Source of the DNA: Undaria pinnatifida
Taxonomy: Eukaryota; Sar; Phaeophyceae; Laminariales; Alariaceae
Assembly (NCBI GenBank): GCA_012845835.1
Contig: JABAKD010000025.1
Coordinates: 2,135,001 to 2,199,000 of the forward strand
DNA: 64,000 nt
Reading direction: 5' to 3'
Shown here: in pieces, positions 1-64,000 of the stretch
How positions within the stretch are numbered: position 1 is the stretch's first letter
Layout: every line of letters begins with the position of its first letter
Translations under genes and position numbers: made by a program
The notes under the pieces: model-generated
Seen by the model: the letters and a program-made list of their open reading frames with translations, nothing else
What the model was told of the DNA's origin: nothing
Databases searched by the model: none

Positions 1-233
1 GTGGTTTCTTTGATGTGGTTGGAGGCAGCTCACGTTACAGCGGCAGTGGTGCCCCGCAGCTTCTGCGCAGCGATATTTCGTGGCATCCATGTGCACGGCG
101 GTCGGAATTTGACGATTAGCCTCTAAAGGTGTACACGCAGCCGGTACGGGAAATCGTGGTAGTGGCTCAAGACGGCAACACAGACCTCTCCCTTAGAGTA
201 TCCAATATGGAGCTAAAAAACGAGTGACAGCTC
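1..233. other. Unassigned left edge
   Basis: No recognisable gene. A short frame open to the window edge on the minus strand has several Cys and His codons, but there is no family match I can name and no splice or start context, so it is not called. Confidence 0.3.
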
Positions 234-319
234 ATGGCGAATCATGCAGTGTTGCGATTCATGCCCCCCACCGATTTACGGAATCCCTTCGGCAATGTCC
301 GGACCCCGCTTCAATACAT

Positions 320-425
320 TATTTCCCCCTTGAGATATATCACCCCCCCCCTGAAGTATCTGATCCCCTCTCGTGAAATATTTGATCCCCCCAAAAAATA
401 TATGATTCCCCCTGAATATATGAAG
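320..425. repeat. Degenerate minisatellite, period about 20-26 bp
   Basis: Five or six diverged units alternate a C-run with TGAAATATATGAT-like sequence. Both strands stay open through it only because the unit lacks stops, so the overlapping reading frames here are not treated as genes. The next 700 bases hold no feature I recognise apart from a TACCAGGTA 9-mer at 469-477. Confidence 0.6.
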
Positions 426-1164
426 GGATCCCATAAATCGGGGGCCCCGATAAATCGCAACATACATGTACCAGGTATAATACGACATATTATATTTTTT
501 CGACGGTGGCGACACAGCAGCGTGGTGTATAGGATACATACAAACAAACGCACAGGTAGCAGACGAGGTGCCAATGACATCATCTGGCGCCTTCCAAGAA
601 GTTGGTCCTGAGATAGTACAGGTGCTGTACAGCAGTGCCGCCGCGGTTAACGGGCAGGGGGTCTAACCATGACATAGGTGCCTCGTCAAAACAGGGAACG
701 CAAGTCCCCCCAACGGCAACGTTAACAAACACGTTAACACACACAAAACAACGGCTAGCAGTGTTCGACTGCTGTAGCTGCGGGAAGCTTTACTGCTTAT
801 GCTGTAGTACCAAGATTCGCCTGTGCGAGCAAGGATTGCGCTGTAACTCGGCCGCAAGGCAACAGAAAAGAAATACTGGTGGTACCCTCGTGGATGGTAC
901 TTCACAGGTACTACAGGCACGGGTTTGATACCGGATGCACCAGGTACCAGATAGGACATATATGGGGTCAAGGCTTTACGACACAGCTACAGGAAACAAT
1001 TATTGTCCGCGCGCCGCGCGAAAAAACCTGAAGACCCCACGGCTCTTCGGGGCCTCCTTCTCCACCTACCTGTTATAGGAGCGAGCTCGTAGCTGCTATG
1101 TACCGCTCACTACGGCTGAAGTCGCCGTCACTACGCAGCCGTGGCTTATAAATCGCCTCCCAGA

Positions 1165-1440
1165 AGTAATATATACATATTATTAATAGCACTATAATAC
1201 GCGGAAGGCCTTGTATCTATCAGGGGGAGGTACTGCTCTCTACCGTCCCCCGTGTTCGGTTTTATATAGGATTTATATATACATATGGCGTTTCAGCACT
1301 ATGGAAGGCATTATATCTAGCAGGGAGGGGGGGGGCAGCTCTCTACCGTCCCCTCGGTTCGGTTCGAATGCTTATACAGGATATAGTATACCGGATAGAC
1401 GTTCGGTCTATATAGGATTTAGCATAGCATTTTAGGGAGG
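1165..1440. repeat. Degenerate tandem doublet of about 107 bp
   Basis: Two successive blocks each run CACTAT, then a (T)ATATCTA-CAGGG block, then CTCTCTACCGTCCCC and a GGTTTTATATAGG-like end. A related block recurs in the same orientation at about 2400-2500, inside the element that follows, so this unit was duplicated around it. Confidence 0.5.
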
Positions 1441-1551
1441 GGACGGTGTCAGGTACCCCCCTCCCCTGTTGGGAGGCTCTGAGTTGAAACATTGACGCGG
1501 GGTGTCCAACATTTTTTCCGGGCGCCCTTGTGGTATCAACTAGATAATAAA

Positions 1552-2606
1552 TGGCTGAAGTCCCAAGGGCGCACAAAAAAGAAATCTTCCGACACCTAAC
1601 CCTACCCCCCCCCCCCCGGGAGGGGTGTGAAAAAAGTTATATATTTTTAATTATTTTCTTACACGCTTTCTTTTGGCTTTCTCCTTCTCCGTTGCGTGTG
1701 CTTGCGTGTGGTGGTGTTCACGGCACGACGTGCAAGCAGGACCTTGTTACTAGGAAGGTGTAGATTGCCACGTCATGTACTGAAATAAGCTGTGGTGGGC
1801 TGGGGACACTCTTATTTGGTTTTCAAGTCTTGAAGTACAGCAGTAGTGCTTGGGGACAACCCCTCAGCTACAAGTAGCTTAGAACTTCTCTAGCCTCTGC
1901 GACAAGTCCCTGACATTTGACCTCGGTCGAATGTAGCGAAATGACACAACCAAATGACACATACCCATGCGTCGAACCGTCATCATTCCAAGCTTAGTCA
2001 AGCCGGCAACATACCGAAGAGGGGCTGTCGATGAGCCTACGGCGGTGGAATCACCTTCGCCACGTGCAACACCCATCCACAAATAATAGCAATTTTTCTT
2101 TCATGGTACTCATTATTCACCCCCCGAAGCCCCTCCCCCTCCCTCAACAAGACTAAACCGCCGTTTCTTCGAGCGCTTTCGCGTTGAGCGCGTTCGCCCT
2201 TAATCCTCTTCCCCCCTCACCCCCACCCCCACCCCCCCCTCCTCCTCCTCCTCCTCCTCCTCCTCCTCCTCCTCCTCCTCCTTCTCCTCCTCCTCCTCCT
2301 CCTCCTCCTCCTCCTCTTCCCCCTCCTCCTCCTCCTCCTCCTTTCGAGCTCTCATCTTCAACCGAGTCCCCCGTATTGGGGCTGCGGTACTGTTGAGCAG
2401 GGGCTACGTGGATTGTACTACCCCCTGTGTGCCCACTTTATATATAGGATTTACTATGGACTTGTTTATATAGGAATTTGTATGGCGTTTGGGGGGGGGA
2501 TGGGACCTTCGTACCCCCCCCCCCCCTGAAGGGCCCCAAAAAAAAGTTTTGGGGGTTAGGTGTCGGAGTTTTTTTTTTTGTGCGCCCTTGGAAGTCCTCA
2601 GCATAT
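1552..2606. mobile_element. 1-kb element with about 50-bp terminal inverted repeats
   Basis: The left end (1552-1610) and the reverse complement of the right end (2545-2606) match over about 50 bases, including CCAAGGGCGCACAAAAAA and CCGACACCTAACCC. Each arm is followed inward by a C or G homopolymer. The interior has no transposase, only a long CCT tract and unassigned sequence, so it is a non-autonomous DNA element or fold-back. Superfamily and target duplication cannot be decided from one copy. Confidence 0.55.
2228..2342. repeat. (CCT)n microsatellite
   Basis: Over 100 bases of nearly uninterrupted CCT/CTC triplets. It gives a long polyproline frame on the plus strand that ends shortly after the tract and has no surrounding domain, so it is simple sequence rather than a protein. 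Confidence 0.9.
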
Positions 2607-2699
2607 TTTCATTGACTACATACCAGACGTGCTGTCGTCCTTTTCTTTTTTTTTCCTTTTTTCTCCTTTTGTTTGCTCGCTTATTATATTATAAAAAAT

Positions 2700-3690
2700 G
2701 GAAATACACTCCAGCTGTGAGATCGAAGATTTCGTCGAAACTCATCTTTGCAAGCTGTGTGTGATACTCCGATCGCGCGCATTACGAGTCGTGTGTCCTC
2801 CTTAAGGATATAGGTGGGCGACACCCCTTACAAACTACAGTGTAGCTATCAGGGTCAACAGGGTGATGTTAGTCAATCTGTGCGCGGAAACTATAAAACC
2901 TGTTTCTGAGGGGGACAACATCTAAAAGCTGTGGAGGGAAATGTAACCTTCGATCAAGTGAATCTTGTAAGTCGAATAACCGGTGAGGGGGGGGGCGGAG
3001 TTTTGAAGGACGTGGAGGCCTGGTTTTGATCAAAAGCGAGGGGGTTTGGAGGGGGGGGGAGGGGGGGGCAATTTGTGCATGTAAGATATAAATACTTTCA
3101 AGGGCATAAGTCTGACGTTTTTGGCACCAGTTTTTTTTTTGGGGGGGGGCGGGGGGGGGCGGGGGGGGGGGGGGCAGCTCCATATGTGCGTGGAAACTAT
3201 ACATTATTTTGAGGGGATAAATGTGGCGGTTTTGGAAATAATGCATCAGTTTATCATGTATATACAGGGGTAAGTCGTACAAGCAGTGAGTAGAGAGAGG
3301 GTGGAGTGTTCGAGGGGGTGGGGTTGGGATGGGTTGGGGGGGAGAAAGGGGGGGGGAGGTGGGGGGGGGGGGCGGGGGGGGGGGGCGGGGGGGGGCAGGG
3401 GGGGGGGGGGGAAGGAAGGGTTTTAGGTGAAGGGTTTGCTATACGTGTGGTGCCAGGTCTAGGCGATGGTGCGGGTGATGGGGAAGAAGGGGGCGTTCGG
3501 GGCGAGGGGGGCGGGGAAACAGCAGCGGCATGGATGGCTCTCGAAAGATAATGAGGTGATATCCTGTGCGTGAAGTGTTTATTAATCTGGCGGATTTCGA
3601 TATTTGGTGGGGCGTTTGAGTAAGGGAGAACGAGAGCGGGGGGGAGGGGGGGGGGGGATTTTTTAGCAGGTTCAGGTCACAAATAATATC
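2700..3690 (+). mobile_element. Modular G-tract repeat, single arm with modules S1-S6
   Basis: Defines the main repeat family. S1 (2703-2790) starts ACACTCCAGCTGTGAGATCG and ends near GATCGCGCGCATTACG. S2 carries ACAGTGTAGCTATCAGGGTC, TGTGCGCGGAAACTATAAAA, CTGACAGCTGTGG and GACGTGG, and ends in TTTTGATCAAAA plus a G-run. S3 occurs twice (about 3074 and 3182) and is a diverged copy of the second half of S2 (TGTGCGTGGAAACTATA ... GCATCAGTTTATCATG). S4 has TATACGTGTGGTGCCAGGTC. S5 has GCATGGATGGCTCTCGAAAG, TGTTTATTAATCTGGCGG and GTGGGGCGTTTGAG. S6 is AGGTTCAGGTCACA. G-runs of 8-20 separate the modules. No protein is encoded. Confidence 0.8.
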
Positions 3691-3884
3691 TAGTATTAGT
3701 ATTTCCCTCCCACCAGCTTAGTCTATACCGGTATCTTCTACCTCTCCATCGTGCTGTTCCTGTCCGTTCAGCAGCATTTTTTTTCTGCTTCGTTTTGTTT
3801 TGTCCGTGCAACAACGCAGCAGTTATCTTTTTCGTGTTGTTTTGCCCGTGCAACAACAGGTATTATCTGTTCCTCAACAGCACG

Positions 3885-4215
3885 TATGGTGTTCCTCTGG
3901 CAATTGAAGCCTTTCCTTTCCTTGTTCCTATCTTCTTGCGTCACACTCTTCAGAACACCTGACTTGCCGTTCATTTTTCTTCGTATCTCTGTATATTTTC
4001 CTTTTTTTTTTCTTTCCTTTTTCCCTGTTTTCCCTTTTTTTTATGAGTCTGGTTTGTTCTATTGTGTTCTCGTACCCAGTACGCTAGCACTTCACTTGCT
4101 CTACTTTTATGAATTGCGACTGTTTAGTTTTGTCTATTTTTTACAGTCACAGCCTTCTGTGACCACATAACTTGTATCTCTTTAGGATGAATCAGCACGG
4201 ACTCTGGGTGTACTT
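3885..4215 (+). repeat. Interspersed repeat 'G', copy 1
   Basis: Matches the reverse complement of 14440-14770 and the plus strand of 38570-38845. Landmarks are TTCCTCTGGCAATTGAAGCC, a GTACGCTAGCACT block, CTTCTGTGACCACATAA and a terminal ATCAGCACGGACTCTGGGTG. T-rich interior. The TGTGACCAC near the end is the signature shared with the SINE-like elements. The reading frame over it is not conserved between copies. Confidence 0.6.
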
Positions 4216-4244
4216 ATGTCGTGAGGTAGAAATACAGTTAGGGG

Positions 4245-4395
4245 GCCCTCTATAGTGCCGGTGCCCGGTATAGTGCCGGTAAAACCTCTGGACTCAGACA
4301 TCTCCCTCAATAGTGCCGGTCCGGCACTCATTGAGGGAGGCCCCGCTATAGTGCCGGTTAAGCGCCACGGCGCCCCGCAATATTGCCGGTTCACT
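4245..4395. repeat. Iterated ATAGTGCCGGT motif with a central palindrome
   Basis: ATAGTGCCGGT or one-mismatch forms occur five times within 150 bases (near 4252, 4267, 4314, 4348 and 4382). At 4307-4345 two arms, TCCCTCAATAGTGCCGG and CCGGCACTCATTGAGGGA, form a near-perfect hairpin. This looks like a cluster of binding sites or a transposon terminus next to the Harbinger remnant; which of these is inference. Confidence 0.55.
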
Positions 4396-4606
4396 ACACG
4401 GCCACACCAAGCAACACGGAAAGACCCGGTTCCGCGTCGCCGAGCCTGACTTGAAGGCTCTCATGGAGACTGTCAACACGTTGAGCACGAGCTTGCGCGA
4501 CGCGCAGAAGCAGGGATCCCGCATCATAGACGACAAGTCGAGCGAACTGTTGGCAAAAGTCGACATCGAACCCGGAAAGACGAACCCGGAAAGCCACTTG
4601 GCCTGA
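4352..4606 (+). CDS. Candidate terminal exon of an unknown protein
   Basis: An open frame from 4352 to a TGA at 4604-4606. From 4403 it reads HTKQHGKTRFRVAEPDLK, continues through an LSTSLRDAQKQGSR segment and ends NPESHLA. About four fifths of codons in this part end in G or C, against a mixed background, which is the best coding signal near here. It is hydrophilic and possibly helical, with no domain I recognise. There is no upstream ATG, so it would be a 3' exon. It runs towards the minus-strand Harbinger transposase, so it could be the second protein that PIF/Harbinger elements often carry, or a host exon. The opposite strand is also open, which lowers confidence. Confidence 0.35.
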   Translation, partial: CRLSATAPRNIAGSLHGHTKQHGKTRFRVAEPDLKALMETVNTLSTSLRDAQKQGSRIIDDKSSELLAKVDIEPGKTNPESHLA

Positions 4607-5332
4607 AGCACCCGTGTTTGCTTCGATGACACCTTTTTATTTTGTTACTTCGACACAACCGAACGGGAGAAACAGCAGTGGTATCGAACCTTCGCGCGGT
4701 CGTGGTCCCATGTCGTCACCTACAATCATAGCAACGATACATTTCAGCACACCGTAGCCGACGAAAGGACGATCAACCCACGGATTCGTGGGTGAACAAC
4801 AATACGTCTGTATCTGACTTATGCGACGGAGAACCCTATCCATCGACATTTTTTCTTATACGACAAACGAGGCCATGCATGATCTAACTACTACGGTAGC
4901 GGAGGAGTCTCTGCACCGTATGCACGAACCAAACGTATCCATACAACCCACACCTCATGAAACCGATTCCTGTCCGAAAGTAGCATGAGCAATGTCCCCA
5001 TCTATTGCCTTCTTTCAGGAGGGCTGTCTGCCCTCAACACGTGACTCTAAGAGAGCCTCAGGAAACGAAATATTTATAAGCCGCCCTACACCGCCCGATA
5101 CCGGCCCACCACCCACACCCACCCTGGTCGGGTGTCCACCAACAATAACTCAACTCCTACTAGTTGCAATATACACCTTATGTGGCAACGCCACGGGACA
5201 GAGTTGTTTGTTTTTTGTGCTATGAATCAACATTACTCGGAAACTAACGAGCATCGTCCGCCAATATCATCGTCAAAGTCCCAAATTGCTTCTGCGATAC
5301 TACCGATACAAGAAAATAGTAAATAAATACTC
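4607..5332. other. Gene-free stretch before the transposase
   Basis: About 700 bases without a frame that shows codon bias or a known motif. CACCCACACCCACCC-type sequence lies near 5110. The Harbinger transposase's 3' end and possibly the element's terminus lie in here, but I could not find a matching inverted repeat. Confidence 0.3.
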
Positions 5333-5950
5333 TCAGGCATAGCCGACCTCAAAGCACTCTCCCAGAGTGGAGGGCAAGCACCCGAAGTACGTTGCTGCTA
5401 CGTTGCCATACAGACACGGTTGTGCGTTTGTCAGGGGGAGCGCCAACCCATAGTATTCGCCGACGGGCTGCAACCGGAGTGTTAGGTTAGCCCAGTGGTC
5501 AATTAACACAAACTCTTTCACCACCTTCCCGAACATCCACTCAACACAAATCCGGACCTTCGAAACACTTCTGTTGTATGCTTTCTGAGCGGGGTTGAGG
5601 TTTGCGCCTCCGAATCCGCGGTCAATGTGAGACATGATCGGATACGCGGCATCAACGTAGACCTTGCAATGCATGGGCTACCCCCCTTGCACTGCTGCAA
5701 GCCGATCGATGAGTTTGCTTTGGGACAGGAGGTACGAGTCATGGCGTCGACCGGTCTCGACGTGAACGTCTGTCTGCAAATACGACGGATTGCCACGCCA
5801 GCCCATGCACTTTATTTTGCTCATCATAACACTCGCGTGGAAGTCCTCGTCCCCACCTGGCATACGCATGGCCCTGACGGTGCCGTCGATGAAGCCAATG
5901 ATGAATGCTAGCTCGCACGCCACACCTCCTGTTTCGAAGTCAACAGTCAC
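5333..5950 (-). pseudogene. PIF/Harbinger-type DDE transposase, catalytic domain, broken
   Basis: A DDE nuclease that would cut and join transposon ends. Read on the minus strand: GFIDGTVR (first Asp, 5879-5896), a shifted stretch with YDEQNKVHGLAWQSVV (about 5838-5773), GRRHDSYLL (about 5755-5723), YVDAAYP (second Asp, about 5661) and RICVEWMFG (catalytic Glu, about 5550-5526). The order and spacing are those of the Harbinger/HARBI1 family, and all three acidic residues survive. The gene is not functional: the YDEQNK stretch lies in a different frame from both neighbours, implying two frameshifts (near 5838 and 5772), and an in-frame TAG sits at 5680-5678. N-terminal parts appear further upstream (6762-7305). 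Confidence 0.75.
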
Positions 5951-6761
5951 ACAGCAGCGAAGGTGGGGCTAACATTCGTGGATGGGGAAGAGTACATGGT
6001 GTTTTGGGAAAAAATACTCGCGCGGTCTTCGAGCGTACCTGGTACTTACGGTCACGCGGTGGTCATCTCAAGTTAAGTCGGCACTGAAAACGATCCATTA
6101 GTTTCTGCGATGACAACGATAACATGTACGCGTTTTCAAACAAAAGGGTGCCTTGGAACGTGCGCCTACGATAGCTTCACGCAGCAGGTACCGTTTGATA
6201 CACCTCAACCACCCGCATCCAAAGTCGTGTCCCTTTTCCATCCACGACGTCTGCGTAAGTAGCGACATGGTCATCGTTGTCTGATCGTGTTCGGGTGGAA
6301 AAAAGCAGTATAGATAAACGCTCTCACCCTTTTCATCGATCTTGCGCCTGTGCAGGTCGAAGCGCTTCACGTGGAAACAAAGACAATCTTTCAGTTGGTG
6401 GCAGTGCTTCTCTCATAGGAAGTCGACAGTCTCGTTGAAGAGCCTTGATAGCTGCGTGCAGTCTCGCCCGAACTCCTATTGAAGATCTTGAAATCGACCG
6501 AGGTATCTGGGCCCCTGTGCACCACATATGGTATGAAATATAACAGCTGTCAGCTGTGTCATAGACGGACGTTTGACGTGTTCCTATCACCAGCCATACC
6601 AGGTACACAGCACGCAGCACGACATCGACGAGGGTGTACTGCATGCTGCGCGGGGAGCATACCGGTATACGAACACGGCATGTTTTCGTTCTAGCAGACG
6701 TCACTTACAACTTGTACTGTGATTGAAGCCTGTCTAGGTCATGTTGCGCATACACTTTCTA

Positions 6762-7036
6762 CTACTGCTGTGCAAGGACCTCATCTTTCGCGCTGATCTC
6801 ATTATCGTTATTCGGTGTAACCATTGGTGGTGATGCTTGTACAAATAAAGGTGCCGGCGCGACCAGCACCGCCTTCGGAAGCCCGACACCATGCTCCGCC
6901 CGGTAGAAGCTGCTCATCACCGCGTACAGCAATACGATATGGCGATAAAACAGTGAGGATATGCGATTTATTATATGAGTAAACAGGCCATCGTCTACTC
7001 TATTACGTTTTCTAGGTACGCACGTACGCTATCATT
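6762..7036 (-). pseudogene. Probable Harbinger transposase, second N-terminal segment
   Basis: A minus-strand frame without a start codon, reading RKRNRVDDGLFTHIINRI, then SSLFYRHIVLLYAV, and ending EVLAQQ and TAG at 6764-6762. The helical segment resembles the part of PIF/Harbinger transposases after the LLRR block, where a helix-turn-helix-like region precedes the DDE domain. It lies between the N-terminal piece (7069-7305) and the DDE piece (5333-5950), in the right order and strand. The last third (QASPPMVTPNNDNEIS) is unlike the family and may be intron. Family membership here is an inference from position plus weak similarity. Confidence 0.4.
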
Positions 7037-7068
7037 AGTACTCACAAACGGATAGGTACATGTACTGC

Positions 7069-7305
7069 TCAGTACCCGCTACGGTTAGACAAGAAACAGA
7101 GCTCAACGCACTTCATACGGCGGAGGAGAATGAGCAGCGCCGTTTCCCCGTGGAAGACAGACGCGTTCCGAAGCTTGACCTTCCGTGGGATACGCAGCGC
7201 GTTGTACAGCCGCGGCATGTCAACCTTCTTGATCCTGAAGTTGCCCCTTGCGGTGATCGAGTCGACCGTTGAAAACGTAGGTGCATGTCCTCGAAAAGAC
7301 GGACC
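7069..7305 (-). pseudogene. Probable Harbinger transposase, N-terminal segment
   Basis: The minus-strand frame reads KKVDMPRLYNALRIPRKV, then SVFHGETALLILLRRM, before a stop at 7071-7069. The pattern 'DxxRLxxALRIPxxV ... xGxEALLxLLRR' is the usual start of PIF/Harbinger transposases. The expected YP-R continuation is missing. A possible splice donor (AA|GTGCGT, GT at 7111-7110) or a frameshift follows LLRRM. The plus strand is also open across this region, but that frame has no known motif and is read as a shadow. Confidence 0.5.
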
Positions 7306-7747
7306 TATGGCTCAGTCCTGTCTCTCCAAATCTCGCACACAACCAGAGCAAATCCAGCCGCATGATGCTTCTCTCTCTTCTGCTTATCTCCCTCCCTCCC
7401 GTCCTCTGCGAGAGTCGCAAACCTCAACACAAGTCGCAACAGCAGGTCAATCCTCAATCGTTCGCGTGAGCAAAGAACGCCGCCTCGCCGGTTCAGTTGA
7501 ACGCCTCTTATTTTGCGTCTCCGCGTCATACCCTGGCTGCCGATTCGAGCCCTCGCGCATTACAAGAATGTCTCTGCCTCACGTGCCGTCTGCACTCCGC
7601 AGCAGCACAGGAGCAGCAACAGCGTCTTGGTTTTATTGTTGCCTGGGTGGCCACAAATGCGACTCGACCACGGGTGCAGCCCTGGATCAACCCTCGCGGA
7701 GATTGTAAGTCGTATGATCTGGTCGTTGTTGATGAAAGTTCCCTCTA

Positions 7748-7798
7748 AATCGTTCACTCAAATTGTAATTTCCATGCCGTTTTTGGCAAAAGGCAGGT
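7748..7798. repeat. Direct repeat 'b', left copy
   Basis: AATCGTTCACTCAAATTG followed by ATGCCGTTTTTGGCAAA; matches 14187-14235 with a few changes and in the same orientation. It abuts repeat 'a'. Confidence 0.65.
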
Positions 7799-7810
7799 AG
7801 GTGGGAAATC

Positions 7811-8045
7811 AGACAGTCTATCACACCTTGAACTTGTCTTGCTCACGATGATTCTCTCTGCTCTGCGTGCTTCTCTTGTTAGTCAGCAACCAGACAGACT
7901 GATCCAAAATTCCATTTGCTATTCCAGGACAAGTACAAGTAACCACCCGCATTGATCTCATAGGTCAAGGTGCAACAACCCCAAACTTCTTCCGTATATA
8001 CAAAACCCATATTTTCTCGTGCCTCGATAATAATACGCGTTGCAT
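7811..8045. repeat. Direct repeat 'a', left copy (element 3' side)
   Basis: From CAGTCTATCACACCTTG through CCAGACAGACTGATCC and GACAAGTACAAGTAACCACC to TGCCTCGATAATAA. About 235 bases, matching 13357-13590 in the same orientation with scattered substitutions. Inward of it lies a GC-rich hairpin-prone block (8080-8130) and then the recombinase. Confidence 0.75.
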
Positions 8046-8374
8046 TTTGCTTTCGAAGTTGCATCATATTAGTGTGCCCCCCCCGCTCGGAGAACGGGGG
8101 GCGGAGAGAGGGGCAGGCCCCCGAGGCTGCTCCAACAGCAGCCCCACGCTATCGTCCGTAACCCTGAGTCAAGTTCCATCCCAACTGGCAATGTCGAGCT
8201 TTCGACACCAGCCTCCAACAATGGTGTTTGGCTCAGCTTACGGACGCATTGGGTCCCTCCCTTAACCCCTTTGCTGTACCCCTAGGGTGCGCACGTCAAT
8301 ATCCAACTCCTCCTTTCTATCCGCCTGACATAAATGATAAGGTTGCCTACTAGTTGAAGTAGTTACGTCGACTC

Positions 8375-9554
8375 TTACCCCTCCAGCTTGGGAATGGGGT
8401 TAACTTGCCCCCAGTCTGTACCCTTCCCCGGCTGGATCCCGTTACCCATCTCCTCCTGGGCCATTGCATTTGCTACCCGGCTGGCATCCATCCCGTGGCT
8501 ACGAACGTTCGCCTTATAGGCATCAGACGCCCACCGGCCCTCCCGTTGCAACGTCTCTAGGGAGGCACCCCCTGCTGATAGGTGCGTTGCGCCCCCAATT
8601 CTAAGGGAGTGCAGCGCGTACTCATCCGCCCGCCCGCCCGCCAACGCGACCACTTCTCGCAGGGCTACCGTCGCTTGCTCCTTCGTCCACATGGACCATC
8701 TGCCACCAACACTGCCTTACGCCACGAGGGGAAGGACGAGGGAAAAGACAAATAACAAGACATCAACTCGAGCATAAGATCGAGAGCACCGCCACCGGCC
8801 ACTACGGGCCTCGGTGCAACCGCCCCAACGCGCGAAATGCCGCCCCTTTGCGCAACTGGTCGCCCTTAGACCCACAAAATCAAACCTCGACGCGGTCGGC
8901 TCTCGACCATTGTGCCACCCCCAACTGTACCCGACCGCGAAAGAAAGGCACGTCTGCCCGTCGTAAATAATACGTTTCGTGGATACGTGACCTGGTTTCC
9001 GCGAACATTTCGGACGCGCGGGTCAAAAAACAAAACGACGCACACAACGCAAGCCACAACACGCGCCCCCAGTTACGCCAAGAACGGTTCAAAGTTTCGC
9101 CAGCAAGCAACATAGCCCACGACACGGGCCGACGAACGGTCGCCTGACTACTCACTCCGTCATGCGGGCGCGCCGCACCTTTGAGGGCGCTCGCGATGAC
9201 GGAGTCAGTGGTGTCGAGCTCGAAACCGCGTGAAATGCGATGGAAAAACTTGATGGCCGACAAATGGCTTTCGATGGTCGCCGATCGCAGTTTCTTGGTG
9301 GCAAACGCGTACGCTACATATTCAAACAAATGCCACACGTTGTTCATATCGTCAATGACGCGATCAAGAAAAAAGGGAACACCAGAACGTACCCGAAAGT
9401 CTACCCATGCTCCAAAATGCCACAAATAAGCTCGTTCAGTCGAGGCCGCAACGGCGTGTCGCATGAGGCTCAGGTCAGCACCGAAGTACATAGGGAAATG
9501 CCCATGGTCCCCAGTTCCCGAACCTGCCACGGGATGTTGAGACGAACGGCGCAC
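8375..9554 (-). pseudogene. Tyrosine recombinase of the DIRS-like element
   Basis: It would join the circular cDNA to the target. The N-terminal part (9554-8880) has the SAM-like fold pattern (STERAYLWHFGAWVDF, SATIESHLSAIKFFHR) and the first catalytic Arg in FCFLTRASE. A stop near 8880 and further stops follow; a GSKGDQLRKGAAFRA block is still readable just after. The C-terminal part resumes in 8692-8375 with HSLRIGGATHLSAGG (His-x-x-Arg) and GRWASDAYKANVR. In related elements the residue three before the final Arg of this block is the nucleophilic Tyr; here it reads Asn (KANVR). The enzyme is split and probably lacks its nucleophile. Confidence 0.75.
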
Positions 9555-11452
9555 AAATTATCAAGAACGGAGCCGTGATCCCAGCGACAGATACCGTCGG
9601 CGGCAGCGTTGTGGATACCACGCGCATGCGTTGCCTCGAAATGCCATCCGGATGACACTTCGAGAACCCCAAGGAGACACATGAGGGCACCGGAACGCGG
9701 TTTCCAGCCCCTCCCGACATCGACGCACCCAATGCACGGCGGCCTTGTTGTCTCCTCGCAACAAAGCACAATCTCCCGTCGCTGACGGTCGATCGGCACA
9801 AGAAGACACTAGGACAAATGCCGACACAACCATGCCCAAACGTTCAAGCACGTTGATAGATAAGTCGTCCACGCCGCGAACGGACTTACTCGAGCCGCAA
9901 AACGTGACTGTTCCTGGGCTGAGGTCATAGCGCCAGTCACCACCGGTTTCGAGACAACATCGCCTGACGGCGGTTCTGGACAAGTCCGAGAACAACGTAC
10001 GTTGTGCCGGGCGCTCCAGCAAAGGATACATCGGTGCCGACAGCACCCCGCGGCGCGCATCAAGACGTTTGTCAACAAACCACTGCCATAACTCGAGATC
10101 CGCATGGACGTCGGGCCCAAGGGCATCACGCCGCCCCGGATTGGCCATTCGAACAGCGAAGTGATCACCGGCAGCGATGCGCGGCATCCCAACCAAAGCC
10201 AACAAACGATGCACGAAAAAAGACCCGGAACGAACGGCGAAAGAGATGTGCATGAGGAAACCCGCCAGCTGCGACACCTCATAGGTGCGGCAGTCGGGGG
10301 CCACTCCACTAAAAGCAATCGCAGCTTGAGGCGATTATGTGGCGGCGCCGTCACCGTAAACGCCGCTGTGTCCACCCACCAGCCCAGCACGTCGAGACGC
10401 GTGTTCCAGTTAGTGATTTTGCTGGCGGACAACAGAGGAGGGTCGGACGCGCCACGTACGCCCAACACGCGAAAGTGATCCGACGCCAACGACTGCACAG
10501 CCCGCATACAGCGACGACCGTCCGGCCACCACTGAACCTGGACAAGAATGCACGGAAAAACGACTCCCGGCGTAGCCGCCGCCACCGGAAACGGTTCGAA
10601 AATGCGAGGGAGAGACGTAACCGAACCCCCACGCTGCGCGGCAAGACGCACATGTTCGACGGCAGCCGCCCCTTGCGGGGAAACAGCCGCATCTTCAAAC
10701 GTAGGGTGGGTGTGGGAATGTTCCAGCGCAGAAGCCATCAGCCCCCAGAACCTGGGACTATTACGCCACCCGAATTGTAAGCGAAGATCCACAACTACGT
10801 ATTCGCCCATCACGAACCCAAACACCGGCGCCCCTACCGGGTCAAGTAAGACTTGACGAAAGGCGTCTTTCCCGTCAACGCGGCAAAGGACGATTCTAGC
10901 TGAGGGACCGAGCAACTGCCGCAAAAACAACACCCGTAAAAAACACACCCCGGAACACATTGCCGAGCTCGCAGGACGGGGCGGAGAAAAAATCGGTATC
11001 GTCGTTAACGCTGAAATGGCCGCCCGCGCGCGCAAACGTGAGATAGTGAATGATGGGAAACTTAGGCTAGAGCACGACGGCCAACGGCGAAACACGTAAA
11101 CCCGGAATATCGGACGCGGAACATAATTTAAACACCAAAGCCCGACCATGAACCTCGTCAGCACAAAAATCGTTTGGTTAACAGCAACGGCATGGGGGGC
11201 GACGCTCGGGTGGTTACCGTATGCAAGCTCAACAGTCAGATTACCCCCCCGCGCAACACACACCGGGGAAGCCGGTGCCAAAACGCGGAGCAACTGGTCA
11301 ACACGAGGAAAGTTCTTGACGGTACCAAACCAATGACGAACGATGTGAGAACTAATAAGTGGGGCGATCCGAGCCGATCCGGCAGCAGACGTAAACAATT
11401 TAACATTGCCGGGGCAGGCACGCAAAAGAGACGACCCCGCGCTGGCAACCAC
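9470..11452 (-). pseudogene. Reverse transcriptase and RNase H of the DIRS-like element
   Basis: RT blocks: SSHIVRHWFGTVKNFPRVDQ (N-terminal), then in another frame PKFPIIHYLTFA and HFSVNDDTDFF (about 11080-10960), then RVDGKDAFRQVLLDPVGAP and LRLQFGWRNSPRFWGLMA (about 10890-10750), then VQWWPDGRRCMRAVQSL. The YxDD box expected just before VQWW is absent: the sequence runs TPGVVFPCILVQVQWW, as if a few codons were deleted. RNase H follows in a new frame (10304-9561): TLFSDLSR (Asp), INVLERLGM (Glu), LLRGDNKAAVHWV (Asp), and ATHARGIHNAAADG in yet another frame (9799-9470). There are at least three frame changes and one stop, so no active protein. Confidence 0.8.
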
Positions 11453-11500
11453 ATCGAGATTCGCGGAACCTGTTAACGATACCGACCGCGTTACCCTATC

Positions 11501-12028
11501 CTACGCGGCGCGCCACCCCTCAACCACCGAATCCAACTGCGTGTGCGCGCGCTCGCCGTCGGTCGAGCCGTGTCCGCACCCCCAGTAAAATTCCGAACGT
11601 CGAACACGTTCGCTATGGGTAACTGCATCTCCGCGCGCGACCGATAATCCAATTCCTACAATGCGCGCCGAGACTAACGTACACGCACGCGCGCGCTCCC
11701 CATGGCCACCTCTATTCCCGAAAATGACGGACCCCGGAGCAACGGGTACACGCTCGCGCCCAACGCCGCCTTCGCCCGCCTGCGCCTCCAACGCGCGCCC
11801 CCGCAACCCGCCCGTGACCCCGCGGACTGCCGGTACGGTCGGCATGCCGCCAACGTCGACCGTCGACGCAGCTCCTCCATCAACCGCCAACGCCGCAGCC
11901 GCACCCCCGGAGGTTGGACCCAACACGCGGCCGCCAATCTTAATTGTTGACGCAGCCGCTACATCCACCGCCGGCGCCGCAGCTGCCACCGCAAAGGTTG
12001 GCTCCACCTGGCGGCAGGGCCCGTGTCT
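11501..12028 (-). pseudogene. Ala/Gly-rich segment between Gag-like and RT frames
   Basis: A minus-strand open stretch (about 168 codons) rich in Ala, Gly, Val and Arg and lacking a known domain. Several overlapping frames are open because of high GC. By position it is the C-terminal part of the Gag-like protein or the N-terminal extension of the polyprotein. The frame ends just before the RT start, so a frameshift or separate translation is needed to join them. Confidence 0.35.
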
Positions 12029-13387
12029 TCATCCAGAACCAGAACCAGCGCCTCTACCCCCCTCGGCCCCCTGTTCCCGCCCGCGGGGAGGACCGCACGC
12101 AGCGACAACGCCCGCGACCCTCCTCCTTGCCGCCACCACGCTTCCACCGCCTTCCCCCCTGCGAGCGGGTGGAGATGGCGAGGACGTTGAGGCCGCGGGG
12201 GCCTCGTGCAGGAACTTACACGGAAACCAGTTGTGTTCACTGGTGCGCGCGAACATCCGACAGGCCTGGGGGAGACTTGAATTGGCCTTTCCCTTGGACC
12301 CGGGCGACCCAGCGGGGGAAGCGATAGTATTACGCTTGGTGGGCCTGTCTCCGCCGGAACCGATGCTGCTGATTACGAGCCGGAGCACTTGCCCCCCGAC
12401 GCGGCAAAATTCTAGAGTGCGCACGAAAGTGGGTATGGGTGGAGGGTCGAACACCGTGCCAGGTGGGGGAGGGACAACAACGGGGGAAGACCGCTGCAGA
12501 GCACGCATGAGCTCACTCACCCACAAAGCGATGTCGCGGTTGACCATATCGCACAGCACTGCATGCGCGTCCGGGACGGACAGCATACTGTAGTTGCTGA
12601 AGGTGTGCCCCCGCAAGCCCATGACCGCCACCGTAAACGCGTCGCCAAGGGCGTTGACCCGCGCCAGACAGGAGACATCGTGGGCGACCCCAGGCGAGAG
12701 ACAGAAAGAATCGCAACGACGGCCAATTTCGAGAGGTCGAGACGGTCGGCGACCATGAGGAAGTGCCCGATGGGCCCGTCCAAGCGGGTCCCAGCCCCGA
12801 CGTCAAAGAAACTGAAGGACCGAAGCTGGGACGCGACGTTGGCTGTCACGTGGATAGCCTCCCCCACAAATGACTGGAGGTCAGCGGGAGAGTCCTCGAG
12901 GTTCGGGGGGATACGCCCTCGAATAATCCACAGCTTCCTAGCTGTGTTGACCTTGTTCAAAATGGTCGTTTCGGTGGCAAGTTTTGCTTTTTGGCGCTGC
13001 CATTCCTGAGCATCGCCGTCGTCCCGGGAGGCTACCCGACCAGAGTTGTTCTCCACGAACTGTCGAACGATGATGTCGAGATTAGCTACCTGATCAGCGC
13101 AGGCAGCCGCTACCTCGCCGGAGGAAGAAGCGGTTGCCGATAAGTCGGCAATTTTTTCGTCAAGGCGCTTATGGACCCGCGCGAATTCGGCTTCAACCTG
13201 TCGGGCCCACGTGGCACAGTAATCCAAGGCAAGGCCGCACCGATCGCTGGCGCCCGGAGGAGGACCCCGAGCCCACAAGAGCTGCGGCGGCCCGGACACG
13301 CAGAGTAGCCTCCGCCTCAGCTCTGGCGGCCGCAGGCGCCGCGGCACCCGGCCAGTCTATCACACCTTGGACCTGTCTCGCTGACAA
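12029..13387 (-). pseudogene. Gag-like protein of the DIRS-like element
   Basis: First protein of the element. A frame starting at 13387 (MSARQVQGVIDWPG) shifts near 13250 into the main frame (13347-12517), which has a coiled-coil-like helix (QVEAEFARVHKRLDEKIADL), LWIIRGRIPPNLED and GPIGHFLMVADRLDLSKL. Near 12697 it shifts again: AILSVS continues as PGVAHDVSCLARVNALGDAF in the frame of 12631-12029, followed by LRGHTFSNYSML and a short NWFPCKFLHEAP block. The long overlapping frame on the plus strand is a GC-rich shadow. Assignment as Gag rests on position, since DIRS Gag proteins are poorly conserved. Confidence 0.55.
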
Positions 13388-13590
13388 TCCTTCTCTCTTC
13401 CCTGCGTGCTTCGCTTGCTAGTCAACAACCAGACAGACTGATCCAAGGTTCTCTTTGCTATACCAGGACAAGTACAAGTAACCACCGGCGTTTATCTCAT
13501 TGGTCAACGTGCAATAACCCTGAACTTCTTCCGTACATACAAAACCCCATGTTTCCTCATGCCTCGATAATAACACGCTATTCCTGGGTT
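13357..13590. repeat. Direct repeat 'a', right copy (element 5' side)
   Basis: Same block order as the left copy, including CCAGACAGACTGATCC and GACAAGTACAAGTAACCACC. The candidate Gag start lies at its inner edge, so the promoter would sit inside or just outside this repeat. Confidence 0.75.
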
Positions 13591-14186
13591 CAGAAATAAT
13601 CGAGGCCAGAAATCGACGGATCTGGTGATTTCTGAGCCCAGAAATACCAGCTCTTCCAACCTCTCAGAACTGGGATTATTTGTCTTTTGGATGCCACCTC
13701 GTACCAAATATCACATGTCACCACTGCCTCCTCTGTACCTGGTATGATTCCTATCTGTTGTACACGTCAGCCATCACCCACAACAAAGAATCACCAACAC
13801 ACATACGACAGCACACCGCGCTTGTGTGCGAGACAGAGCTTCGTCCTCACACACAAACACGACAGCAGCAGCAGCAGCACCACCATCAACACCACCATAG
13901 CAGCAGCACAGCAGCACTACAGCAGCAGCACAGTAGCAGAGACAGCAGCAGAGACAGCACCAGAGGCGGTGGTGACCTAACGTCGCCGGCGACAATGCAC
14001 GTGCCAGAGTTCAAAAATAAAGTCAAACGGCAAAACAAGACCTACCAATTCAGCATAAAACCACTTTCCAAAACTCATAAGCCATAATGGACGCCCCTTA
14101 TTTCTGATGCAGTTATTTCTGGAGCCTCAAAACTACAAAAATAATCGCCAGAAATAATCTCTCAAAATTTTTCCATAATAGTAGGC
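13591..14186. other. Insert X between repeats a and b
   Basis: Present on the right only. Both edges carry several AGAAATAA/TTATTTCTGG-type words (13600-13650 and 14100-14150), which could be short inverted ends of an inserted element, but the match is too weak to call. It contains a CAG-rich tract and a TACCTGGTA 9-mer at 13736-13744. Confidence 0.35.
13862..13966. repeat. Interrupted (CAG)n/(CAC)n microsatellite
   Basis: About 100 bases of CAG triplets interrupted by CAC, CAT and AGA. Open in several frames on both strands and not evidence of a protein. Confidence 0.85.
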
Positions 14187-14235
14187 CTAATCGTTCACTC
14201 ATATTGGAATTTTCATGCCTTTTTTGGCAAATTCT
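14187..14235. repeat. Direct repeat 'b', right copy
   Basis: AATCGTTCACTCATATTGG followed by ATGCCTTTTTTGGCAAA. Partner of 7748-7798. Marks the outer right limit of the retroelement as far as can be seen. Confidence 0.65.
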
Positions 14236-14439
14236 TCCTTCAAAGTTCGGTCGGCAGGATTAGTCTATTTAGTAGAGTTTTTAGGTTGAATTCTTTTAAC
14301 GCAAACACACAAATACATTATTTTCGCATTTTCGTATTTCGTACATTCATTCATATAACTTCAACTTAATTCACATACACCCTTCTATCTGTGTTGTCAC
14401 CACAATAATCCGTTCTTTATACCCAACGATATCGTCAAT

Positions 14440-14770
14440 CATCGGTACACTCAGAGTCAATGCTGGTTCTTCCTAGAGCGATACAAATTCTTCCGTGGTC
14501 ACCGCATGTGAAACAGAGTAAAACAAACAGTCGCAATTCATCAAGGTAACGCAAGTAAAGCGCTGCTAGCGTACCGGATATTATGAGGAAAGACACAACA
14601 ATCAAGCCAGAGAACATGAAGAAAGAGAAAAAACATACAATCAAACAAACAGACACACAAACGACAGGTGCCCTGAAGAGTGTAATGCAAGAAGATCGGA
14701 AAGCAAAGGAAAGGGTGCCATTGCCAGAGGAACACCATACCAAAAACACGATCGACTAGGCCTGGCACCA
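14440..14770 (-). repeat. Interspersed repeat 'G', copy 2
   Basis: Reverse complement of the 3885-4215 copy: same TGGCAATGG-like start, GTACGCTAGCA block, GTGACCACGGAA signature and terminal CTCTGAGTGTACC. About 330 bases. Confidence 0.6.
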
Positions 14771-14834
14771 CGCGTACAGCTAGCCCCTACACAAAAAACA
14801 CACCACGCGTACAGTTAGCCCCTACATGTAACAC

Positions 14835-15275
14835 ATGTTCCCTCCACCCCCCCCACAAGAAGGATATAGAGTTTCCACGCACAAGTTGAGCTGCCCCCCC
14901 TGTCCCTCCCCCCCTTCCCCCCTCCCGCCCCCCTTTCGATCAAAATCAGCCCCCCACGCCTATAAAAACTCCGCTCTCCCCTCACCGGTTATTCGACTTA
15001 GAGGAATCACTTCGTAAACTGATGCATTTTCTTCCACAGCTGTCAGATTTTGTCCCCCTCAGAAACGGGTTTTATAGTTTTCGCACACAGACCGCTTAAC
15101 ACCACCCGGTTGGCCCTGATAGCTACACTGTAGTTGCAAGGGGAGTCGCCGACCTCCCTTATTGAGGACACACACCCGTGATACACGCGATCGTGGAGTA
15201 TCACACACAGCTTGAAAAAAAGAGTTTCGACAAAATCTTCGATCTCACAGCTGGAGTGTATTTATATTTGTATAA
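14835..15275 (-). mobile_element. Modular G-tract repeat, partial arm S3-S2-S1
   Basis: Inverted orientation: C-runs, then the end of S2 (CTCACCGGTTATTCGACTTA), ACAGCTGTCAGATTTTGTCC, GACCCTGATAGCTACACTGT, and S1 ending CACAGCTGGAGTGTATTTA. The outer modules S4-S6 are missing, so it is truncated. It lies head-to-head with the next complete copy. Confidence 0.75.
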
Positions 15276-15284
15276 TATAATACG

Positions 15285-15360
15285 CACGATTAGAGTAACA
15301 CGCACAAGCTTGCAAAGATGAGTTCCGACCAAATCTTCGATCTAACAGCTGGAGTGTATT
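15285..15360 (-). repeat. Extra S1 module between two heads
   Basis: An isolated S1 (CAAGCTTGCAAAGATGAG ... ACAGCTGGAGTGTATTTTA), inverted, wedged between the heads of the copies on either side. With the plus-strand S1 at 15375 it forms a short AT-loop hairpin. Confidence 0.7.
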
Positions 15361-15374
15361 TTATGTTATCAAAA

Positions 15375-16310
15375 ATGAAAATACACTCCAGCTGTGAGAT
15401 CGAAGATTTGGTCGAAACTCATATTTGCAAGCTGTGTGTGATACCCCGATCGCGCGTGTTACGAGTTGTGTGTCCTTATTAAGGATATGGGTCGGCGACT
15501 CCCCTTACAACTACAGTGTAGCTATCAGGGTCAACAGGGTGATTTTAGTCAGTCTGTGCGCGGAAACTATAAAACCCTTTTCTGAGGGGGACAAAATCTG
15601 ACAGCTATGGAGGGAAATGTATCCTTTTATCAAGTGAATCTTGTAAGTCGAATAACCGGTGAGGGAGGGGGGGGGGGGGGATTTTGAAGGACGTAGGGGC
15701 CTGGTTTTGATCAAAAGCGAGCGGGTTTGGAGGGAGGGAGGGGGGGGGAAAGGGGGGGCAATTTGTGCATGTAAGCTATAAAATCTTTCAAGGGGATAAA
15801 TCTGACGGTTTAGGAGGAAAAAAAAATGCACCAGTTTATTATTGGGGGGGGGGGGGGGGGGTTGGGGCAGGGGGGGGGTCGTGTGGGGCAGCTCAGTATG
15901 TGCGTGGAAACTATACATTATTTTGAGGGGATAAATGTGACGGTTTTGGAAGTAATGCATCAGTTTATCATGTATATCCTGGGGTAAGTCGTACGATCAG
16001 TGAGTAGAGAGAGGGTGGAGTGTTTGAGAGGGTGCGGTTGGGATGGGTTGGGGGGGGGTGGGGCCGGGGGGGGCGGGGGGGGAGGGGGCGAAGGAAGGGT
16101 TTTAGGTGAAGGGTTTGTTATACGTGTGGTGCTAGGTCTAGGCGATAGTGCTGGTGATGGGGAAGAAGGGGGCGGTCGGGGCGGGGGGGGGGGGGGAAGC
16201 AGCGGCATGGATGGCTCTCGAAAGATAATAAGGTGATATCCTGTGCGTGAAGTGTTTATTAATGTGGCGGATTTCGATATTTGGTGGGGCGTTTGAGCAA
16301 GGGAGAGCGA

Positions 16311-16346
<36 letters not shown>

Positions 16347-18745
16347 GAGGAGGTTAAGGTCACAAAAAAATTTCAAATACACTTCGGCTGTGAGATCAAT
16401 GATATGTAGGGGCTTGTTATACGCGTGGTGCTAGGTCTAGGCGATCGTGCGGGTGGTTGGAAAAGAGGGGGCGTTGGAGGGGGGGAGGGGTGGGAAGAAA
16501 AAGATTTGAAAACTACGTCATGGATGGTGAGAAAGGTAATGACGTGATATCAACTGCGTATAGGTGTTTATTCCTCTGGCCGATATCGATTGTGAGTGGG
16601 GCGTTTAGACAAACTAGGCGGAAGGGGGGGGTTTGGGGGACGGGACGGGGGGGGGGGGGGGGGGAAGGGTTGGGGTTTTTTATGAACAAGAGGGGTCAGG
16701 GGAGGGGGAGGGGAGGGGGCGGGGGGCGGGGGGCGGGACATTTCAATATGTGCGCGGAAACTATAAATCCTCAAAGGGAACAAACCTGACGATTGAAGCA
16801 ATAAGACATCCCTTTATATCATCTGGCTTGTGATGTTTACTATTCTAGAAGGTTTGATGTTCGATGCAGCATGCAACCCAGTGTTTACGTGTAGTAAATA
16901 TTGTGTTAAATATTCATAAATTGTTGTTGTGTGATACATGGATCGAAAGCTAGAATTTTTTATAGAACATTTGTAGTTACCATTATTTTCTGACATCGCT
17001 AACTATAAGAAAGAGATACGTATTGTCATAATACAACAGGCGAGGTGATGTGGTCATGCACTGTTTGTCACCGCCATCATACATTTACCAATATGTTCTG
17101 ACATCGCTAATTATACGAAAGAGATACGTATTGCTAAATACAGCATGCGAGGTGATTTATAATTATCATACAGATTAAAATACGCTCCAGCTACGAGATC
17201 GAAGATTTGGTCGAAACTCGTATTTGCAAGCTTGTGTGTCATACTCCGATCGCGCGTATTACGCATATATGTACGGGCTTGCTATACGCGTGTTGCTGGG
17301 TCTAGGCGATCGTGCCGGTGGTGGCGAAGGAGGGGGCGTTGGGGGGGCGGGGGCGGTGGGACAGAATGAAAAGTACGTCATGGATGGTTAGAAAGATAAT
17401 GACGTGATATCAACTGCGTATAGAGGTGTTTATTACTCTGGCCGATTTCGATTGTAGGTGGGGCGTTTGAACAAAAGGGTGGGGAGAAGCTTCATTATTT
17501 GCGCGAAAACTATGAACCCTTAATTAAAGGCGACAAATCTGACGTTGTAGCAAGAAGACATCACTTTGTATCACCTGCCTTGGTATTGTTTTTTATTTCA
17601 AGCGATTTTACGTGTTAGATTCCTAGAAAGATAATGAGGTGATGTGAGTCGGCTGGTAGTGTTTACTACTCTGGCAGATTTTGTTTTTGGGTGGGGCGTT
17701 TAAACAAGAGGGATCCGGTGGGGGCGGGGGCGGGCGGGACACTTCCATATGTGCGCGGAAAGTACTACTCCTTAACGGGGACAAAATCTGACGGTTGTAA
17801 CAAGAAGGCATCCCTACATATCACCTGCCTGGTATTGCTTATTATTCTAGAAGATTTGATGTTAGATGTGGTATGTAACACAATCTTTATACTATATGTG
17901 ACCTAAACCTGTTGAAAACCCTCCCCCCCCCCCCCCCCCTCACCTTTGTTTTTCTTTTTCTCGCTTCCTCTCGCTCAAACGCCCCACCTAACATCGAAAT
18001 CTACTAGAGTAATAAACACTTCTACGCACTTGATATGTGTCTTTCTAGAGCCATCCATGCCGCTGCTTCAATTCACCCCCCCCCCCCCCCCCCCCCAACG
18101 ACCCCTTCTTCCCCACCACCCGCACAATCGCCTAGACCTACCACCACGCGTATAGCAAACCTCTACATCTATGCGACCTAGAGTTGTTAAAAAACCCTTT
18201 CGCCCCCCCCCCCCCATGCGCCCCTCCCCCCCCCCCCCCCGACCCTCTCGAACCTCCGCCTTCTCCTCACTGGTTGTAGGACTTACAGGATATACGTGAT
18301 AAACTGATACTTTCCATCCGACACCGTATAGTGTATCCCCTTAAAGGATTTATAGTTTCCACGCACATATTGAGCTGCCCCGCCCGTCCGGTCCGCCCCC
18401 CCCGCGCTCCCTTTTGCTCCAACCCAGGCCCCCACGTCCTTTAAAGCTCCATTCTCCCCTCACCGGTTATTCGACTTACAGGATTTACTTGATAAAGTGA
18501 TGCAGTTCCTTCCACAGCTGTCAGATTTTGTCCCCCTTGAAAACGGGTTTTATAGTTTCCGCGCACAGACTGACTAAAATCATCCTGTTGACCCTGATAG
18601 CTACACTGTAGCTGTAAGGGGAGTCGCCGACCTATATCCTTAATGAGGACACACAACTCGTAATACGCGCGATCGGGGTATCACACACAGCTTGCAAAGA
18701 CGAGTTTCGACATAATCCTCGATCTCACAGTGAGAGTGTATATTT
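15375..18745. mobile_element. Complete fold-back element of the modular G-tract family
   Basis: Left arm (15375-16375): S1, S2, S3 twice, S4, S5, S6 on the plus strand with G-runs. Centre (16376-17905): repeated S4/S5/S3-like blocks and a tail with GAGGTGATGTGGTC. Right arm (17906-18745): S6, S5, S4, S3, S2, S1 in inverted order with C-runs, ending in an S1 at 18740. The arms mirror each other in module order over about 0.8-1 kb. Outer ends lie in AT-rich sequence. No open frame in the centre resembles a transposase, so it is non-autonomous. Confidence 0.75.
16376..17905 (+). repeat. Centre of the fold-back: reiterated internal modules
   Basis: Contains an S1-like start twice (16378 and 17172), S4 twice (GGTGCTAGGTCTAGGCGATC near 16430 and a variant near 17290), S5 three times (GTGTTTATT...CTCTGGC) and three S3-like blocks (TGTGCGCGGAAACTATAAA at 16749; variants near 17500 and 17750) that end in ATCACCTGCCTGGTATTG-like sequence and TTATTCTAGAAG. 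So the interior arose by local duplication of arm modules. The tail block at 16990-17160 is itself a diverged doublet. Confidence 0.65.
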
Positions 18746-18789
18746 TTTATAAATATTTGTCTAATTCGTGCTGAAGAGAAACAGATACA

Positions 18790-19130
18790 TAAATCTATAT
18801 ATAATCCTCCTTTGGTGTAAGGGATTTGGTCAGGAGTTTTTTTATTGTCTCGGATGAAGTATGCGATTCGTGGAACTGGAATTCTCGGTCGAATATAGCT
18901 TCGATCGAGCGCCGCCTTCGGGGGACGGCTCCAACGCCCCTTGCCCTGCCGTGTCCGTTCCGCACATTATCGTGAACGCGGACGGATGCCGAGCAAGACA
19001 AGCGAGAAGTTGCAAAAATACCGCATGTCGAGCAGGAATTTCGGAGAAACTTGGTGGAATCTCTTATGTCTGCAACGCCTGGAAGATTTACAAAATTGGC
19101 ATCATTTCCAAACGGTACTTGATAATGTTT
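18790..19130 (+). repeat. Interspersed repeat 'H', copy 1
   Basis: GGATTTGGTCAG, then GGAACTGGAATTC, CGAGCGCCG, ACGGCTCCAAC and GTGAACGCGGACGGATGCCGA. Matches 25895-26260 in the same orientation. It directly follows a fold-back head in both places, which suggests a shared insertion preference or one joint ancestral arrangement. Confidence 0.55.
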
Positions 19131-19384
19131 GGAATTGTGCGGTGGCTTACTCTGGAGCGTTAGTTTCATTGCTGTACTTTACTAGGTCGTTTGGTTTCTT
19201 GCTCGGCCTTTATTGTTTTTGTTTCTGCTCGTTTTGCCAGTTGGAAATTCATTTTTTTAGTGTATGGGTTCACCGAAAACGTGACACAAATTACCGACAA
19301 TATCCCACAACTTCGCGACACAGATTACCGACGGCAAGACGATTCGTGACAAAACAACTTCCATATCATGGTATTTTCACGTAA

Positions 19385-20765
19385 CAGAATCTCGAGACAA
19401 AACCAAGCAGGTAGAAGAGCCGTCTTTTCGACCTTTGGCCCTGGCTTCAGCACAGCCGCTGACACTCCAGGCCGCCTCTGCTGTAGGCATGAACGAGTGC
19501 GGTTGATTCGCAGCGAACTATCCCGCTGTGCTCGCTTCTACGTGGCCATTGTCCATGCCATTTCATGTCACCTTCTTTCTGTTTTGAGCTCGTCGTCGTA
19601 CGGTTGAGGTACGAGGAAACCCGTACGTACTGGGTGAGAAGGGCAGAATGTACGACGAGCATGAACGCCAACTGACGACATTGGCAAACACGCAACATCA
19701 GGTGTAGCAGCAGTAGCGGAAGGGCAAAACTTCTAGCACATACTGCAGCAACTAGTAGCAACCAGAACCACAGCAGATAGCTCAAAGTGCAGTACGAGTG
19801 CCGTTGGCAAGTTCAGTCGTACACGCATCACTCTGTCCAATATCATATAGCAGAATCTCGAGACAAAACCAAGCAGGTAGAAGAGCCGTCTCTTCGGCCT
19901 TTGGCCCTGGCTTTAGCACGGCCGCTGACACTTCAGGCAGCCTCTGCTGTAGGTATGAACGAGTGCGGTTAATTCGCAACGAACTATCACGCTGTGCTCG
20001 CTTCTATGTGGCCATTGTCCATGACATTTCATGTCACCTCCCTTCTGTTTGGAGTTCGTCGTCGTACGGTTGAGGTAGGAGGAAACCCGTGCGTACTGGG
20101 TGAGAACAGCAGTATGTACGACGAGCATGTACGCCAACTGACGACATTGACAAACACGCAACATCAGGTGTACCAGCAGTAGCGGAAGGGCAAAACTTCT
20201 AGCACATACTGCAGCAACTAGTAGCAACCAGAACCACAGCAGATAGCTCAAAGTGCAGTACGAGTGCCGTTGGCAAGTTCAGTCGTACACGCATCACTCT
20301 GTCCAATATAGTATAGCAGAATTTCGAGACAAAACCAAGCAGGTAGAGTCGTCTCTTCGGCCTTTGGCCCTGGCCGCTGACACTCCAGGCAGCCTCTGCT
20401 GTAGGCATGAACGAGTGTGCTTGATTCGCAGCGAACTATCCCGCTGTGCTCGCTTCTATGTGGCCATTGTCCATGCCATTTCATGTCACCTTCTTTCTGT
20501 TTTGAGCTCGTCGTCGTACGGGTGAGGTACGAGGAAACCCGTGCGTACTGGGTGAGAACAGCAGTATGTACGACGAGCATGAACGCTAACTGACGACATT
20601 GACAAACACACAACATCAGGTGTAGCAGCAGTAGCGGAAGGGCAAAACTTCTAGCACATACTGCAGCAACTAGTAGCAACCAGAACCACAGCAGATAGCT
20701 CAAAGTGCAGCACGAGTGCCGTTGACAAGTTTAGTCGTACACGCATCACTCTGTCCAATATATAA
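19385..20765. repeat. Three tandem units of about 466 bp
   Basis: Units start at 19385, 19851 and 20317 with CAGAATCTCGAGACAAAACC (one change in unit 3) and end CATCACTCTGTCCAATAT. Unit 3 is shorter by about 14 bases because of small deletions near 20350. Each unit keeps a minus-strand frame starting MSYLLWFWLLLVAAVC, signal-peptide-like. However, most differences between units change the amino acid, so there is no sign of selection on a protein. It is read as a locus-specific satellite. Confidence 0.85.
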
Positions 20766-21171
20766 CAACCGTTTTATGTTTATATTGATGAAGTAAAAAT
20801 ATGACATTTCCTGTAATAATGATACGTCGTACAAGCGGACGTTCTGGTGTGCTGCTGCCGTGAGACCATCGAGCACACCGCATGTTTTACCCAAACAAGA
20901 GCCAACAAGAGGCAGGGCACAGGGGCCCCCAACACAGAGACACGTGACAATCACGGTCAGCTGTTGTTCGCGTAATTGGCCGGTAGTCCGTGCTTCGGTG
21001 GGGTATCGGAAGTCGTTCGTAGTACTGCTGTAGACCGTAAAAAAACCACGTGACATCCCGTTCTGGTGGCAGATTCGCCAGTAGACCCTCCAAGATTTTT
21101 TTTTTTTCTTATTCTTGGCTCAATGCACACATTTCCATTCTTTTCTCTTCTTATTTGTTTTTTGTTTCCTT

Positions 21172-21528
21172 TTTCCAATTGACTTGCGTCCGTCGCGCGT
21201 ATGCGTAGTGACAGCTACTACGTGTAATATGTACGTGGTAGTCTTTCTTGGGTGGCAAGCGGTATAGTCGGTTTTTCCAGGGGCGCGAGCAATGAGACGT
21301 GTGCACCGGTATGGACCTCGCACATCGTAGACAGACTCCCGATTTCACTTTTATATGTTTCTGGTGGAGGCATGAATTGCGTCAGCTGTGATTTATGCGT
21401 GTACCACCTCGGGTTGTTTGTGTTCTTCCCTAGGGTATTTCTCAGCTCCAGAGTGACTGGAGCCTGTCCTGTGACCACGGACTTGATTATGCGAGTTAAT
21501 TTGAGAACAACAACAACAACAACAACTG
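21172..21528 (+). mobile_element. SINE-like retroelement 'B', full-length copy
   Basis: Starts near CAATTGACTTGCGTCCGTCG, includes GGTGGCAAGCGGTATAGTCG and TGTTTCTGGTGGAGGCATGA, and ends CCTGTGACCACGGACTTGAT, a GAGTTAAT-like block and a (CAA)n tail at 21509-21528. About 355 bases, no protein. Other copies: 56640-57000, 59462-59820, 3' fragments at 23090-23160 and 43029-43080. Confidence 0.75.
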
Positions 21529-22600
21529 AAACATTGCCTGTTTCTTGACCTTTCAGCTGCTTCCTGCAAAAATGTTTTTTTTTGCCAACACGCGTTTGAA
21601 CTTTTTCGCGATTTTTTCTTCCTTTTTGTCTTCTTAGTAAGTTGAACTTCCTACCATTTGCCGCTTTTTGCCGCCTGTGCATTAGTTGCGGAACTGTCCA
21701 GCTTTAGCTCTTTTTTTATTCCCACCATTTGTTTTGTACTTGACGAATCTTCATCGGCTGAGATCTGAGCTCGGCTCATCAGCTCCTCACTGCCCAGCAC
21801 CCCATCGCAGCGCTATAGCTCACAGCAACGAAACCCCGTGCAGGGCCCTGCGATGCCCTGCGGCTCAGCTCAGCAGCGCACCGCAGCGCAGTGCTATCTC
21901 AGCAGAGCGAATCGCTATGCTTTGCCGTGCTCTGCCGTCGCGGTCGTTCGTTATTCATGATATCTAAAACTCCTCGTACGCTGATATTTAGGTATTTGGC
22001 GCTTTATTCTATATCGCGACATTTGTGTGGGCACTTTGTGCTGTCTAAAACTAAGCATGGCGTTGTTTGTTATCTCCACACTCGAGTCACCAAGGGCCCA
22101 AGATTCGAGACGAGACGAAGCAAGGTTATTTGCCCCGTCCCGTCCGAGACCCAGAGCAGCGTAGGGCACCAGCTGCCAGGGGTGTGAGACGAGGCATGCA
22201 CGGAAAGGGCCAGGTAACGTTGCCTGCAACAACTGCCCGCCACAGCAGTATAAACGCGCGGACGGACGCTGAGCGAGACAAGCGAGAAGTGCGCTTTTTT
22301 CGTATTTGGGCGGTATACGTACGCCCGAGCTGTTCTTGGATGTTGGCATATGTAGAGCTTGAACGAATAAAAAGGGGACAACATTTCCAAATTGGCATCA
22401 TTTCCAAATTTGAATCTATTTTTTTTCCCGGCGTCGCTTTTTTCATGGCGGCCTCGAAGAGCTGTTAGTGTTCTCCTGAGTACTACTAACTGTAGCACGT
22501 GGAGAGGGGAAAGCTCCGGAGATCCCTCTTGCGAAGTCGGTGAAAATTAATTACCGAACTCGCAAATGTATTTGGTTGGTATTGTAGGATACCCCACTAC
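21529..22600. other. Mixed unassigned sequence with an 'H'-related piece
   Basis: 21690-21960 is GC-rich with repeated CAGCGC and CTGC words. 22240-22430 carries ACGCTGAGCGAGACAAGCGA and TTCCAAATTGGCATCATTTC, both related to repeat H. No frame here shows codon bias or a known motif. Confidence 0.35.
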
Positions 22601-22609
22601 TGAGTTACT

Positions 22610-22970
22610 GAGTCACGTGGCAGTGGGTAGTGCTGTGTCGTGAGTTCGATTCTCACCGCCGTCGTATTTGTCGTGTTCGAGCGTGCGCGCTGATGACAAT
22701 ATGAATGTATATTTTGGTAGTTTAACATGTCATGTAGCACTACCCACTGACTGAGTCAAGTGATTAAGTAGCTCAGTGGGCAGTGCTGTAGGATTTCTCG
22801 GTCAAGTCACTTTGTTCGAAGGGCGCTGTCCAACGCCTTCTATATCCGTCCCCTATTGTATATACCTGATCGTGAACGCGTACTACGTACGGGAGGTAAG
22901 AAGCACATCCGAGAATAGCGGGGACGATTTTGGATTTTGGATTCCTGGGCAGTTTTTTTTCCGAGAACGG
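22610..22970 (+). repeat. tRNA-derived SINE-like sequence
   Basis: GTGGCAGTGGGTAGTGC followed about 30 bases later by GTGAGTTCGATTCTCACC looks like RNA polymerase III A and B boxes. A second A-box-like GTAGCTCAGTGGGCAGTGC lies at 22769. There is no foldable acceptor stem or anticodon arm, so it is not a tRNA gene. Part of the downstream sequence resembles repeat H. Confidence 0.45.
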
Positions 22971-23089
22971 GTCAACGCGTGGCGTACTAATCAATGACAC
23001 AGCAGCAATCTAAAGTATCGTAGTAGTCAACGATATATTCCTCAGGTACGCTGTTTTAAAATTCCGAGCTTCAAGAGCAGCAGTAGTAG

Positions 23090-23160
23090 CTGTTGTTGTT
23101 GTTCTTACATTAACTCGCATAATAATCAAGTCCGTGGTCACAGGATACAGGCTCCATCAG
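23090..23160 (-). mobile_element. SINE-like 'B', 3' fragment
   Basis: (GTT)n, then the reverse complement of the GAGTTAAT and CTGTGACCACGGACTTGAT end of family B. Only the last 70 bases are present, as expected from 5' truncation in reverse-transcribed insertions. Confidence 0.65.
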
Positions 23161-23296
23161 TAAATAATAATGTTGACTGCCACCATGGGCAACACCTCTC
23201 TGGGCACGTAACGCGGCGTCAACCATCGTAATATCATACAATATGGGGGAGGGAATGTAATCTCTACGCAAAGATCCTGTTTTGTTTTAATCAATT

Positions 23297-23640
23297 GTCA
23301 GCCGGCCGCTCCCGTGGTCTAGTGGTTTTACCCTCGAATACTATTAACGTTTGGTTGTCCTTGAGTTCGATACCCACCACGATGAGATTTGACTGTACTT
23401 GCAAAAATGCAAAAAAAAAAAAGGGATCAACTGCTGAGAGCGCCTGCAGCGTGGGTAGGTACAATTCGACGCGAGTCGACGAGGGAAGAAAAAGCTGGAT
23501 TCTCCTCGCGTAGAAATGAAGGCACGTGCCAAAGTGGGGAGGGTGGAGGAGGGCCCTCTATGTGACCCCGGATCTGAGTTACTACTGGGAGGGAGCGCGA
23601 GAGTGGTGCGGGGATAATAAATGGGATGAAAAAAGAACAT
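23297..23640 (+). mobile_element. tRNA-derived SINE 'J', copy 1
   Basis: Head GGCCGCTCCCGTGGTCTAGT (A box) and CTTGAGTTCGATACCCACC (B box) resemble a tRNA gene without a foldable anticodon arm. An A-run, GGATCAACTGCTGAGAG, ATTCGACGCGAGTCGACGAG and CGCGAGAGTGGTGCGGGG follow. Copies in inverted orientation at 32925-33215 and 42470-42800. Confidence 0.7.
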
Positions 23641-23751
23641 TGCAAAGTAAATATTTTTATTACTACCAGCAAATAATATGTCAGTCTCTAGGAAATACGG
23701 ACGGCACTATCAACAGTCGTCATGGTGGAGACACTCCAGATATTATTATAA

Positions 23752-24292
23752 AAAATGAAAATGCACTCCAGCTGTGAGATCGAAGGTTTCGTCGAAACTC
23801 ATCTTTGCAAGCTGTGTGTGATACTCCGATCGCGCGTATTACGAGTTGTGTGTCCTCATTAAGGATATAGGTCGGCGGCTCCCCTTGCAACTACAGTGTA
23901 GCTATCAGGGTCAACAGGGTGATTTTAGTTCTAGTCTGTGCGCGGAAACTATAAAACCCGTTTCTGAGGGGGACAAAGTCTGCCAGCAGCTGTGGAGGGA
24001 AGTGTATCCTTTTATCAAGTGAATCCCGTAAGTCGAATAACCGGTGAGGGTGGGGCGGAGTTTTGAAGGACGTGGGGGCCTGGTTTTGATCAAAAACGAG
24101 CGGGGTTGGAGAGAGGAGGGGGGGGGGGGACAGGGGAGGCGGGGGGGCGGACGGGCGGGCAATTTGTGCATGTAAGCTAAAAATCCTTTCAAGGGGATAA
24201 ATCTGACGGTTTTGGAAGAAGAAAAAAAAAAAAAAAAAATTGCACCAGTTTATCATCGGGGGGGGGGGGGGGGGGGGGGGGGGGGGCGAGGG
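23752..24292 (+). mobile_element. Modular G-tract repeat, arm S1-S2-S3
   Basis: S1 at 23757 (GCACTCCAGCTGTGAGATCG), S2 to TTTTGATCAAAA at 24087, one S3 (24165-24255, ending in an A-run and ATTGCACCAGTTTATCATC), then a G-run of over 30 at 24258-24290 where similarity stops. The break falls exactly in the G-tract. Confidence 0.75.
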
Positions 24293-24299
24293 GGTGTTA

Positions 24300-25020
24300 T
24301 GTACTGAGGGGACGCGTCCGATTTCGACAACGTGAAAGCACCCACGAAGCAAAGAAAGCAGACACACATATCCCGCACCCCCGAGAAAAACAGAGAAGGA
24401 GCGGCTACGCCAACCTCTCCTACGAGCGAAGCCACCCCCGCACCTATCTTTGACAACGCCGCCGCAACGAGAGATCGCCCTCCTCTTCTTCATTTTCCTC
24501 CTCGCCCGCGACCACGCAGACCAATCAATGCGGCAGTCTTCACGTGACAAACAAAGCAATCTTCTTCCAAAACCTCGCCGGCTGACATGGCCCCATGTCG
24601 ACGTTTGATGCAAACCGACTTTACATCCTGTCAATTTCGAACCGGGGACAGCAGTGCAGTTTCTGCTTTAATGCCAAGGCCTATTTCGTTTCGCCTAGAG
24701 GCGACGCAGGTTCTCAATACTCTTTTCGGTATTTTTGTTTGATAGACGCCAACTTTTACTTGATGGCGCATTTAATATAGTGTGCTTCGCCTATCCTTGC
24801 CTTCTTTGTTGTTTAATATTACGTTTTTCTTCTGCCGAAGTATGACTTTCATAATTCCATGTTCGTATTAAACTCTTGGCCTTACTTTAAAGTTCAATGC
24901 ATGTCAAATCGGATAGCTACACCTTATTAAGTTGTCGAAGTGCTGCCCTGCCCTACCCGAAGCATGGGCGCAGGCGAATGCCATCGCCGGCGCCCTTGCG
25001 GAGCCCTTGTACCTAAAAAA
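24300..25020. other. Unassigned, gene-free
   Basis: Short open frames on both strands at 24300-24630 have a high content of Pro, Arg and Thr or Arg and Cys and match nothing I know. The remainder is AT-rich and unremarkable. Confidence 0.3.
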
Positions 25021-25024
25021 AAAA

Positions 25025-25260
25025 GAAAAATACACTTCTGCTGTACTGTGAGAACGACCAAAACATGTTTTTTTTTTAATTAAAACTCAGCTTTGCCAGA
25101 TGATGCGTGTGTGTGATAGTTCGATCGCGCGTGCCACGGGATGTGTATACCCTCGTGAAGGATACAGGGCGGTGACTCCCCTGCTGCTGCCAGGGTCAAC
25201 AGGGCTAAGACGTGCAGCCTTGTTCTGCGCACGGAAACTGTATAAATAACCCGCATATAG
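25025..25260 (+). repeat. Old diverged copy of modules S1-S2
   Basis: TACACTTCTGCTGTACTGTG, then TTCGATCGCGCGTGCCACGG, GGCGGTGACTCCCCTG, CAGGGTCAACAGGG and TGCGCACGGAAACTGTATAA. The order is that of S1-S2 but divergence is much higher than in neighbours, so this family has been active over a long time. Confidence 0.6.
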
Positions 25261-25424
25261 ATTGCACGGAAACGACTAAAAAACTAGACATCAGATATAT
25301 GTAAAATTCAGTATGCATGAAAACACTATGTGTTATAGTGTGAGTCAGCTGTTGGAATGGGCCACTCGAGTCTACCGGGTTCGTACGCAAGTTCCTGTTG
25401 TATTCCCTGTAATATATATTGTAA

Positions 25425-25892
25425 AATGAAGTTACACTCTTCTAGCTGTGAGATCGAAGATTTTGTCGAAACTCATCTTTGCACGCTGTGTGTGATACTC
25501 CGATCGCGCGCATTACGAGTTGTGTGTCCTCATCAAGGATATAGGTCGGCGACTCCCCTTGCAACTACAGTGTAGCCATCAGGGTCAACAGGGCGATGTT
25601 AGTCAGTCTGTGCGCGGAAACTATAAAACCCGTTTCTGAGGGGGACAAAATCTGATAGCTGTGGAAGGAGATGTATCCGTTCATCAAGTGAATCCTGTAA
25701 GTCGAATAACCGGTGAGGGGAGGGCGGAGTTTCGAAGGACGTGGGGCCTGGTTTTGATCAAAAGGGATCGGGGATGGAGGAGGGGGGAAAGGCGGGGGGG
25801 GGACGGGGGCGGCGGCGGACGGTCGGGCAATTTGTGCGTGAAAGCCTATATATCCTTGAGGGGATGAATCTAACGGTTTTGGAAAAAATAAA
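25425..25892 (+). mobile_element. Modular G-tract repeat, arm S1-S2-S3
   Basis: S1 at 25434 has a small duplication (ACTCTTCTAGCTGTGAGATC). S2 and a short S3 follow (ATTTGTGCGTGAAAGC ... GGTTTTGG). It passes directly into repeat H. Confidence 0.7.
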
Positions 25893-25894
25893 TA

Positions 25895-26260
25895 AACAAA
25901 TACACAAAATATATATGATCCTTTTTTTCGAGGCGACGGGGATTTGGTCAGCAGACTTTGTTTCGTCTCGGTCTCAGTATGGGATTCTCGGAACTGGAAT
26001 TCCTCCGTCAAATCGCTTCGTTCGAGCGCCGTCTTCGGGGCGCGGCTCCAACACCCCTCGCCCTTCATTATCCGTTCTGCGCCTCGACGTGAACGCGGAT
26101 AGATGCCGAGCGAGACATGCGAGAAGTGCGCAAAATTTTTGTATTTTGAACGATACGCTCGAGATATTCTCCGGATCTCGATGTACATGGATGGAGATGT
26201 TGATAAAACAAAAGTTAGCAAGACATTATTTCCAAATTGACGCCATACTTTGTCCCAAGA
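25895..26260 (+). repeat. Interspersed repeat 'H', copy 2
   Basis: Same landmarks as copy 1: GGATTTGGTCAG, GGAACTGGAATTCC, GAGCGCCG, CGGCTCCAAC, GTGAACGCGGATAGATGCCG. 26260-26925 beyond it holds no recognisable gene; a minus-strand Cys/Tyr-rich frame there has no known domain. Confidence 0.5.
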
Positions 26261-26929
26261 CAATAATACTGACTCTAAAACGATTCCCCATGGTAGTAAT
26301 CATAGTACGACGTACTCGAGCATTTTTTTTAAATTGAATATGGGTAGGTACATACGTTCATTGATATATACGCGGCGAGCGCACGCATGACTAACACGAA
26401 GAGGTAGTGATACATTAACTGCGCCAAAAAAAGCTAACCGCCACACATCAGCGTTTCGCGAGGTGCTGCGTCTCCGGCCTCGAGCGTGGTAGTTCGAGCA
26501 CATGGATAAGGTTTATACTCGTGCAAGTAATAAAGGTATGAGTAAGAGCACACCCTGACTGACGCTCTATTGCACACACGCTTTTTGTCTGACTTATAGC
26601 ATGGATGGGGAGGGTGTGCCAAAAATACAGGGGAATAACTTTCCGACACAAATATCAAGGTGAAAAGTCGTTCCTGCGCCACGAGAAGGTCGTAGTTGTA
26701 GAAGTAGACGGTATCCACGTTCGAAACCAGGCCCAGTGTCATATCGCCTCGGGGGGTTGTTCTTTCGCCTACAAGACTCCATGGAAAAATATAGGCGGTG
26801 TGGAAGGGGTGCTTTGTTGTTGCTGTAGTGCCTTTGTCTCTCCGTTGCTGTTTTGGTCGTTCACCACGGCCAAATGACTGAAACAGTGGTCGTGTTGGTA
26901 CGTATACCTGACAAAAAAATGTTCTAAAA

Positions 26930-27470
26930 AATGAAAGTACACTCCAGCTGTGAATTCGAATATTTTGTCGAAACTCATCTATATATAGTATGCAAGCTGT
27001 GTGTGATACTCCGATCGCGCGTATTACGGGTTGTGTGTCCTCATTAAGGATATAGGTCGGCGACTCCCCTTACCACTCACTACAGTGTAGCTATCAGGGT
27101 CAACACGGTGATTTTAGTCAGTCTGTGCGCGGAAACTATAAAACCCGTTTCTGAGGGGGACAAAATCTGACAGCTGTAGAAGGAAATGCATCCGTTTATC
27201 AAGTGAATCCTGTAAGTCGAATATCCGGTGAAGGGAGGGCGGAGTTTTGAAGGACGTGGGGGCCTGATCTTGATCAAAAGGGGGGCGGGCGGGGGGGAAA
27301 GGGGGGAGGGGACGGATGGGGCAGGTCAATTTGTGCGTGGAAATTATAATTATTTCTTGTTAGGGAGGGGGGGAATGTGGCGGAGGGGGGTGGGGGCGGG
27401 AGGGGAAGGGCTTTAGGTCGCATAAATGTAGGGGTTGGCTATACGCGTGGTGCTAGGTCTAGGCGATGAA
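26930..27470 (+). mobile_element. Modular G-tract repeat, arm S1-S2-S3-S4
   Basis: S1 at 26937, S2 to TTGATCAAAAGGGG at 27270, a short S3 (ATTTGTGCGTGGAAATTATA), a G-rich link and S4 (TATACGCGTGGTGCTAGGTC) ending at 27470, where it is cut. Confidence 0.75.
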
Positions 27471-27621
27471 TAATTATGTGTTGCTTCCTACGACTGATTC
27501 TACGATAGCCTGCCCCCAAAACTAGGGATTTTCTTCAGCGAACTTTTCATGGCTGCTCGAAACAAGGAAATATAGAACGTTTGAAACAAAAGTGTTCACA
27601 CATTTTCTTTCGTGCAAAGGT

Positions 27622-28160
27622 CTGTTGTTTTGTTGTTGTTGTTTTCTCACATTAACTCTTGTCAAAAAATCTAGAGTCCGTGGTCACACAAAGGTGCTGG
27701 AGCCCTAGGAAGATCCGAAAAACCAAGTGAAATCAAAACTCGTCAGGGAAATACTACGCTTTCCCGCCTAAAAACGCACGATACGGAAGAAGGCGCACAA
27801 GTGAAAAAATCAAATGTGCAAACTGAACTCACATGGCCGCGGGTATCCACTCAACTACAGCATAGAGTTCCCCCGTCCCCACAACTAACCAACTCGCGCT
27901 ACAAACTACAGCGATTGGGCTGCATGCACCGTACGAACCGCACGGTAATCGTGAGTACAGACGAACGCGCCTGCTGTCTGGGGTGCTGTCAGAGTGACGA
28001 CCCGCGGGCATGCAGTGAAACAAGAGCAATGGAACCAAAAACCACCGTACAGATATCAATGATCGCCCCTCCTTCCCGAGTTATTTGACAGGTTGCAGCG
28101 CAGCTACGACGCCCGTGCCTGAAAATTGAAATTTTTGGCGGGTCGTTCCCCTTGAAAGGT
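27622..28160 (-). mobile_element. SINE-like retroelement 'A', long copy
   Basis: Inverted. The 3' end lies left: (TTG)n, CTCACATTAACTC, GAGTCCGTGGTCACACAAAG. The body holds ACTCACATGGCCGCGGGTAT and AGACGAACGCGCCTGCTGTC. The far end includes GCAGCGCAGCTACGACGCCC. Copies: 35124-35544 (+), 44195-44750 (+), 54186-54465 (-, truncated). About 430-540 bases, no protein. Confidence 0.75.
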
Positions 28161-28562
28161 ATACAACTCTTCTACGAACTCTACAAAAACCAGTGACGTA
28201 AGTAACATGTTGTACTACTGCCCCGTAAAAATAATCCTTGAAAAAAAGACGATAGCTGCTCTCATGATGATGATGTGCGTGCCGGTCGTGGGTCTCCGTG
28301 TGCCATCCTCCTGCTGTGGTTCCCCATGGCCGCCTCATCGCCTTAGCTCACTCGGCCAGCTCCTTCGCACTTGGTCTCGTTCACATTCAATTCCAGTCGG
28401 TTCCCCTTCTCCCCCGTCCAAAAAAAAAAAAAAAAAAGGTCTATCGATGGATGACGTCGGGGTTTCGAGGGACACCGTATTTATGGAGATACGACAGCGA
28501 GCTGGTTTTGAAACAGGCGATTTCGTTGGAGAAAAGTTTTGGGGGCTACCTACCTTTTTTGT

Positions 28563-28690
28563 TTTTTTTTTATCCTCCGGCGGATGAGGAAAAATAAAGC
28601 TTTAGCTCACCACACTTCCGCGTATTTTCATACGCGTCGTGTGTCGATTTAACTCAGTTGCTTTCGCAGCCCAACGCTAGCTGCTACCGT
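28563..28690 (-). repeat. Poly(A)-ended repeat 'C', copy 1
   Basis: Left of it a T-run, then TATCCTCCGGCGGATG, ATAAAGCTTTAGCTCACCAC, TTTTCATACGCGTCGTGTG and TTGCTTTCGCAGCCCAACGC. On its own strand it ends in an A-run, so it is a retroposed 3' fragment. Other copies: 41755-41885, 50955-51182, 54475-54775, 59165-59345. Confidence 0.65.
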
Positions 28691-28754
28691 AGAACAACTC
28701 TTACTTGACGTGCTTCTTGTGATTGCTGATTGATCATCTCTAGGGAGTATTTAT

Positions 28755-28850
28755 TAAAAATAAACCAACTCCAGCTGTGAGTACGACCGATTGAATGATT
28801 CAATCTCAACTTTGCAAGCTGCGTGGTATGTTAGATCTGTGTTTCATTTA
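28755..28850 (+). repeat. Diverged S1 module fragment
   Basis: CCAACTCCAGCTGTGAGTACGACC ... CAACTTTGCAAGCTGCGTG in outline: S1 without S2. Preceded by the usual AT-rich flank. Confidence 0.5.
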
Positions 28851-28920
28851 TGATATATATACGATATGGCGTTTGTAAATTAACCCTGGTTGTGAATACA
28901 CAGCTTGAGTTATATTGAGC

Positions 28921-29075
28921 TGGTCGCCCCGGTGGTCTATCTAGTGATTACATTCGTATACTGAGTCATCCCACGGCAGGGGTTGTACGTTAAGGGCCAA
29001 AAAGTCCCTGGGCAATTGAGTTCCTCATGTATGATGTGAAGAACTGCCGGTCAATGAAGTAATTTCACGAGCACA
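28921..29075 (+). repeat. tRNA-like SINE head
   Basis: GGTCGCCCCGGTGGTCTATC followed by AGTGATTAC resembles the heads of the SINE at 50424-50737 and of SINE J. The remainder does not match those families, so it is a third tRNA-headed sequence or a chimera. Confidence 0.45.
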
Positions 29076-29109
29076 AGACCAAGGCTACGGTAGGGGGGGT
29101 ACCCCCGTT

Positions 29110-29305
29110 TTCACTGGTGTGTTTAAGCCACTCGCACGAGTGACTCTGTACCTCACGGATGAAAACGGTTTAGGCAGTTGTTTTGGCGCAGCTTTGATCA
29201 CTTTTGCATTGCGGATTGATTTCGTCGATGTAAAACTTGAAGAATACGAAAGATCGCATAGGAACAAAGGGGTTACTCGCGCGAGTGACCCCTGCCACTG
29301 AAATA
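29110..29305. repeat. Short element 'D' with palindromic ends, copy 1
   Basis: About 190 bases framed by CCACTCGCACGAGTGACTC (29124) and GTTACTCGCGCGAGTGACCC (29273), each itself a palindrome. The interior matches the reverse complement of 41325-41505 (GTGACTCTGTACCTCAC and flanking words). Too short to code. Confidence 0.55.
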
Positions 29306-29329
29306 AAAGGCCCAAAAGGGGACCCCCCT

Positions 29330-29470
29330 GGCATGACATTGCGTTGTCGAATGCATTACGATGCATTATCTCTGTGTCGTAGCTTGTGACCACAGAGCTG
29401 ATCTTTCTAGGGTGAAGAATCAGTACGGACACTGGGTGTGCTGGATGTCGACGAGTAGAAGAACGGTTTA
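29330..29470 (+). repeat. Interspersed repeat 'G', 3' fragment
   Basis: AGCTTGTGACCACAGAGCTG, TCTTTCTAGGGTGAAGAATC, AGTACGGACACTGGGTGTGC: the last 100 bases or so of repeat G. Confidence 0.5.
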
Positions 29471-29804
29471 ATGTGAAGAACACACACACACACACCGTAG
29501 CCTGGGTCACAATATATTTTAGGGCTAAGGCATAGAAGCTTGGTCGGGTTGTGCGAACGAATGCCTTCGAAGTCATTTTTCGGGTGAGATATTGGGGGGC
29601 CTCATGTGAGGAGCTCAGGGACTCATGCTGCAACCCCTACCGTGGGATGGCTCTACTACTAGCGTTGTTGGTCATTGAGGTCATATTTTACCACCGTTGT
29701 AAGATTTTTTTACGTTATTTGAAGAAATGCAAAATGAGGATCGTTCTTTCAACGAAGCGATTATTTCGGCTTTTTTCCGTTCTTTTCGTTTTCGCCCGAA
29801 ATAT

Positions 29805-30040
29805 ATTATAAAAATTAAAATACACTCCAGCTGTGAGATCGAAGATTTCGTCGAAACTCATATATATTTGCAAGCTGTGTGTGATACTCCGATCGCGCGC
29901 ATTACGAGTTGTGTGTCCTCATTAAGGATATAGGTCGGCGACTCCCCTTACAGCTACAGTGTAGCTATCAGGGTCAACAGGATGATTTTAGTCAGTCTGT
30001 GCGCGGAAACTATAAAACCCGTTTCTGAGGAGGACAAATA
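29805..30040 (+). mobile_element. Modular G-tract repeat, arm S1-S2, cut by the next copy
   Basis: S1 at 29818 with an inserted ATAT, S2 up to CCCGTTTCTGAGGAGGAC, then an AT-rich TATATATTATCAAAAATG that starts the next element. This shows that the AT-rich flank is the element's boundary and that a later copy landed inside or next to an earlier one. Confidence 0.75.
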
Positions 30041-30044
30041 TATA

Positions 30045-32880
30045 TTATCAAAAATGAAAATATACTCCAGCTGTGAGATCGAAGATTTTGTCGAAACTCA
30101 TATTTGCAAGCTGTGTGTGATACTCCGATCGCGCGCATTACGGGTTGTGTGTCCTCATTAAGGATATAGGTCGGCGACTTACCTTACAACTACAGTGTAG
30201 CTATCAGGGTCAGCAGGGTGATGTTAGTCAGTCTGTGCGCGGAAACTATAAAACTCGTTTCTGAGGGGGACAAAATCTGACAGCTGTGGAAGGAAATGCA
30301 TCAGTTTATTAACCGAATACTGCAAGTCGAATAACCGGTGAAGGGAGGGCGGAGGTTTTAAGGACGTGTGGGCCAGGTTTTGATCAAAAGGGGGTCGAGA
30401 GGGGAGAGGGAGGGGAGGGGACGTGTAGGGGGGCTCAGTTTGTGCGCGGAAACAATACATCCTTCTTGTGGGGTTGGGCAGGGGGGGGCGGGGGCGGAGG
30501 GCTTTAGGTCGCATAGATGTAGGGGTTGGCTATTATACGCGTGGTGCTAGGTCTAGGCGATGGTGCGGGTGGTGGGGACGGAGGGGGTGTTGGAGGCGGG
30601 GGAGGATGGGAATTGCAGCAGCGGCATGGACGGCTCTAAAAATGTCTCGATGCTATATCCAGGGCGTGGAAGTGTTTGCTACTCTGGCGGACTTCGATAT
30701 TAGGTGGGGAATTTGGACAACAAGGAAACAAGAAAAAAGGAAAACAAAAGACAGGGGGCGGGGGGGGGGGGGGGGGGGTTGAAGAGGTTTAGGTCACATA
30801 TATTACTCAACATACACTCCAGCTATGAGATCAAGGATTTGACCGACACTGATGTTCGCAACATTGTGTGTGATCCTCCGATCGCGCGTATTAATAATAT
30901 GTACAGGGGGTTGCTTTACGCGCGGTGCTGGGTCTAGGCGATTGTGCGGGGTGTGGGAAAGGAGGGGGCGTTAGAGGGGGGGAGGGGGGATGAATGAAAG
31001 CTACGTCATGGATGGCTAGAAAAATAATGACGTGGTATCAATTGCTTAGAAGTGTTTTTTACTCCGGCCGATTCCGATTTTAAGTGGGGCGTTTGAACGA
31101 ACTGGGCGGGGAACGAAAGGGTGTGGGGAGGGGGAGGGCGGAGATGAGTTGGGGTTACGGCATGGATGGCTAGATGAATAATGAGATGGTATTAGCTGGC
31201 TGGTAGTGTTTACTACTCTGGCAGATTTTGATTTCAGGTGGAGCGTTGGAACAAGAGGGATCGGGGGGGGGGGGGGGGGGGGAGAGGCGAGCATTTCAAT
31301 ATGTATGTGCGCGAAAACTATAAACCCTTACGTAGAGGGGACGAATGTGTCGCTTGCAGCAAGAAGAAGCCCCTTTATATCACCCGCCTGGTAACTTTTA
31401 TTATTTTAGAAGGGTTGATGTTACATGTAGTATACAACCCAGTTCTTGGGTGTTGTAAACAACGTGTTAAAAGCTTCATAATTTGCCATTGTACATGAAT
31501 CGAAAGATAGGATATTTCAATCGATAGAGCTACCATTACTTTCTGACAACGCTAATTATAAGAAAGAGACAAGTATTGTTAAATACGACAGGTGAGGTGA
31601 TGTGGTCCTTTAATGTCACCGCCATTGAGAACGAAAGGGAGAAATGCGAATCGTCATTGTTTTGAAAGGAACGCTTAGTGTGCACGCGCTCAATCACGTT
31701 ACTTCGTTAGTCATGCCTTGCTTGGCATAGGTTGGGAGGCGATCATGCAGACGGTATGTACGGAATACCTTACGTAATAAATTGGTAGTGCGGTTTACCG
31801 CAATTTTAACATATCTGTCTGGACCTCCATTTAACATTATTAGTATTGTCTCACATATACGATTTTCTGCCTATGATTTTTGCCGTGCCGATGTGGGGCT
31901 CTGAGGTCGCCAACTCTAAGACAGAGATACATCTTACAAATGCGCCAAGCGAGGTGACGTGGGCCTGCGATGTCGCCATTGAACGCGAGGGTGACTTACT
32001 TTGCAAGGCATATGCTACCGCGTTTGGTAGAGGTTGTCAGGCGATCATGCGAACGGCCGGAGGCACGGAATACCCTGCGTAATAGGTTGGTGTAGCCTAC
32101 CGCAGTGTCAGCATGTACTTCTTTTTCACATTCTTATTATCTAGTGTGCGATTATACGCCCTGTTTTCTCCCCACTGTCGTCGAATATGTAATATATAGC
32201 CCCACCTACTATCGAAATCCGCCAGAGTAATGAACACTTGCCACGCCCTGGATATCGCTTCGTTATCGTTTCAGAGCCGTCCATGCCGCTGCTGCCATTC
32301 CCACCCACCCCCGCCCCCAACGCCCCCTCCTTCCCCACCACCCGCACCATCGCCTAGACCTAGTACCACGCGTATAGCCAACCCCTATATCTATGCGAAA
32401 TAAGGCCCTCCCCCCCCGCCCCCCGCCCCCCCGCCACATCTCCCCCCCCCTCCCCCACAAGAGATATTTATAGTTTCCACGCACAAGTTGACCTGCCCCA
32501 CCCGTCCCCTTCCCCCCCTTTCCCCCCCTCCCGCCCCCCTTTCGATCGGAATCAGGCCCCCACGTCCTTCAAAACTCCGCCCTCCCCTCACCGGATATTG
32601 GACTCACAGGATTCACTTGATAAACTGATGCATTTCCTTCCACAGCTGTCAGATTTTGTCCCCCTCAGAAACGGGTATTATAGTTTCCGCGCACAGACTG
32701 AATAACATCACCCTGTTGACCCTGATAGCTACACTGTGTAGTTGCAAGGGGAGTCGCCGACCTATATCCTTAATGCGGACACACAACTCGTGATACGCGC
32801 GATCGGAGTATCTCACACAGCTTGCAAAAATGAGTTTCGACAAAATATTCGATCTCACAGCTGGAGTGTATTTTTAATTT
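30045..32880. mobile_element. Second complete fold-back element
   Basis: Left arm (30055-30805): S1, S2, a short S3, S4 (30520-30600), S5 (30620-30710), S6. Right arm (32160-32880) inverted: S5 (32205-32290), S4 (32325-32395), S3, S2, S1 ending ACAGCTGGAGTGTATTTT at 32873. G-runs lie in the left arm and C-runs in the right. The arms are 0.7 kb each and the whole is 2.8 kb. Centre described separately. No transposase. Confidence 0.75.
30806..32159 (+). repeat. Centre of the second fold-back
   Basis: An S1-like start at 30820 (TACACTCCAGCTATGAGATC), S4 and S5 variants, an S3-like block near 31305, then a tail present twice in direct orientation (about 31550-31850 and 31890-32155) with GGCGATCATGC..ACGG, CGGAATACC and a CCGCA block. 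The same tail occurs at 61020-61150, linking that copy to this one. Confidence 0.65.
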
Positions 32881-32924
32881 TAAAATTTAGCCTATTTATG
32901 TATACTTGTTTTCATCCCATATAT

Positions 32925-33215
32925 ATTGTCCTCGCACTATAATCTCGCACTATAATCTCCCAGTAGTAACTCAGATCTAGAGTCAGGTCCTCCTCCCCCC
33001 TCCTCGCTAGGGTACGTGCTTTTTTTACTTCTTCCGCGACAAGCATTCAACGCTTTGTTCTCTCGTCGACTCGCGTTGAATTGTGCTTATACCCACGCTG
33101 CCAGGCGCTCTCAGCAGTTGGGTTGATTCATTTTTGGCATTTTTGCAAATAAATTCATAATCTCACCACGATGAGAACCAAACTCAAGAACCAACGCTCT
33201 TACTAATTGTAGTAT
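32925..33215 (-). mobile_element. tRNA-derived SINE 'J', copy 2
   Basis: Inverted: CGACTCGCGTTGAATTGTGC, GCTCTCAGCAGTTGGG, ATTTTTGCAAATA, then CACCACGATGAGAACCAAAC with a B-box-like ACTCAAGAACCAACG at the head. Head partly decayed. It lies just outside the right end of the fold-back. Confidence 0.65.
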
Positions 33216-33359
33216 TCGAAACCCAAAAACTTCAATCGCCAAAGAACTGGCCTCTAATTTGTCAGTTTCTATCGGGAAAAATGCATATACCTCAAGGATA
33301 TACTACAAAAACAAAATACACCCCAGCTTTGAGATCGAAGATTTCAAGGTTGTGTTCTG

Positions 33360-33775
33360 TAGGTAGGGTACGTACAAATCGTACCGGAGGTATTTACCCC
33401 GGGTATTACCCTGCAAAGAACTTCTGTGAAGTTCTATTGGACACTCATACCCGTACCCGGAAGTTCTGGAAGTTATGTGCGACATCCATACCTGTACCCG
33501 GAACTTCTGGATGTTCTGTACGCCCGCGGCAACAATACCCGGGGTACGGGTACAGCAAGTTTTGTACCCGCTCGGAACTTCTGTGGGTTCTGTACGCCTG
33601 TGCCACAATACCCGGAACTTCTGGAAGTTCTGAAAGACATCCGTACCCGCACCCGGAACTTCTGGAAGTAAGTGCTGTAAGATCGTCATACCCTTACCTG
33701 GAAAATTTGTGACTCCTGTAGGACTGTGGCACAGTACTCGGGGTACGGGCGTACCTTCGTTACAGTACCCGGGGA
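33360..33775 (+). repeat. Minisatellite of CCCGTACCCGGAACTTCTGG units, array 1
   Basis: About seven diverged units of 50-60 bases, each with ACCCGTACCCGGAACTTCTG and GTTCTGTACG-like sequence; some read GAACTTCTGGAAGTTC, a perfect pair of arms around TG. An S1 fragment (33316-33350) precedes it. Frames are open on both strands but the peptide is just the unit repeated, so it is not called a gene. Confidence 0.75.
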
Positions 33776-33824
33776 GCTCTGTATTTGTTCAGGTTTAACT
33801 CGAAAAGTGTATTGTTATAAAGTT

Positions 33825-34610
33825 AGAAATACACTCCAGCTGTGAGATCGAGGATTTCGCAGAAACTCATCTTTGCAAGCTGTGTGTGATACTCCAATCG
33901 CGCGTATTACGGGTTGTGTGTCCTCATTAAGGATATAGACCAGCGACTCCCCTTGCAACTACAGTGTAGCTATCAGGGTCAACAGGGTGATGTTAGCCAG
34001 TCTGTGCGCGGAAACTATAATACCCGTTTCTGAGGGGAACAAAATCTGACAGCTGTGGAAGGAAATGCATCAGTTTATCAAGTGAATCTTGTGAGTCGAA
34101 TATCTGGTGAGGGGAGGGCGGAGTTTTGAAGGACGTGGGGGCCTGATTTTGATCAAAAAGGGGGGGGGGGCGGGGGGGGGCGGGGGAAACTATATATCCT
34201 ACCCTGTAAGTCGTACAACCAGTGAGGAGAGGGCGAGCGTTCGAGGGGGTGGGGGGTGGTGGGGGGAAGGGGGTCGGGGGGGGTTGCAGAAAGGGTCTTT
34301 TAACCAACAACATCTTTAGGTCGCATAGATGTAGGGGTTTGCTATACGCGTGGTACCAGGTCTTAAGCGATGGAGCGGGTAGCGGGGAAGGAAGGGGCGT
34401 AGGGGGGGGGGGAATCGATGGAAGCTACGTCATAGACGCTCTAATGACGTGATATCAATTGCGTAGAAGTGTTTATTACTCTGGCCGATTTCGATTGTAG
34501 GTGGGGCGTTTGAAAAAAAGGGCGGGAAAAAGAAAAGGGGGGTGGGGTGGGGGCGGGGAGGGGGAAATGAATTGGATTTAGGTATGGATGGCTGGAAAGC
34601 ATAAAATATT
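33825..34610 (+). mobile_element. Modular G-tract repeat, arm S1-S2-S3-S4-S5
   Basis: S1 at 33830, S2 to TTTTGATCAAAAAGGGG, a collapsed S3 (ACTATATATCCTACC, GTAAGTCGTACAACCAGTGA), S4 at 34320-34400, S5 variant (ACGTGATATCAATTGCGTAG, TGTTTATTACTCTGGCCG) and a G-rich end. 34640-35095 beyond it holds nothing I recognise. Confidence 0.7.
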
Positions 34611-35098
34611 ATATCGGTATGTTTTGTCAGTCCCACAAACCTAAGACCGAACACAGCAAGTAATACGTGTAATACAATACGAGCACCTACCTGTTGTTGT
34701 TGATGTTTCTTTCGTTTCTAAGCGCACGTATTAGCGCCATAACAAAGGACACGTTTGAATCGAAATTATTCTTAATTTATGAATCTAACTGAATCCATTC
34801 ACGGTTTGTTTGAAACAACGTTTTTCCTTCTTGTCAGGAAACCACGTAACGCGTATTCTTCTTGATTTTTTTCCATCGCAATAATGCAGATCTCGCTACT
34901 CGTATCACTATTCTCTTTATTTATGGTGCTTGGTTTCATCTTTGTCATAGGGCGCTTGGTTGGCTCATCAAGCTAGCAGTAGTGGAAAAATTGGCTCGCG
35001 GCCGCCATCTTTTCTTTTTGACGCCCCAGCCGGGGTACGCTATGGTATGATTCGCGTTACAGAAGAACAATGAGTAGTAGTAGATGTATATGTTAACT

Positions 35099-35831
35099 GG
35101 TCGCCCCGGTGGCGTATCAGGTTTTTTTGGTTCCATTGCTCTTGTTTTACTGCGTGCCTGCGTGTCGTCACTCTGACAGCACTCCAGACAGCAGGCGCGT
35201 TCGTCTATACTCACGATTACAGTGCTGTTCGTACGGTGCAGGCAGCCCAACCGCTGTAGTTTGTAGCCGCGAGTTGGTTAGTTGTGAGGACGGGGGAACT
35301 CTATGCTGTAGTTGAGTGGATACCCGCGGCCATGTGAGTTCAGTTTGCACATTGGACCTTTTCACTTGTGCGCCTTCTTCCGTATCGTGCGTCTTTAGGC
35401 GGGAAAGCGTAGTACTTCTCTGACGAATTTTGATTTCACTTGGTTTTTCGGATCTTCCTAGGGCTCCAGCACCTTTGTGTGACCACGGATTCTAGATTTT
35501 TGACAAGAGTTAATGTGAGAAAACAACAACAACAACAACAACAACAGGTTATCCTCGAGCCTGGTATAGGCCAGTGTCGTGAGTTCGAGCCACGCCGAGT
35601 GCATACTCGTATAAATTCGTTGGGACTTTTTCTTGTGCACAAATTGACTTGCGGAAAGCGCGAGAGCGTGAGTTAGCAACACTCGATGAAAAATCGACGA
35701 GCAGCGGGATTGCTGAACGCTATGCGCAATAAAAATTGAAGGCAAGAAGCGGGGAGGAGAAGGGACGACACTTGTGACCACAGCTTGTCCAGAAGCTGGA
35801 GAGTAAAAGTATGCAAAAAAAAAAAAAAAAA
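35099..35831 (+). mobile_element. tRNA-derived SINE 'V', split by an 'A' insertion
   Basis: Head GGTCGCCCCGGTGGCGTATC at 35099, interrupted after CAGGTT, resuming at 35551 with ATCCTCGAGCCTGGTATAGG and the B box GTGAGTTCGAGCCACGCC. Body GACTTGCGGAAAGCGCGAG, 3' part ACTTGTGACCACAGCTTGTC and an A-run at 35815-35831. Its intact relative is 50424-50737 (-). A flanking ATGTTA on both sides may be its target duplication. Confidence 0.75.
35124..35544 (+). mobile_element. SINE-like 'A' inserted in SINE 'V'
   Basis: Runs from TTTTTGGTTCCATTGCTC to GAGTTAATGTGAGAAAACAA and (CAA)n. The six bases CAGGTT occur at 35118-35123 and 35545-35550, the expected target-site duplication, and the host SINE reads through when the insert is removed. 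The 5' end is shorter than in the 27622 and 44195 copies. Confidence 0.8.
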
Positions 35832-35949
35832 TGTTATTTACTACAATTGCAGTGTACCTGGTATGCGGTATGCCAATCGGATTAATTGGAAATGCGTTGA
35901 CATCTGTCTTTTTCGACTAGTCAATTTGTTGTTTTTTTGCCCCTATTGA

Positions 35950-36545
35950 AGCGGGTATTGACCTGGGAATTACCAGTACCCGGCGAATTTCCCGTACCCG
36001 GGACTTCTGTGAGTTCTGTACAAACCTACTCGTACCCGGAACGTCTGTGAGTTCTGTACGACATTCATACCCGTACCTGAACTTTCTACTCTTGTTCAGT
36101 GTGTAGGGTACGTGTGTACACAAAACCATACCAGAGGTATTTACCGCGAGTATTACCCTAACAATAACCTTTGTAATTTATGTAGGACACTCATACCCGT
36201 ACCCGGAACTTCTGGATGTTCCGTGCGCCGGTGCCACAAAGACCCGGGGTACGGGCACAACATGTCTATACCTGCCAGGGACTCCCGGAGATTCGGTACG
36301 CCCGTGCCACATTACCCGGAAGTTCTGGAAGTTTTTGTAAGACTTTCATACCCGTACCCGGAACTTCTGTGAGTTCTTTAAGACCCGTGCCACATTACCT
36401 GGGGTACGGGTGCATACAGCATGTTTTGCACCCGCCCGGAATTTCCGTGAACTCTGTATGTCTGTGCCACAATACCCGCAACTTCTGGAAGTTCTGTAAC
36501 ACCTCCATACCCGTGCCCGATACTTCTGGAAGTTGTGGACGACCC
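35950..36545 (+). repeat. Minisatellite of CCCGTACCCGGAACTTCTGG units, array 2
   Basis: Same unit as array 1, and the same leader (GGTACGTGTGTACACAAAAC, GGTATTTACCGCGAGTATTA against GGTATTTACCCCGGGTATTA at 33390), so the two arrays are copies of one ancestral array with independent expansion. TTCTGGAA occurs several times. Confidence 0.7.
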
Positions 36546-36549
36546 CCAC

Positions 36550-38570
36550 ACCCCAACCCACAATCCACAGCGTGGATTTTGAAGTACAGTGGTGTAGAAG
36601 ATCGGGCATCCCCACCACTCTAGCAGTGAGTGGCTGAGACTTTTGTCACGTTGGGCGCTGTACCGCGACCAGTTGGTGATGGATTTCGCTCTCCAAGGCA
36701 CCGACATCTGCCTGCAAGTAAGGCCGACTCGAGTGGGGCCAACGAGTTTCTCCAGCTGGGCGTTGCTGCTGTGTAGTGACGGTTCTCTGCCGGTTGTGCT
36801 ATTGTTTTGCGAGACAACCGAGGCTCGTGCTCGTTAAGATTCAACCCAGGTTGACTTCGGTCAAATACCGAACTAGCAATTCCGAATTAATCAAAAACTA
36901 AAACATTCTACTCTAAGTAGTACGTATGATTAAACAATTACTGGGGCGCAACGACAGACAGCCGCACACAGCTCAACAAAGAAGATACCGCCACACAATG
37001 CCACCACCGTATACATACCGGTATCTGGTAGTACTGCTCTGATGCGTGGCAGGGCATTCATTCGCTATTATTGCGCGGTTGCGCGGCCACAACATTTGGG
37101 TCGTCACAACTGTTTCGTGCTGCATACGCCGTGAGGCTGGTTGCGCGCAGCGCAACTCGCGATTTTGGGCCAGGCCAGCAACATTTTTCGACGCAGGCGA
37201 CAAAAGATGTGTGCGAGTACTTTTTCGCCGCACGTGATTTTATTTGGGGGGGTGGGGAGCTTTTTTTCTAAATGGCCGTGTTCGTGAGCGATTTTACCCC
37301 TATTATTGCTATAGTTTTGGTTCACAATTCTGTCTTGTGTGATATCATACGATAAAATGACGCTAACTACTGATAGTATTGCGGTGACGGTGTGGAAATT
37401 GCAGCATCAAGGTCGGGAACGTAGGAGGAGGGGGGTGTAATCAGTTTGTGCACGGCCATAGTCCTATGAACACGTCTGTTTTTCACGAACCAGGCAGACG
37501 TTTGCTTGGACCAAACTCGAAACGCTATGATGAGGTGTTCGCCGAGTCGCGTGACATGTGAACTCGCCACCTCGTGCCTACTATCTTGCTTATGAACGAC
37601 AGCGCCAATGTGTTACATTATTTTCTAGCGCGTGGCCACTCCAGAGACAGCAATCGAATGGGTATTACCCTGTATCTGCCTTGACAATTTGTGAGTACCT
37701 TTTTACTACTCCAGCATATTGGTACTACTACTTGATGCGATCATCCCCCTTCTGCGGAGTAAGGGTTCCCCTCCACGCACGATATTACCAGGTATATACT
37801 AAACATATTGTAGATAACAATCTGGTGACACCGCCAAAACAAGAAAAAATATACGGCTGCGTAGCTCACGTATTGACTGGCACGTTTTACGGCGTCGTTG
37901 CCAACGAACGCCAACCCCAATACACATACAAGGTTTCGCAGTGTCGATAATCAGGGGGGAAACTTGGGGGGCGGGGGGGTGCACTTGTTTCGTCCATGGC
38001 CGTAGCCGGAAGACCGTAGAGCTGCCGTAGACTCTCGCATCCCCTACAATGCCGGGAGCATGCGGGTCTCGTCGACAAGGCAGATATTTGGGTGAATCAC
38101 AAAGAAAGGTCTAGCTGGACGGGTGGGTTCTTTCTTTGTCATACCTTTCTGGTGTGGCGTCGTTGGCCATACTTCTGGCCTATCCTCAGGTTGGCTGCTG
38201 CTGCTGCTGGTGATGATGATGATGACGATGATGACGCTGATGATGGTGATGTGCTACTTTTTTTGCCTTCCTTGACACGACACAGAGACCTGGTATTATA
38301 AACGTCACCGATCATCGACTCTAGGCGAACGAAAATTGGCTAATGAATATAAATTCGTCGTATAAGTGAATGTTTCCCAATATGTTTTACCCATTGGTGT
38401 AAGTGCAGCGATGCCGACCCCGAGCTACTACTACTGACTTCGAGAGTGTAAGTGTGATCACCTCGTTTCTGCTTGAAGACCTATCCCAAGGCATCCTGAT
38501 ACACGCCTTCCGAGGGTCGGGAGGCGTTCAAAAGTAGTTCGGTACTTGGTTTTCAGGCGTGTATTCGTGT
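36550..38570. other. Low-repeat stretch without a secure gene
   Basis: Mostly not covered by the repeat families named here. An exon-like frame at 36600-36716 (WALYRDQLVMDFALQGTDIC before a CAA|GTAAGG donor) and a minus-strand HPNICLVDETRMLPAL block near 38070 look coding-like, but I cannot name a family and their partners are not visible. A TACCAGGTA site lies at 37786-37794. Confidence 0.3.
38191..38250. repeat. (GCT)n-(GAT)n microsatellite
   Basis: Five GCT triplets followed by GGT and a run of GAT/GAC triplets with interruptions. It would give poly-Ala then poly-Asp, but the surrounding frame has no other support. Confidence 0.8.
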
Positions 38571-38845
38571 ATTCACGCAGTATTGTAGCCTTTCTGTCTG
38601 ATCTTCTTCTTTCATCACATTCTTGATGAGTCTTGCTTTTCTTTTTTATCGTTCGTATTGTTGTTTTTTTGTATACGTTCTCGTTCCCGGTACACTAGCA
38701 TTGAGATTGTTTCATGTCGCCCTCCTTGATTCATTGCGATTGTTTGGTTTACTCTGTTTCACGCAATCTGTGGCCACATAATTTTGATCTCTCTAGGCTC
38801 TGGGATGAACAATCAGCACGGACACTGACTGGTTGCGTGTACTCT
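38570..38845 (+). repeat. Interspersed repeat 'G', copy 3
   Basis: Landmarks GTTCCCGGTACACTAGCATT, AATCTGTGGCCACATAATTT, TGATCTCTCTAGGCTCTGGG and ATCAGCACGGACACTGACTG. The signature is altered to TGTGGCCAC here. Confidence 0.55.
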
Positions 38846-38974
38846 GCTGCTTGCTGTTGTGTATACAGTACTTGTTGCTGTGATTTCATTGGGTGGGAAA
38901 AACGGGTTAATTAATGCGAACACAACAAACACAGCAAAAACGAAAAACAAACACAATCCACTAGAACAAAGACC

Positions 38975-39500
38975 GTGGAATGCTAGTGTATACACCGGAT
39001 ATTTTGATAAAACTAACGAGAACACAGATGCACGATAAAAAAAGGAAACGAAAGGACTTGAACCCCTTTAGAGCCCCTGAACCCCTCCTTATACTAAATC
39101 CAAGTAATTTTATCCCCACAAAAGGGTTTCCAGTTGAAAAGCGATCAACGAAGAGGGAGAAAAAACGACAGGAGGATGAGTTTTGACGAATGAATATCAA
39201 AGTAATGGTTCGTAAGTTATGACGATCGAAAGAAGTAACACTAATTACTGCTTACTGCAACAAACGCAAATCAGTAAAAAAGAAAATAACGCTCAAGTAG
39301 AACGCTAGCGTACCGGTTATTATTTGAAACTAACAAGAACACAGATATACGTGATAAAAATTTGGAAAAGAGGACTTGACACGATAAAAAAAACACCGAC
39401 AGGAGTTTTGACGAATAACAAAGTAGAAGAAGAAGAATTGTTCGTAGTTCGGACGAAACAAATGAATAAAGTACCAGGTACTACAAACTGACTGCTGCTT
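38975..39500 (-). repeat. Interspersed repeat 'G', two tandem inverted pieces
   Basis: Two adjacent diverged pieces on the minus strand (38975-39235 and 39240-39500) share AACTAACGAGAACACAGAT/AACTAACAAGAACACAGATA, GACGAATGAATATCAAAGTA-type and AGGACTTGA words and follow a CTAGTGTATACACCGGATAT/CTAGCGTACCGGTTATTATT start. They are the middle part of repeat G. Confidence 0.45.
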
Positions 39501-39539
39501 GTCTTCTGCACCTGTCACTCAGAATTCCTGCAACGTGCA

Positions 39540-39805
39540 GTGTTTGAGAAGTTTCACTCACGGGAATTGCCCCCTACACCCAGACAGCTGCCAGAGGTGC
39601 ATTGACAATTATTAGCTGCCAGCACGCTGCTCTGGCGAACACGAGGGGTCGGGCAAACTCGATAGCCGTCCCTGCACTGCGTTGCTGGTCATAGTCCTCG
39701 AGTAGGATTGGTATACCCCAGAGGCCTCCTACCGTACGAGATACTCGGAGAATAGACTATATACCTCTGATTCAGGCCTAGTCCAACACGCCCCCCAAGA
39801 ACACC
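39540..39805 (+). promoter_or_regulatory. Putative promoter and 5' leader of the sulfotransferase exon
   Basis: Unique-looking sequence upstream of the ATG, with a TATA-like ACTATATACC near 39756 about 45 bases before the start codon, and a C-rich leader (CACGCCCCCCAAGAACACC). Nothing else marks a start site. This is positional inference. Confidence 0.25.
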
Positions 39806-40006
39806 ATGAAGATCCGACAGATGATAACCTTTTTTGTCGGCGTTACAGCCGCGCTATTGGGGGCAGGAGAGCTAAGCGCCACTGAACAAGCCATGCTAAT
39901 GGCGGGGTCTCCCGGCGTTCACGTTGCAAGTCCAATCGCCCTACTGGTGATGGCCGTGGGGAGGTCCGGCTCGTCGATGGTTGGAGAGTTCTTCAAACAA
40001 AACGAG
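39806..40006 (+). CDS. First exon of a carbohydrate sulfotransferase-like protein
   Basis: The 67 residues begin MKIRQMITFFVGVTAALLGA, a hydrophobic signal or membrane anchor as in Golgi enzymes. SPIALLVMAVGRSGSSMVGE follows, with GRSGSS at residues 52-57. That is the 5' PAPS-binding P-loop of membrane sulfotransferases, which move sulfate from PAPS to sugars; such enzymes make sulfated cell-wall polysaccharides such as fucoidan in brown algae. The exon ends FFKQNE|GTGCGT (GT at 40007), a usable donor just where the family continues towards its FEP segment. I did not find that next exon in the following 2 kb, which is filled with MITE pieces. So this is either the first exon of a gene with a long intron or a truncated copy. 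The family call is strong; functionality is open. Confidence 0.6.
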
Positions 40007-40337
40007 GTGCGTTACGAAGCAACATCGAGACTGTTGTCCTTGCTCATAGACTAGACAAATTATTGGAGGGTGTTTTCATTCGTAATTCCAGGCTTCACGA
40101 CGTATGACACTACGAACAACCGTTTCCTGACTCTAAAGCCAAGTATAATTCAGCAATGCCGCAAAAACACACGACGAGGGTACAATCCTGGAGGAGGTGA
40201 TGGCACAACATGCTGACAGAGTAACCATCCAAACGAAGCAGCCCGAGCTGCTTCGGCAGGGAGGGGCGGTGTCCAAACTGCCACCTAATGTAATGAGCTT
40301 GCACGACACTCGTATGCACGTCATGCGCACACCACTG

Positions 40338-40760
40338 TTAAGGTATTAGTGGGGTATTAGTCCGTTTGACCACTTGCAAAAGGTTAACCAATAGCTTACC
40401 CAAACTAAGCCTTATAACACGCCATTTGTTAAGGAAATAGTGGGGTATTAGTCCGTTTGACCACTTGCAAAAGGTTAACCAATAGCTTACCCAAACTAAG
40501 CCTTTATAACACCACCTTGATACTCCTTTTACAGATTCACATCTTGCCTGGACGCTTGAATTGGACGCAGTACGGTACTCCGTGGTTTTGGTCAAATCCC
40601 ATTGTTTTTTTTGTGAAATCTCATCGCCCTTTGGGACGCTGACATTTTGTGCCGCACCGGCCCTTTGTGTGAAAAGCCAAGATACCATAAAGAGCAGCTG
40701 ATAAATAGTAGAGTAGGTTTTAACCAATAGCTTACTAATTATAAATCGGCGTCGCCCCAC
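40338..40760 (+). repeat. Cluster of MITE 'M' end fragments
   Basis: Two direct copies, 91 bases apart (GTGGGG at 40349 and 40440), of GTGGGGTATTAGTCCGTTTG, CCACTTGCAAAAGGTTAACC and AGCTTACCCAAACTAAGCC; a shorter piece (TTTTAACCAATAGCTTAC) near 40715. Only one end type is present in each. The full element with both ends is at 50355-50872. Confidence 0.7.
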
Positions 40761-40962
40761 ACGCTCTTATGACGGCCATAATAATTTTGCACTACTACTG
40801 CATTGCGGGATTCAAATAGCTCCCTTCTTAACTAGGCCCACACAGGAGTAGGCGCACACACGATAAACCGGCAGATGAAAAGACCAAAACTAGAACGTTG
40901 GAGAGTCCCGTTAATGACAGTAGTCCGTCTGTCTGAGTGACTGTCTGTCGCCGAGCTAAAGT

Positions 40963-41110
40963 GCACATTGCCCGACGCACAATAAACCGATCGCGATGAG
41001 CCTAGGATCGGTTTGTCGGTTAGTATGGGGAGAGGACGCTCGGGAGCTGAAATCCACGTTGCCCGACGCACAATAAGCCGATCGCGATGAGTCTAGGGTC
41101 GGTTTGTCGA
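40963..41110 (+). repeat. Tandem doublet with a 91-bp period
   Basis: TTGCCCGACGCACAATAA starts at 40968 and 41059. Each unit continues CCGATCGCGATGAG and GGTCGGTTTGTCG. The units carry a self-complementary CGATCGCG. Confidence 0.7.
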
Positions 41111-41324
41111 CTAGTACTTAGTATGTGAGAAGGCGCTCTCGCGAGTTTCACTTGAAGTTGTCGAGAGTTCGTAGAGGGAGCTTGATTGGAGATGGTGTCG
41201 CGTGGGGTCGGTTTCGGCCTAAATAATAATAATGCAGTTTTGTAGAAATTTCACAGACACTCCAACAACAACAATGAATGGTACAGCAGTAGGGGAGTTA
41301 CGTTGTTTCGGGCACTATTTTCTC

Positions 41325-41505
41325 ACTGGCTTGGTGTCACTCGCGCGTGTGACACCCTCGCTCCTTGCGCTATTGGGATTTCTTTCGTGCTCTGTAACAT
41401 TCTCGATCTTGAAACCAAAAGGGATGGTTAGCTACGCTTGTACAAAATATCGCCGGACGTGTTTTGGCAGTGAGGTGCAGAGTCACTCGCGCGGGTGGTG
41501 AAAAC
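41325..41505. repeat. Short element 'D' with palindromic ends, copy 2
   Basis: TGTCACTCGCGCGTGTGACA near 41336 and GAGTCACTCGCGCGGGTGG near 41482 frame about 150 bases that match 29110-29305 in inverted orientation. A fragment with GTGTCACTTGAGCGACTGAC and CCACTGCAACAAAAGG also occurs at 50921-50970. Confidence 0.55.
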
Positions 41506-41754
41506 CCAGTAGTGAAAATAGGAGGTATTAACATTCCCCCTACCACCGTAGACTTGATTCGTCCTACTCTTCTCTTCATATTGTTTGTATTGTATTGGCT
41601 TCATAGAGAGGGAAAACGTTGAATGTCAAAGAGCACTATTACATCCAGTTCGTAACCCGACTAGGTAGGTATGGTTCATGCCGAAAGCACCTCTGATGAT
41701 ACAGGCCCAGGCCTTGAAAGCACGCCGCAGGAGCAGGTAGGCACATGGTGAAAA

Positions 41755-41885
41755 CAATTTAGCGTTGGGCTGCGAAAGCAGCTGAGTTAAATCGACACAC
41801 GACGCGTATGAAAATACGTGGAAGTGTGGTGAGCTAAACCTTTATTTTTTCCCCATCCGCCGGAGGATAAAAATAAACAAAAAAA
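41755..41885 (+). repeat. Poly(A)-ended repeat 'C', copy 2
   Basis: AGCGTTGGGCTGCGAAAGCA, GACACACGACGCGTATGAAA, CTTTATTTTTTCCCCATCCG and an A-rich end. 41886-42270 beyond it shows nothing recognisable. Confidence 0.65.
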
Positions 41886-42274
41886 ACAACAAATGAGATA
41901 AGCACGACTAAGGCAAATGCCTGAATAGCCAAAACGGCCCCGAAACATGCCTTTCTTTTCAAGGCATACTCCTTATATAATACCTTAGACGTGGCGCCCG
42001 CGGAGGCACATCCCACACTAACTTCAAGTAGTTTTAAAGGGTCTCAGGCATGAATGTCCATCTTGCTAAACATACGATTGTTGGAACATAGTTCGAACTG
42101 CACCGTGTTGGGAAACGGACCACTAGACGAACTACGTGGCATTAGTGATAATTGATAATTTCCTCTTCTTGGGAACTGCTGGCACACCTGCGTTTTTGGG
42201 GGCGCACTAGGCACTACGCATGTCCTTGATTATTGTTGGTTAGGAACACAAAATGACATCAAATACTGTACTTA

Positions 42275-42345
42275 TAATACATAGCTTGCAAAGATGACTT
42301 TCGACAAAATATTCGATCTCACAGCTGGATGGAGTGAGTGTATTA
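42275..42345 (-). repeat. S1 module fragment
   Basis: ATAGCTTGCAAAGATGACTT, CGACAAAATATTCGATCTCA, CAGCTGGATGGAGTGAGTG: S1 alone, inverted, with an eight-base expansion in the CTGGAGTG block. Confidence 0.6.
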
Positions 42346-42469
42346 TCTTTTTCAACAAACTAGTTGACATAAAACATAAAACAGCACATGGGGGTGGAGG
42401 TGTGCGTGCTTCCCACTTTCTATATCGTATTGGTTTCGCATCGCATATATTCCCTCGGATATTCCCACG

Positions 42470-42800
42470 GACTACTCTCGCCCTCCCTCCCAGCTGTAAT
42501 TCAGAACGTTGGGTCATACACTTTTTTTTTATTTTTTTTCCGGCCCTATTTATTTCCTCGCACTACTCTCGTGCTTCCTCTCAGTAGTTGTTACTAATAG
42601 TGGTAACGCAGATCCCGGGCTACATAGCGGGTCCTCCTCCCCCATCACCACCTCGATACGCGCCTTTTGTTTTTTATTGAGGACCCTTTATTCAGCATCT
42701 TCGTTACTCCTCGTCGCCTCGCGTCGAATTTTGCCAACCCACTTTCTCAGCAGTTGATCCTTTCTTTTTTTTTTTTTTTTTTTTTGCAACTGTGTAGCAA
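42470..42800 (-). mobile_element. tRNA-derived SINE 'J', copy 3
   Basis: Inverted: TATTTCCTCGCACTACTCTC, GGTCCTCCTCCCCCATCACC, CGTCGCCTCGCGTCGAATTT, CTCAGCAGTTGATCC and a T-run at 42764-42785. The tRNA-like head is missing on the right. Confidence 0.65.
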
Positions 42801-42902
42801 TACTTTCCAGAACATAAGCGTACGGCGCTACGAAATTTCCTCGCGACTCGATCAGGCATGGTACTGGCCTAGCGAGCACCATTATCATAAAAAACACACA
42901 CA

Positions 42903-43345
42903 CAAACACTCCAGCTGTGAGATCGAAGATTTCACAGATTTCGTCGAAATTAATGTTTGCAAGCTTCGTAAAATACGTATCCGATCGCACGTATTACTAG
43001 TACTGTAAGTGGGTGTGTCCCCTCATTGCGGATGACTTGATTTAAATATGCGAGTAAATTTGAGAACAACAACAACAGCACAGGCCGGCGACTCCCCTGG
43101 GAACTACTTGAGCTCGTACGAGGTGATGGTGATGAATCTGTACGCGGTAACTCTAAAACCGGTTTCTGAGGACAAAATCTGACAGCTGTGGAAGGAAAGG
43201 TATCAGTTTCGACTAAATATCAAGTATTTCCTGTAGGTCGTACAACCAGGGAGGGGAGGGCAGGGATTGTTCAAAGCGTGGGGGCTGGAGGCGGGGGCGG
43301 GGATGGGGTAGTATACAATAATTTGCCAATATTCATCATCGTGTA
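42903..43345 (+). mobile_element. Modular G-tract repeat, S1-S2, with a 'B' fragment inside
   Basis: S1 at 42905, then S2 interrupted after CCTCATTGCGGAT by about 50 bases of family B 3' end (43029-43080: GACTTGAT, GCGAGTAAATTTGAGAACAA and CAA repeats), resuming with AGGCCGGCGACTCCCC. Later modules are diverged. The B insertion is younger than this arm. Confidence 0.65.
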
Positions 43346-43489
43346 CGACTTTTTTTTTTTTCACTCACTCCAGCGTATGTTTTGTGCTTTTCGCTTTACG
43401 TAGCCAAAATCGTATTAATCGTGGGAGAGGGGACCCTCATATGAAGCCAAATTTTTCTTCGAAGATTACATATTACCAGGTATAACAAA

Positions 43490-43880
43490 TTAAAATACAC
43501 TCCAGGTGTGAGATCGAATATTTTGTCGAAACTCAATCTTTGCAAGCTGTGTGTGATACCCCGATCGTGCGTATTACGGGTTGTGTGTCCTCATTAAGGA
43601 TAGAGGTCGGCGACTCCCCTTGGAACGACAGTGTAGCTATCAGGGTCAACAGGATGATGTTGGTCAGTCTGTGCGCAGAAACGATGAAACCAGTTTCTGA
43701 GGGGGGAAAAATCTGACAGCTGTGGAAGGAAATGTATCAGTTTATGAAGTGAATCCTGTAGTCGAATAACCGGCGAGGGGAGGGCGGACTTTTTAAGGGT
43801 GTGGGGCCCTGATTTTGATCAAAAGGGGGGCGGGAGGGGGGGAAGGGGGGAGAAAGACGGGGCAGCTCAATTGTGCGAAA
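43490..43880 (+). mobile_element. Modular G-tract repeat, arm S1-S2
   Basis: S1 at 43497 (ACACTCCAGGTGTGAGATCG), S2 to TTTTGATCAAAAGGGGGGCG, ending in G-runs and an AATTGTGCGAAAC remnant of S3. A TACCAGGTA site lies at 43474-43482, just outside its head. Confidence 0.7.
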
Positions 43881-44150
43881 CAAAACGACGAGTAGCGCTC
43901 TCCTTGTTGATATGAACAAACCACCATCAATTTCAATATCAACTTGTGCGTGTGCGACCGAGGAAAACCTCAAGCGCCAGCGTCGTTAGTTATGTTCTGC
44001 CCCATCACCCATCAACGATATGATCGGTCGAGTCAGCGGACACAGAAACTGTCCACAAGAAAGCACCATCCAACAACGCATTGAAAGCCTGGCGCCTAGT
44101 CTACATCGTGTCGTATAGAATCTGCGTATCAGAAAACGCCAAAAACAAGG
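43880..44150 (-). repeat. Interspersed repeat 'K', copy 1
   Basis: About 260 bases shared with 44938-45270: GAAACAAAACGACGAG, TTCTGCCCCATCACCCATCA, GGACACAGAAACTGTCCACA (with a CTGT hairpin), TGCGTATCAG..AACGCC. A minus-strand frame is similar in both (VLSCGQFLCPLTRPIISLMG against MLSCGQFLCPLTRQITMALT) but short. The matching strand in copy 2 carries the TGTGACCAC signature. Confidence 0.55.
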
Positions 44151-44194
44151 GTTCAATTCAAATGGCCCTTCACTAGACAGCACACTTGACGTCA

Positions 44195-44750
44195 CTTGAT
44201 GTAGGCTTCCCGGGGAACGACCCCTCGCTATTTTCAATTTTCAGGCACGGGCGTCATAGCTGCGCTGCAACCTGTCAGATAACTCGGGAAGACGGGGCGA
44301 CCGTTGGTTTTTGGTCCGATTGCTCTTGTTTCACTGCATGCCCGCGGGTCATCACTCGGACAGCATCTTCAGACAGCAGGCGCGTTCGTCTGTGCTCACG
44401 TTTTTTTCCGTGTGGTTCGTACGGTGTAGGCAGCCCAACACCGCTGTTGTTTGTAGCCGCGAGTTGGTTAGTTGTGGGAACGGCGGAACTCTATGCTGTA
44501 GTTGAGTGGATACCCGCGGCCATGTGAGTTCAGTTTCCGCATGGGATCATTTCGCTCGTGCGCCTTTTTTGTGTCGTGCGTTTCAGCCGGAAAGAAAGCG
44601 TACGAAGTATTTCCCGGACGAAATTTGATTTCATTTGTTTTTCGGATCTCCCGATTAAAATAAGGCTCCAGCACCTTCGTGTGACCACAGACTCTAGATT
44701 TTTGACAGAAGAAAAAAGTGTGTGAGACGGCAACAATGACAACATACGAG
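44195..44750 (+). mobile_element. SINE-like 'A', long copy
   Basis: Includes the far 5' part also seen at 28060-28160 (TTTCAGGCACGGGCGTCATA), the AGACAGCAGGCGCGTTCGTC block, GATACCCGCGGCCATGTGAG, CGTGTGACCACAGACTCTAG and a decayed CAA-like tail. Confidence 0.7.
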
Positions 44751-44937
44751 TACACAAAAATTTCCCATCATTCATGATCGTGTACGACTTGAAAACATTT
44801 ACGCTCACTCCCCAGCGCCTGTTTTGTTTTTTCGCGTAGGTAGTAAGTAGTGCAGCGTACTGTGTTGATGATGGAAGAAGGAAGAGGGGGCCCTGTCTAG
44901 AGCCATGTGACACTTCGAAGAACATCAGAATACATAC

Positions 44938-45270
44938 ATGAAACAAAACGACAAGCATTGACTTGCACTCTTCTTTTTGTTCATTAGCACGATAACAAAT
45001 CACCATTAACACGAAACGAATCCAGCTTGTGCGTGCGGGGGCGAGCGAACCCTCAAGCCCCAGCGTTAGCTCTATTCTGCCCCATCACCCGTCAACGCCA
45101 TGGTGATCTGTCGAGTCAACGGACACAGAAACTGTCCACAAGAAAGCATCATGCAGCAACGCATCCAACACCCGCTGCCAAGTCCACAGAGGTTGCGTAT
45201 CAGGGAACGCCAAGAAGGAGGGACGACACCTGTGACCACGGCTTTACCACAAGAAGCTGGAAAGTAGAAG
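44938..45270 (+). repeat. Interspersed repeat 'K', copy 2
   Basis: Same block order as 43880-44150, extended by AGGGACGACACCTGTGACCA and CTTTACCACAAGAAGCTGG. That ending also closes SINE V (GGACGACACTTGTGACCACA at 35764), so K and V share a 3' end. Confidence 0.55.
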
Positions 45271-45289
45271 ACTGAACCAAGTGTGCAAA

Positions 45290-45545
45290 TAAAGAAAAAG
45301 ATAATCAAGGGCCAAAAGTGCGGACCGGACCGGGCCGGCCCGATTTCAAAAATGTGGGCTTTCCGGCGCCGGGCCGGGTCGAGACATTTTGGCAAATTGA
45401 AAAATTGGTGGGCCGGGCTGGGCCGGGCGAGAGTTTTGAATAGAATTGATGGGCCGGGCCGGCGTCCATCATTTAAAATTTGATGGGCCGGGCCGGGCCG
45501 CGGCCCATGGGATGTGGGCGTTATAGTGGCCGCTCTGCCGAGCAC
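45290..45545. repeat. GGGCCGGGCC-rich sequence
   Basis: At least six GGGCCGGGCC/GGGCCGGCCC words in 250 bases, separated by AT-rich links (AAATTGAAAAATTGGTG). It begins AAAAGTGCGGACCGGACCGG. Dense GGGCCGG words are common near ends of hAT-type elements, and a hAT remnant lies 3 kb away, but linking them is speculation. Confidence 0.5.
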
Positions 45546-45714
45546 ATAAGGCGGCCCACGAGGTTCATAGGCCGGCCCGGGCCACGCCTCATGAAATGCT
45601 ACGTACTATTCTGTTGTTGCTGCTACGATGACAAAGTACGCCCACCCTGCCCATGAGATGCCCGACGCGATTTTGCGGGCCAACCTAGCCACGGCCCATC
45701 ATTTACATTATTAT

Positions 45715-46075
45715 TTACATAAAACCCCCTCTCGCCCCCCTTTTGATCGAAATCAGGCCCCCACGTCCTTAAAACCTCCGCCCTCCCCTCGCCAGTTATT
45801 CGACTTAGAGGATTCACTTGATAAACTGATGCATTTCCTTCCACACACAGCTGTTAGATTTCGTCCCCCTCAGAAACCGGTTTCGTTGTTTCCGCGCACA
45901 GACTGACTAACATCACCATGTTGACCCTGATAGCTACACTGTAGTTGTAAGGGGAGTCGCCGACCTATATCCTTAATGAGGACACACAACCCGTAATACG
46001 CGCGATCGGAGCATCACACACAGCTTGCAAAGATGAGTTTCGACAAAATATTCGATCTCACAGCTGGCGTGTTTC
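45715..46075 (-). mobile_element. Modular G-tract repeat, arm S2-S1
   Basis: From C-runs and CCCCTTTTGATCGAAATCAG through GACCCTGATAGCTACACTGT to S1 at 46070 (CTCACAGCTGGCGTGTTTC). Head-to-head with the next copy across about 20 AT-rich bases. Confidence 0.75.
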
Positions 46076-46089
46076 TTCATTTTATATTA

Positions 46090-46320
46090 TGAAAAAAGCA
46101 CTCCAGCTGCGAGATCGGAGGCCTTTGCCGAATCTCATCTTTGCAAGATGTGTGTGATACTCCGATCGCCGGTGTTACGGGTTGTGTGTCCTCATTAGGG
46201 ATATACGTCGGCGGCTCCCCTTGGAACTACAGCGTAGCTTATCTGGGTCAACAGGGTGATGTTAGGCAGTCTGTGCGCGGAAACTATAAGACGCGTTTTC
46301 TTACTGGGACAAAATATTAT
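46090..46320 (+). mobile_element. Modular G-tract repeat, arm S1-S2, cut short
   Basis: S1 (GCACTCCAGCTGCGAGATCG) and S2 to GACGCGTTTTCTTACTGGGAC, then AT-rich TATTATAAAAATTATAAT starts the next copy, exactly as at 30040. Confidence 0.7.
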
Positions 46321-46324
46321 AAAA

Positions 46325-47060
46325 ATTATAATACACTCCAGCTGTGAGATCAAATATTTTGTCGAAATTCATCTTTGAAAGCTGTGTGTGATACTCCGAT
46401 CGCGCGTATTACGGGTTGTGTGTCCTCATTAAGGATACAGGTCGACGACTCCCCTTTCAACTACAGTGTAGGTATCAGGGTCAGCAGGGTGACGTTAGTC
46501 AGTCTGTGCGCGGAAACTAAAAAACCCGTTTCTGAGGGGGACAAAATCTGACAGCAGTGGAAGGAAATGCATCAGTTTATGAAGTGAATCCTGTAAGTCG
46601 AATATCTGGTGAGCGGAGGGTGGAGTTTCGAAGGACGTGGGGGCCTGATTTGGATCAAAAGGGGGCCGTGAGGGGGGGAGGGGGGACAGGGGACGGTTGG
46701 GGGGGTTCAATTTGTGCGTGGAAACTATTTATCCTTCTTGCGAGGGAGGGGGGGGGAATGTGGCGGGGGGGGCGGGCGAGGAGGGGAGGTCTTTCGGTCG
46801 CATAGATGTAGGGGTTTGCTATACGCGTGGTGCTAGGTCTAGGGGATGGTGCGTGTGGTGGGGAAGGAGGGGGCGTTGGGGGCGGGGGTTGGTGGAAATT
46901 GCAGCAGCGGCATGGACGCTCTCTAAAGGTAACGAAGCGATATCCAGGGCGTGGCAAGTGTTTTTTACTCTGGCGGATTTCAGTACTAGGTGGGGCGTTT
47001 AAGCGAGAGAAAGCGAGGAAAAAGGATTAAATGGGGCGGGGGGGGAGGGGGTTGCAATTT
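46325..47060 (+). mobile_element. Modular G-tract repeat, arm S1-S5
   Basis: S1 at 46331, S2 to GGATCAAAAGGGGG, S3 remnant (TTTGTGCGTGGAAACTATTT), S4 (46798-46890), S5 (46905-47005) and a G-rich end at 47040. This is the tidiest single arm after 2700-3690. Confidence 0.75.
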
Positions 47061-47789
47061 ATATGTTGTGTGCTGCTTCAAGTACCACTACAACGACATC
47101 GACGCCAGTCCTCCCTGCTCATGAGGCAACCAACGAACGTTTGCAGGCCGAAACACGGGCTGCGGCCCGTATATGACCCGTGCTAAAAAGCCGCACAAAA
47201 GCGGTGTACTGCAAGCACAGCAAAAAATAACAACGACAGGCGAGGAAAACATACGGACTCGATACTCGCGATATGCATACCTGTTAAATCATGCAACGAA
47301 AAGGAAAACTGAATGACAAGAAGATTATATCGTGCACAAATCAAGCGTATCTCTGCATATCATGCACAACCGCTGCTGTTGCCAGAGTAAAATATATCCC
47401 GGCCGGGACGCCAACAAGCAGAACGAAACAACAAGCGAGAGTAGTGCGAGGAAATATCAATGGAGCGAAACAGAATATTCACAGCAGTAAGTAAGTACGA
47501 GCTGGTTCCAGGAAAATGCACAAAATTCTATGCAAAATTCACGCAGAATTCTAATCTTGGTAAATTGAAAACGAATTACGTTGAATATGTCAAACAAAAA
47601 AAAAATGTCGAAGTGACCGCGTGAACAAGGAAGGGGGGGACCACATCGATCGATGGATGGAGATAATTTTGCCGTGCGAGTTGTAGTGTTTTTGTAGTTC
47701 GCAAAAAGTGGGCGTTGATCGTGTTGCTTCGGGAGGCGTTGCTTTGTAGTGCTTTATGCTTCCTATAGTAAAATCTATAGAATTTATAT
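47061..47789. other. Unassigned, gene-free
   Basis: No coding signal. GCCGAAACACGGGCTGCGGC near 47152 has some GGCC-type similarity to the 45.3-kb block. Confidence 0.3.
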
Positions 47790-47885
47790 TCGGCCCATAC
47801 ATACGCGCGATCGGAGTATCAGACACAGACAGCTTGCAAAGATGAGTTTCGACAAAGTATTCGATCTCACAGCTGGAGTGTATAA
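47790..47885 (-). repeat. S1 module fragment
   Basis: ACGCGCGATCGGAGTATCAG through AGCTTGCAAAGATGAGTTTC to CTCACAGCTGGAGTGTATAA. S1 only, with an AT-rich head flank. Confidence 0.65.
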
Positions 47886-48089
47886 TAAATTTTATAATAT
47901 ATCTTGATTATATAGTCTATGTCAATACGCCCAGTATCTCGGCAGTATTATTAGACCTGTTGACATGATTTCAAGGTACGCGGAGTAACCAAGGCACCGG
48001 TCGGTACGTGTTTAGCCCGCCGCAGGCGAAAACGTATTGGGTCTTCCCGAGCGACGGTATGGGAAAAGGTTCCCGTTTGCTTGCTTACC

Positions 48090-48330
48090 GCGGGACGTGG
48101 ATGGGACGGGAAGGCGGGACGCCATTTATTTGGCTGACGGGACGGGACGGGAGTCCACGATTCCTTGCCGGCACTGGACGGGACGAGGATCATGGAAAAG
48201 TCAAGAATAGGTCGGGTACATGGTCGGGAAATCGGTCGGGAACATAATCGAGAATCAACCGGGAACATAGTCGGGAAAACGGTCGGGAGATGCAGTCGGG
48301 AATGGTAGGGAACACGATCGCTAACGCAGG
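48090..48330 (+). repeat. GTCGGGAA-type degenerate minisatellite
   Basis: GGGACGGGACGGGAG followed by about eight GGTCGGGAA(N) units separated by CATA/ACATAAT links. A similar block lies at 49905-50120. Confidence 0.65.
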
Positions 48331-48380
48331 CTGGAGTAAACTGTTGAAAAGAGGAAAACGATCTTATCGAGTGTTATTTA

Positions 48381-48706
48381 TTGGTCAACTGCTCAAACGA
48401 ACTTTGGCCGCCTTTTTATTTTTCTTCAACAAACAAAAGAATGTACCTGGTACTACACAATTTTTTTGAAATTTTCAAGTTTTTACTCAAAATGTCTGGA
48501 TCACTTATTGATCGACTCATAGCTGCAGTTATAAAAAAACAGAAAAAGACGAGGGCGGGGAAATTGAACAAAATTAAAAAGACTAAACGGGCAATGTCCT
48601 CCACGTATCTGTGGTAGACCACTGCTGCAGCTGTTTTGGATCCAAAGTTTAACAATGATCCAAATTGGTACGATCCAGTTGCATCCATATCATACGGAAA
48701 AAGATA
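48381..48706 (+). pseudogene. hAT-type transposase remnant
   Basis: In one frame: LLKMSGSLIDRLIAAVIK, a Lys-rich stretch, MSSTYLW, an in-frame TAG at 48615-48617, then TTAAAVLDPKFNNDPNWYDP and a stop at 48706. 'A(A)xLDPxFK' preceded by a Tyr-containing strand is the characteristic block ahead of the last catalytic residue of hAT transposases. Only this block is readable. A more decayed copy is at 62500-62645. Too short and broken to be active. Confidence 0.5.
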
Positions 48707-48749
48707 AAACCCATGCATGGTAAACGGGATGGGAACATCCGCCACCTTA

Positions 48750-49904
48750 CAGTTGGCCCCGCTTTAAAGACACACCACGTTTTTTTTTCGAGAGTCTTCA
48801 ACGCGGGGAAGTGCCTTTAGGAATCCGGGGCCACTAACTCGCCGTCCCCGGGGCCAACGTAGTCGCAGCATATGTCAAAAGACGCCCATTTGCAGTAACG
48901 TAGCAAATGCGACCACGATCAACGGTGTTGTTTGAAACCTACGACACAACAAGTGATTTGAAGGCCGCAACTACTGCTGCTGTACTTCAATACGTGCATA
49001 CCATCGTTTGAATTTCCCTCTCCCACCGAAACGTGGGAAGGGGTGAAACACGACCTACATAGTGTAATGTGTACAGCAGGGCGCTGGTGTTGCTGTAGGC
49101 ATTTTTTATTGTTGAGACGTTGTCCTCACGGTGAACATCACATCCGTTTTTGGAACTTTGATACGATACAGGCACAGGCTGCCTGCCACATAGCATGGAG
49201 ACCAAACAAAACCACTCCCACTTGTGACGACACTACCAAGTATTTTGTAAAATGTCGGCCACGCAGACAACACCAGACGAAAAAATCGGGAAAGTACACC
49301 GGAAAAGAGACACCGCTCCTTCCCAAAGGTAAAAGCGAGGCAAACACAAAGCAAATTGTGCCAAGTTTAGCTAAACGAGACCTCACCCAAGACTAACAAA
49401 ATAACACCAACATCATCCACTTCCATGGAACTGCTGCGGCTGCCAGCCTGGTCTTCATCTTCCCTCCGCTGGCGATCTGAGCACCCTCTCTGCTGTCCGT
49501 GGCCTTCCCCTCGGATGCTCCGACCACTAAACGCGTGCATGGGCCGCCCGCAAGGGCACTGGTGAACCAGTGACACAAGTTGAGACTTGATTTTGCGCGT
49601 TGGTTCGCTACATGGCTTCAACCCCGCAGCAGACCAACCGCCAGAAGATGGGAGGAATCTTTCCATACCCACATGCAGTAGCAGCAGCAGCCGACCGCTT
49701 TCGTTGCAGTCTACAGGTGTGCTACAGCAATTTTGGGGGGGCGCTGTATGGTGGAAAAATGGACCCCTCCGTAATTGTTTACCTCTGCGGGGCACCATGC
49801 TTCTAGGTCTTTTTTGTGTCCTTGAAGCGGGGACTTCACTCAAGAAGAGCGTCTTTAAAGCGGGGACGACCGTAGCAAGTTGCTGGACATGAAAAACTGT
49901 GTGC
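48750..49904. other. Unassigned, mostly unique sequence
   Basis: Several medium open frames on both strands overlap at 49040-49900, none with a recognisable domain or consistent codon bias. A short frame at 49612-49720 (MASTPQQTNRQKMGGIF) ends at CAG|GTGTGC and could be an exon, but nothing supports it further. Confidence 0.3.
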
Positions 49905-50120
49905 AAACGTCGGGATTATATGGGAACAACTGGACGGCCGGCGGAACGGGAAATGTCGGGAATACACACTACGGCGGGGCGGAAAACAGTCGGGACTGGA
50001 ACAAGATGCCGTAAGTCGCGACGGTAGACGGTGGGAACATAGACCAAGGTCGGGAAGGGGTCGGGAAGTCGTGGTCGGGAATAAAATACACTCGGGATTC
50101 CCGTTCCCGTCCCGACCCTT
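49905..50120 (+). repeat. GTCGGGAA-type degenerate minisatellite, second block
   Basis: GGAACGGGAAATGTCGGGAA through AAGGTCGGGAAGGGGTCGGG to CCCGTTCCCGTCCCGACCC, which turns to the complementary strand at the end and so closes a hairpin with the G-rich part. Confidence 0.6.
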
Positions 50121-50354
50121 TTCCCCGAGCCAACCATTACCGCGCGTACCCCTGCATGATTGCATGAACATAGGAGGGGAGGATATCGCGTCAAGGCTAG
50201 GGTACTGCAGTACATCACACCCCAAAAATTTCTCTACCGTGTCTGAGCTATCATACCATACTCGCGCGGCTGGCTCAATAACTCTTTGACAAAAACACGT
50301 TAGATAGGTGGTTCGTCTGTCGCGGCGTTGCAAACCATCCCTTTGGCCATGTAT

Positions 50355-50872
50355 TTGTTACGAAATTAGTGGGGTATTAGTCCGTTTGACCACTTGGATA
50401 TATTCAGATCCGCCTGCATATATTTTTTTTTTTTTTTTTTTTTTTTAGCACACTTTCACTTTCCAGCTTTTGGACAAGCCGTGGTCACAGGTGTCAACCC
50501 TTCTCCTCCCCGGTTCTTGCCTTCAATTTTTGTCGCGCATAGGGTTCAGCAGTCCCACTGCTCGTCGATTGTACATCGAATGTTGCTAACTCACGCTCTC
50601 GCGCTTTCCGCAAGTCAATTTGTCCACAAGAAAAAGTCCCAACGAATTTATACGAGTATGCACTCGGCGGGGCTCGAACTCACGAAACTGACCTATACCA
50701 GGCTCGAGGATAACCTGATACGCCACCGGGGCGACCATATATATATCCGGCCGACCAGGTGCCCCGCCGTTTCAGGGGGGGAGAGTGATACAAGACTAAG
50801 TTTGGGGAAGCTATCGGTTAACCTTTCGCAGATGGTCAAACGGAGTAATACCCCACTACTACCTTAACAGAT
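50355..50872. mobile_element. MITE 'M' with terminal inverted repeats, carrying a SINE
   Basis: Left end GTGGGGTATTAGTCCGTTTG-ACCACTTG (from 50366) and right end, reverse complement GTGGGGTATTACTCCGTTTG-ACCATCTG (to 50864), differ at only a few positions. With the SINE removed the MITE is about 190 bases. Outer flanks (TTGTTACGAAATTA and TACTACCTTAACAG) belong to the repeat as well. No protein; the 40.3-kb cluster consists of its ends. Confidence 0.75.
50424..50737 (-). mobile_element. tRNA-derived SINE 'V', intact copy inside the MITE
   Basis: On the minus strand: GGTCGCCCCGGTGGCGTATC (A-box region), GTGAGTTCGAGCCCCGCCGA (B box), CTTGCGGAAAGCGCGAGAGC, CACCTGTGACCACGGCTTGT and an A-tail of over 20 (T-run at 50423-50446). 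CATATAT flanks both sides as a target duplication. Length about 310 bases. Confidence 0.8.
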
Positions 50873-50954
50873 AAAGAAAACTATAAACAGCACGGAAGCC
50901 TGTGACCGCAAGAAGTAGGGTGTCACTTGAGCGACTGACACCGAGCCACTGCAA

Positions 50955-51182
50955 CAAAAGGTATAAAGGGACCTGCGCTGCCGGGATTGTAACGGAAACC
51001 ACTGATAAGGACAGCTTACGCTATACTTACAATGGGACCCAAAGGGTACCCCAACTAGCGTTGGGCTGCAAAAGCAACTGGGTTAAATCGACACACGACG
51101 CGTATGAAAATACGTGGAAGTGTGGTGAGATAAAGCTTTATTTTTCACAATCCGCCGCAGGATAAAAAAAAAAAAAAAAAAG
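50955..51182 (+). repeat. Poly(A)-ended repeat 'C', copy 3
   Basis: GCGCTGCCGGGATTGTAACG, ACAGCTTACGCTATACTTAC, TAGCGTTGGGCTGCAAAAGC, GCGTATGAAAATACGTGGAA and an A-run of 18. Preceded by a fragment of element D (50921-50970). Confidence 0.7.
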
Positions 51183-51479
51183 GACCTACCCCCCCCTACC
51201 GCCGTAGCGTCGGTCATCGGCCATACATAACAGGTATGACACTTGTTTTCTTCGGCGAGGCGTACGTACGAGGCAGGTGAATGAAACGGCTGCCAAAGTA
51301 CTAAAACAATGTATTCGGCTCTCTTCTCGGAGAACCCTTCGTACGACGGAATAATTTGCTCTGCACGTGGATCATAATTGCACCTACCTTGATCGTTTTC
51401 AGAAAATGAAATGAACGCGTACGTCAAGGGAGGCCGAAGTAGTAAAAAAAAAAATAATAAAAAGGGAAAATTATGCACC

Positions 51480-51800
51480 TGGAGAACATGAACAAAAATA
51501 TGGAAAATACTTTCAAGAATGTCGGAACAGTCTGGAGTTTGGCGGAACGAAACCGGGTAGTAGGGGAGGTGTGGTTCCAGGAGAAAGATTGATGAAAAAA
51601 TAGGAGAGTCTCGGCAGCATCCCAATAGTACAGCAGCAGCACAGCAGCAGCGATTATCGGACACGACTACCGGTAGAGGTAGAGGAAAGAAGTGCCCACG
51701 CGGTAGAGACAGAAGCAGCAGTAGTATCAGTAGGGAGAAGATTGACGGCAGGAGCACAAGGGGTAGAGAGGCCGCACGGGGGGCACACCAATCGCAATCT
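51480..51800 (+). repeat. Purine-rich repeat 'P', copy 1
   Basis: GAATGTCGGAACAGTCTGGA, GTGTGGTTCCAGGAGA, GGGAGTCTCGGCAGCATC-like, ACAGCAGCAGCACAGCAGCA, GACGGCAGGAGCA. Matches 53290-53610 in the same orientation about 1.8 kb apart. The long minus-strand frame across it is Leu/Ser/Pro low complexity. Confidence 0.65.
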
Positions 51801-53029
51801 ACATACCAGGTGCTGGTCAGGGGTGCAGCAGGTGCAGCGCGGCCCAGCCGTGGAAACAGCGGTAGCAATACAGGAGCGGCAGCAGTAGTAGAGAGAGACT
51901 CGTACGGCAGGAGTATAGGAGAACAGGGATACAACAGGGACACAACACATACAACAGTAGTGTCATTGATCGAAATCCACTTGGAAGAACAGCACACAAC
52001 AACGTGGTGAGAGCGTGTTGTGACAACATAGACAGAAGATGGGTAGAGAAGAAATAAAAGGTAGGGGGCATGCAGAAGCGTTGTCGTATAGAGATGCCGA
52101 ACGAGCGGGTTAACGCAGAGATTCACGAGAAAGAAGATGTTTGCGACACCATGACGCTGACCGCGAACAAACAGTTAGGCGAGCCCCGGGCGTATGAGTA
52201 GCACGGGGATGGGATCTGTTACCTGAAGCCATGCACTACCTCAAGAGCCACGAGACAAGGAAAACATAAATAAATAGAGGCGACCGTGGCGGGAGAGTTG
52301 ATGACGGTTAACTTTTACCACGAGCAGCGAGGGGGGCTGTCACTGCCGTGGAAGCAATTTAGGATTAACGAAGTGAAGAAAGGATTCAAGAGGGCGCCTG
52401 AGAAATCGGAGAACCTTGCGCGTGTGAGGAGGCCGCTGACTGACGTGGGAGGTGTTCAGAGAGATAAAGAAAACATCGGTGAGTGGGGGATAGGGGGGGA
52501 ATCGAGTGGATGGGACAGCCCTTGACGAATCGCTGATGTTGAGGGCCGCGGAGATGTTCGCGAAGGAAGGCGGGAGGCTGCACGAGGGTTTGCTGCTTGA
52601 GGAGGGGAAATTTAGCATTTTTCTAAAAAGAGGTGCAGTTGTGGGCCGGGAAAAAGCAAGGCAGTGCTCAGATACGGTGGATGTACACTTCAATGGGGTA
52701 AAGAGAACCAGGAGCGGGGGAAGACGGAGGGTATGTAAGGGAAAGAGACGTTTTGCTTGAGGAGCGGACTGGATAGAGTGGGGAGGAAGCAGAGGGAGCA
52801 TGGGAGGGGGGTGGGGGAGGGGGGGCTGGTTCCGGAGGAATGCGCGCCGCCCTCCGAAAGGATAGGGGGAGCGACAAGACCAGCGGAGATGGAAGCACAG
52901 TCATGGGTTATCCAAAGAAAAAGGAAGGAAGTGGGCGTCGCAGACATTTAGGGGGTAGGTGAGGTTTACCATGGAATATCCCCTTTGGGTGCCCAGGGTT
53001 CTTGTAGATAGTAGGAAGAAAAGGAGACC

Positions 53030-53285
53030 CTAGTAGACAGACGGGGCAAGCGACCAGATGGGGTGGAGAGAGGGAGAGTAACGGTAGGAGCAACCATGGA
53101 ACGCGGCTTCTGAATGGGCTTCCGGTTGTCGAGGTAATGGGTCGGGAAAAGAGGGCAGGTCAGCCACGTACAATAGCCAGGACACGGAACGGGGGGGCAG
53201 GGAAAACGGAACGAGAGAAAACCGCCGGTTTCCACCCCCCTCGCCTGGGGAGTACGCTATGATTTTAATGAACACGCAAAATTTC
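53030..53285 (+). repeat. Repeat 'Q', copy 1, joined to 'P' copy 2
   Basis: TTCCGGTTGTCGAGGTAATG, CAATAGCCAGGACACGGAAC, CCGCCGGTTTCCACCCCCCT, GGGGAGTACGCTATGAT. Same order as 53735-53920 (CATCCGGTTGTTGAGGTTAT, CAATAGCCGGGATAGGGAAC, CCGCCAGTTTGAACCCCCCT, GGGGAGAACGCCATGAT). Confidence 0.6.
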
Positions 53286-53289
53286 GTGA

Positions 53290-53610
53290 AGAGGAGACCG
53301 AAATATAAGAATGTCAGAATAGTCTGAAGTTTAGCGGACGAAATGTCGGAGAACAGGGTAGTAGGGGAGGTGTGGTTCCAGGAGAGAGAACGATGGGAAA
53401 ATAAGGGAGTCTCGGCAGCATCAGCATAGTACAGCAGCAGCACAGCAGCAGCGAGTATCGCACTCGACAACCGGTAGATGTACAAGGAAGAAGCGCCCAC
53501 GCAGCAAAGACAGAAGCAGCAGTAGTAGCAGTAGGGAGAATATCGACGGCAGGAGCATAAGGAGTAGAGAGACCGCCCGGGGAAGAAACTGATCGCGATC
53601 TCCCACCCAC
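53290..53610 (+). repeat. Purine-rich repeat 'P', copy 2
   Basis: Same landmarks as copy 1, immediately after Q copy 1. P and Q together make one longer unit that has been duplicated in direct orientation. The 52.1-53.0 kb interval between copies has a coding-like frame that I could not confirm. Confidence 0.65.
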
Positions 53611-53679
53611 CCACCCGATTGCTTCACGAGCAGGAGGGCTAAAGCGTGGAGGGGAGGTGGGGGGGGGAGAGGAGAAAGG

Positions 53680-53960
53680 GAAGGAACGGGGGATTAATTC
53701 CTTCTTGCTCGTGTTTTGGTTTCTTCGGGGAGGGGGAGGTGAGGGGCATCCGGTTGTTGAGGTTATAGTCGGGAGTCATGGGCAGGTTGGCGCACAATAG
53801 CCGGGATAGGGAACGGGGGAGGGAGGGGGGGGGGGGGGGGGGAACGGGACGAGGGAGAGCCGCCAGTTTGAACCCCCCTCCCCCGGGGAGAACGCCATGA
53901 TCACATTATTGAGAAATTCACATATATTCGTATGAAGAGGAGATCAAACAACACACTGGG
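53680..53960 (+). repeat. Repeat 'Q', copy 2
   Basis: Second Q copy, about 620 bases after the first, interrupted by a G-run at 53821-53842. 53960-54180 has nothing I recognise. Confidence 0.55.
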
Positions 53961-54185
53961 TCGTTTTGCGTTGTCATGACGCACAGCTCTGCCAAATATC
54001 GTTTCCCAACTCTAACAAACCGGCGTGCAAAAGTGCGAAGACGAAAATGTTACAGCTTTCGCTTGAACCAGATCGCAATACGTAGTTGTACCAGAGATTT
54101 TGCAATGTAGGACCCCTGCAGCCGTTCGTCGCATACGTGCTCTAACGATTTTTTTTTGCGTCGTTGTTGTAATTCTATCAAGTAA

Positions 54186-54465
54186 CGTTGTTGTTGTTGT
54201 TTCTCACATTAACTCTTGTAAAAAAGCTAGAGTCCGTGGTCACACAAAGGTGCTTGAGCCCTAGGAAGATCCGAAAAACCAAGTGAAATCAAAATTCGTC
54301 AGGGAAATACTACGCTTTCCCGCCTAAAAACGCACGGTACGGAAAAAGGCGCACAAGTGAAAAGGTCAAATGCGCGAACTGAACTCACATGGCCGCGGGT
54401 ATCCACCCAACTACAGCATAGAGTTTCCCCGTCCCCACCACTACCCAACTCGCGGCTAAAACGTA
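54186..54465 (-). mobile_element. SINE-like 'A', 5'-truncated copy
   Basis: (GTT)n, CTCACATTAACTCTTG, GAGTCCGTGGTCACACAAAG, AAACGCACGGTACGGAAAAA, CATGGCCGCGGGTATCCACC; stops at CAACTCGCGGCTAAAACG. Confidence 0.7.
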
Positions 54466-54474
54466 AACTCGGAA

Positions 54475-54775
54475 AGATGGCATTCCGGGTGGCTATCTCC
54501 ACCGAACCTGACCCTCAGGGGACAGGCCGGGTCGACATACACACGCATCCGTATATAACGGCAGCTTGCGCTGCCGGGGTCGCAACGAAGACCACTGATA
54601 GGGACAGCTTACGCTATACCTACAATGGGAACCGAAGGGTGCGCCAGCTAGCGTTGGGCTGCGAAAGCAACTGAGTTAAATCGACACACGACGCGTATGA
54701 AAATACGTGGAAGTGTGGTGAGCTAAGCTTTATTTTTCCCCATCCGCCGGAGGATAAAATAAATAAAAAAATAAA
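54475..54775 (+). repeat. Poly(A)-ended repeat 'C', longest copy
   Basis: Longest version: GGCTATCTCCACCGAACC, GACAGGCCGGGTCGACATAC, AACGGCAGCTTGCGCTGCCG (hairpin), ACAGCTTACGCTATACCTAC, then the common part and an A-rich tail. No open frame of note. Confidence 0.7.
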
Positions 54776-54904
54776 AAAAGTATGCCTGCGCCGCTGTTCT
54801 CCACGTATGTCGTACATACAGCAGGCAGTACCCGTACTAAACAGGTAATATTCATATATGAAAACCATGAAATTCGAGGCATATTTTGACAGTTCATATG
54901 AGTA

Positions 54905-54980
54905 TTACGTATCACACACGGACAGCTTGCAAAAATGAGTTTCGACAAAATATTCTATCTCACTGCTGGAGTGTATTTTA
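54905..54980 (-). repeat. S1 module, head-to-head with the next copy
   Basis: CACACGGACAGCTTGCAAAA to CTCACTGCTGGAGTGTATTT. About 55 AT-rich bases separate it from the plus-strand S1 at 55037. Confidence 0.65.
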
Positions 54981-55034
54981 ATTTGTTTATATAATCATTA
55001 TTTTTCATGTTGATTATTTTATTAAAAAAATATC

Positions 55035-55830
55035 AAATACACTCTATCTAGCTGTGAGATCGAATATTTTGTCGAAACTCTTCTTCGCAAGCTGTGTGTC
55101 ATACTCCGATCGCGCGTATTACGGGTTGCATGGGTTGTGTGTCCTCATTATGAAGGATATAGGTCGGCGACTCCCCTTGCAACTACAGAGTAGCTATCAG
55201 GGTCAACAGGATGATGTTGGGCGGTCTGTGCGCAGAAAGTATAAAACCCGTTTCTGAGGGGGACGAAATCTAACAGCTGTGGAAAGAAACGCATCAGTTT
55301 ATCAAGTGAATCCTGTAAGTCGAATAACCGGTGCGGGGAGGGCGGAGTTTTGAAGGACGTGGGGGCCTGATTTTGATCAAAAGGGGGGAAGGGACAGTTA
55401 GTTGGGGCAGGTCAATTTGTGCGTGGAAACGGTATAACCTTCTTGTGGGGGAGGCGAGTGAATGTGGGGGGCGGGCGGGCGGGGCGGGGGGGAAGATCTT
55501 TAAGTCGCGTAGATGTAGGGGTTTGTCATACGCGTGGTGCTAGGTCTAGGCGATAGTTCGGGTGGTGGGGAAGGAGGGGGCGTTGGGAGCGGGGGAGGGT
55601 GGGAATAGCAGCAGCGGCATGGACGGCTCTTAAACGATAATGAGGTGATATCCAGGGCGTGGAAGTGTTTATTTCTCAGGCGGATTTCGATATTGGGTGG
55701 GGCGTTTGAGGACGGGAAAGTGAGGAAAAAAAAGGGGGGGGGGGTGAGGGTTTTCAAGAGGTTTAGGTCACATAAAGTATTAAAGTACACTCCAGCTATG
55801 AGATCAATGATAACTATGTAGTGGCTTGCC
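55035..55830 (+). mobile_element. Modular G-tract repeat, arm S1-S6
   Basis: S1 has a small internal duplication (ACACTCTATCTAGCTGTGAG). S2 to TTTTGATCAAAAGGGGGG, short S3, S4 (55505-55590), S5 (55615-55710), S6 (GAGGTTTAGGTCACATAAAG) and the start of a second S1-like block (TACACTCCAGCTATGAGATC), then cut. Confidence 0.75.
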
Positions 55831-55894
55831 ACGCGCTAATATTATACCGGAACGTAAAGTAGGCACGAGTGAATTGTTGCGCTGGCGCACCTGA

Positions 55895-55985
55895 GTGTTG
55901 CCCTTACATGAAACGTTCTTTCTACCCAACGTCATCAGTACGCCCAGAAGAGTCCGTGCCGATTCTTCGTCTTACCAGATCCTCC
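55895..55985 (-). repeat. Interspersed repeat 'G', end fragment
   Basis: CAGTACGCCCAGAAGAGTCC and GTGCCGATTCTTCGTCTTAC resemble the reverse complement of the TCAGCACGGACTCTGGGTGT end of repeat G. 56000-56630 has no recognisable gene; TTATGTGGTCACAGACC near 56170 is one more isolated signature. Confidence 0.4.
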
Positions 55986-56639
55986 TAAAAATAATAGAGA
56001 GATACAGCAGGGGGTACCTTGAGGGTCCCTTGGCGCTTTTTCGACAACATGGCTCACATACTCTTTAAATCATTTATACCGTAGCTCTGACCCTAACCCA
56101 ATGAAACGCAAGAACCAACCAATGTACGGTGAAACCCAATTTTTGAGGGAGGGAAGGAGGGATGAATTATGTGGTCACAGACCAAAACAGTTACGCACAC
56201 ACCTCGATGAGATGCGCATATATGTCATACCACTAGTATAAGTCATGCACACCTACCTATATCTTACTCTCGCTCTAGTGTGCAAGGTTAACTTGTTGTG
56301 TAGTCTGCCAAACAAAGGAAAAGAGTGGGAAGGTGACCGCTCCGGCGCGAACAAAAATTTATACGAGGTACACCCTTCGAGGTGTAGGTAACCCACGCAC
56401 CCCTACCCAAAGTACTGAAATAGAATTTATTGTGTATGTACAAACCCTCTTTGATATTCGATCAAGATAAGTTAGGGCTTAGCCTTCTGGTCGGGTCGGG
56501 ACCTGGTACGCCAGGAATAGTATCGGTACACTACAAGTACTACTGCTTTTATGTTGTTAAAAATTGTTCCAAAAATATATTTTTATATGCACCCCTATTT
56601 GGTGTACTACTGCACAGCTGTAGCAGTAGTAGCGTACAG

Positions 56640-57000
56640 ATATTGTTGCAGTTCTCACATTAACTCGCAGAATCCAGTCCGTCGTCACAGGACAGGCTCC
56701 AGTCACTTGTCCTGCGGAATGCCCCAGGCAGGGAAAAAGACAAACCAAAGGTGGAACACGCATATATCACAGCTGACTCCGTTCATGCCTCCACCAGAAA
56801 CTCATGAAAGATGAAATCGGGAGTTAGCCTATGATGTGCCAGGTCCATACTGGTGCACATACGTCTCACTACTCGCGCCTGGAAAACCGACTATACCGCT
56901 TGCCACCCAAGAAAGACCTCCACGTACCAGGTATGTACTACACGTATTACCCATCACTACGCATACGCACGTCAGTCGCAAGTCAATACTCGTAGGAAAA
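56640..57000 (-). mobile_element. SINE-like 'B', full-length inverted copy
   Basis: GTTCTCACATTAACTCGCAG, CCGTCGTCACAGGACAGGCT, TCATGCCTCCACCAGAAACT, CTATACCGCTTGCCACCC, ACGCATACGCACGTCAGTCG. Contains an extra TACCAGGTA at 56925-56933 that the other two full copies lack at that position. Confidence 0.7.
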
Positions 57001-57181
57001 AAAAACAAACAAAAATCGAGCTGGTACCAGGTCCCAACCCGACCAGAAGGCTAAGCCCTAACTAACCTAGCTAGAATATCATAGGAGGTGGGATCAGGGT
57101 GTGTACAAATCAAATTCTGATTTAGTACCTTGGCTAGGGGTGCATGGCTTATGCATGTACACCTCTAAGGGTCGCTAAGGG

Positions 57182-58683
57182 TGTAAAAAGGTGATACGCG
57201 AGGAGAAATATCGGACTGAGTGTGGCAATTATCGTGGCGTCTCCCTCGTGGCTCATGCCGGCAAAGTACTCCTCAAAGTCGTCGCGGATCGCCTGAGTGA
57301 CTATTATTGCGAACGCGAGACAATTCTGCCGAGGGAACAGTGTGGGTTCAAAGCCGAACGCTCGACGGTTGACGTGATGTTCACAGTAGGACGACTGCAG
57401 GAACTGGCGCGGAAGAAGGACACCGCCTCGTACATACATGTGTTTTATCGACCTCACCAAAGCATACGACTCCGTCGACCGAACCCTTCTGTGGGATGTC
57501 CTTGCTCGTTTTGGCGTGCCACCGAGAATGCTCGCCGTCATCCGCCAATTCCACGACGATATTCAAGCATGCGTGCGGCTGGATGATGGAGAATGCTCGG
57601 ATAAGTTCGACGTGGGGCAAGGTCTCAGGCAAGGATGCGTGCTCGCGCCACTGCTGTTCAACATGTTTTTCACGGGTGTGGCCGAGAAACGCTTCCTCGC
57701 TGATGCAGCCATCACGGACAACATGGTACAGCTCCAACGAAAAGAGGAAGGCGAGAAGAAGGGCGCTCCACGCACAGGGAAAGTCGACGGACGGAGGGGG
57801 AAGAAGGGGGGGGAGGTGCAGAGATTGTGGGGTATGCTGTACGCGGGCGATGTGGGCATCGTATCGCGGTCATCAGAAGGGCTGGAGAGGACTATGACGG
57901 TGATCGTGACTGCGAGCTCGTCGTTCGGGCTTACAGTATCCGAGGCAAAAATAGATAATGTGCCTGGAAACCAAAGGCGGGTGGAAGGTGTCCTTCACAA
58001 TCAATGCAGCCGGCCAGGTATTCAAACAAACAAACGAGTTTGTGTACTTGGACGGGGCTATCACCGCAGACACGGACCTTAGTATTGAAATATCGCGGCG
58101 TCTTCAGAGGGCCTGGGCGTACTTCCAGCGGTACAAGATGGAAATCTATGATCACCCGGGTGTGCGCTTACGGTTGAATGGGCGGTTGCTGAAAGCAGAG
58201 GTGGTCGAGACACTGCTGTACGGTTGCATGACGTGGAGCCCGAAGAAGCCTGACTATGACAGGCTACGACGGGTTCACCACTCCATTCTCCTCCGATGCC
58301 TCGAATGGTGGAAACGGAATCGCGACGACCGCATCCTATCGTATGCCGACGCGCTTGCCAGGACAGCTTCAGATAGCATAGAGGCGATAGTGCGCAAACG
58401 GAGAACGTTTAATACAAATATTTCAAGGACGTCAGCCGTGATTTTGTATGCGAGTTTCGTAGCACGAATGGGGGGAAAGCGTCTGCCACAGAGGGTGATG
58501 TTTGGGGAGTTTGTTGGTGGTAAGGGCTACTCAAGGGGGCAAGAGAAAGACTGGATGGCTCATCTGAAGAAAGATTTGTCGGTCTTTGGAATGAAATTCG
58601 AAGGGTGGCAAAAGGCTGCTCAGAAGGCTGGCATATGTGTTCGACGAGTAGAGGAGGGAGCCCAGTTGTTCATGCGGAATTGA
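57182..58683 (+). pseudogene. LINE-type reverse transcriptase, 5'-truncated and broken
   Basis: Three frames in order. Frame 1 (57191 to about 57435): [19 protein letters not shown] and [20 protein letters not shown], the first RT blocks. Frame 2 (about 57430-57955): [20 protein letters not shown] with the first catalytic Asp, [20 protein letters not shown], then [12 protein letters not shown], where the active YADD box reads YAGD. Frame 3 (57958-58683): [56 protein letters not shown], the C-terminal region of such LINEs, ending TGA at 58681-58683. No endonuclease domain remains, since it starts in mid-polyprotein, as with 5' truncation. Two frameshifts and a mutated active site make it inactive. 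Confidence 0.8.
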
Positions 58684-59164
58684 AATGAACCTGGAGAGAC
58701 GCAAAGCTGCAGGGCGGCGCGCAAAGACTGCGGCAGCGCCATCTACCGTCGGCATCCCTAAGCGGCCGGGGGGAGGGGGGACGGGGGGGGGGGCGGGGGT
58801 GGCAGGGGGGGGGGGGGGGGAGGGGGAACGGGGGGAGGGGGGACGGGGGGGTGTCATGCCCGAGAGACTGAAGTCCGGGTTTGGGCACCATCGTCTTGAA
58901 AGTTGTGGGCCTTCTAATCGCCATCACAAGATAGCATTAGACCGCCCTGACTTCTTCGCCATGTTGCGTTGTCTCCCCAGTGCCATTGACGATTTACTTG
59001 ATACCCTCTATGAGCCCTATGCCGCCCTTAGCCAGTTCCTAGGGTCTGCAAGTATGACATTTTTTTTCTTCTCTTTACATTTTTTTTTTCTTTTCTTTAT
59101 ATTTTTTCTTTTATTTTCTTAATTTTCCCTCTATGCTTCCTCTTCTTCTGGTCTTGTTTTTTTT
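58684..59164 (+). other. LINE 3' region with G-tracts
   Basis: After the stop come a G-run-rich block (58768-58852), then a conserved-looking segment (AAGTCCGGGTTTGGGCACCA, CCCTATGCCGCCCTTAGCCA) and a long T/C-rich stretch. It does not carry the TGTGACCAC signature of the SINEs, so this LINE is not their obvious partner. Confidence 0.4.
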
Positions 59165-59345
59165 GTTTGTTTTTTGTTATTTTTATATCCTCCGGCGGAT
59201 GGGGAAAAATAAAGCTTTAGCTCTCACCACACTTCCACGTATTTTCATACGCGTCGTGTGTCGATTTAACTCAGTTGCTTTCGCAGCCCAACGCTAGCTG
59301 GCGCACCCTTCGAGTCCCATTGTAGGTATAGCGTAAGCTGTTACT
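59165..59345 (-). repeat. Poly(A)-ended repeat 'C', copy 5
   Basis: T-rich start, TATCCTCCGGCGGATGG, the common body, AACGCTAGCTGGCGCACCCT and TTGTAGGTATAGCGTAAGCT. Inverted relative to copies 2-4. Confidence 0.65.
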
Positions 59346-59461
59346 TGTCTATTTCTTGCTTTTCTTGTCTTTTTCTTTTCTTTCCTTTCCTTTTTCCTTT
59401 TGTTTCGCTTTTCTCTCTTTTCTTTCTTTTCATGTATCTTCTTTTTTTCTCTTTATTTTCT

Positions 59462-59820
59462 TCTCTCCAATTGACTGCGTCTGTCGTGCGTATGCGTAGT
59501 GAGAATACGACTACGTGTAATATATACTTAGTACGTGGTAGACTTTTTTGGGTGGCAAGCGGTATAGTCGGTTTCTTCAGGCGTGAGCAATGAGACGTAT
59601 GCACCGGTATGGGCCTGGCACATCGTGGACTGACTCCCGAAATCATTCTTATATGTTTCTGGTGGAGGCATGAATTGCGTCAGCTGTGATTTATGCGTGT
59701 ACCACCTTTGGTTTGTTTGTGTTTTTCTGTGGGGTATTCCTCAGCTCCAGAGTGACTGGAGTCTGTCCTGTGACGGCGGACTTGATTCTTCGAGTTAATG
59801 TGAGAACAGCAACAACAACA
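59462..59820 (+). mobile_element. SINE-like 'B', full-length copy
   Basis: Starts GACTGCGTCTGTCGTGCGTA after a CAATT, with the same body as 21172-21528, ending GTCTGTCCTGTGACGGCGGA, TTCGAGTTAATGTGAGAACA and CAA repeats. The signature is changed to TGTGACGGC here. Confidence 0.75.
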
Positions 59821-60270
59821 GACCTTCGTTCCACTTGGTAAGGCATGCTGCGAGGCATGCCTTAGCAAGCTTGTACATAGCGAGGGGGCGGGGCGGGGTT
59901 CTGGCGGGTGTAAGGCCGGACTCACCCTCAAGGAGTGATACCTTCTTGCTGCTGCGTGTGGCCGCGAGACCTGGGAGTGGCGGTAGAGCTGGGTCGCACA
60001 TGGTGCGTTAGGCATGGTCACATAAGATTCGCGCGTCTTTCTAAGCAACAGCGGCGGAGCAGCAATGCTCAATCGGGATGCTCGTTTGCGGAGGCAGGTG
60101 CCACCACGAGCCACACTACGGCGCAGTCTTGGTTGGAGTGGAGGGAACTGCGCCGGCTGGAGGCTGGATTCGACGACGAAGGAAGAGGGCGGTTGAGCGT
60201 CGACGGGCGGGGAAGACACGGATTGAATTCTCCCTGAACGATAAATTTTGTTTTTCATATCAGAACCGCA
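59821..60270. other. Unassigned GC-rich stretch
   Basis: Frames are open on both strands, with Arg-rich peptides and no known motif. AGGCATGCTGCGAGGCATGC is a short direct repeat at 59842. Confidence 0.3.
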
Positions 60271-60274
60271 AGCT

Positions 60275-61745
60275 GCGGGCGGAGTGTTCGAGAGGGGTGA
60301 GGGTGGGGTGGGGGTGTGGAGGAGTGGGGGGGAGATGGGGGGGAGGGGGGCGAAAGGGCTTTAGGTCGCATAGAAGCAGGGGTTCGCTATACGCGTGGTG
60401 CTAGGTCTGGGCGATGGTGCGGTTGGTGGGGAAGGAGGGGGCGTTCGGGGCGGGGGTGGGTGGGAATTGCGGTAGCGGCATGGATGGCTCTAGAAAGATA
60501 TTGAGGTGATATCCGGTGCGTGGAAGTGTTTATTACTGTGGCGGATTTCGATATTAGATGGGGCGTTTGAGCAAGAGAGAGCGGGAAAGGGGGGGGAGGG
60601 CGAGGGGAGGATTTTCAAGAGGTTTAGGTCACATAGGATATGAAAAAACACTCCACCTGTGAGAAAAAAATTGGTCGAAACTCATATTTGCAAGATTGTG
60701 TTGTGATACTCCGATCGCGCGTATTAATCACATATGTAGGAGCTTGCTATACGCGTGGCGCTAGGTCTATGCGATCGTGCGGGTGGTGGGGAAGGAGGGG
60801 GCGTTGGAGGGGGGGGGGGGGATTACTGAAAGCTACGTCATGGATGGATAGAAAGATAAGGACGTGTTATCAATTGCGTAGAAGTGATTATTACTCTGGC
60901 CGATTTCAACTGTAAGTGGGGCGTTTGAACAAACTGGGCGGGAAAAAAAACGGAGGCGGGGTAGGGGGGGGGGGGGGGGGTGGGAGGGCGGAAATAAGTT
61001 GGAGCTACGTACTTCGTTAGTTATACTTCGCTTGGCATACGTTGGGAGGCGATCATTCAGACGGTAAGAACGAAATACCCTACGCAATAGGTTGGTAGTG
61101 TGGTTTGCCGCAATTCCAACATATCTGCCTGTATTTCCTTTTCACATTATCGTTGTCATGGTCCAATTTCTGGGAAATCTCTATGATGTTTCGAAAATAC
61201 TTTCAAAGACATTTTTAATTATCGACTTATAGCTGAAGTTATAAAAACAAAAAACGCGAAAAAAACGTCGACTATGTAGCCCACTGACAAGAACAAGCTA
61301 GTCGATTCGTTTGGGACAGTATGTGTAGCTAACCATCCCGCTGGGAATTCATATCGAAACACGACCCCTCCCCCCCCCCCCCCCCCTCTCCCCCGCTCCC
61401 TCTTGTTCAAACCCAGCCCCCCACGCCCTTAAAAACTCCGCCCTCCCCTCACCGGTTATACGACTTATCGGATACACTTGATAATCTGATGCATTTCCTT
61501 CCACACACATCTGACAGATTTTGTCCCCCTCAAGAACGTGTTTTAAAGTTTCCGCGCAGAGACTGACTAACATCACCCTGTTGACCCTTGTACAATCTAC
61601 ACTGTACTATAGTTCCAAGCGGAGTCGCCGACCTTTGTAATAAATGAGGACACACCCAGTAATACGCGCGATCGGAGTATCAAACACAGCTTGCAAAGAT
61701 GAGTTTCGACAAAATATTCGATCTCACAGCTGGTGAAGTGTTTTT
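60275..61745. mobile_element. Fold-back copy lacking the left head
   Basis: Begins inside S3 (GGAGTGTTCGAGAGGGGTGA), then S4 (60360-60450), S5 (60478-60565), S6, an S1-like start at 60648, S4 and S5 variants, the tail block also found at 31.7 kb (GGCATACGTTGGGAGGCGAT), a unique link (61150-61365), then inverted S2 and S1 ending at 61735. The right arm (61366-61745) is intact but short. Confidence 0.65.
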
Positions 61746-62499
61746 TCATTTCTAGATTATACCTATTATAGATACCGGCTAGGCCGGCCAAAAACCGGGC
61801 AATGTTTCAGAAAGCTTTGCCGCCGCCGCTTTTACTAATAATTAGGACTTTCAAAATTGGAAGCGCTACCCCTGACACCACATTGCACATACATGCAAAA
61901 AAATAGAGGCATATGAAAACTTTTAATACTTTGATTTTCCGCCTCGATCTCGAGAGACCAAGATGTCCGCGAAAACTCGAAGGCACCAACTCTTCCACAC
62001 TAAAACAGTATATTATAAATCTTTGTTCCCGATCAAGGTGAAACTTGGTGGACACCACGTCGTATGCTGAAGATTCTTTAAGAACATGGTCGATATAAGT
62101 TTCATTGCCCAATTCGCCACCCAACAACGAGAGATATTACCAAGAATCGATTCCGTGTACCTGGTGGTATCCGACAAAAAGGGATAAAAGTAAAAATGTC
62201 TCTGTGCCCAACGCATTTCATGGATTTCGGACATGAAATTTCGACACGTAATTTAGAGCAAGCTTGAAAAAAACTACTGCTGGAAATCGCAAAAAAAGAA
62301 AAAAAAATGACGAAATACAGGCGATACAGGCGGCCAAATCCATGATAATAGAAAAAACAGCCAAATAAATGGTGTGTTGATGAGCGTGCTCTGAATCGCG
62401 TGTCATAAATTCAGGTCCGAACTCCACAAACTGGGCGGGGCACGGCGACATTGGTTTCTTCACGGCGTCTTAGCCGGCCCAGTTAGTAGTAGTAGACGT
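61746..62499. other. AT-rich, gene-free
   Basis: Minus-strand frames (for example TTRYTESILGNISRCWVANW near 62160) are open but match nothing I know and lack codon bias. Confidence 0.3.
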
Positions 62500-62645
62500 C
62501 TGCTGCTGCTGCTGCAGCTGTTGCATTCAAATACTAATAATCCAAATTGGAATAATAATCCAGTTGCATCCATAGACTAGTCATACTTACTATGATTAGG
62601 GGAAAACACAATCCAAGGAAAATGGGATGGGACACATCTGCCATT
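62500..62645 (+). pseudogene. Second, more decayed hAT-type fragment
   Basis: CTGCTGCAGCTGTTGCATTC, AATCCAAATTGGAATAATAA, CCAGTTGCATCCATA and GGGAAAACACAATCC correspond to 48622-48740. The coding frame is lost. The common downstream word GGGATGGGA-ACATCTGCC suggests that similarity goes past the coding part. Confidence 0.4.
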
Positions 62646-64000
62646 ATTATAGCAAGTTGCGGGATGGGAGAAATCACGTGCGATATTTTTTGTGTAAATC
62701 TTCCGAGTCTCAATGCATGCCTGATAAATGTCTCGTACGCAAAAACGTGAGAGACTTCGCCGAAAGTTTACACTCTATTCCTCCGATTTTGACGGCGTCC
62801 TCCTGGGCGTCAAGGCTTCAAAGCAGCAGTTCGTTGGAAACAGATGCTCCGTTTGGGCCAAAAATGAAAACCACGCAGTTACGCCAAGTAGCCGATTTGT
62901 CAACCGCGTCGCCACGTTACAGCTCGTGTAGGGTTACTTGTCTTACTGTAAAATATATTGTTGGTACGTGCACAAGCTTTAGTGACGACTTCTCGCGTAT
63001 GATAGCGCGAAACCAGATTCCATGCCTGCTACGCGCGTGATAGTGCAACCTGCTCTATTATTGCCTGCTTCGCGAGTAGGGCGTAGAATACTCTCTCGAA
63101 TATTCCTGGTGTACTTGAAGTTCTCGTGGATGTGCTGCTTATGTGTCGAGGCCTATGTTGGGGTTCTGAAGAAAATTCTCCGCACTTGAAGAAAGTGTAT
63201 ATCCGTGCTCGAATTTTTCAGAAACGCATGGCAAACCTTACGGGACGCGGTCGCCTGGTACCAGTCGGTGTGTAGATCAAAGGACGAGGCTCACTAAATA
63301 ACCATATGTAACGATGCGTATCGGGGTTGTGTCTGTGTGATAAGACCTTCAGAGGCTGGCACCGAGAGTCTGTGAAGATCAGCTGTGAATAAGAGGAAAA
63401 CATGTAATACTTGTTTGGCACGTGGCGCTTGTGCCCAAAAGGTGGAATCCAAGAGATCAAAATGAAAAGAGGTAGTGGGAGAAGACCAAGAAAGCAGGGA
63501 AGAGTATTAACAGAGGAGGAAAAGAGACGAGTAAAAAGTGATGTAGTTGGGGCTGACCGTCACCTGATGACCACGGGGCAATATCAATGCCACGGGAAGA
63601 TGTACTCCTCTACGGGTTGCCGTGCTCGCCGACAGTGCGTCCTACAGTTAAGTTCCTTGCAGCGTTCCCTGCCACGCTGTCCCCCGATACTCACGGCGAA
63701 AGGCTGGTTTCGACTTAAGTATATAGTCTAGACTACAATACACCGGGGATAACGAGCAAGCCGAGTTTCCCCGCGTCTGGAATAGGTACTGCGTTTACTC
63801 ATCATGACATGCGTAGTGTCTCTTATTTCACTGAACGAACCAGTTAGTGGACTAATTACTCCATGTTGCAATACAGCGGACACGTATTGAAACATGTGTA
63901 TGCGAAATAAGATAATTATGTTTCTGTCTAAAAAACCCTTTCGGGGAATCAGGCGGAAAAAACGCTGAATAAAACTGACGATTTCAGCATCCTTCCTTGA
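62646..64000. other. Right edge, no secure gene
   Basis: Two medium open frames on the plus strand (62627-63040 and 63411-63731), the second Arg/Lys-rich (RGSGRRPRKQGRVLTEEEKR), lack domains I can name. The right end is AT-rich. Confidence 0.3.

Follow-up and report, generated by a model that had tools for sequence, protein, structure and literature searches.

A modular, G-tract-rich repeat family of Undaria pinnatifida as a probable LINE-mobilised retroelement

The stretch of the Undaria pinnatifida genome considered here carries a large repeat built from modules (S1 to S6) that are punctuated by long runs of G, and the question it raises is what kind of element this is, and what part the G-runs play in it. 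The answer depends on where the copies begin and end, on what flanks them, and on how far a complete unit extends.

Copies and G-tracts in the window

The repeat family is genuine. The window, that is the whole 64,000-base stretch analysed, contains 16 S1 heads (a head being an alignment that reaches at least position 225 of 250), which together with further partial segments span 2687 to 61761. They form a single family with a shared order of modules, as the original reading had it. Family-like segments occupy 14,847 of the 64,000 bases, or ~23%. The family is also very abundant in the host genome. Literature searches found no publication on the repeat, although an element carried under an unknown name would escape them.

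On the + strand, which is the module-forward and probably the cDNA strand, the copy at 2687–3686 has an S1 head and modules with many G-runs, and the one at 15363–17882 is a long copy or composite of an older type, with a 32-G run at 16313–16344. The copy at 23744–24292 ends at a 29-G run, while those at 25412–25853 (matched flank TATATAT), 26919–27468, 33810–34562, 43476–43877, 46314–47051 and 55018–55784 are truncated, the first 367 bases of the copy starting at 46314 having served as the first genome query. Two short copies consist of S1 only: that at 29801–30038 (matched flank AAATATAT) adjoins the S1 start of the window's longest collinear copy (30038–32190, covering reference positions 1–2032 and beyond), and that at 46093–46315 lies directly ahead of the next S1. 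Internal modules without a head, matching reference positions 426–1097 and 1649–1801, are found at 60297–61157. Truncated copies on the − strand lie at 14839–15280, head to head with the neighbour on its 15278/15363 side; at 17883–18756, with C-runs on the + strand; at 32199–32889; at 45725–46091, head to head with the copy at 46093; and at 61359–61761, with a 17-C run near its end. A partial S1 head, also on the − strand, sits between two copies at 15278–15363.

Runs of at least 8 G or C number 62 in the window, with 42 in forward copies, all of G, and nine in inverted copies, all of C. The predicted strand lock therefore holds for 51 of 51 family-assigned runs, although we think that two of the 42 forward runs (58783 and 58805) belong to the 3′ region of a LINE, a G-rich alignment being the sole reason for their assignment. 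The 11 runs outside the family comprise five of G and six of C, and a mononucleotide shuffle gives an expectation of ~1.5 runs of this length per window. The strand lock alone is little informative, since any copy takes over the runs together with its other sequence. Run length at a single joint is variable, as had been anticipated: 26 matches to one homologous joint, from the window and the loci fetched from the genome, carry 5–32 G, with a longest C stretch of 2, in a count that used loose anchors and set aside the first joint listed, which contains spurious matches.

Copies had also been thought to stop preferentially inside a G-run, an idea that the ends do not support: four of 31 fall at a run of at least 5 G, against a background of 20% of reference positions 250–1300, taken from a single reference copy. 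All four come from the window (4/12 window ends, and 0/19 in the fetched loci). Of the examples originally given, the end at 24292 is indeed in a G-run, whereas the copies placed at ~27300 and ~43860 extend to 27468 and 43877, both outside one. The G-runs look like inherited internal parts, and not like the breakpoints of copies.

A fixed end, a ragged end and target duplications

Twenty loci (L009–L028), the top-scoring hits of a single S1 query, were used to compare the two ends; because of this selection, the set favours young, head-bearing copies. On the S1 side, homology among the loci ends abruptly. S1 is the fixed end, starting TATAAAAATTAAAATACACTCCAGC, and the far end is cut off at many points, giving collinear lengths of 579–2157 bp; nine of the 20 copies reach 1 kb or more, and three of these 2 kb or more. 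In keeping with this, initial genome screens returned fewer candidates the farther the query lay from S1 (5183, 2129, 911 and 165), a rough proxy given that the queries differ. Nested copies break the collinearity of L023 and L025. The fixed S1 end was missed in the earlier reading of the sequence.

Truncated copies carry short target duplications, mostly of 5–9 bp. In a flank-match test of 32 copies, which included 12 from the window and left out the anchors of L009, L012, L023 and L025 because of their complex or longest ends, the mean best match was 5.0, compared with 3.8 for swapped flanks, and none of 601 permutations was as good. Scores of at least 5 were reached by 15/32 copies versus 23% of swapped pairs, and of at least 7 by 9/32 versus 3.4%. 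The signal comes from the 16 young anchored loci in the test, of which 12 reach a score of 5; the 12 older window copies alone display no excess (2/12 with a score of at least 5, against 23% in the control). The matching stretches are short, AT-rich sequences, and in some, that of L013 for example, microhomology with the module can account for part of the match. The nested copy in L023 is flanked by AATATTA on both sides, and the one in L025 has no evident duplication. These duplications of young copies were likewise absent from the earlier reading.

The complete unit and its arrays

Walking outward from S1 led to a complete unit (L049), which measures 5,217 bp from one junction to the next and has 30 G-runs and 0 C-runs. 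Its longest stop-to-stop frame is 126 codons and ten of its longer frames gave 0 Pfam matches, so that in this one complete unit, over the ten frames scanned, there is neither a reverse transcriptase (RT) nor another long open reading frame (ORF), as LINE mobilisation of a non-coding element predicts. Positions 282–376 repeat at 417–512 with 75% identity, and 690–1191 at 972–1488 with 87%, which confirms the suggestion that the arm grew by internal duplication. Between subfamilies, both ends (~250 bp) are ~94–95% alike, with a middle of 69–79%.

Of 40 far-end matches, 20 run directly into another S1, placing units head to tail. An LTR element of the TRIM or LARD kind would present two LTRs of one insertion within a fixed-length duplication, and on this the evidence is divided: the S1 joined to the far end would suit it, the ragged ends of the 20 anchored copies would not. 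The junction pattern, with at most three mismatches, occurs 57 times (27 + 30), and its reversed control 0 times. Within the flank-test set, only two of 32 ends adjoin another S1. That the unit measures ~5 kb, reaching far beyond S6, and that units lie head to tail, had not been seen in the earlier reading.

Probable LINE mobilisation and its alternatives

Very probably, the family is a non-autonomous, ORF-less retroelement mobilised by a LINE, with a unit of ~5 kb. Target-primed reverse transcription with 5′ truncation leaves just this combination of one constant terminus, one ragged terminus and short duplications of the target, and the module-forward strand is therefore probably the cDNA strand. 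The statement that no named element class has such a layout thus went too far, since LINE-mobilised elements show it when their antisense strand is read. The RNA would be the reverse complement of the module-forward strand, with the S1 domain (...GGAGTGTATTTTAATTTTTATAATA) as its 3′ end, and this domain would be recognised by a reverse transcriptase made elsewhere and primed by a nicked, AT-rich target strand, usually ending ..TAT. Since copying would start at the RNA 3′ end, the S strand would be the first-strand cDNA, and an early stop in most cases would leave the ragged, 5′-truncated copies. The source loci probably consist of units arrayed head to tail, in which copying beyond one unit end would often continue into the next unit, whilst head-to-head and S1–S1 nests would arise from preferred insertion into the TA-rich end of the element itself.

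An autonomous partner was sought in seven RT loci sampled from 3526 initial-screen RT candidates, the seventh of which (L052) is mostly N. The six readable 3′ regions, each reaching the tail, represent two families, one tailed by (CA)n and the other by (CAA)n, and none of them shows similarity to S1. An RT-motif scan of 328,797 bases (window and loci) gave one match, with a pattern strict enough to miss the window's own RT. Among 53 S1 copies, analysed on both strands, there is no supported conserved RNA structure: both-sided changes affect 3/33 pairs in antisense and 0/44 in the module-forward orientation, with covariation terms near zero (0.21 and −0.23). An apparent 5′ inversion in L013 was dropped as a case of twin priming, since identity to the reference is 73% in the inverted piece and 95% in the adjoining part, which makes the piece an older insertion; no twin-priming inversion was seen.

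Penelope-like elements and retrozymes also form tandem units and truncated copies, and an origin of this kind, in which tandem units derive from concatemeric or circular RNA and the junction block is a pseudo-LTR with a ribozyme, would account for the head-to-tail units with their fixed junction, the sequence conserved on both junction sides, the truncated tandem copies and the short target duplications. It is nonetheless unlikely, as neither a hammerhead nor any other ribozyme was detected: Rfam gave no match on the window at gathering level, ribozymes included, or on L044:450–1000 at E up to 5, and on L037:2300–4765 it gave two matches (E 0.09 and 0.22) that are far below gathering scores, neither of them a ribozyme. 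SINEs, which are non-coding, LINE-mobilised and flanked by short target duplications, resemble the present repeat, but this is far longer, and no credible match to a Pol III-type head (tRNA, 5S or 7SL) was obtained with Rfam or with ARAGORN, which found no tRNA in L037, the one locus searched.

Another account treats the G-runs as scars of reverse transcription, left where untemplated G was added to the cDNA (the S strand) at a template end before a template jump. This is quite unlikely, and it is just as doubtful that each run marks a module joint in an element that is a template-jump concatemer, its two conserved terminal domains recruiting the enzyme. Under LINE mobilisation, the G-tracts (C-tracts in the RNA) would be parts of an internal block grown by duplication, not the integration mechanism, and their variation in length would probably reflect slippage.

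Foldback elements are modular too, and inverted pairs occur among them. Opposite-facing S1 arms are present in six of the 20 loci (L013, L014, L017, L023, L024 and L025) and in the window at 15363/18756 and 30038/32889, as expected if long modular terminal inverted repeats (TIRs) had S1 at their outer end and single arms were decayed or partial copies. However, arms that occur singly are bounded at the ragged end by matched flanks of their own, nesting explains the inverted arm in L023 and L025, and inspection by eye found no clear common duplication outside paired S1 ends, some of which are too AT-rich to judge. The TIR reading was dropped on this flank inspection and the target-duplication test, and a Foldback-like DNA transposon is very unlikely. 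A Helitron or other rolling-circle element, which would have one fixed end, variable termination and head-to-tail units, is scarcely credible, given the matched flanks at truncated copies, where such an element would have no target duplication, and an S1 end that starts TATAAAAATT in place of the TC...CTRR ends of Helitrons.

The nearest known systems are the abundant non-autonomous families of Ectocarpus, considered to be LINE-dependent, of which one shares a conserved 3′ end with RTE-X LINEs (PMC12477816). RTEX-N1_Ec32 is similarly among the most abundant brown-alga repeats, with thousands of copies, and LINE-type copies in Ectocarpus are often 5′ truncated, as here (PMC12477816). Compared by description only, RTEX-N1 is ~600 bp, with 3′ sequence in common with RTE-X (PMC12477816), whereas the Undaria unit is ~5 kb, lies head to tail, has G-tract modules and found no partner among the six readable LINE 3′ regions. 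The short internally deleted elements (SIDEs) of R2 and R1 are also non-autonomous and retain conserved sequence from both the 5′ and the 3′ side, with template jumps discussed as one possible origin; they differ in being site-specific for rDNA and in having an HDV-like ribozyme at the 5′ end, none being detected in the present repeat (PMC3414825).

If LINE mobilisation is correct, a very common repeat of this alga would be a 5-kb retroelement without ORFs in which two short ends stay conserved, and it would offer a natural test of the template needs of a LINE-type enzyme. With source units arranged head to tail, it becomes a question how the RNA of a single unit is bounded, while the G-tract block would be a natural archive of how homopolymers change in a lineage copied by reverse transcription.

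Ends of the repeat family and their target sites

Comparison of the window with itself (64 kb of a 511-Mb source assembly in 68 contigs) revealed a single dominant repeat family, with 16 copies of its head module, S1, and family-like segments making up 14,847 of 64,000 bases. The family is real and very abundant. Flank printouts gave a common start, TATAAAAATTAAAATACACTCCAGC, and mutual similarity among the 20 loci elsewhere in the genome that best match an S1 query, a choice favouring young, head-bearing copies, breaks off abruptly before S1. Collinear length beyond S1 ranges from 579 to 2157 bp in these loci, reaching at least 700 bp in 16, at least 1000 in nine, at least 1600 in five and at least 2000 in three; the lengths are BLAST ends against L012, itself among the longest copies, and those of L023 and L025 are broken by nested copies. 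Several copies (window 29801-30038 and 46093-46315; L018:5098-5349; L024:7005-7262) stop 207-285 bp from S1, near the edge of the conserved S1 domain, which may mark a preferred reverse transcriptase stop. About 90 bp past the end of the copy in locus L036 lies a long degenerate trinucleotide array of AGT/AGC type (2280-3200).

Short duplications around truncated copies are a mark of target-primed reverse transcription, as in non-LTR elements. In 32 copies the 14 bases before the element were compared with the sequence around the ragged end, flanks swapped in from other copies serving as control. Own flanks scored better (mean 5.0 versus 3.8; none of 601 permutations was as good), with scores of at least 5 in 15 of the 32 copies against 23% in the control, and of at least 7 in nine against 3.4%. 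The young loci account for this excess, with 12 of 16 anchored copies scoring at least 5; older window copies gave no excess over control (2/12). Matched flanks, such as ATCTTTAT in L010, GGCATATAT in L013, ATACATAT in L014, TTTATAT in L016 and CGCATAT in L021, mostly finish in TAT immediately before TATAAAAA; in some, such as that of L013, part of the match could reflect microhomology with the module. The nested copy in L023 has AATATTA at both sides, and that in L025 has no evident target duplication. From these short duplications around truncated copies we infer that S1 corresponds to the 3' end of the RNA, and thus that the strand carrying modules S1 to S6 forward is first-strand cDNA.

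The complete unit and its G-tracts

First-look candidates drop with query distance from S1 (5183, 2129, 911 and 165), a rough proxy as the queries differ, and the sequence runs on well past modules S1 to S6 to a far end, ...CTCTGAGCGCTTGATATA. S1 follows this end directly in five of the six loci then fetched that reach it (L040-L044, not L037). A 40-base junction pattern, allowing at most three mismatches, had 57 matches versus none for its reversed control, and was present at that threshold in 20 of 40 scored far-end matches. Two junctions 5,217 bp apart delimit a complete unit, L049, in which no stop-to-stop frame exceeds 126 codons and ten of the longer frames have no Pfam match. Identity to a young copy is 94% over its first 250 bp, and identity to L037 and L040 about 94-95% over its last 250 bp, against 69-79% for the parts between; the conserved ends could be read as constraint or as exchange between subfamilies. 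The original prediction of growth by internal duplication is supported by an 87% identical duplication inside the zone 690-1488.

L049 contains 30 runs of at least six G and none of C, the excess of G being restricted to positions 251-1600 (skew 0.64) and 4201-4960 (skew 0.52), with both unit ends and a 2.6-kb middle near G/C balance (0.08, -0.03 and 0.10). The window holds 62 runs of at least eight G or C, versus a shuffle mean of about 1.5. The proposed strand-locking of these runs held without exception in family copies, with 42 G-runs in forward and nine C-runs in inverted copies, although two of the 42 (58783 and 58805) probably do not belong to the family. At one homologous joint the G-run is 5 to 32 long (n=26), and assembly error is a possible source of the runs. 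The suggestion that copies tend to end in G-runs was not supported: four of 31 ends, all of window copies, lie at runs of at least five G, against 20% of reference positions. The G-runs thus appear to be internal features that copies inherit and whose length changes.

Nested copies and a possible LINE partner

Some S1 copies immediately precede another S1 start (window 29801-30038 and 46093-46315; L024) or face one head to head (15278-15363; L017), and others occupy an internal TA-rich site that resembles S1 (L023 and L025, at most about 10 bp apart). All these nests are accounted for by favoured insertion at TA-rich sites, among them the element's own end. Abutment on an S1 is far commoner at full-length ends (20/40) than in the target-duplication set (2/32), which argues for source transcripts that span several units.

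Reverse transcriptase candidates numbered 3526 at first look, of which the best 150 were scored. Six readable LINE 3' regions represented two families, one tailed with (CA)n and the other with (CAA)n, and none of them resembled S1. A broken LINE with RVT_1 similarity occupies 57191 to ~59820 (+) of the window; over its 3' part it shares 84-87% identity with the (CAA)n-tailed family, a member of which is the ~1267-codon copy at candidate locus C38.

The window also holds long overlapping frames at 8880-13347 (-), in a stretch whose 57-60% GC is above that of the remainder; they resemble a tyrosine-recombinase (DIRS-like) retroelement and gave no significant Pfam match. At 19382-20762 a ~460-bp unit is repeated in tandem about three times (93% identity), and a second dispersed repeat of ~270-500 bp (82-95% identity) lies at 27623-28151, 35124-35543, 44212-44744 and 54187-54461. 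The EsV-1-7 domain (PF19114), typical of brown algae, is very largely expanded in the genome: of 2169 first-look candidates the best 150 were scored, all above cut-off, with matches in none of 14 control genomes. Taken together with the LINEs of the window, this suggests a brown-algal source.

Relation to known retroelements

The best reading of the family is as a long LINE-mobilised retroelement that lacks ORFs and is viewed here on its antisense strand. LINEs in Ectocarpus are often 5' truncated, and the single most abundant family there, RTEX-N1, is non-autonomous, ~600 bp long and shares its 3' end with RTE-X LINEs (PMC12477816); for giant kelp, a repeat content of 57.6% is reported (PMC10498591). 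R2/R1 SIDEs are internally deleted elements with template jumps as a proposed origin (PMC3414825). The present family appears to work like the Ectocarpus element and the SIDEs, but it has a far longer unit than RTEX-N1, a head-to-tail arrangement and the G-tract block. What is surprising in the family is its length, its head-to-tail units with conserved ends, and its one-sided G-tracts.
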